Source: Sinohyriopsis cumingii
Lineage: Eukaryota > Mollusca > Bivalvia > Unionida > Unionidae
Assembly (NCBI GenBank): GCA_028554795.2
Contig: CM068824.1
Span: forward strand, 157,154,789-157,218,788
Length of the DNA: 64,000 nucleotides
Direction: 5' to 3'
Notes under the pieces: generated by a model
The model's input: only the letters and a program-made list of their open reading frames with translations
Told to the model about the DNA's origin: nothing
Databases searched by the model: none
In this document: in pieces, positions 1 through 64,000 of the stretch
Layout: every line of letters starts with the position of its first letter
Position numbering within the stretch: the first letter of the stretch is position 1
Translations under genes and position numbers: made by a program

Positions 1-305
1 CCTACAGTAGCGCGTATTCAGGTCAGCCACTTGCAACACTGTTGATATTTATCCCTAGTGTTCAGTACAGTGACGTCACTGACGCTGGAAATTTCGAGAC
101 TATAAATATCGACTTGGGGATTTCCACATTTTGTAGCTATACATATATACTAGAATTCATAAACAGGAACGTCACTCAAGCTGAGGCTATAAAAAGATAG
201 TGGGATTTTCCAAAGGAAAAACCCACAAGTTGGAGCTATAAATAGATAGTGGGATTTCATAGGAATTTCAGCTGATTATAAATACATAGGTATTTATCCA
301 CGATC
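1..305 (+). repeat. Regulatory cassette copy 1 (CRE / kappaB-like / TATA)
   Basis: Copy of a roughly 300-340 bp repeat also present twice in each arm of Polinton B. Visible sites are a palindromic CRE TGACGTCA at 71-78, TATAAATAT at 101-109, kappaB-type GGGGATTTCC at 116-125 and GGGATTTTCC at 202-211, and CTATAAATAG (TATA or MEF2-like) at 236-245. Binding is inferred from consensus only. Confidence 0.6.
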
Positions 306-403
306 GTCACAAAATGGAACGAAAAAATTGAAAAAGAAGAAGAAAATGAGAAGAGGAAGAAAGAAGAGGAGGAGAAGAAAAAAAAGAAAGGGAAGAAGAG
401 TGT
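300..403 (+). pseudogene. E/K-rich coiled-coil gene remnant
   Basis: GAA/AAG-rich tract encoding Glu/Lys-rich helix in the + direction. It closely resembles 61270-61386, the 3' part of the last gene of Polinton C, including the terminal GTG-TAG. The 5' part is replaced by the regulatory cassette. It is followed 66 bp later by an intact stem-loop. Low-complexity composition limits confidence that it was ever a separate gene. Confidence 0.45.
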
Positions 404-468
404 AGGAGATAAAATAAGAACTTAGTGGAGAAAAAGAAGAAATTAGAAGAAGAAGAAGAAAACCCAAA

Positions 469-505
469 GGCCCTTTTCAGGGCCCCCATATTTCTCGAAA
501 AGAGA
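469..505 (+). terminator. Histone-type 3' stem-loop plus purine-rich element (A)
   Basis: Six-base stem GGCCCT/AGGGCC with loop TTTC at 469-484, preceded by CCCAAA. TCTCGAAAAGAGA follows at 493-505, matching the position and purine richness of a histone downstream element. The ACCCA after the stem is here CCCAT. Confidence 0.75.
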
Positions 506-529
506 TAGCCTTTCCATTGCCTACCCCTT

Positions 530-779
530 TTTTAAAAAAAATTTAAAAAAAAAAATCCCATGTTAAATTCCCCTTGTCCGTAGATTGTCCCACGATTTAT
601 TCCCATGTTAAATTCCCCTTGTCCGTAAAGTGTCCCACGATTTATTCCCATGTTAATTCCCCTTGTCCGTATATGTTCCCACGATTTTTCGCCATGTTAA
701 ATTTCCATTGTCCGTAAAGTGTCCCAGGGGTGTTTTGACTGGAATTTCCATTGTCCGTAAAGTATCCCACCTTACTACT
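530..779 (+). repeat. Terminal tandem repeats of Polinton A
   Basis: About five or six units of roughly 45 bp, each with CATGTTAAATTCCCCTTG followed by GTCCGTA. In elements B and C the equivalent position reads GAGGCTA, so the frame is conserved and the heptamer is element-specific. Confidence 0.75.
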
Positions 780-809
780 GATGTAGAATCATATATCGTT
801 TCATTTCAG

Positions 810-31132
<30,323 letters not shown>

Positions 31133-31575
31133 GTCGCTGTGAACACACACATGAATTTCAATCATTGTGATACGACGGAAACACTTTCTAACTGTACAAG
31201 TTCAGCAATCTCGCGTTTCAGTGCCTTCCATTTTTTGGGAACTAATTTAATTTAGCATATTAAATAGACCACGGTCCTCATATTCACCTTTGTTTATTTG
31301 TCTGAAATCGTACTTTGTCTCAGAAATATATATGTAAACTTTATGAAAATTTAATTATGTTCATGTGATATAATTCTACACAGGATTTCATTTAAATAGA
31401 GAAAAGTTAGCATTTGATATATTACATTAAATGGAACAAGTTTTGATTCCTCATCCTGTTAAAAGCTATGAAATTTTAAGAAAACATAAAGGATGTGGAT
31501 CTATCTGCAGACTGGGAGACTTCATGCTATCAGAATGAAATACAAAATAAGAATGTAATACAACAGTTTCTTTAA

Positions 31576-31581
31576 AATAAA
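31576..31581 (+). terminator. Likely poly(A) signal of the RPTP gene
   Basis: AATAAA in an A-rich tract 444 bp after the stop. The sequence between would be 3' UTR. Confidence 0.4.
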
Positions 31582-31815
31582 AAAATAAAAATCTGTGTAA
31601 CAGTTAAACGTAGTTGATATGTCCGTTTGTTTGTGTTTAATTTGCTACGTTGTATTTTGTATATTAAATGCCTTTTGCACTGTCTTGTAACTGTATATTT
31701 CTTGTCCTAATCTGCAAATTTTCTCAGTGAAGGTATGCAGCTATTGGCATTTAGAGCAGGTTGCAAGACGTTTGTGAAGATCGAAACGGTTCTCTTGCAT
31801 GCGTTGTTAACTGTA

Positions 31816-32024
31816 TTGATTGGTTTTTTTATTGATACTAATATTGGTTTTGTATTGATTATAATATTGGTTTTGTATTGATTCTAATATTGGTTTTGTA
31901 TTGATTCTAATACTGGTTTTGTATTGATTCTAATATTGTACCATATACTAAGATTTATATATAACATACTGGTTTTGTATTGATTCTAATATTGTACCAT
32001 ATACTAAGATTTATATATAACATT
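31816..32024 (+). repeat. Short tandem repeat TATTGATTCTAATATTGGTTTTG
   Basis: Five or six imperfect units of about 23 bp, then two copies of a longer unit ending GATTTATATATAACAT. Confidence 0.8.
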
Positions 32025-32103
32025 TTGCTTTGGTCCAAGTTACTGCAAATTCATAAACAGTCTTTGATTCCCGTGCTGTATCTATGATTTAATTTTTTAA
32101 CGT

Positions 32104-32380
32104 AGTTTTAACAATTTTACAGTCCTATCGCTACGATGTCTGCAGTGTAGATGTTTATAGTAATATCTAGCACTGGGGCATCATGCCGCAGACATGTAAC
32201 ATTATGTCCCACCTAGTCATATCATCCTGAGACCAAAGATCAGTCTAAACACTAACCTCTTAATGCTGAGTGCTAGTACCATTATTATAAGTCTCTTTTA
32301 TGACTCGGCCTGGGTTTGAACCCGCAACTTCCCGCATTCGTGGCGTGCGCTCTAACCACTTAGGTCACCAGAGCGGTCGA
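32104..32380 (-). repeat. Second tRNA-derived SINE family, copy 1
   Basis: Reverse orientation. The tRNA-like part GGTTAGAGCGCACGCC...GGTTCAAACCC is preceded on the + strand by about 190 bp shared with 62375-62650. Confidence 0.7.
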
Positions 32381-32750
32381 TTCCCATACTGCATAGTTCA
32401 CACATATTTGAATGTTGCATACATAATTGTCTCCAAATTTTGTTTTTATTTTTTATTGTGTACCAAGATTTCAATATTGAACAAAACATTGTTTCAAAGA
32501 ATTGTAAATTTATATAAAGATAACTGATTCTTTGTTGTATTCTGTTTAATGTAATCCAATACGCTTAATACATAATATAAATATACATCATCCGTCTTTT
32601 GTGGTTATTTTCGCTTGTATTATCTTCAACAAAATATGTAACCTGCTTGCATTCCATATATATGTGCAATGCATGCATATGAAAAGCATCCGTGACGTTG
32701 ATGCGGACGATCTTGTAGGAATATATATTTCTGATGCAATGTTTAATTCA

Positions 32751-32802
32751 CACACAGACACACACTCACACACACACCACAACACAACACACACACACAC
32801 AC

Positions 32803-32874
<72 letters not shown>
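32751..32874. repeat. (CA)n-(TA)n microsatellite
   Basis: Simple repeat. The open frames on both strands over it are not genes. Confidence 0.95.
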
Positions 32875-32878
<4 letters not shown>

Positions 32879-32884
32879 CTTCAT

Positions 32885-35800
32885 CTACCTACGAGTAGTT
32901 ACTAGAGTCATAATAAGCGCTATCCCCAATTGTTCCAAAAACAGCTTACTTAAATGAAGGAATTGAGCTGTTTCGACAAATCTTCTTCACAGATATTGTG
33001 AAGAAGAATTAGATAATCCAATCTGAGCAAGAGAGAAAAAGTGTAATAGGGTCATATCATTATATACAAGACGTTGTCAATGAAAATATAATCTGATATT
33101 TGAAGATGCAAATGTGTCTTCTGCCTTTTTCAACCATTTCTGTACTCGTTAGGATCATGAGTTTCTAAGCGAAATGAGCAGGTATGTGATTCGATTGAAA
33201 GAAAATTCAAATGTGCAATCCAAAACTCAGTTCTTTTAACACTAGCAGGTAGTTTACTACAAATACTGAAACAAAGTAAACCGCACGTGCAATCACTAGT
33301 ATAAATATTGGATTAGACACTATAGAGAAACAAAATACGATCAAGAACATGTATAAAGTATATTTGCTACTGAACGTAAATCCTAAGTAGACATAAGCGA
33401 TCATTTCATATCAAAATCCACTTTCATCAAAGTGTTGTAGTGATTGACAAAGGATGATTCCAGTAATGCGACAACAGCAAAATTACAAAGAACTGACAGA
33501 AATCTGCAAGTTGCCATTATTGTATGATACATCATAACAAACCGGTTGCCAGACAACTTTTGCACTTTCTTCCATTACTACTTGACGTTCGACATGTATA
33601 TAACATGTTTCCTACATTCCCGTTTGTTGTAAATCCACAACCTGTAAAATTTAGAATGAAATTAATGGAATACATTTTCATTAAGTGGATTGTAAAACCA
33701 TAGCTAAGTATCAGATGATTATACATCCACGGGAAAGATAGGGAAAATGCAAGACCAGACGAAGAACTAGAGACCGAATATATATACGTCAAAATTCTGA
33801 CACCACATATCTCCCTCAAGATACGTTTCTGATTTGTTCTGATTCTATGATCATTATTACCACTTTCGTTGTCATTATTACAACACAAATAGTCAAAAAG
33901 CTCTATAGTATACCGCTACCAAACTACTGAAGAAGATACAAAATCGTTCATAACAAAATCTTAATCATCATTATATTTTTATCCGTATTAATCATCTTCT
34001 TTCAGTTTATCTTCGTTTTTTTTGTTCACTTCATTTGTTCATATCTTATTTATTTGCTCATGCGTTTCATCTTCTTCTTTAACAATTTCAGATGCATAAG
34101 TATTGTTAATAGATACAAAACGTTCCTGCTCGTAATAATGGTTATAATTTGACATGGTGAACGATACAGTAACAATAACAATTTCCGATATTCGCTATAA
34201 AATATGAGGATACCTAAACAGTTTTTAGTATTACTGCGTTGTGCAACGAAATTCTTAATTAGTGAATGGTACATATGTAAATCCACCAATGTATTCACCA
34301 AACATTTTTAGCCACGTTTTTAGTCGGGTTATCCTATTATTAAATGCCATTTTGAATTCATTGTTTTGGTATTTTGTTTCGACACTGAAAATCTTCAAAT
34401 CCCATCCACGTGGCGATTTTTAAATTGTCTGCCCTCAGTAAATCCTTGGCGAATGGATTCCGGAAAAGGTGGATTTATCTCTAGGTGTGTTGTTCAAGTG
34501 TACGTAGATACCTTGGGTGCTTATACGCGGACTGGTGGTTTTGTAGTGTTCCATGTATTTACACCTGTCAATAGATGGTGGACCCATCGTTCACATACTC
34601 AAGCTGTCCTTGCCAAGGTTCCGATATGTTAACTTACCTACGCCTTGCCTGACCGATAAGATATTCTAGGGCTTTGTCCTAGAGACAGTTATTGGATTTC
34701 ATGAGTTGCCTCCCCTCGTATGTAATGACAAGTAAACAATATTGTCTAACATCGGTGCATTGCACAAAGCGTACATTGCTTGAACTATTGACTTCAAAAG
34801 GATACTTTAGAAGCTTTCACATCGAAGTTATGATAACGTACCAGAGAGAAGCCGTTACGGGTTTGTTTGAAGGAAGAAGAACATTGCTTATATATAACTA
34901 CCATTCCAGTTGTGTGTTTCTATTCTCTCAATCATTTACGAACATTGTTCAGTTTCGAACTTGATTGTGATTGGATGCAGTACCTTGCTCATGCATCTGA
35001 TGAAATTCACATAACCGAAGCATTGAAATATCTGATCGATACCGCCAAAATGTAGATTAGTTAGCATATCTGAAAAGGGCACATCCTTTTCTAAGATTCA
35101 CTGTGTTAGAAACAGATGAATTAATATCAGGGATAATACAAATATTTTCCATTTTATATTCAGCATTTCCATCAACAATTTCCGCTCACCATTCGCAGAC
35201 AATGAACTTGCAGAAGATGAGTAATTTGTTCAACGTTTTTTGAGCGTTTTCAAACCAACTAAACTAACTTAGAATTGTCTCTAAAATTCAAATCGGTATC
35301 GATATTCTAACAGCACCTATTTTATGCAGTATGTTATTTGCACTCTAGCAGAATGTTTCTCCTTCTTTGTCATTTTGAGGTCACTGTTAGTTACCTTTAT
35401 TACGCCACACTTGCATACTGATATGTATATATCAATCAGTACTTACTGACGGGTTCAAAGAAACAACACATTATAACAGAATATTCCAAACTTTCAGACA
35501 TACGTTGTATGGTCTTCAACAATCGGCCTTAAATTCTCTTCGAATTTTCGGAAGAATCTTCTAAAAATAGATTGCTGCACCATTTTGTACCGTTTATTAG
35601 GGATCAATAATTTTGAAGCTGAGAAACGTACATCAAAATTATCGTTAACCAAATTACTCTTTTGAATACTTCGAGCTTTCTTCTTTGTTATTAGTTTTGT
35701 GCAAGCGTTTTTGATGGATATTCCTCATTTTGGCAAATTGTTACCTTGTATAACATATTGATTATTTATCAAGTTATGTACAGGATATGCTATCAACCTA

Positions 35801-36589
35801 GAGTTTTATAACATTGAATAAAAACCAAAATCTTTGTTTCGTTGGTCACATGGCTTTCGCGTTTGAGATGTATCACTTTATATATCGAAGTTCAACGCAT
35901 TATATCGGATAGACAGTGCAAATCGGGTATACGGCTGAACACTGTGACAAAAGCTTTACTTTGGATTGACATGGTGGATTTGGCATACTGCAGATTGCCT
36001 TAACAAAAAGCGAATAAATATGGAGATCAATTTAATATTTAGTTTATGAATATAAATAATTTACTTGCCGCCCATAATCACAATAATTATTCAGATGATT
36101 CACTATTGGATCTTACATATTTATCTTACTGTAACATCCGATTATTTGGAACACAACAAGCCAAGTATTCCATTGCTGGTAGTAAGGGAATTAATAGAAT
36201 GTAGTATTCTGAAAACAGTCTTTCGGCTACTTGAACATTTTGATCCAAATTGTTATACCTGTACGAAACGTCTGGATAATCATTTCATACATTATGGCGC
36301 AATATTGTTAATCTAATGAATCAGTCACGAGAAGATACATCGTAAGTATTAGCATTCCATTCCACTGAAACGTTATATTTGCAGTATTGTATGACACATT
36401 AATATTAGACCCAAGGTCCAAAGTTTTAGTTTTAACGATGTAGATATCGTACACAGCAAACGTAAAAGTAATATATGTCCCTGCGCAAAGAGTACAAGCA
36501 AATGCACGATTCCCACCTTTAGCTGTGTTTAAGCACGAACATAGTATTCTACATCACGTATGTGTGCATATCAACTGACTTCATGTATG
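32885..36589. other. Intergenic, nothing recognised
   Basis: 3.7 kb of AT-rich DNA. Only short open frames without recognisable motifs. Confidence 0.5.
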
Positions 36590-37260
36590 CGTGCATCTGA
36601 TCTGACTTTGCTACATAGTACACACTTCTTCTATGAGAATGCTTTTACTCAGCTCATGGAGGATAAGTACCAGATAAATAAATGGAGGAAATGACGCCAC
36701 CCTGTCAAAAACCTTATATGATTTAATACCATTTGGATTTATAATCGTTATATAATTTTTGTACGTACTAATTCTACTGATTTGTTCTTTGGTTTCAGTA
36801 TTGAGATGCGTTTATAGAACTGCACCATTTCAACCAGAAACAAATGCCTTGTTGTATCGAGGAAGGCAGCATATGCATAAGTACCATTGTTGGAGCTGTA
36901 GTAGGTAATCTCTTGAAGGCTGGAAAAAAAGCTGTCAGGCAGCTTAACTGTTTTTGAAAACCTTGCGGCTGGGAATTTGGGAACTGAATTTAATATATTT
37001 CCTGAAAATGATTGTATTTATAATATACAATTATTTTAAAGTGATTCACATTACTGTTGATAGGGATATTGGTCTGTATATATTAGGACCAGCTTTACTT
37101 TTCCCGTTACCTTTATAATTCGGCGCAATGAGACCTCTTTTCCATGCATCTGGTATAAATGTACATTTCAGTATGGAATTAACTAATTTTTGTATTGCCA
37201 TTCTGAGTGTTGGGCCACTGTACACTGTGTGTATTTAGCAGCAAACTAAAACTGAATGCT
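36590..37260 (-). pseudogene. Decayed LINE reverse transcriptase
   Basis: In broken - strand frames: WKRGLIAPNYKG with NIYRPISL near 37060-37220, then a FLDTTRHLFLVEMVQFYKRI-like segment near 36800-36880, then a segment resembling the GxRQG...SP motif near 36640-36720. The order fits a non-LTR reverse transcriptase. Many frame changes. Confidence 0.6.
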
Positions 37261-37751
37261 TTGGATCTTTATAAGATTTGAATAGCACTCTATATGTCCT
37301 GTTGAGTGATTTCAGCATCTATATGGTTGAATTTCCATTATTATATCCGCACATATTCTTTTAGGTTAGTAAATTGCTTGATTAATTGTAATAAATACAA
37401 TATTGTCAAAATAATCTTGATCGTTTGCAGTGTACACATCCGAGACGCACTTTGCAAATGCATCGGTTACTTAAGACGGATCAGAAAAGATTTGACCACT
37501 GTGACATACTTCAACACCCATTTATCGCTTTTGGGGCTTGTATTTTTCAATAAGATACAATAAGATACCATAAACATCACATGCAGTCGCTGCCTTAATT
37601 TCGTTAAATGACTTAGATACACATTCATCACTAGCAATATGCGATGTATTCAAAAATTCACATTTTGAGTTTCTGTAGATAGCATACGATTCATGCTAAT
37701 GTTACGACTCTATGGTCTAAAAATATGAACAGAAAGAAGCAAAATGAACAC

Positions 37752-37912
37752 GGTGTGTAATATCAACAAGTTGTGTAAAATCAACAAGTTGAGTAAACTC
37801 AACAAGTTGTGTAAAATCAACAAGTTGAGTAAAATCAACAAGTTGTGTAAAATCAACAAGTTGAGTAAAATCTAAAAGTTGAGTAAAATCAACAAGTTGT
37901 GTAAAATCAACA
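37752..37912. repeat. 18-bp tandem repeat (ATCAACAAGTTGTGTAAA)
   Basis: About nine direct units with G/A and T/A variants, no spacers. The repeated DFTQLV frame on the - strand is a by-product. Confidence 0.9.
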
Positions 37913-40076
37913 AATAATTTATCTACGTCGAATGCAAAGTGAACGTTTAAAAGACACTTGAAGTATAATGAACGAAATCCAAAATAATCCAAAATGTTGT
38001 ATCACAAGTTCAAAAGCATATAATGTTCTGAATGAATTTCAATATTATTAAATGTCTTGATGTGCCAAGATTCTTGAATGTCTTCATGTACCACAGTGAT
38101 TTAATCCAGAATACTTTTAAATGAGTTCACGATAATCCCAAACTATTGTTTTAGTACAAAAAGTTAATTCATACTTTGTTTCTCCAATGAATAACTGAAA
38201 TAAATAATTTCTCTTACTTTATATCTTAACAAAGCTGCCACTTCTGATCACATATTCCCAGAGACTGATAATAAACAGTACTGAAGACTTCGATTAGACA
38301 AACCTCTTCATATACATCTACAATCAACCTATGTTGCATCAACATTTTACCAAAAACTAATGGGAAATTTCCAATATATGGTCAATAAGTTCGTAAACGA
38401 GGTTAAGCATTCAACTCAAATATTTAGTAAATACTCTAAGTGGTTGGAGCATACTTTGCCATATGTTGATGCCAAGTTGATTGTGTTTTTAGTTTTAGTT
38501 GCTGGATTATTTCAGCATGTAAACAAATAATAAATAAAGAAATATAGTGTCAAAGAGTGATGCGTGTATGAAAATGCTACGTCTTGTTTTATTTTGATTA
38601 ATTTTTCAAAACCTGTACTTACAAGTAAATTTACATCAAGAAGTATAAAACTATATGATAGTAGTCACGCAATTAAAATAAATCATTTGGGTTAAATTAT
38701 AGGTTTTTTTATTTTATTAAGCTTAAAGTTAAAATATCATATCCATGTATAAACAGCATAACATGAAAATTTTAATGTCGGTTGTACGCAGTATTATAAC
38801 AATAAAGTTTGCCAGGTACGTTTTAATAATCACCAGGCAAAAAGTGAAATGAAGGAAATGTGTTCGGTAACTTTTCAAAGAACAATGTTATTACGTAAAT
38901 TTTCTTAGAAATTGATGAAATTAATCTCGTTACTTTTGAAAGAATAGAGGTTGTCCAAACTGTCTAATCTTAACTGTAGATAATTTCGCTATATACGCAT
39001 TCCAAATCATTCTCAGTTAATGGTATCTCATGAAGGGATTAAGCATATTTTAATTTCCAAACAACATCATTGAAACAGAACAAAACTGTTCGATGAACCG
39101 GCAGGTCTCGGTCTCTCTCTCTCCAGTGATCAATATGTAGATACTGTGGGAATGTCTTAAGTTGCGTTTATGTCGATAAACAACTGTATGAATTTGGTCA
39201 TCTAGCTTTGTCTCATTACTTTCCTGACAGGTCCTTTAATGTTTTTATCTTATCGCACCCAATTGAAAGTAGATGTCTTTACTTTCTATCACCGGACCGA
39301 TGGTAATTTATAAAATAAACATCTGATCTTGCGTAAGATGGCCTGTCTAATACGTGTAAAACAAACACAGTTAATCTGTTATCCCATTTTTGAAGAAATT
39401 TTTTTTACATTAGTTTCAACACAAGTTATCACAGTGGGGACAAGAACAAAAATTGCATTGTGCAGCAAAACATTAGGTTTCTAAGAGATTTACGTACAAA
39501 CAAAAATAATATAACGCAAGAAGGGAATACGAAAAGAAAATAGCGGCAAATACTGACAACAAAGATCCCGTATTTCTGTCATAGCCATACCCAGTAGTAA
39601 AATAGAACTAGAAAGCAACGAGTTTCCTCGAAAGACATATGTTACTTTAACAGAAGTACGAACATTGTTTTATTAACTCACTTGTGGATTCCAGCTGCAC
39701 AAAGGCCCCACATGCAGTTCAGAAGAGGTAAGCTGACAAGATCATTCATAATGTCTCGCTCCCTAACCTCCTCCTTTTAATTTTATTTTTTTCTAACGGC
39801 CCCATGACTTGTATTTTTGTTTGTGTTTTACGTCTTCGGGGCTTGGAAGGTGCTGTCATTGGTTTACTTTTATTGCTGTGATGGGTGAGTGTTTTTTTAA
39901 ATTTTTTTTTTTGGAGGGTTTTTTTTTGTAAATACGACTAATGAATCTGATTTGGAAGAAAAAAAAAATACAAATGGTACCTTAGGATTGATAATTACTA
40001 AATACATGTATTTTTTAATATCTATGCAACAGAGAAATAGAACATGGCTTTCTTTTGACAGATGATTGCTTAATAT
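37913..40076. other. Intergenic, nothing recognised
   Basis: AT-rich, no supported feature. Confidence 0.5.
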
Positions 40077-40318
40077 TGTTGTTGTAGGGTTGTAGGGTTT
40101 AAAGCCATTTTTCAGCACACATGGCGGCCAGTATTAATGGTGGAGGACGAACCCGCGAAATCCCCGGAAAGAACCACCGACCCTCGAGAAGCTACTTGCA
40201 AGCTTTCTCACATACCTACATTGGCCGAATCCGAGACTAGAACCCACGCAGAGAGAGGTGAGATGACAGTTTTCCGTAAAGGAGAGCACTTTAGACCATT
40301 CGGACACTTGCGGCCCGT
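40077..40318 (-). repeat. tRNA-derived SINE, copy 4
   Basis: Same family as 7108-7355, diverged. The A-box end reads CATTCGGACACTTGCGG on the + strand. Confidence 0.75.
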
Positions 40319-40860
40319 TTAATATTGTAGATTCGACAGTACATGTTCATTTTCAAAGAGACAGCAACTATTTTTGCCATACTTATAACAGTGATAATAA
40401 AATGATCTACTTAAAATGTCAAAATCATGTCTACAAGTGTTTTGTTTAATATACGAACGACTATAAATGTTGATTTTGCAAACTAGGAAGTTTACCTTTT
40501 CAATCCGTCTAAAGCTTGGAGAGTTTTGAGAGGTCCAGTCGTATTTTATGTATATATTATAGGCAATATATCTAACGCTGATGAACAAGAACTCTCAAAC
40601 AAATGTTAAGTTTTCCTCTTGTGTACAGTTTTAGATATAACCAAGAATTTAAGATGACATGGGATAATCAATAAAGCTTAAAATACATGCCCAATATACC
40701 ACAGTATTACTAATTTCCATACTGAGGCTGCAATAGACTTGACCACCATGAATTCGTATATATATATAATGAGCGAACCTTTAAAACAGAACAAATCCAT
40801 TGTGCATTAAACGATGCCTGTTTCTATAACTCGTTTTTATGCAGAATTGTTTAGTTTTTC

Positions 40861-40979
<119 letters not shown>

Positions 40980-41324
40980 TCATTACTGGTATCCTATAAA
41001 CATGTTTGGTTATTTGGTTATGCATCACGTACCCATACATATCTACCACGGTTAAATGTTTTCCTGTATATTGTTTATCTCCTGACATTTGCTCCCATAG
41101 TCACTTTAAATCAGTTCGTACTTTTCTCTTATATACAACGTATCTTTGACTTTGAAATGATAAAGTCTTTGTGAGACTGATTAAGGTTCCTGTTCTAAAA
41201 CATTTTTAATGCCAATAATCACATGTATGTTCTTATTACGTAGCAGGTATTTAGAAAATATAGGGTAAAATTCGTATAGGAAGGTATACACATTATTTAT
41301 GATCAAAGTGCTAAACACTCAGGC

Positions 41325-41435
41325 ACCCAACAACTAAGGCTTTGACCATTTCTTATAAGACTTTGCTATGACTCGGCCGGGGTTCAAACCCGCGACCTCC
41401 CGCATCCGAGGCATACGCTGTGACTACTATGATTC
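41325..41435 (-). repeat. Second SINE family, fragment
   Basis: Shares ATGACTCGGCCGGGGTTCAA and the following tRNA-like part with 32104-32380 and 62375-62650. Confidence 0.6.
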
Positions 41436-42141
41436 GGATCATCTGATATTCCTTCTTTCCTAGTATGTTACACATTAAAATGTTCGTTAAAATATTTTTT
41501 TTTAAAAACTCAACCCACTCTTTAAAAGCGGATTTTCAAAAATGATTTTTCTCTATCCCGTTCGCGCGCTCTTGAATCGCTCAGATGAGAGGAGGAGCGG
41601 AATCGTAGTTGGAACATCAGCCGACTCGTAATCCATAGAACGCGAGTTCGATACCCGAACAGACAAGACAGGGTCGGCTGCATTTATCTTCATTTTCTAA
41701 GCATGCCAATTAAAAACGTGTTAAAAGAGAGTTGATAGCAAGAAAGAAAAAAGAGATCCAACAAAGACATGTTCGTTCAGGTGCACTAACGCTTTAGACA
41801 AACCATAAATTACATATTTAACTTTGCGAAACACAACATGAGTATAGCTGCGAAACGTGCCCAGAACATTTGTTATCTCCCATTTGAAATACATGTATTT
41901 GGATCAACTTGGATGTTGGGATCACATATGGGAAATTATAAATTTTATATTATGAATCAAATCTAACATGCTGTTTATAATTACCTTAGCATAAAACGAA
42001 TATGACACAATAAACGAATGCAAAGTGGATGATATTGGCAAATATTGATAATCAAAGGGTACATTTTTCACCCCGTTTCCCTCATTTTCTTAGTCATACC
42101 CACGTGTAAAATGAAACCAGGAAGTAACCAAGGATCTCTAG
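41436..42141. other. Flank left of Polinton C
   Basis: No gene. 41590-41690 has a tRNA-like look (GCGAGTTCGATACCCG as a possible B box) and may be another SINE fragment, but the support is weak. Confidence 0.35.
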
Positions 42142-42147
42142 GGCGGT
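42142..42147. repeat. Left target-site duplication of Polinton C (GGCGGT)
   Basis: Identical to 61767-61772. Confidence 0.93.
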
Positions 42148-42479
42148 AGTAGTATAGGGTGTTAGTTTAGCATCAATGGGAATTAGCATTACAGACCCCC
42201 CCCCTCCCCCGGGCAAGTTTAGCCTCAATGGAAATTTAACATTAACCACCCTGGGCAAGTTTAGCCTCAATAGAAATTTAACATGGGCAAAAAACCCTGG
42301 GCAAGTTTAGCCTCAATGGAATTTAACATTGGAAGAAAAAGACTTTTGGGCCTGTTGAGCCTCAAGGGGAAATGGAATAGGGTTGGGACCCTATTTTTTA
42401 AAGAAAAAAAAAGGGTAGGCGATGGAAAGTCATTCTCTTTTCGAGAAATAGGAGTGGCCCTGAAAAGGGCCTTTGGTTT
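42148..42479 (+). repeat. Left terminal inverted repeat of C
   Basis: Inverted match to 61441-61766. Contains four or five tandem units with TTTAGCCTCAATGGAAATTT, and internally the outward-facing stem-loop. Confidence 0.92.
42456..42471 (-). terminator. Histone-type 3' stem-loop inside left TIR
   Basis: - strand GGCCCT-TTTC-AGGGCC, followed by ACTCC and then TCTCGAAAAGAGAATG. It lies 19 bp after the stop of the - strand gene 42490-42720. Confidence 0.8.
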
Positions 42480-42489
42480 TATGTTAATA

Positions 42490-42720
42490 TTAACATAGAC
42501 GGCATCTGTCACATCTTCTTCTTCTTAAACTCCTTCTAACTGCAGGTCCATACACAAGTACCCTCTTGAGGCATCCTTGTCTTTCTATGTAAACTCTTCT
42601 CATCCATAGACTAGTATATGTCCTATCGACAACAGTCCACTTGGATCGGACATACATGGGTATGTCCGTCCTGAACATCATTGTTGACACAAGGGTGGAA
42701 GATTGAACGTCGGTCCACAT
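42490..42720 (-). CDS. Small basic ORF at left end of C
   Basis: 76 aa. The N-terminal part has no recognised motif. The C-terminus is Arg/Cys-rich (RRSLRRRRCDRCRLC), suggesting nucleic-acid or metal binding. A - strand TATAAATA lies about 45-55 bp upstream (42764-42774) and an outward-facing stem-loop lies 19 bp after the stop, so it has complete signals for a short transcript. No homologue is seen in B. It could be spurious, but the flanking signals argue for a gene. Confidence 0.5.
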   Translation of the reverse strand: MWTDVQSSTLVSTMMFRTDIPMYVRSKWTVVDRTYTSLWMRRVYIERQGCLKRVLVYGPAVRRSLRRRRCDRCRLC

Positions 42721-42763
42721 CTTGAGGCTCCGAGAACAGGTGAGTAATTGCGCTGAACTGCGC

Positions 42764-42893
42764 TTATTTATAAGGAGAGGAAGGATTGAAACGGATTGAG
42801 TTCATTGACCAATAAATAAAACGCGTGACAAAATTCAGTCAGCCCGCATCCAATCCGAAGAGAGCAGTCTGTGACGTCACGTGGTCTATATAG
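42764..42893. promoter_or_regulatory. Bidirectional promoter with CRE, left end of C
   Basis: - strand TATAAATA at 42764-42774 serves 42490-42720. + strand TATATAG at 42887-42893 serves 42941. Between them are palindromic TGACGTCA (42872-42879) overlapping a CACGTG E-box (42877-42882). Confidence 0.6.
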
Positions 42894-42940
42894 ATTCGCT
42901 AGCGCCTGTGTGCAGTCAATCTATGCGACAGTGATTCAAC

Positions 42941-43324
42941 ATGACGGAAACTCAGAAAACGATTAACTGGGGTGCACCAGCAGTGGAGACCGCCCAAGGG
43001 AACCCGGACTTACTTTCAGAAGAGGTACATTGGGATTTTGTGGGTTTTCTTACCTCGCAAGAATTTGTTCCGGAACCTTCGTCTCCTTCTTCATTACCGC
43101 AAGTGGAGAATTTTAGACAGAGACAGAAAGAAGAATTGGAGAAATTTATACAACTACAAAAGGAAGCGGAACAAGCTTTTCTCCTACAGCAACAGCAACA
43201 GCAACAAGAAGAGGTAAGAAAAAAACAACAAGAAGAAGAAGTAGCAGCAAAGAAACAAGAGGGTGAAAACCAAACCGTCACGGTACTGTTGGACATTTTA
43301 GCGGAGTTAAGAAGTCTGAAATAA
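42941..43324 (+). CDS. Q/E/K-rich coiled-coil protein
   Basis: 127 aa. The N-terminus is of mixed composition with NPDLLSEEVHWDFVGFL. Residues about 60-115 are a charged helix with a Gln run, rich in KQQEEE, likely coiled coil. The end is VTVLLDILAELRSLK. Followed without a gap by a second ATG (TAA-ATG at 43322-43327). TATATAG and CRE lie upstream, stem-loop downstream. It resembles the terminal genes at the right end in composition and signals. Function unknown, possibly an early regulator (inference). Confidence 0.7.
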   Translation: MTETQKTINWGAPAVETAQGNPDLLSEEVHWDFVGFLTSQEFVPEPSSPSSLPQVENFRQRQKEELEKFIQLQKEAEQAFLLQQQQQQQEEVRKKQQEEEVAAKKQEGENQTVTVLLDILAELRSLK

Positions 43325-43495
43325 ATGTATCAGACTTCTTTATCACGACCGAAGAGAATACGACCTTCCCGAGCTAAACACGCCAACCCTGTGACTAAGC
43401 CTACCTTACCACCCTTAGTGATTTCAACCAAATCATCATCAGAAGTAGGCCTCGGCCGTGGCAAAGGCTTAAGGCAGTTAAAGTTGATTGCTTAA
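43325..43495 (+). CDS. 56-aa basic ORF directly after the Q-rich gene
   Basis: Too short for usual ORF lists. The ATG begins at the base after the previous stop. Arg/Lys-rich N-terminus (SRPKRIRPSRAKH), Pro-rich middle, and GLGRGKGLRQLK near the end. It sits 30 bp before a perfect stem-loop, so it is on the same transcript. Translation would need reinitiation or leaky scanning. The Gly-Arg-Gly-Lys stretch recalls a histone tail only superficially. Confidence 0.5.
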   Translation: MYQTSLSRPKRIRPSRAKHANPVTKPTLPPLVISTKSSSEVGLGRGKGLRQLKLIA

Positions 43496-43525
43496 ACTCA
43501 CCCCTACACCAAAAAAAAAACCAAA

Positions 43526-43563
43526 GGCCCTTTTCAGGGCCACCCACGTCTCTCGAAAAGAAA
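43526..43563 (+). terminator. Histone-type 3' stem-loop and downstream element
   Basis: AAA precedes GGCCCT-TTTC-AGGGCC (43526-43541), then ACCCA (43542-43546), then GAAAAGAAA at 43555-43563. This is the closest copy to the metazoan histone consensus in stem, loop, flank and spacing. Confidence 0.85.
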
Positions 43564-43762
43564 TACAATTTCAATTGCCAATAACTCAACAAAAAAAATC
43601 AACCCATTTTACCCCTATAGTACGTGTATATGAGTGCGTGAGTGTAGCTTCTTATTTTGAAATCAAAACTCAAAGACACTTACCTTATATAATTAATGTA
43701 TTCTTTTTTCAATAGTTACAATCCAATTCACAATTCACAACAGAACACTTTAGAAAGTACAT

Positions 43763-44212
43763 TCACTTCTTCTGTTTCTTTTTTTTCAATTTCTTCACCG
43801 TCACAGTTTTTTCCTCCTCTTCCTCCTCACTTTCTTCCCTTCTTCTTTTCTTCTCCTGTTTCTTTTTCTTCACCTGGCTGTTTTCTTCCTCTGAAGAATC
43901 CCTCTCTTCTGAAGAATCCCTCTTTTCTTCTGACTCCTCTTGTTTCTTTTTTGGGCAATCTGGAGACCAATGTCCTTTTTCTTTACAATAATAACAGGTA
44001 TATTGACTTTTGTCTTTTCTAGCCCCTGTTTTTCTTTTTTGATGGTCTGGACACTCTGAAGACCAATGCCCTTTCTTTCGACAGATATAGCAAGTATCTT
44101 GACTTTTATCTTGAAAGGAAGGAGAGTAGTCCGTCGGCTGGTCTGAAGAGAATTTTCTAATGACCCCTCGCAAAGCTCTGATGAAACGTTCGATTTGGCT
44201 AGTCTCTTCCAT
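43763..44212 (-). CDS. Double CCHC zinc-knuckle protein
   Basis: 149 aa. Start at MEETSQIERF because the arm copies in B keep MEES at this point (an upstream in-frame ATG at 44260 is possible). Two knuckles fit C-x2-C-x4-H-x4-C: CYICRKKGHWSSEC and CYYCKEKGHWSPDC, so single-stranded nucleic-acid binding is likely. The C-terminal third is alternating acidic and basic (SEEE, KKKK), ending KKLKKKKQKK. Divergent from the polymerase with its own TATATAAAAG. No retroviral gag or protease is nearby, so not a retroelement relic. A role in replication or packaging is inferred. Confidence 0.8.
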   Translation of the reverse strand: MEETSQIERFIRALRGVIRKFSSDQPTDYSPSFQDKSQDTCYICRKKGHWSSECPDHQKRKTGARKDKSQYTCYYCKEKGHWSPDCPKKKQEESEEKRDSSEERDSSEEENSQVKKKKQEKKRRREESEEEEEEKTVTVKKLKKKKQKK

Positions 44213-44262
44213 CGTTGTGCTCGGTTTGAGAGTGAAATGAATAGTGAAAGGACAAGACACAC

Positions 44263-44297
44263 CCTTTTATATACGCTGGTCTGACATGACTATAAAT
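44263..44297. promoter_or_regulatory. Divergent TATA boxes: zinc-knuckle gene and polymerase
   Basis: - strand TATATAAAAGGG (44263-44275) is about 50 bp before the zinc-knuckle ATG. + strand TATAAAT (44291-44297) is about 50 bp before the polymerase ATG. Confidence 0.65.
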
Positions 44298-44344
44298 TAG
44301 TCTATGGTGTTTAAACTTGAGTCATTTGACGTTTTGCACTCAAG

Positions 44345-47300
44345 ATGAAACGATCCTATTCATTCGAGAAGAAAGAAGACGAAAGTAAGAGGCAGAAACG
44401 TGATCTATCGCCTCGTACCAGGGCTGAAGTCTTGGCACAAATTCATGCCAGTGATTTTGAAGAGGACATGAGTGAACCAGAATTTGAACCCTCTAAACAA
44501 AGTTCACCACCCTTAGTCAACCCTGAAAAGTACTATTCCATTCGAGAGACGGAAAAGCGCTCCTCTAGAAAATTTAGAACCACGGCTTACAAATACTCAG
44601 TGAAGTTTAAAGATTTCAAGGCTGAAGTACCGGTAGAGAAAGCAGAAGGGTTCATCACTGGGGTGTGGGATTCTTTGCTCACCACACTCAAGCGACAATG
44701 TCAACCCAAAGAAGACGATCGCTTGAGACTTTCCATACAACACGACGGTTTGAAATCCCCTGTTTGGATCGAGTTTAGCAGACCCGCAGAACTAACTGCT
44801 TCCAAAGTCATGGACAAGATTCAACACGTGCAACAATCTAATGACCAGTTTGACATCACCGATGGAAACGCCACACTGGACATGACCCACGTCTCTCCTC
44901 CTCAAGGGACCGGACAACGCAATAAGGTGTTACTGGTGAACGACCTTCTCAGCACCAAAAAGAGTCTCGTCCAAATTCACAATTCTCAAGACCAGATGTG
45001 TTTAGCCCGTGCCATCGTGGTGGGACGAACCTATGCCAACAAGAACGACACGACAGAATGGAAAAGAGCCTGGAAAACTATTCGACAATCGGACCGAGCC
45101 AAACTACGAAACGAAGCAGAACTCCTGTTACAACAAACCGACTTGCTCAAAGACACACCCTGTGGCATTCCAGAGATGCAAAAATTGCAAGATGCCCTAG
45201 CTCCACGCTACACCTTGAAAGTGCACCCTCAAGAAGTGCGCGGACCTCTGTTGTTTCGAGGGAAAGACTTTAAGGACGGAAAATACATTCATGTCTATTA
45301 TCACGATGACCATTTCGATACCATTACCAGTATCATTGCATTTCTGCGATACAGTTATTACTGTGAGAAATGTGACTGTGGCTATAACAATCGAGAGCTA
45401 CACAAACATTGCGGATTGAAATGCTCAGGATGTTTGGCCTCTCCACCCTATCTGAGCGAAGGACAAGAAAGAGTACATTGTCCTGCTTGTCTGCGTACGT
45501 TTGTCAGCCCTGCCTATTACCAACAACATCTCAAGACGCAAGGTTCACAGCAGAAATGTGCTTGTCAACTCCTGAGATTGTGCCCTACGTGTGGACAAGG
45601 CCTACATACCAATAATGCCAAGGCACACGTATGTTCAGGAAAAAAAAATGTCACATTTGTCATCACATCGTGGACTTGGAACACCAATGCTACGTGCAAA
45701 AATACCAACCCGCACCAGAGAAAGATTACGGTCACAAGAAGAAATGCAATTTCATCTTTTTCGATTTCGAATGCATGCAAGAGACCGGTATTCACATTCC
45801 TAATTTCTTTGTGGCTCATCGAGCGTGCGAGAAGTGCATTCAAGAACCTATTTTCAGTCATTGTCCTCACTGCAGCAAGATTCCCGGAGGGCGTGAAAAA
45901 ATCTTTCGAGGACCGAACACGTTAGCCGATTTTGCCCAATGGGTCTTAGACCCCATCGACAAGACGTGGAGCCAAGAGGACATCGAACGTTACGGAGATT
46001 GTCATCGTCATGCCACAGTGATGGCTCACAATTTCTCCGGATACGATGGACAGTTTCTTTTGAGGTATTATACGGAACAAAGCATCGAACGTCCTAAAGT
46101 GACTTTGAACGGAGCCAAAATCATTTTCATGCAAGTGGGACAAGTGCAGTTTAAAGATTCGATGAGCTATTTGGCCATGCCTTTGAGCCGAATGCCTAAA
46201 ACGTTTGGAATGACAGAAAGGTTATTTTCCTCACTTTTTCAATACGGAAGCCAATCAACACGCCGTTCTACCCCATTTGCCTGAGGCTCACTATTACGAC
46301 CCCGACAACATGCGTACCGAACAACGAGAAGCTTTCTACGCTTGGTACCAGGCTCACGCCTCCGACCCTTTCGACTTTCAGGAAGAAATGTTAAAGTATT
46401 GTCGTTCCGATGTGGACATTTTACGGCGTTGCTGTGGAAAATTTCGAGAACTGTTCATGGAACACGGAGGGGTCGATCCTTTGAAAGAAGCTTGCACCAT
46501 TGCCAAAGCGTGTTCCTTAGTGTACCGGCAACGATTCATGCCTGAAAACACCGTGGCTGTCACCAGTCCTCAACTATGTCAAACGTCAATACTCGGTCGA
46601 ATCCCTACGTTGGTTACATTACTTGTGCGACAAGGAAGACAAATGGATTCAGCATGTCCGCAACGGAGAAGGCGAAAAGACCATCGGAACGTATTCGGTA
46701 GATGGCTGGGACTTAGAAAACCCCAAGATCGTGTACGAGTTTAACGGTTGCTTATTTCACGGATGTCCCGTCTGTTACCCTGATCGTAGCACTAAAAATC
46801 AGTTTTTACAACGAACCATGGAAGACTTGTACCAGGACACTTGTCAGCGACGCCTAAAGTTAGAACAGCAAGGATACCAAGTGGTGGAAATGTGGGAACA
46901 CGAGAACGATCACCGTTTGAAAATCGATCCCGAATTTAAACGCCTCATGGAAAGTTACCAGTTCATGGACCCGCTGAACCCGAGGGATAGTTTGTACGGA
47001 GGTAGAACCAATGCCACCTGTTTGCTGTACCAAGCCGACGAAGAGAAAGGAGAAGAAATCAAATACTTGGACGTGTGTTCGCTGTATCTCTACGTGTGCA
47101 AATATTGTCACTTTACTGTAGGGCACCCGCAATTGTTGACGGAACACATCGACCTGAAAAACATTCGACAATACGAAGGTCTGATCAAGTGTAAAGTTTT
47201 GCCTCCCACGAACTTGTACCATCCCGTGATACCTCACCATTGCCAAGGCAAAATGATGTTTCCTTTGTGCCGTACTTGTGCCGAAACGTGCAACCATGAT

Positions 47301-48362
47301 CAGCCTTGTCAGCACACCCAGGAAGAACGGGCTTTGACGGGGACGTGGGTCAGCGTAGAATTGTTCAAAGCTTTAGACATGGGATATCAACGAAGTGTAC
47401 GAAATTTGTCACTTTCCCAAGACACAACAATACCACAAAGGTGACCCCACGCAGAAAGGCATTTTCGCCGACTACGTGGATGCCTTTTTGAAACTGAAGC
47501 AAGAAGCCAGCGGCTATCCTTCCTGGTGTCACACTTCCGAAGACCAAATAAAATTCAAAGAGAAATACTATGAACAAGAAGGTATTCCTTTAGACCACAT
47601 CGAGAAAAACGAAGGCAGGCGATCGTTTGCCAAAGTGATGTTAAATTGCTTGTGGGGTAAAATGGCACAACGACCGTGTTTACCCAAGACGGAATATTTG
47701 ACAGAACCTTCCCGCTACTTCCAGATGATTCACGACAAAACCAAATACATAAAACACGTGGACGTCGTTCGTGAGGATTCGATCTTTGTCAGTTACGAAG
47801 AAGATCTGGACGTTTACAAGACGACCCTTTTGGAAATGTCATCATTGCGGCTTACGTGACAGCTCATGCTCGCTTAAAATTGTACGAAGCTTTAGAACTG
47901 TTAGGGGAACGCGTCCTGTACTTTGACACGGACAGTTGCATTTACATCTATCACCCGAGTCAACAGCACCCTGACATCGAAGGAGACCGTTTAGGAGTCT
48001 GGACAGACGAGCATCCCGACGACAAGATTCTAAGTTTCGCCAGTGGCGGTCCTAAAAATTACGGTTACGAATACCCGGACAAACAAGGAGAAAGGCACAC
48101 GCAGTGTAAAGTGAAAGGATTGACTCTGAATTATAGTACCAGTCGAGTGGTCAACTTTGGGGTATTGAAAGAAGCCTTGCAGACTGGAAAAGATGAACAC
48201 TTTAAAGTGACCACCTATCAACCCCACAAGATTGTACGTTTACCCACTCATCACATCGTCAGTCGACCCTTGGAAAAAGTCTATCAAATCGTGTACCAGA
48301 AGCGAGTGAGACTTCCCAATCACTTTACGTTGCCGTATGTACACGTCGGTATTGGTATATAA
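44345..48362 (+). pseudogene. POLB: Protein-primed DNA polymerase B, several frameshifts
   Basis: Replicative polymerase of the element. N-terminal ~430 residues include Cys/His clusters (YYCEKCDCGYN, HCPACLRTF, CPTCGQG). Exonuclease motifs FFDFE, HNFSGYDGQF and YCRSDVD follow, then polymerase motifs A (LDVCSLYLY), B (KVMLNCLWGK) and C (YFDTDSC). Frame changes occur at an A8 run (45640-45647) and near 46220, 46580, 47390 and 47850. The gene is therefore non-functional as written, although every catalytic motif survives. The final TAA lies inside the next gene's TATA box. Confidence 0.9.
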
Positions 48363-48365
48363 AAA
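48356..48365 (+). promoter_or_regulatory. TATA box of the BIR gene
   Basis: TATATAAAAA, 56 bp before the ATG. It contains the polymerase stop codon (48360-48362). Confidence 0.65.
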
Positions 48366-48420
48366 GGAACCCTAGGCAAGATCGATAGTTCATTGTGACT
48401 ACCAAGACCAAGCGAACAAG

Positions 48421-49056
48421 ATGAATTCTTTCAGAGAAACACGAAACAAGTTTAGACAGGCACAATTCAAGTGTGGGGCTTCGGAAATGGAATGCGATTG
48501 TGAGCCTTGCGATGGGTACGATGCTGTACGTTGTGACCTTAGCGATGCCGTAAAGCATCGTGGGAACTTTGTTCTCACTACCCCTTTCATGGAAAGTGAT
48601 GCTGTGCGTGTCAAACCTAAGGGATGCGAAAGCGATGCCACTCGTCCTCTTGGACACATTACTGGGTTTCGTTTTAAAGGGGAATGTCGACCTTCACGTT
48701 TACCTCCCTACGGATGTCATCCAGCCCTGAGCAAACTCCTGTTCATGTCACCCAACCCTCATCGAAACGAACCTGTGAAAGACGAATATTCGTTTCCTGT
48801 GCGTTTGTCGGAATACTGCGACTTTGAAAATCGTCTTCAATTGTTCAAAGGAAAATGGCCTAAGTATCTGGAAGGACCGACCCCCGAAGAATTAGCCAGA
48901 GCCGGATTTTTCTACTTGGGCGAAGGAGATAAAGTCAAGTGCTTCAGTTGCGGTGTGTCACTTCACCACTGGGAACCGCAAGATTCGGCCTACGTAGAAC
49001 ATGCTCGATGGTCACCGAATTGTCATTACTTACCCTTAGTGGGACCGAGACATTGA
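48421..49056 (+). CDS. BIR-domain (IAP-like) protein
   Basis: 211 aa, intact. The C-terminal half is a baculovirus IAP repeat: RLQLFKGKWPKYL, then CFSC, 16 residues, His, 6 residues, Cys (residues about 140-205). BIR proteins bind caspases or IAP antagonists and can block apoptosis. The N-terminal ~130 residues are Cys-rich with repeated SDAV/DAVR and match no family I recognise. No RING finger, so ubiquitin-ligase activity is not expected from this protein alone. Probably captured from an animal host (inference). Own TATA box. Confidence 0.85.
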   Translation: MNSFRETRNKFRQAQFKCGASEMECDCEPCDGYDAVRCDLSDAVKHRGNFVLTTPFMESDAVRVKPKGCESDATRPLGHITGFRFKGECRPSRLPPYGCHPALSKLLFMSPNPHRNEPVKDEYSFPVRLSEYCDFENRLQLFKGKWPKYLEGPTPEELARAGFFYLGEGDKVKCFSCGVSLHHWEPQDSAYVEHARWSPNCHYLPLVGPRH

Positions 49057-49078
49057 AGTAACTTACCATAATCTGTTT

Positions 49079-49522
49079 ATGGATACTTTACAAGAGAACA
49101 TTCGCGCTTTGCCTGTGGAGTTGAGAGAAAGGATTTACCGAGAGCTGGTCAAAATACAAGTGAAACGTAAAGAACAATTGCATCCGTTACGTCACCGGTG
49201 TTTGAACCACTGATACCTGAATGCTATACAAGGACTGATTGAGTTGAAAGTGTTCCATTGGACAGACATTGATCAACGACCCCCTGGTTTTAAAAAGGAA
49301 TGGTTTGGTATGGATAATTCTATCTACTACATTGTAAACGTACTGGATCCAATTCCAGAGGAAGAGTTAACGAATTACGCAATGTCGAGTTAGTGAAAGA
49401 GGAAACTTCTGAACGAATTGTAACGTGTAGATTGGTGTTTAAACGATTTAGATTCGACAATGAATTAAAACCATGTCTGTGCAAACAGTACATGTCTTGT
49501 GTCAGACAAAAGAGGATTTAGC
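49079..49522 (+). pseudogene. F-box-like gene, first tandem copy, broken
   Basis: Duplicate of 49534-50025, beginning MDTLQENIRALPVELRERIY. TGA at 49211-49213 where the second copy has TGG, and the second half has diverged with further breaks. Confidence 0.7.
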
Positions 49523-49533
49523 ATGACCTATTC

Positions 49534-50025
49534 ATGGATACTTTACAAGAGAACATTCGTGCTTTGCCTGTGGAGCTGAGAGAACGCATTTACCGAGAGC
49601 TGGTCAAAATACAAGTCAAACGTAAAGAACAGTTGCATCCGTTACGCCACCAGATCTTTAACCACTGGTACCTGAATGGTATAAGAGGACTGATTCGTCA
49701 GAAATTGTTTCAGTGGTCATTCCTTGTTGAACACTTTCAGTTAGTGAATGAACTAAACGTTCGTAATTTTGGTTACTTCGAGATTCACCTACTGCAACGT
49801 ATTGAGGAAGACGAGTTAAAGGATTACCGACATATTTTACGTGGAATCTGCTTAGCGGAAGACGATACATCTAGACAAACTCTGACGTTTCGGTTACAGT
49901 ATGCAAGATTTAGATTCCCTACTGGAGAACGAAGATGTCTAGTTAGAAATTACCTGTATTTCTTCCGAAACAAAGAGACTATAAAATCAGGCTGCCATGC
50001 CACGGATTATGTCACATGTTATTGA
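49534..50025 (+). CDS. F-box-like protein, second tandem copy
   Basis: 163 aa, open. The N-terminus IRALPVELRERIYRELVKIQ fits the LPxEL...I...L start of an F-box, which would dock on Skp1 of SCF ubiquitin ligases. The remainder has no recognised substrate-binding repeats. Overlaps the next ORF by 29 bp in another frame. The F-box call rests on a short motif. A plain helical protein is the alternative. Confidence 0.5.
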   Translation: MDTLQENIRALPVELRERIYRELVKIQVKRKEQLHPLRHQIFNHWYLNGIRGLIRQKLFQWSFLVEHFQLVNELNVRNFGYFEIHLLQRIEEDELKDYRHILRGICLAEDDTSRQTLTFRLQYARFRFPTGERRCLVRNYLYFFRNKETIKSGCHATDYVTCY

Positions 50026-50636
50026 ACAGATTCCGTGGAAGGAACTCAATGACCATATTCAAACCGTGGATCATTACCATCGATTATTACAAGAACTGTA
50101 TCCATTCAATTTGGGTCGACAAGTGGTGTCTGTCTTAGTGACTTGTTTTCTGGGATTTCGTTTACCAGCCGATTCCTTGTGGACTCTTTACGATCAGTAC
50201 TTACCACCCAGTGGCCTTAAATGGTCACGAAAGACTCCTTTTGCTCAAAGCCTTGCGTTTTCATCTGGATACTTCTCGACCTCAACAGGAAAAAAGATTC
50301 GTCAACTTTTAGCTACCGAAGACGTGTATGACGATGTGTGTGTAGCTTGTGACTTACACCCTCATTGGACAGATGTTCGTGATTGGAAAAAGGGGGGTTT
50401 TGAGGCTTGGACCCAAGAAGTGGCCCAGTATGCACAAGAGTTGTTCAAGGAAAAAACTTACTTTTCAACCTGTGTTAGTGACAGTGCCAGAAGAACCCGT
50501 CACCGATAACAACCACTCGCTTCAGGACAGGACTGTCCTGGACATTCCTGAAAGGTCATTCCGGGAGGACACTTCTGTGACAATACCTCATGTAGAGACT
50601 GTCAGAACATTACACACTGTCACTAGGACATCTTAG
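49997..50636 (+). pseudogene. Unknown gene, frameshifted near its 3' end
   Basis: Open for 170 codons from 49997 (a second Met lies four codons in), with LYPFNLGRQVVSVLVTCFLG and DWKKGGFEAWTQEVAQYAQE. Around 50450-50456 (A6 run) the downstream coding-like sequence with LVTVPEEPVTDNN continues in another frame to 50636. No family assigned. AATAAA follows at 50766. Confidence 0.5.
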
Positions 50637-50765
50637 TGACCAAACACATGTTTTACAGAGACTTGTTTCTATTTCACTTTGATCGTTTTCATTTGCCTTT
50701 TATCGTTGTACGTAACTGTTTGACTTTGATGTATTTTAGTCTTTCGTATTTATTTTTGAAACCTC

Positions 50766-50771
50766 AATAAA
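50766..50771 (+). terminator. Poly(A) signal before the ATPase gene
   Basis: AATAAA followed by GTGTCCTG, 130 bp after the preceding frame ends. Confidence 0.6.
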
Positions 50772-50786
50772 CGTGTCCTGAAAAAG

Positions 50787-50794
50787 TATATAAA
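50787..50794 (+). promoter_or_regulatory. TATA box of packaging ATPase
   Basis: TATATAAA, 47 bp before the ATG at 50841. Confidence 0.65.
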
Positions 50795-50840
50795 CTCTTG
50801 TCTTGTCTGTTTTTGTGTCACAAGTGACATTCCTGACACT

Positions 50841-51569
50841 ATGGTTACCTCTGCTGTCTCTGCTCCCTCTTCCTCCACTTTCAAAGTCATCGACGAACAC
50901 TTAGATCGTGCCAGTTGGGAGGCTTTGTATCTTCGCCATCCCTTTAACATGCTCATTGCTGGACCTAGCGGTTCAGGCAAAACCGAATTCGTCAAACGTT
51001 TGATCGAACATAAACATCATTTGATCGATCGGCCACCTCAGCGGATCGTGTGGTGTTACAAAGAGTGGCAATCGGCGTACAGCCTCTTGCGAGAAAGTCA
51101 AGGCGATTCCATCGTGTTTGTGGAAGGCATTCCTAAAGAAGACGACGGCATCGTCTCTGACTCCCGTCAAACCCATTTGGTCATTTTTGACGACATGTTA
51201 GGAGAAGACGAAGAAGAAATTAAACTGTGGTTCACGCGCAAAGGGCATCATCGTAATGCCAGTGTCGTTTACATCACCCAAAATTTGTTTCAACAAAGTA
51301 AAGCCCATCGCACCATCAGTCTCAATGCGCATTACGTGGTCTTGTTTCAAAGCCCTCGAGATAAATCGCAAGTGCAAGTCTTAGCCAAACAGTTAGGGAT
51401 GCCTTAGCTGACTCAGGCGTACGACGATGCCACTCAAACTCCACACGCCTATTTACTCGTCGATTTGAAACCTATGACCCCCGAGGATTTGCGATTTCGT
51501 ACCCACTTGTTTCACCACTGGTGCCAAGACGGAGGGCCTGTCCTGTACACGTCTCCGTCCTCGACTTAA
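50841..51569 (+). pseudogene. ATP: FtsK/HerA-type genome-packaging ATPase, one stop
   Basis: Would drive DNA into the capsid. Walker A AGPSGSGKT at residues 40-48, Walker B HLVIFDDM at 112-119, then YITQNLF as the sensor-like segment. TAG at 51405-51407 interrupts it after 188 codons. The same frame continues with coding character to TAA at 51567-51569. The length of 242 codons is normal for Polinton ATPases. Confidence 0.88.
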
Positions 51570-51589
51570 TTTCACTCCACAAAAAAATC

Positions 51590-51597
51590 TATAAAAA
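51590..51597 (+). promoter_or_regulatory. TATA box of basic protein gene
   Basis: TATAAAAA, 40 bp before the ATG at 51637. Confidence 0.6.
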
Positions 51598-51636
51598 CCT
51601 CAGACCCTTTTCGTCTGTCTCACACACATTTTGAAC

Positions 51637-52581
51637 ATGACGTCCCTTCAGTCGCATCTTCCCGTCAAATTGATTCGTGCCTTGTATGGCATCAGTTGAG
51701 AAAAAAATCCACAAATACGAGCTCGTGTCTTAGAAGCTAGTCTCAAAGAAGTCTTACGATGGTTCCCGGTGACGGCACGTCAATTACTACAAGGGATCAT
51801 TCAGATTCCTCATCAAACCAAACGCTTTTTTGATCGAAACAAAGTCGCTTTGACCCAACTGGCCGATCCCCGCATCGACACTCAAACCAAAAAACAAATC
51901 ATTTTGAAACCTGGAGGGAGAGGTACTCTAGGAGGGGTCATCATTCGCTCTCTCTTAAGATGGGATCCTAATGCCCCCTAACTTCTCCCCAAGAAAAAAG
52001 TCAAACGAAGCTCCAAGAAGAAGAAAAAGACCAGGTCCCCAAGGAGAACTTCTCCAGTGGCGGGACCCTCCTCTTACCAGACACCACCCCGGAAAAAGAA
52101 AAGAAGCCCCCAGAAAAAGAAACAGAGAAAAAGTCCCCAGGAAAAGAAAAGCCCACAGAAGAAAACTAGTCGCAAGAGAGGCACTTCGGCCAGGACGCAA
52201 CTTTACACTCGCAAACCACGACCTGCCACAGCGGTGACTGCGTCTCCGGCAGCCTCACGTTCATCCACTTCTCCGTTGATGACACCAAGAACTGAAGAGT
52301 ACTTGGAGACGTTGATCACACCAAGAACATCTCCGTTGATGACCCCAAGAACTTCCCCAGTGGCAAGTCCCTTCAATTTAGCGGCAGTGGCCGCCGCTCA
52401 CAAAGTACCTTCTCCCAACATCAAAGTCCAAGATAGATCGGGCATGTTACAAAGTTTACTGGATTTGTCCAAGCAAGAACTGGCTCGATTTAGTCCGTTA
52501 CGTACCCCTGCACGACGTGTCATGCCTCTCCTGAAGTTGATACGACGTAAAGACAATCAGTGGCGACGCGTTCCAGTATAA
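51637..52581 (+). pseudogene. Lys-rich nucleoprotein-like gene, two stops
   Basis: One continuous frame from ATG 51637 to TAA 52579, broken by TGA at 51697-51699 and TAA at 51979-51981. The first third is helical with VTARQLLQGIIQIPHQTKRF. The middle is very Lys/Arg-rich (PKKKVKRSSKKKKK), a plausible nuclear-localisation and DNA-binding tract. The last third has repeated PLMTPRTS and a helical end. It could be a core or DNA-condensing virion protein (inference). Confidence 0.6.
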
Positions 52582-52586
52582 AAAAA
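52577..52586 (+). promoter_or_regulatory. TATA box overlapping upstream stop codon
   Basis: TATAAAAAAA, containing the upstream gene's TAA (52579-52581) and lying 45 bp before ATG 52631. Confidence 0.6.
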
Positions 52587-52630
52587 GGTGTGTGACCAAG
52601 TAGGGTATCAGTGTCTTGGTGCTCCTGAAG

Positions 52631-52993
52631 ATGTCACCCTCCAGAAAACATCCCTCTTCTAAACAACCCCAAGGAAAGAAAAGGAAAGGACTGCCTCCTC
52701 GTTTACTCAAACATGGGGACATGTTATCTGTCCTGTCCAAAACTTCTCCACCTCTATGAATAAAACTCATTCAATCAGCCTCCAAAGAGGTCATCGATAC
52801 CGTGTGCGAATGCTGCTTGAACGTCTTGAAAGGCACGATCCCTTTGTCCAAACACCAGAAACAATGTTTAGGCAAACATCGTCACGTTCTTCGCCAAATG
52901 GTTCAAAAGAAAATTCCCATTCGTCAAAAGAAGAAGATGTTGGTCCAAAGTGGAGGCATTTTAGCCCTCTTGTTAGGTCCCTTACTGAAATGA
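52631..52993 (+). pseudogene. Small basic pX-like protein, one stop
   Basis: 121-codon frame with TGA at 52757-52759. The N-terminal part is basic (GKKRKGLPPRLLK). The C-terminal part has GTIPLSKHQKQCL, KKIPIRQKKKMLVQ and a hydrophobic GGILALLLGPLLK end, the layout of the small Polinton/adintovirus core peptide likened to adenovirus pX (family knowledge, moderate certainty). The overlapping longer frame 52756-53103 is judged a shadow. Confidence 0.6.
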
Positions 52994-53084
52994 ATCTTGG
53001 GTACCATGTTGGGAGGACTGGTGGGAGCAAGATAAAAAGGCCCTCGGAAGTCCCAAGATCTCAGAATCGACCCCTGACAACCCC

Positions 53085-53791
53085 ATGGAAGGACGAAAAC
53101 TAGCTTTAGTACCTTACAAACGATGGATGGAATACCATCGTTGGCAAGAACAACGCACCCCGCATTTACCTCCCAATCCCCATTTGAGCGAGATGTCCCA
53201 GTTACAACACGAATTGCAGTCCTTGATGGATCGCCAAAATTTGTCCGAAACAGAAAAATCGCAAAAGTACGGTCAACTCTTGCAACGACTGCAACTCTTT
53301 CACCAGAAAGCTTTAGACGAAACAGCTCTACCCACTCTGAAAGATTTTAAGACCTTGATGAAAAGTGTCCAACACCATCATCACTACCACCACCACCACC
53401 ACTACTACCATCCCCAGGGGTCACCAGAGATGCTACCTCACGAAGACCTGAGGAAGAAGAGATGCGAGAAGTGTTTCAAACACCGTCAGCAGCTGCCATT
53501 TCGAGTAAGATTGCAGCATCCTTGTTGACCCCGTCCTCCACACCCCAACGAGAAGAAATGAAAGCTTGGGTTAAAAAGATGATATCCACTCCTCCTTCGA
53601 CAGAAGTGAAAAAGAAAGAAGGGAAACCAGAAGTGAAAAAAGAAAAGAAGACCAAAGCCATTCCATTGCCACCTCCACCACCACTACCTTCGACTTCTAC
53701 TCCCGTAGCCCATCGGACACGTAAATCCGTTTCTAAACCACCCTTTCGTCCCACCCAAAGTAGCATCACCGAAGAGTGGGTGACTTATTAA
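53085..53791 (+). pseudogene. Conserved Polinton protein upstream of integrase, frameshifted
   Basis: Starts RKLALVPYKRWMEYHRW, then a helical region, a His/Tyr run (about 53375-53410), a frame change near 53440-53460, and a second part with PSAAAISSKIAASLLTP, a Pro run and a basic end. Seen as one gene because both halves are coding-like and abut. Role unknown, possibly virion-associated. Confidence 0.55.
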
Positions 53792-53811
53792 CACACAAAC
53801 AAACAGAAAAA

Positions 53812-54922
53812 ATGGAAAAAGTCTTAGCCAGCATTTACTACGATCCCTCCCATCCTGCAGGTTACGCAGGAGTTCAAAAATTGTATCGTGCTGCCAAAAT
53901 GCGACTGAAAAGTCTCCGTTTACCTCAAGTGCAACGATGGTTACAAGAACAAGCTACCTACACTTTACACAAACCCATTCGACGCAAGTTTGCCAGAAGT
54001 CGCACCCGAGTGGAAGGCATCGATCATCAATGGCAAGCCGATTTAGCCGATGTCTCTCATTTGGCCAGCTACAATCGTGGCTACAAATATTTGTTTTGTG
54101 TCATCGACGTCTTTTCCAAATTTGCCTGGGTCGTGCCCTTGACTTCCAAATCGAGCAGCGAGTTAGTGCGAGCCCTGCAACGGGTGTTGAAACAAAGCGG
54201 TCGTCACCCTCTTCGATGGCAAACGGACAAAGGTACCGAATTTCTGAACCAAGCTTTCCAGAAAGAATTAAAGGAACGTGACATTCATTTTTTTTACCAC
54301 CGAGAATCCCGAAACCAAAGCCAGCATCGTGGAACGTTTTCAACGCACGTTGAAAGAACGCATGTGGAAATATTTTACGCATCACCACACTCTGAAGTAC
54401 ATCGACATCTTACCGCACCTGGTGCAAGCGTACAACCAATCTTACCATCGAAGCATTGGACGTGCCCCGCAAGACGTGACTCCCTACAACGAAGTGTTGG
54501 TGTTTGAGCGCCTGTTTGGTACGTCCCCGACGAGGGCTGTCCCCAAGAAAAGTGGAGTGTTGGCCGTAGGAGATTGGGTGCGCATTGGCAAAACCAAACG
54601 CACTTTCGACAAAGGTTACTTACCTAACTGGACGACCGAATTGTTTCGTGTCACTGGACGAGTGCATGGCCGTCATCCTGCCGTCTATAAATTGGAAGAC
54701 ATGAACGGAGAAGTGCTGAAAGGAACGTTTTATTTGCCCGAGTTACAACGTGTCACCAAAAAAGAAGACGACGTGTACGACATCGAAAGCATTCTCGAAC
54801 GCAGAACCCGTAAGGTGGGCAAACGACGTGTCAAAGAAGTCAAAGTACGTTGGAAAGGATATCCACCCAGTTTTGATTCTTGGATCGACGCTTCGCAAGT
54901 CATCGACTATAAAAAGAAGTGA
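53812..54922 (+). pseudogene. INT: Retroviral-type integrase with chromodomain, one frameshift
   Basis: Inserts element DNA into the genome. Start at MEKVLASIYYDPSHPAGY. An N-terminal helical domain is followed by the rve core with Asp (HQWQADLADVS), Asp (QTDKGTEFL) and Glu (ASIVERFQRTLKER), and a C-terminal chromodomain with VKVRWKGYPPSFDSWI. The DDE triad is intact but split by a frame change at a T8 run (54288-54295), a place where sequencing error is also possible. Confidence 0.9.
54908..54916 (+). promoter_or_regulatory. TATA box inside integrase C-terminal codons
   Basis: TATAAAAAG encodes the final Tyr-Lys-Lys of integrase and precedes the membrane-protein gene. TATAAAAAG is also present in the B copy. 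Confidence 0.5.
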
Positions 54923-54927
54923 CCGTC

Positions 54928-55331
54928 TTGCCCTTTCACACAGACGCAGCTACGTCGACCACTCCTTCACCCAGTTCTTCTGTGCAAGATTTACAAAAAC
55001 AACCCTTGTGGGTGTGGTGTGGAGAACGTGTGCCTAAAACGCAAATCGTCTTTTCTGCCAAATCTTCGTGGTGTATTGTGTCATCGGGGCAGCCATTGCC
55101 AATTTGAGTGTGCAACAAGGAGACAAACAATTGTGGACCATTTTATTGAGCAGTTGCATCGGTTACCTGCTTCCCAATCCCTCCCTGAAATTCTCCTCGA
55201 ACGGGAACCTTGTGTCCAGTGCCAGTGCCAGTCACCACTCCAATAACAACAACAACAACCCCATTTTGGGCGGAGACGCGCCTCTGACGTCCAGTAACCC
55301 CTCGGACAGCCACAGAACTCTGGAATTATGA
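54928..55331 (+). pseudogene. Small membrane protein, start lost and frameshifted (C)
   Basis: Homologue of 10788-11192. The start codon position reads TTG, and a T missing from the run near 55048-55055 changes frame. The hydrophobic segment VYCVIGAAIANLS and Asn/Ser-rich tail with an (AAC)n run remain in the second frame. Its stop overlaps the minor capsid ATG. Confidence 0.6.
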
Positions 55332-56241
55332 GTCACCAAAACCAATTTTACTTAACCTTACCCAATGACAGTTCCATGGAGGTGTTTCCCAACAACATGT
55401 TGTGCTGTTACACGACCAAATTACCTCAGGCCATCCAGTTAGATCACGAAGCCCATTGGGAAGTGGCTTTGGTAGAAATGATTCACCCTACACAGATCCA
55501 AAACATCACTGAAAAACAAAACACTTTTGAGGTCGAAATCCTGAACCAGCAATTGCAAGAAACCATGAATGAAATGGGGTTTTCAGGGGACACAAGACCA
55601 TCCAACAATTCACCCTTCAATATCTACACCTTGAAAATTCCGCCAGGGTTTTATTTTAGTGGCCAACATTTGGTGGACACCATTGCTTCCAGGTTCGACT
55701 TAGCCTTTGGCAAAGCCCTGAACAGAATTAAAAAATGTGTCACCCTGGAGTACCATAAAGTGGCTCGTCGCTTACTGATGAAATTTCAGGATACCCAAAC
55801 GTTGTCCATCAGTTTTAATCGTGACTTGTTTGATATTTTAGGTGGAGACACAAAAATGGCTCCAAATTTTAAACCGAAGATCAACAGCAATATGGAATTT
55901 TACAAGTTTTTTCGATTCCCTGTAGAACTGAACCAAGGACTGAATTTGATGTTTGTGTACTCCGATGTGGTGGAGTATAACGTGGTGGGACACACCTCCG
56001 TGCCGTTACTGCGTGTCATTCCTTTCAAAGTGGATAGTACCACGACCAGTGACGAGGAAGGTGGAAACACTTACTACGTTCACGGCGAATTTGTACATCC
56101 TCACTATTTGCCCGTCAGTAAGTCGTATTTGGACAGTGTCAACATTGCTATAAAAGGAGATCTGGGACAAAATATTCTATCCACCAAGGAAAAGTCACGG
56201 TGAAACTCCATTTTCGAAAACGGTTCTCTCACGACTCGTAA
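55328..56241 (+). pseudogene. mCP: Minor capsid (penton-like) protein, late frameshift
   Basis: Single-jelly-roll vertex protein of the Polinton capsid. Open for 291 codons from QFYLTLPNDSSMEVFP through VVEYNVVGHTSVPLLRVIPF. A frame change near 56175 brings an early TGA, while the sequence matching the intact C-terminus of the B copy continues in another frame to 56241. Loss affects only the last ~20 residues. Confidence 0.85.
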
Positions 56242-56244
56242 GAC

Positions 56245-56688
56245 ATGTATCCAGTGTATCGAGGGGTTGCTCGACAGCGAGGACACGGTTTAGGAGATAT
56301 GCTAAAATCGGCCTTTCGTTCGGTGGCCCCGGTGTTGAAACCGATCGTGACACGAGGATTGCACGCCTTGAAAGATGCGGCACTGACGCAAGGCAAAGAA
56401 TTTCTCCAAAATGTCATCATCGACAAACAAAACCCCAAAGAAGCCTTCATGAGGGCAGGCAAAAATGTCTTGCTGCAAACGGGTAAAGACCTTTTGGGCC
56501 GACGAGAAACACCTATAAATGCCCTGCACGCTACCGAGTCAGGCATTCCTACTTCCCTGACGCCACATCAAGGACAAGGCAGAAAGAGACGACGAAGAAA
56601 ACACCCTTTTACCAGACTTCACACGTCTAAAGCTAGAAAGACAAAGAAAAGAAGAACCGTTCGAGACTTAGACGTTTTCGATTATTGA
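56245..56688 (+). CDS. pVI-like minor virion protein candidate
   Basis: 147 aa, open. Starts YPVYRGVARQRGHGLGDML, followed by amphipathic helices (LKSAFRSVAPVLKPIV) and a strongly basic C-terminal third (GRKRRRRKHP, KARKTKKRR). Layout and position between minor and major capsid genes fit the Polinton protein compared with adenovirus pVI. RGHGLG could be a protease site (inference). Missing from Polinton B by deletion. Confidence 0.65.
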   Translation: MYPVYRGVARQRGHGLGDMLKSAFRSVAPVLKPIVTRGLHALKDAALTQGKEFLQNVIIDKQNPKEAFMRAGKNVLLQTGKDLLGRRETPINALHATESGIPTSLTPHQGQGRKRRRRKHPFTRLHTSKARKTKKRRTVRDLDVFDY

Positions 56689-56711
56689 GAAACAGCAACA
56701 ACAAAAAAAAG

Positions 56712-58034
56712 ATGATGCACCGAGAGTCTTACGCTTGTTCCAAGTCGGAACTGGATCCGTTTGCCATGCCACCCACCATGATGACGATGCAAGAATCCCA
56801 GTGGGTGGAATTTCATCCCGTCTCCTCACTGACGGATTCAGCTCCCATCGAGTTTGAAATCAAAGGACAGCCCGAAGATTACATCGATCTGAATAGCAGT
56901 TACTTGTACCTGAAAGTCAAAGTTCTAGATAAGACAGGAGGTGATATAGACACTGAAGCAGTAGCTCCCGTCAACAATTTCATGCATTCCTTGTTCAGTG
57001 GAATGGACTTGTACTTGAATAACAAACTAGTCAGTAGCAGCATGGATACTTACCCTTATCGTGCCTACCTGGAAAATCTCTTGACGTACGGAATAGACGC
57101 CAAGAACACTCATCTCAATGCCTGTGTGGTATGGGAAGCTGACGATGCAGACCAGTTTGAAGAATTGGAAACTGATACAAAGGATAAAACTAAATCAACA
57201 AATGAGGGATTTCTAGAACGAAGAAACAGAATTATGGGACTTAACAAAAGTTTAGAAGTGATGGATCGTTTGCATTTGGACATGTGGTTACAAGAGAAAT
57301 ATTTGCTAAACGGGGTGGATGTCCGCCTGAGACTGAATCGTAGCAGTACCGCTTTCCATTTATTGGCTGATACTGACGATTACAAAACCAAAATCCAAGA
57401 AGCCAGACTCTACGTACGACGCGTGGAAGTGTTGCCCAAAGTGGGAAACGACATTAGTCAGACGTTGAGCAGAACGACCGCAAAGTATCCGATCCGACGT
57501 GTGGAAGTGAAAACTTTCACTATTCCTGCTGGACAGCGATCCATGATCGAAGATCATCTGTTCCAAGGATAGCTCCCCAAACGTTTAATCGTTGGTATGG
57601 TCGAGAATGAAGCCTTCAACGGAGCTATGGCTAAAAATCCTTTCTACTTTCGACACTTCAACGTGTCCAAGATCGAAGTCAGTCGCGATGGCAAAACCTT
57701 GTGTACCCGACCTTTCGAACCTGACTTTGAGAAGAAGAATTACTTGAGATCGTACTTGTGCCTGTACGAAGCCACCGGACAGTTAGGAACCAACACCAGT
57801 CACGGCATTACGTACGATGATTATGCAGGAGGTTATGCTTTGTGGGCTTTTGATTTCACTCCGGACCAAGGCAGCGACGAGGGTCATTTCCACCCTATAA
57901 AATCCGGCCAGATTCGTGTGGAAATTCAGTTTGCAAAACGAGACCCTGATAAAACGGTGAACGTCATCCTGTATGCAGAATTCGATAATACCATAGAAAT
58001 CAACAGTTTGAGAGAAGTCATTCTAGACTATTAG
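56712..58034 (+). pseudogene. MCP: Major capsid protein (double jelly roll), one stop
   Basis: 440-codon frame. ATG at 56712 is chosen because the upstream open codons have only TTG. Hallmarks are LDPFAMPPTMMTMQESQWVE, PIEFEIKGQPEDYIDLNSSY and a C-terminal FAKRDPDKTVNVILYAEFDN. It forms the hexagonal faces of the predicted virion. TAG at 57570-57572 interrupts it after residue 286, and the frame then continues unbroken to 58034. Confidence 0.9.
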
Positions 58035-58039
58035 AAGCC

Positions 58040-58525
58040 ATGGAAGACTGTTATCCCTCTTTACCTAGTGGAGAAACTTTGAAGATGGAATATGAGGAGA
58101 CCGTGGAAAAAGAAGAAGTTATCATGATGAAGTCAAGATGGCCAGAACAAGAAGCCCATTTAGTCTCCTGTTTTGCCAAACACTTGGTCGAAAAAATGAC
58201 GGAATTGATCAAGAAAGATTGCTATGGATGTCAAAACGATCATCCCAGTCAAATTCAACACGATAAATGCCTGATGCTGAGTCAAGAAGAAAAATTGGAC
58301 GAGTATCTGGACGAAGCTTGGAGTCTCATCTCGGACGAAGTCGTGTTGCATCAGTGGTATAAAGACTTGCGTGAACATTCTTGTCCACCATTAACCACTC
58401 AAGAGATCCATCGTATCGAAGCTCTCCTGAATCAGAGTGAGGAGACGAAACGAAGAAACGGTTATTTGTCAGACATTTTCAAACAAAAAGTCAGGATCGA
58501 ATTGATGACTTATTATTACCTGTGA
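58040..58525 (+). CDS. Conserved Polinton Cys/His protein (C)
   Basis: 161 aa, intact, starting 5 bp after the capsid stop. The cluster CYGCQNDHPSQIQHDKC is conserved with the B copy at 9189-9695, as are LDEAWSLISD and the C-terminal IELMTYYYL. Function unknown. Conservation in both elements implies selection. Confidence 0.78.
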   Translation: MEDCYPSLPSGETLKMEYEETVEKEEVIMMKSRWPEQEAHLVSCFAKHLVEKMTELIKKDCYGCQNDHPSQIQHDKCLMLSQEEKLDEYLDEAWSLISDEVVLHQWYKDLREHSCPPLTTQEIHRIEALLNQSEETKRRNGYLSDIFKQKVRIELMTYYYL

Positions 58526-58543
58526 AGAAGAAAAAAACAAAAC

Positions 58544-59104
58544 ATGGATACCTGGGAACTTTATTACCTTTTGAACCACAGTTCGTATACGGCTTCTTGG
58601 AATCCTGTCGTCTGTGCTAAAGGTGAACTCCCTCATCGCAAACCTCAAGACCATCTAGCTTACGTGATCAGCACGGACGACAGTCATCTCCCAGGAACCC
58701 ACTGGGTAGCCGTTTACTTTCCTCAAGAAGGATGTGTGGAATATTTCGATTCGTACGGATTGCCCCCTTTGGAAGACGATATCATTGACTTTATGAGAAG
58801 AAATGCTCAGACCACCCGATTCAATAATGTAAAATTACAAGGCACAGATTCCTTGGTGTGTGGACAATATTGTGTGTATTTTCTGCATCATCGCCGCCTG
58901 GGCTATTCCTTAGAACATTTAGTGACTCATTTTGATCCTCGTTCTTCTTCAAGAAACGATGTGAAAGTAGATCAATGGTTTTGTGACCATTATGCTTATC
59001 TTTTGTCTCAAGCTAGGAAACGTAGTGTCCATCAATGGCCTAATGACTTCCAATAGTGGAAATCACAATTTCATTCACAACGTTGTCAGCCCTGTTTAAA
59101 GTAG
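58544..59104 (+). pseudogene. PRO: Adenain-type protease, stop near the end
   Basis: Catalytic residues as in the B copy: His53, Asp69, Gln99, Cys106. TAG at 59054-59056 removes the last 16 residues, where the B copy has CAG. The frame then continues to the shared stop at 59102-59104. It may still fold, as the active-site core is complete. Confidence 0.85.
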
Positions 59105-59213
59105 AGTGTTAATTGAAAAAAAATGTTTGAGATTTGAAAAAAATGTTTGATGTTATATTGTTGGATTATTGTTAAAAATGTTATAGTTGTTGGTTAGTGT
59201 TAAGTGAATTTTG

Positions 59214-59219
59214 AATAAA
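59214..59219 (+). terminator. Poly(A) signal of protease/virion transcript (C)
   Basis: AATAAA then TGTTGTGTTTTG, 110 bp after the protease stop. No stem-loop is present here. Confidence 0.7.
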
Positions 59220-59347
59220 ACAAATGTTGTGTTTTGAAAAAATGCCTTTGTCTTTTGTTTGGCTATAAGAATGTTGATTCATGCTCTTTGACTTCTCTCT
59301 ATCTCTCTCATGACACTCATTGATCGTTGCGGCTCGAAAACCGTAGA

Positions 59348-59375
59348 GGGATGTTTTCCTTCACGTCCGCGCTTT
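59348..59375 (+). promoter_or_regulatory. Shared promoter motif P1
   Basis: GGGATGTTTTCCTTCACG then TCCGCGCTTT, 63 bp before ATG 59439, followed by TTTAAG in the TATA position. Confidence 0.7.
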
Positions 59376-59438
59376 GACTTTAAGAACCGGGGTAATTTCC
59401 AGTCTAACCATCCATTGTCGACTCATCCTGCTACGAAG

Positions 59439-59810
59439 ATGTGCTCCAAACTAGCTAAACTAAACGAAGCCTACGTGAATTTACATAGGGTCAGACACAG
59501 TCTGATACCGAAGCCAGAAGAGATAGAGAATGTGAAAATATTAAAAGTCACTGAAGACCTGATAGAAGAGCTCTTCAGAGAAGAAGTGAACAGGGAGAAA
59601 GAAGAATGGACAGAGAAGTACAGACTTCAGAGACAGCATCAACAGCAACAACAACAACAACAGCAGCAGCAGCAGCAGCAGCAACCTGAACCTGACAGAG
59701 GCTTTGTCGATTGTCGTATCGACACCAAAGAGTTCTTCTTCTCGTTCCGAGGAAGCAGACCTGTCGCCAGAAAGTCTATCCTCAGAGGACATCGCATTCT
59801 TAGAAACTAA
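59439..59810 (+). CDS. Q-rich terminal gene of Polinton C
   Basis: 123 aa. ATG at MCSKLAKLNEAYVNLHRV, conserved with B (7829-8272). Upstream codons are open but hold the promoter motif, so are not used. Helical N-terminal half, a Gln run of about 17 (CAA/CAG, longer than in B), then PEPDRGFVD and IDTKEFFFSF. P1 upstream, stem-loop 41 bp after the stop. Function unknown. Confidence 0.72.
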   Translation: MCSKLAKLNEAYVNLHRVRHSLIPKPEEIENVKILKVTEDLIEELFREEVNREKEEWTEKYRLQRQHQQQQQQQQQQQQQQQPEPDRGFVDCRIDTKEFFFSFRGSRPVARKSILRGHRILRN

Positions 59811-59851
59811 AAGATTGCCATAGCAAACAAAAAAAAAAAAGAAAAAAAAAG

Positions 59852-59890
59852 AGCCCTTTTCAGGGCTACCCAATACTCTAGAAAAGAAAT
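59852..59890 (+). terminator. Histone-type 3' stem-loop of Q-rich gene
   Basis: AGCCCT-TTTC-AGGGCT (59852-59867), ACCCA (59868-59872), then CTCTAGAAAAGAAAT. An A-rich run lies just upstream. Confidence 0.83.
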
Positions 59891-60223
59891 AACAATCGAT
59901 TTGCCAATGTGTGTAGGTAGAGTAGTGTGAATATAAACACTGACTCTTTTTTATAGTGTGAGTGTATGTATTTTTGTATAGGATTGTGTGTTTGTAAGTG
60001 CTCACGTACGTTTGTGTGGATAGTAGATTAAGATCATGTTTTTTTTGCTGTTTGAGGTGTGGGGAGAGTAGATTTGGGGATGGATTGGATTGCTTTGCTT
60101 ATGTGAGTAGTATATTATTTGTTTAATAAAATGTTTTAGAATAGTGATGGGTAGTATAAAAAAAGTGAGTGAGTGTTTCTTTTAGGTCCGCGCGTTGTTA
60201 GGTAAGATCAATTTTGTTTTAGG

Positions 60224-60260
60224 GGGATGTTTTCCTTCACGTCCGCGCTTTTAGTATAAA
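60224..60260 (+). promoter_or_regulatory. Shared promoter motif P2 with TATA
   Basis: GGGATGTTTTCCTTCACG then TCCGCGCTTT, and TATAAA at 60255-60260, 51 bp before ATG 60311. A lone TCCGCGCG box lies at about 60187. Confidence 0.72.
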
Positions 60261-60310
60261 TTGAAACTCGCTGGGCAGTCTAGTTACCCTGTTCATTCGT
60301 TGAGAAGACA

Positions 60311-60604
60311 ATGAATACCAGAATTGTAAAACTGCTAGAACTCCAGATGCACCTGGAATATGCCAGGCGCATACTAAATGAACTGGCCGCGGAGGCCATT
60401 GTCGAAGAGGCAAGGATGAAAGAGGAGGAGGAAAGAAGAAAAAAAGAAGAGGAAAAGGAGAGAGGAAATTTCAGAATCCCAGAGACAGAAAATTGGGATT
60501 CTGAAGCCACTTATCCAGCCTCTGCACTCCCAAGAAGAAAGATAAAAGGAGAATGGGGAAGAAGATGTGTGTGTGGTGCCAGGCATGGAAGGTGCCATCA
60601 TTAA
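60311..60604 (+). CDS. Small charged coiled-coil gene
   Basis: 97 aa. Amphipathic helix with KLLELQMHLEYARRILNEL, then RMKEEEERRKKEEEKE, and a C-terminus with CVCGARHGRCHH that could bind metal. Complete transcription signals: P2, TATA, and a stem-loop 30 bp after the stop. Middle member of a run of three similar modules. No family recognised. Confidence 0.65.
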   Translation: MNTRIVKLLELQMHLEYARRILNELAAEAIVEEARMKEEEERRKKEEEKERGNFRIPETENWDSEATYPASALPRRKIKGEWGRRCVCGARHGRCHH

Positions 60605-60633
60605 CCAGGTGTCACTGGAGTTCAAAAACAAAC

Positions 60634-60670
60634 AGCCCTTTTCAGGGCTACCCAAACCTTTAGAAAAGAA
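60634..60670 (+). terminator. Histone-type 3' stem-loop of coiled-coil gene
   Basis: AGCCCT-TTTC-AGGGCT (60634-60649), ACCCA (60650-60654), then TTTAGAAAAGAAAT. The following 20 bp (AACAATCGATTTGCCA) match the copy at 59852. Confidence 0.83.
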
Positions 60671-60896
60671 ATAACAATCGATTTGCCAAAGTGTGTATGT
60701 AGCGTAGTGTGAATATAAACACTGACTCTTTTTTTATAGTGTTTGTGTTTGAGTTTGTAAGCGCTGATGTAGGTTGGTGTGGATAGTAAATTTGGGTTTC
60801 ATTTTAATGCTTTGCGTGTGTAAATAGTAGATTAGGGGTTTGTTTATTGATGCTTCACGTATGTGGATAGTAGATCATATGAAATGAGAAAAGTAG

Positions 60897-60925
60897 GGGA
60901 TGTTTTCCATCACGTCCGCGCGTTT
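60897..60925 (+). promoter_or_regulatory. Shared promoter motif P3
   Basis: GGGATGTTTTCCATCACG then TCCGCGCG. Duplicated 65 bp downstream as P4. Confidence 0.65.
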
Positions 60926-60961
60926 TAAGTGATAATCTAGGTAATATCAATTTTGTTCTGG

Positions 60962-60997
60962 GGGATGTTTTCCATCACGTCCGCGCTTTCGTATAAG
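60962..60997 (+). promoter_or_regulatory. Shared promoter motif P4 with TATA
   Basis: Same core as P3 with TCCGCGCTTT, then TATAAG at 60992-60997, 40 bp before ATG 61038. Confidence 0.7.
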
Positions 60998-61037
60998 AAC
61001 CCACAGTATTCGTCGTTCAAACCATTCTACAGAGAAG

Positions 61038-61386
61038 ATGGCTTCAAACCACTTCGATAAAATGTAAACATTGCAAGACGTCCTGGACAATTTGGGCATG
61101 ATGGAACAAATGCTAGTGGGCTAAACGAAGATCACTATTCTTATAGTCCCCATCGAGTGAAGATGGAGATTAACAACTTACGAAAAGTAAAGGACATGAT
61201 AAGTGATGTGCTGAAAGAAATAAAGGAGGAAAAGGAAGATGAATAGGAAAGGATAAGGATAAGAGCATGGAATGAAAAAATTGAAAAAGAAGAAGAAAAT
61301 GAGAAGAGGAAGAAAGAAGAGGAGGAGAAGAAGAAGAAAGAAGAAAAAAGGAAGAAAAGAATGAAAAGAAGAGAAAGAGTGTAGGA
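61038..61386 (+). pseudogene. Third charged coiled-coil gene, broken
   Basis: Begins MASNHFDKM then TAA at codon 10. Further coding-like pieces in other frames include INNLRKVKDMISDVLKEIKE, a TAG at 61244, and an E/K-rich end stopping at 61384-61386. The end part matches the relic in Polinton A. The promoter motif and stem-loop remain. Confidence 0.6.
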
Positions 61387-61440
61387 CAGAAAATAAGAAG
61401 TTGGTGGAGAAATAGAAGAAATTAGAAGAAGAAGAAGAAA

Positions 61441-61766
61441 CCCAAAGGCCCTTTTCAGGGCCACTCCTATTTCTCGAAAGGAGAATGACTTTCCATTGCC
61501 TACCCTTTTTTTTCTTTAAAAAATAGGGTCCCAACCCTATTCCATTTCCCCTTGAGGCTCAACAGGCCCAAACGTCTTTTTATTCCTATGTTAAATTCCA
61601 TTGAGGCTAAACTTGCCCAGGGTTTTTTGCCCATGTTAAATTTCCATTGAGGCTAAACTTGCCCAGGGTGGTTAATGTTAAATTTCCATTGAGGCTAAAC
61701 TTGCCCGGGGGGGGGGGGTCTGTAATGCTAATTCCCATTGAGGCTAAACTAACCCCCTATACTACT
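61441..61766 (-). repeat. Right terminal inverted repeat of C
   Basis: Inverted match to 42148-42479, differing mainly in the poly-G/C run and a few bases. Confidence 0.92.
61447..61462 (+). terminator. Histone-type 3' stem-loop inside right TIR
   Basis: GGCCCT-TTTC-AGGGCC followed by ACTCC and TCTCGAAAGGAGA. It faces outward like its TIR partner at 42456-42471. Confidence 0.8.
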
Positions 61767-61772
61767 GGCGGT
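61767..61772. repeat. Right target-site duplication of Polinton C (GGCGGT)
   Basis: Identical to 42142-42147. Confidence 0.93.
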
Positions 61773-62374
61773 GCTTAATTTTCAACACATCATGATAGGT
61801 AAGACTATTCTATAATTAATGATAGTTGCACGAACCTTTTTGCTTGCCACGTAAAACTTATAATTATTCATATCTCTTCTTTTGTATAATCCGTCCTAAC
61901 CCAATTAACCGCTTCAACGTAAACGTAGATGTTTTGTGAGTCAGTTAATTGTTAAATAGTATGTCAATTTCTTCAATAACTATTCGACAAAGATTTTTGA
62001 ATGTGTTTGATTAAATAATTTATTGCTTTGTAAGGTACATTCCACTGAATACATTTTCGTCGAACAGAGGAAGCACTATTTTTTATTAGAGACTGTACCT
62101 ATATGGCTACTGAAACAGCTATGTTAGAGTAAATTACCGTATGAAAGTATAAATCACACATAATGACTGAAGGTAAATCTACAAGATGAGTCATTTCCCT
62201 TGTGGACAAATACACGTTTCCGGACGATACATCAGTTATAGAAGATCTAATAAAAATCAGTAAAACTTGTGCTGTCTCTATTGTGAGTGTGGCGCATTGG
62301 TGATATTTGACGGTATGAATACTGTGTGCGTGCGTTTGTGTGATTTGGACTTTCTAGATAAATTTATAAATTTT
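61773..62374. other. Flank right of Polinton C, nothing recognised
   Basis: AT-rich host DNA without a supported feature. Confidence 0.5.
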
Positions 62375-62650
62375 TCAGTCATATCGCTACGATGTCTTCT
62401 GGGTGGCGGTTTATAGTGATGTCAAGCACTGGGGCATTATGCATGATGTCCCACCCAGTCAAGTTATCCTGACCCCAGGCCTACCATTCCTAACACTAGC
62501 CTCTTAATGTTGAGCATCTAGCGAGGCAGCTGTTTGTACCATTTGTTTAATAAAAATCTATTTGATATGACTCGGCTGGGGTTCGAACACGCGACCTCCC
62601 GCATCCGAGGCGGACGCTTTAACCACTAGGCCACCGGAGCAGTCAGGGTA
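62375..62650 (-). repeat. Second tRNA-derived SINE family, copy 2
   Basis: Shares about 270 bp with 32104-32380, including TCATATCGCTACGATGTCT and the tRNA-like GGCCTAGTGGTTAAAGCG on the - strand. Confidence 0.72.
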
Positions 62651-63241
62651 CATGAAACAAGTTTCCGCTTCCATATTTATGGGCAAATTCACAAAGGATA
62701 ACCACAGAACATGTCACTGGTGCAAGTTAGTAACAACAGTGCATCATTAACAGTAAACGTATAAAACCAGAATAAATACAATGATGTCGAGGAATCCGCT
62801 CAAAAACTCACAAAGGTTCTGAGTGCCACTACACCCCTAGACCCACACCCACCTCTGACAGTGTTTCCAATCAAAAAGATCAAGGTCATAAAAGACAACC
62901 AGTCACCGGGTGGTCAGTACCCACAATATTCACAATATTCTCTGCATTCTCAAATTTCCCAGCCATATATCCCGTAATATGGGATCCCACAATATCAGTT
63001 ACAGTCACTCTTACACAAGCACACCTGTGCTTATGGACCGAACAGGTCAGGGGATTGTATACATTTATAATTGCCAAGGTAAGACGATAACATGTTACAT
63101 ATATTGTCTTAAATGGAAGAACACTGGAATGGTATAATATTGGGCTCGTACAGAGTCCCATACAATCGTTGTGTTTGCTCATACAGAGTGCTCCACTCCT
63201 GCCTTGCACAACATATTTAAACTAGTTAACAGCATGCGAAA

Positions 63242-63675
63242 ATGTCTGCTCCGACTCCGGAAAAGAAGCTTAGTTTGGCAAAGTGCGAAAACATCGAGAA
63301 GTCTGCTCCGGCTGCACGCAAGCACGATGAGCCGATTCCTGCATCCAGTTCCATCATAATGGTCAATGAAAAGAACACATGTACCACAGAGGTGAAAGTC
63401 TATATTGGGAACAACACGAAAAGTAATAGAACCTGGATTCAGACGTTGAATGATTCTGCTTCTAGCGACACAAATGTTTTAACTTCTTTATGGCTATAGA
63501 TGAACCTAGATGGATGGAACCACTTAACTCCCTTGAACAAGGGGTTCCTTTCATCTTTAACAGCAAAGAAAAGAAAGGGCCTTCGCTTGATTCCCCAAAG
63601 AAGGCCATCCATCTAGTTGTAAACGTTATAGGTCGTCTCCTACATATTTTAATAAAGAGGTTTTCGGAACACTGA
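63242..63675 (+). CDS. Hypothetical ORF pair, possible broken gene or exon
   Basis: 85 codons from 63242 (SAPTPEKKLSLAKCENIEKS, then VKVYIGNNTKSNRTWIQTL), overlapping in another frame a 61-codon stretch (63490-63675) with DEPRWMEPLNSLEQGVPFI. TATTTAAA-like sequence at 63209. The two parts may be one gene with a frame change near 63490. No family recognised. Chance is possible. Confidence 0.3.
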
Positions 63676-64000
63676 TTAGCGCGCGAACGTTACGTTTTTT
63701 GTCGTATTCTCAACAAGAAAGACATTTTGCTGCAGGATGAGGTTACGTTATCGTCTATTCACCACCATCCTGCTAGCTATGTCGCAGTCCTCGCGTGTGC
63801 TAGATTTCCTTCATAATGCTACCTGACCATGCGTGCGAGTATTGTGCGAGTCACAATGTAGTACTCCAGAGAAATATGTTGAAGCTCGCCTCCTTATTAG
63901 TTCTTATAATCATCCTGTTGTAGTAGTTAAACTTCAGCTCGAAGGAGAGGCGTTTCGAAAGTTTGTACTGGTAATATGGGATATGATCAATTAGCAGTTT
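63676..64000. other. Window end, nothing recognised
   Basis: No supported feature. Confidence 0.5.

What the first reader, a model, noticed from the sequence alone, without database searches (positions are those of the whole stretch)
43526..61462. Polinton genes end in histone-mRNA-type 3' stem-loops
Six intact copies across elements A and C (469-484 +, 42456-42471 -, 43526-43541 +, 59852-59867 +, 60634-60649 +, 61447-61462 +) have a 6-bp stem with loop TTTC. Three are followed by ACCCA, and all by a purine-rich GAAAAGA-type block about 10-15 bp on. Where a stop is readable they lie about 20-60 bp after it. This is the layout of replication-dependent histone mRNAs, where SLBP binds the loop and U7 snRNP pairs with the purine-rich element. 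It suggests these small genes make non-polyadenylated, possibly S-phase-coupled mRNAs using host histone-processing factors. I know of no such description for Polintons.
Basis: partly seen in the sequence, partly recalled or inferred. Interest (0 to 1): 0.92.

Follow-up and report, generated by a model that had tools for sequence, protein, structure and literature searches.

The report
Virus-like transposon genes regulated like histones
The small genes at both ends of a virus-like jumping element in a mollusc genome carry the same kind of 3' RNA-processing signal as the host's histone genes, and those at one end also carry the host's histone promoter motifs, so the element probably makes these proteins without poly(A) tails while the host cell copies its DNA.

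Summary
Three of six pass Rfam's curated cut-off for the histone 3' stem-loop. Five belong to one Polinton (element C, 42148-61766, inverted repeats of about 333 bp, 6-bp target duplications): two at its left end, three at its right, each behind a small terminal gene. The replication and structural genes between lack the signal; that block ends in an AATAAA kept in 9 of 10 copies.

The host genome was searchable. Its five-gene histone repeat has the same stem-loop and a near-identical purine element behind it. The three right-end genes also share promoter words with host histone genes: a 24-mer with H2B and a 21-mer with H4 (0 of 200 shuffles each). Genome-wide, 12,196 promoter-core/stem-loop pairs occur at fixed spacing; the reversed-pattern control gives 0. 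Across copies the stem-loop is kept better than the DNA just before it. A diverged environmental relative appears to keep stem-loop and purine element.

Best reading: the element expresses its terminal genes through the host's replication-dependent histone pathway. No RNA data were available, the left-end genes lack the promoter words, and other Polinton families could not be tested. My literature searches found no description.

The parts
42148..61766 (+). Polinton element C, 19,619 bp
   Evidence: inverted repeats and 6-bp target duplication GGCGGT at 42142-42147 and 61767-61772; family-B polymerase, rve integrase, chromo domain, A32-type ATPase by Pfam; adenain-type protease by homology
42148..42480 (+). 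left terminal inverted repeat; its inner edge lies just inside the stem-loop and CCAAA of gene L1
   Evidence: 333-column match, 96%
61438..61766 (-). right terminal inverted repeat; its inner edge lies just inside the CCAAA and stem-loop of gene R3
42456..42471 (-). stem-loop L1
   Evidence: GGCCCTTTTCAGGGCC; RF00032 36.7 bits
42434..42445 (-). purine element (HDE) of L1, CTCGAAAAGAGA
43526..43541 (+). stem-loop L2
   Evidence: RF00032 37.3 bits
43552..43563 (+). HDE of L2, CTCGAAAAGAAA
59852..59867 (+). stem-loop R1 (A-U first pair in place of G-C)
   Evidence: RF00032 25.7 bits, below gathering; identical in 9 of 16 other sites, the rest with substitutions or alignment gaps
59878..59889 (+). 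HDE of R1, CTAGAAAAGAAA
   Evidence: identity 0.990 over 16 other sites
60634..60649 (+). stem-loop R2 (A-U first pair)
   Evidence: RF00032 31.1 bits, below gathering; identical in 12 of 17 other sites
60660..60671 (+). HDE of R2, TTAGAAAAGAAA
   Evidence: identity 0.985 over 17 other sites
61447..61462 (+). stem-loop R3
   Evidence: RF00032 35.5 bits
61473..61484 (+). HDE of R3, CTCGAAAGGAGA
469..484 (+). R3-type stem-loop, read as the right end of a separate, partial element; HDE at 494-505
   Evidence: RF00032 32.2 bits, below gathering; HDE word
42490..42720 (-). gene L1: 76-aa basic protein ending in an arginine cluster; stop 18 nt before the stem-loop
   Evidence: an ORF of 63-80 aa stands there in 28 of 30 L1 sites
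42941..43495 (+). gene L2: predicted coiled-coil protein; the window copy is interrupted by an in-frame stop at 43322-43324; intact copies exist elsewhere
   Evidence: 20 homologous proteins in a large protein collection
59350..59372 (+). H1/H2B-type histone promoter element of R1
59439..59810 (+). gene R1 (a start at 59439 is likelier than 59310, which lies upstream of the promoter element)
60177..60194 (+). H4-type histone promoter element of R2
   Evidence: within a 21-mer shared with the host H4 promoter
60226..60248 (+). H1/H2B-type promoter element of R2
60311..60604 (+). gene R2: 97-aa protein
60899..60986 (+). two H2B-type promoter elements of R3 (60899-60921 and 60964-60986)
   Evidence: 24-mer shared with the host H2B promoter
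61038..61425 (+). gene R3: lysine/glutamate-rich protein; the window copy is frameshifted and interrupted; intact copies exist elsewhere
59214..59219 (+). AATAAA behind the protease gene, where the block of replication and structural genes ends
   Evidence: kept in 9 of 10 copies

Best explanation
The small genes at both ends of this Polinton family are expressed through the host's replication-dependent histone pathway. The nascent transcript of each gene folds the stem-loop, host SLBP binds it, host U7 snRNP pairs with the purine block, and the transcript is cut between the two, giving a short mRNA without poly(A). For the three right-end genes, histone-type promoter elements (probably the HINFP/NPAT class; the factor name is recalled) also tie transcription to S phase. 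The long middle block (DNA polymerase, ATPase, integrase, structural proteins, protease) ends in a conventional poly(A) signal, so the element has two classes of gene. The use would be to make regulatory or DNA-binding proteins when host replication factors and nucleotides are available. Shown: the signals, their position behind stop codons, their conservation, and their match to host histone genes. Inferred: RNA processing, factor binding, timing, and the benefit to the element.
For: Chance excluded: 6 hairpins against 0.05 expected; RF00032 up to 37.3 bits in the window and 45.6 in the genome. All 45 loci fetched (of 75 scored hits) match the terminal regions of element C, and none matches H3 or H4 by tblastn. 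The host histone quintet has the same stem-loop and CTAGAAAAG or CCCGAAAAG behind it. Leaving out the stem-loop that brought each locus in, identity to the window copy over the stem-loop is 0.957-0.994, against 0.766-0.873 in the 55 nt before it (L1, L2, R1, R2); HDE 0.985-0.990 at R1 and R2. R1 and R2 have A-U where L1, L2 and R3 have G-C as first pair. In 82 of 111 sites an ORF of at least 60 aa ends within 60 nt before the stem-loop. Promoter 24-mer shared with H2B and 21-mer with H4, 0 of 200 shuffles each. 30,558 exact promoter motifs genome-wide, reversed control 0; 12,196 promoter-core/stem-loop pairs, control 0. AATAAA is kept behind the protease (9 of 10) but not behind the R1 stem-loop (5 of 17), and none lies within 400 nt behind the other four stem-loops of the window. 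Diverged relative P0134: the 41 nt from stem-loop to HDE fit its tail with 2 mismatches; best of 300 shuffled proteins 10.
Against: No RNA, binding or timing data. Three of six window copies lie below Rfam's gathering score. The left-end genes L1 and L2 share no promoter word with histone genes above chance. In 22 of 111 sites no ORF of 60 aa ends within 150 nt before the stem-loop. Part of the agreement is shared descent: L1 and R3 lie in the inverted repeats, and R1 and R2 have like sequence behind the HDE. Not everything is well kept: the five bases behind the L1 stem 0.473, the five before the stem 0.680 at L2 and 0.550 at R1, the R2 spacer 0.714; the L2 HDE (0.908) is no better than the L2 coding stretch (0.944) or the DNA further downstream (0.914). 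One R3 promoter element is hardly above its flanks (0.892 against 0.882 and 0.851). Host H4 itself has AATAAA 22 and 77 nt behind its stem-loop, so a missing AATAAA is not diagnostic. SLBP was not found by profile search, but nothing rang in the controls either. Rfam's U7 model gave only a chance-level hit. The U7 candidate rests on one pattern match where the reversed control also gave one; its pairing with the five Polinton HDEs (-8.9 to -13.5 kcal/mol) is reached by 0.9 to 13.4% of random 30-mers, with host H3 (-21.7) by none of 4000, but with host H2A by 25.9%.
Confidence: 0.85

Rival explanations
1. Relic: an ancestor of the element captured pieces of a histone gene cluster by chance, and the signals are hitchhiking sequence without present use; transcripts are polyadenylated at cryptic sites.
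For: The signals match host histone genes closely; right-end genes share promoter and downstream sequence as duplicates would; many copies have broken ORFs.
Against: The long shared words are confined to promoter motif, stem-loop and HDE, and no H3 or H4 coding sequence lies in the loci; the stem-loop is kept better than the DNA before it; R2 has an H4-type and an H2B-type element together, unlike any gene of the sequenced host unit; a diverged relative appears to keep the 3' block.
Confidence: 0.08
2. DNA-level role: the hairpins act in replication, packaging or integration of the element, being partly inside the terminal inverted repeats.
For: The L1 and R3 hairpins sit at the inner edge of the inverted repeats.
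Against: L2, R1 and R2 lie outside the inverted repeats, about 1.1-1.9 kb from the nearest element end; the stem-loops follow stop codons; loop, flanks and HDE match the RNA signal of histone genes strand-specifically, which a DNA role would not need.
Confidence: 0.04
3. Hairpin-dependent 3' ends of the kind recalled for mimiviruses and their virophages, made by virus-encoded enzymes rather than by the histone machinery.
For: Polintons are related to virophages (recalled), and palindromic hairpins at transcript ends are recalled for mimiviruses.
Against: Those hairpins vary in sequence (recalled); here stem, loop, flanks and purine block follow the histone consensus, and the scan found no perfect copy behind the middle genes.
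Confidence: 0.03

Closest known systems
Replication-dependent histone genes (Rfam RF00032 3' end; H1/H2B- and H4-type promoter elements)
   Same: Same stem-loop, like flanks, purine HDE at the same distance, short distance from the stop, short genes, and, at the right end, the same promoter words as the host's own H1, H2B and H4 genes.
   Different: No histone match in L1, L2, R1 or R2; the genes lie in a mobile element with thousands of copies; the left-end genes lack the promoter words.
Polinton/Maverick elements and adintoviruses
   Same: Family-B polymerase, rve integrase with chromo domain, A32-type ATPase, adenain-type protease, inverted repeats, 6-bp target duplication.
   Different: No description of histone-type gene ends or promoters was found in the searches made (the adintovirus founding paper is not held).
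Hairpin-terminated transcripts of mimiviruses (recalled)
   Same: A hairpin marks the 3' end of a viral gene.
   Different: There the hairpins have no fixed sequence and no HDE (recalled); here both follow the host histone signal.
Virus-encoded histone-like proteins (e.g. 'Histoid' genes of adomaviruses, PMC11071296, passages seen)
   Same: Animal DNA viruses drawing on the histone system.
   Different: There the protein resembles a histone; here the regulatory signals do, for proteins without histone match.

Membership tests
Histone-type 3' end (RF00032) | 6-bp stem, 4-nt loop, covariance score over the curated cut-off | tested here: met
   3 of 6 window copies over 34 bits, the others 25.7-32.2; 75 of 75 scored genome hits over it, out of 589,472 first-look candidates
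Histone-type 3' end (RF00032) | purine-rich downstream element at the histone distance | tested here: met
   6 of 6 in the window: R1 CTAGAAAAG as in host H3, H4, H2B, H1; L1, L2 and 469 CTCGAAAAG; R2 TTAGAAAAG; R3 CTCGAAAGG
Histone-type 3' end (RF00032) | lies within about 100 nt behind a stop codon | tested here: met
   ORF of at least 60 aa ending within 150 nt: L1 28 of 30 (7-24 nt), L2 21 of 28 (20 at 21-27), R1 10 of 12 (9 at 26-41), R2 11 of 16 (8 at 25-36), R3 17 of 23 (15-82), unassigned 2 of 2
Histone-type 3' end (RF00032) | no conserved poly(A) signal close behind | tested here: met
   no A(A/T)TAAA within 400 nt at L1, L2, R2, R3 of the window; the one behind R1 is AATAAA in 5 of 17 copies. 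Not diagnostic: host H4 has AATAAA 22 and 77 nt behind its stem-loop
Histone-type 3' end (RF00032) | U7 snRNA complementary to the HDE | tested here: inconclusive
   candidate at G000:C13:13576118; Rfam U7 search chance-level
Histone-type 3' end (RF00032) | SLBP binding; RNA without poly(A) ending just behind the stem | not testable with these tools
   needs RNA; SLBP profile search uninformative
Replication-dependent histone gene | encodes a histone | tested here: not met
   no histone among Pfam matches at E<=1 for L1, L2, R1, R2 (R3 not scanned); no H3/H4 by tblastn in the loci
Replication-dependent histone gene | histone promoter elements | tested here: met
   right-end genes R1-R3 only; not met for L1, L2
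Polinton/Maverick | family-B DNA polymerase and rve integrase | tested here: met
   PF03175 45.1 bits in one of three pieces, PF00665 55.9 bits, PF00385 chromo 33.6 bits
Polinton/Maverick | A32-type ATPase and adenain-type protease | tested here: met
   PF04665 33.9 bits; the protease has no Pfam match itself but homologues bearing PF00770
Polinton/Maverick | terminal inverted repeats with 6-bp target duplication | tested here: met
Polinton/Maverick | double jelly-roll capsid protein | not tested
   the ORFs at 55-58.5 kb gave no Pfam match; no fold was made of them

The most novel reading that the evidence does not exclude
A whole family of animal DNA viruses/transposons runs a dedicated class of terminal genes on the host's S-phase histone programme, 3' end at both element ends and promoter at one, while its replication and capsid genes use ordinary poly(A) ends. 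This would be the first non-histone class of animal histone-type mRNAs. With more than ten thousand such cassettes in one genome, it could also load the host's SLBP, U7 and histone promoter factors, linking host histone supply and element activity.
Probability: 0.6. Interest if true: 0.95.

Novelty: new variant of a known kind. Interest (0 to 1): 0.9.

Why it matters
In animals the stem-loop 3' end is taught as the mark of replication-dependent histone mRNAs alone (recalled). A mobile element that copies both halves of histone gene control would show how a DNA virus can time its genes to host DNA synthesis without its own cell-cycle switch. It would also offer natural, highly replicated variants of SLBP/U7 substrates and histone promoter elements. 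And it warns that such transcripts would be missed in poly(A)-selected RNA data. The prediction is directly testable with total RNA.

Tried and rejected
Generality beyond this genome: the stem-loop pattern matched 101 IMG/VR stretches, and 0 of 101 begin with AC behind the stem. Three further pattern matches, two to the promoter motif and one to a stem-loop with flank, had no RF00032 match at E 0.1; one was seen to lie in phage-like genes, the other two were not annotated. Searches of IMG/VR with the protease, the integrase and a 32-row protease alignment found no relative. So other Polinton families could not be tested.

Host factors: SLBP by PF15247 gave 0 hits, uninformative. U7 by RF00066 gave one hit at E 0.27 whose sequence has no complement to the HDE, rejected. 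A pattern search then gave one better candidate, tentative.

My own error, corrected: the first ORF script looked only at the stop nearest the stem-loop in each frame and so reported short L1 ORFs (median 17 aa, 7 nt). Redone over all stops within 150 nt, 28 of 30 L1 sites have an ORF of 63-80 aa.

Structure of L2: one long helix with low-confidence ends, mean pLDDT 67; no fold search was made. PHROGs (L1 and four middle ORFs) and Pfam gave no function for the terminal proteins scanned.

Covariation: the only two-sided change I rely on is the first pair, which separates site classes rather than copies, so the case rests on conservation and position.

Literature: searches returned 0 papers; one search listed four, judged by title and abstract start only; one search listed six, of which passages of PMC5706932 were read. 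One search listed five: passages of three were searched (the word stem-loop occurs in none; 'histone' was not searched for in PMC11244446), two were not opened. Passages of PMC10294476 were read. The adintovirus founding paper is not held. One search (HINFP with a binding word) returned 0, so the factor assignment is recalled.

A genome-wide count of the stem-loop alone was asked for and never answered.

Full report
What was checked. The window holds six perfect hairpins of that form, and shuffled windows hold 0.05 on average. Against the Rfam covariance model of the histone 3' stem-loop, three of six exceed the curated cut-off of 34 bits (37.3, 36.7, 35.5) and three lie below (32.2, 31.1, 25.7).

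What the element is. Element C runs from 42148 to 61766 with GGCGGT duplicated on both sides and inverted repeats of about 333 bp at 96%. It carries family-B polymerase, BIR, A32-type ATPase and rve integrase plus chromo domain by Pfam, and a protease some of whose homologues carry the adenovirus protease domain. It is a Polinton. Five of the six stem-loops belong to it: L1 (minus strand) and L2 at the left end, R1, R2 and R3 at the right. The inner edge of each inverted repeat falls just inside the stem-loop of the outermost gene, so the repeats contain the 3' processing regions of both outermost genes. The copy at 469 looks like the right end of another, partial element.

The same in other copies. 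The window's own genome (2.9 Gb, 1138 contigs) was searched with the Rfam model. Of 589,472 first-look candidates 75 were scored, and all 75 pass the cut-off, the best at 45.6 bits. I fetched 45 of these 75 with flanks. All 45 match the terminal regions of element C, and none matches H3 or H4 by tblastn. Reading the lists, left-end loci mostly show L1 and L2, and right-end loci mostly show R1, R2 and R3.

Position. Over the window and the 45 loci, 89 of 111 stem-loop sites have an ORF of at least 60 aa ending within 150 nt before them, 82 of them within 60 nt. By class: L1 28 of 30, L2 21 of 28, R1 10 of 12, R2 11 of 16, R3 17 of 23, unassigned 2 of 2. An earlier script gave wrong, short ORFs for L1 and is replaced by this one.

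Comparison with the host. The host histone genes form a tandem repeat with a period of about 8.3 kb. One unit (L155) holds H3, H4, H2B, H2A and H1, each with a stem-loop of 35.0-39.4 bits. H3, H4, H2B and H1 have CTAGAAAAG beginning 11-12 nt behind the stem, and H2A CCCGAAAAG. R1 has the same word CTAGAAAAG; L1 and L2 have CTCGAAAAG, R2 TTAGAAAAG, R3 CTCGAAAGG.

The promoters. Upstream of host H2B and H1 lies GATGTTTTC(C/A)ATCACGTCCGCGC, and upstream of H4 TTCTTTTAGGTCCGCGCG. The first type, with C(A/T)TCACG, stands upstream of R1, R2 and (twice) R3, and the second upstream of R2. R3 shares a 24-mer with the H2B promoter and R2 a 21-mer with the H4 promoter, each in 0 of 200 shuffles; R1 shares a 13-mer (5 of 200). 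On the gene strand L1, L2 and five middle genes share at most an 11-mer, reached by 13 or more of 200 shuffles. Allowing three mismatches, the first motif occurs 68 times in 20 of 46 sources (window and 45 loci); 51 lie within 700 nt and 63 within 800 nt upstream of a stem-loop, four lie farther, and one has none (a minus-strand match inside the window's middle block). The H4 type occurs 16 times in 16 sources, 14 of them within 700 nt. Over the whole genome the exact motif occurs 30,558 times, reversed control 0, and the motif core followed at 455-485 nt by a stem-loop core occurs 12,196 times, control 0. By hand, H2B of the sequenced host unit lies outside that spacing (498 nt) and H1 lacks that stem-loop core, so that unit does not add to the second count. 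These are counts of sites, not of intact elements. The motif resembles the H4 site II bound by HiNF-P; this resemblance is recalled. That HiNF-P binds H4 promoters and recruits NPAT, and that SLBP and U7 snRNP make histone 3' ends, was read in passages of PMC5706932.

Selection. With the stem-loop that brought each locus in left out, identity to the window copy over the stem-loop is 0.994 (L1, 11 sites), 0.969 (L2, 20), 0.957 (R1, 16) and 0.974 (R2, 17), against 0.823, 0.873, 0.766 and 0.870 in the 55 nt before it. The HDE is at 0.886, 0.908, 0.990 and 0.985. R3 had three usable sites and gave no figure. Against: for L2 the coding stretch (0.944) is almost as well kept as the stem-loop and better than its HDE; the five bases behind the L1 stem are at 0.473, those before the L2 and R1 stems at 0.680 and 0.550. 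Promoter elements stand at 0.892-0.985 against 0.840-0.937 in flanks, the first R3 element being hardly above its flanks.

Two classes of gene. Behind the protease, the last gene of the middle block, AATAAA is kept in 9 of 10 copies. Behind the R1 stem-loop it is kept in 5 of 17, and the other four stem-loops of the window have none within 400 nt. Host H4 does have AATAAA behind its stem-loop, so this contrast supports but does not prove the point.

A diverged relative. Twenty proteins related to L2 were found, 58-97% identical to the query. One, P0134, runs on past the usual end, and its tail fits the 41 nt of the window's stem-loop, flank and HDE with two mismatches; 300 shuffled proteins reach at best ten. 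The residues between the usual end and the stem-loop are not alike by eye. This is indirect, since the DNA of that contig could not be fetched.

Host factors. A search for U7 with Rfam gave nothing credible. A pattern made of the HDE complement and the U7 Sm site (recalled) gave one match in the genome, with one in the reversed control. Its 5' part pairs with host H3's element over 14 consecutive pairs (-21.7 kcal/mol; none of 4000 random 30-mers reaches this), and with the Polinton elements at -8.9 to -13.5 (reached by 13.4 to 0.9% of random 30-mers); a weak hairpin can follow. I treat it as a candidate only. The host is a mollusc, probably a bivalve, from the names given to the nearest named H1 proteins (Mytilus, Saccostrea, Crassostrea).

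What remains open. No RNA, binding or timing evidence was available. Other Polinton families could not be examined. The terminal proteins scanned have no known family (R3 was not scanned), and what they do is unknown: L1 is small and basic, L2 is predicted to be one long helix with a basic tail.

Noticed in passing
G000, whole genome: The promoter motif occurs 30,558 times and the promoter-core/stem-loop pair 12,196 times, which implies thousands of Polinton right ends in one mollusc genome.
   Followed up: partly
window 48421-49053: BIR (inhibitor of apoptosis) domain protein inside the Polinton, 81.1 bits.
   Followed up: no
window 43766-44212, minus strand: Protein with CCHC zinc knuckles (two stretches, PF00098) inside the Polinton, between L2 and the polymerase region and on the opposite strand.
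   Followed up: no
L144, ORF ending 23 nt before the stem-loop at 2526: A single ORF of 332 aa joins protease-like sequence to R3-like sequence in front of the R3 stem-loop, as if R1 and R2 had been lost in this copy.
   Followed up: no
R3 position in L111, L126, L144 against L115, L129: Proteins at the R3 position look very different between copies by eye, yet end in front of the same stem-loop: possible gene exchange in front of a fixed 3' end.
   Followed up: no
window 3038-14578: Long inverted repeat (2405 bp at 100% plus 823 bp at 98%) around Polinton-related sequence.
   Followed up: no
L155 and contigs C310, C531, C561 and others: Host histone quintet H3-H4-H2B-H2A-H1, all on one strand, in a tandem repeat of about 8.3 kb with many copies.
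   Followed up: yes
IMG/VR loci L004, L018, L043, L054, L071: IMG/VR contigs carry the same 16-base palindrome behind an A run without the AC flank; probably ordinary terminators or chance.
   Followed up: partly
P0122 and P0002: Contigs in the protein collection encode proteins 97% (L2) and 88% (protease) identical to this family; either host DNA or circulating relatives.
   Followed up: no
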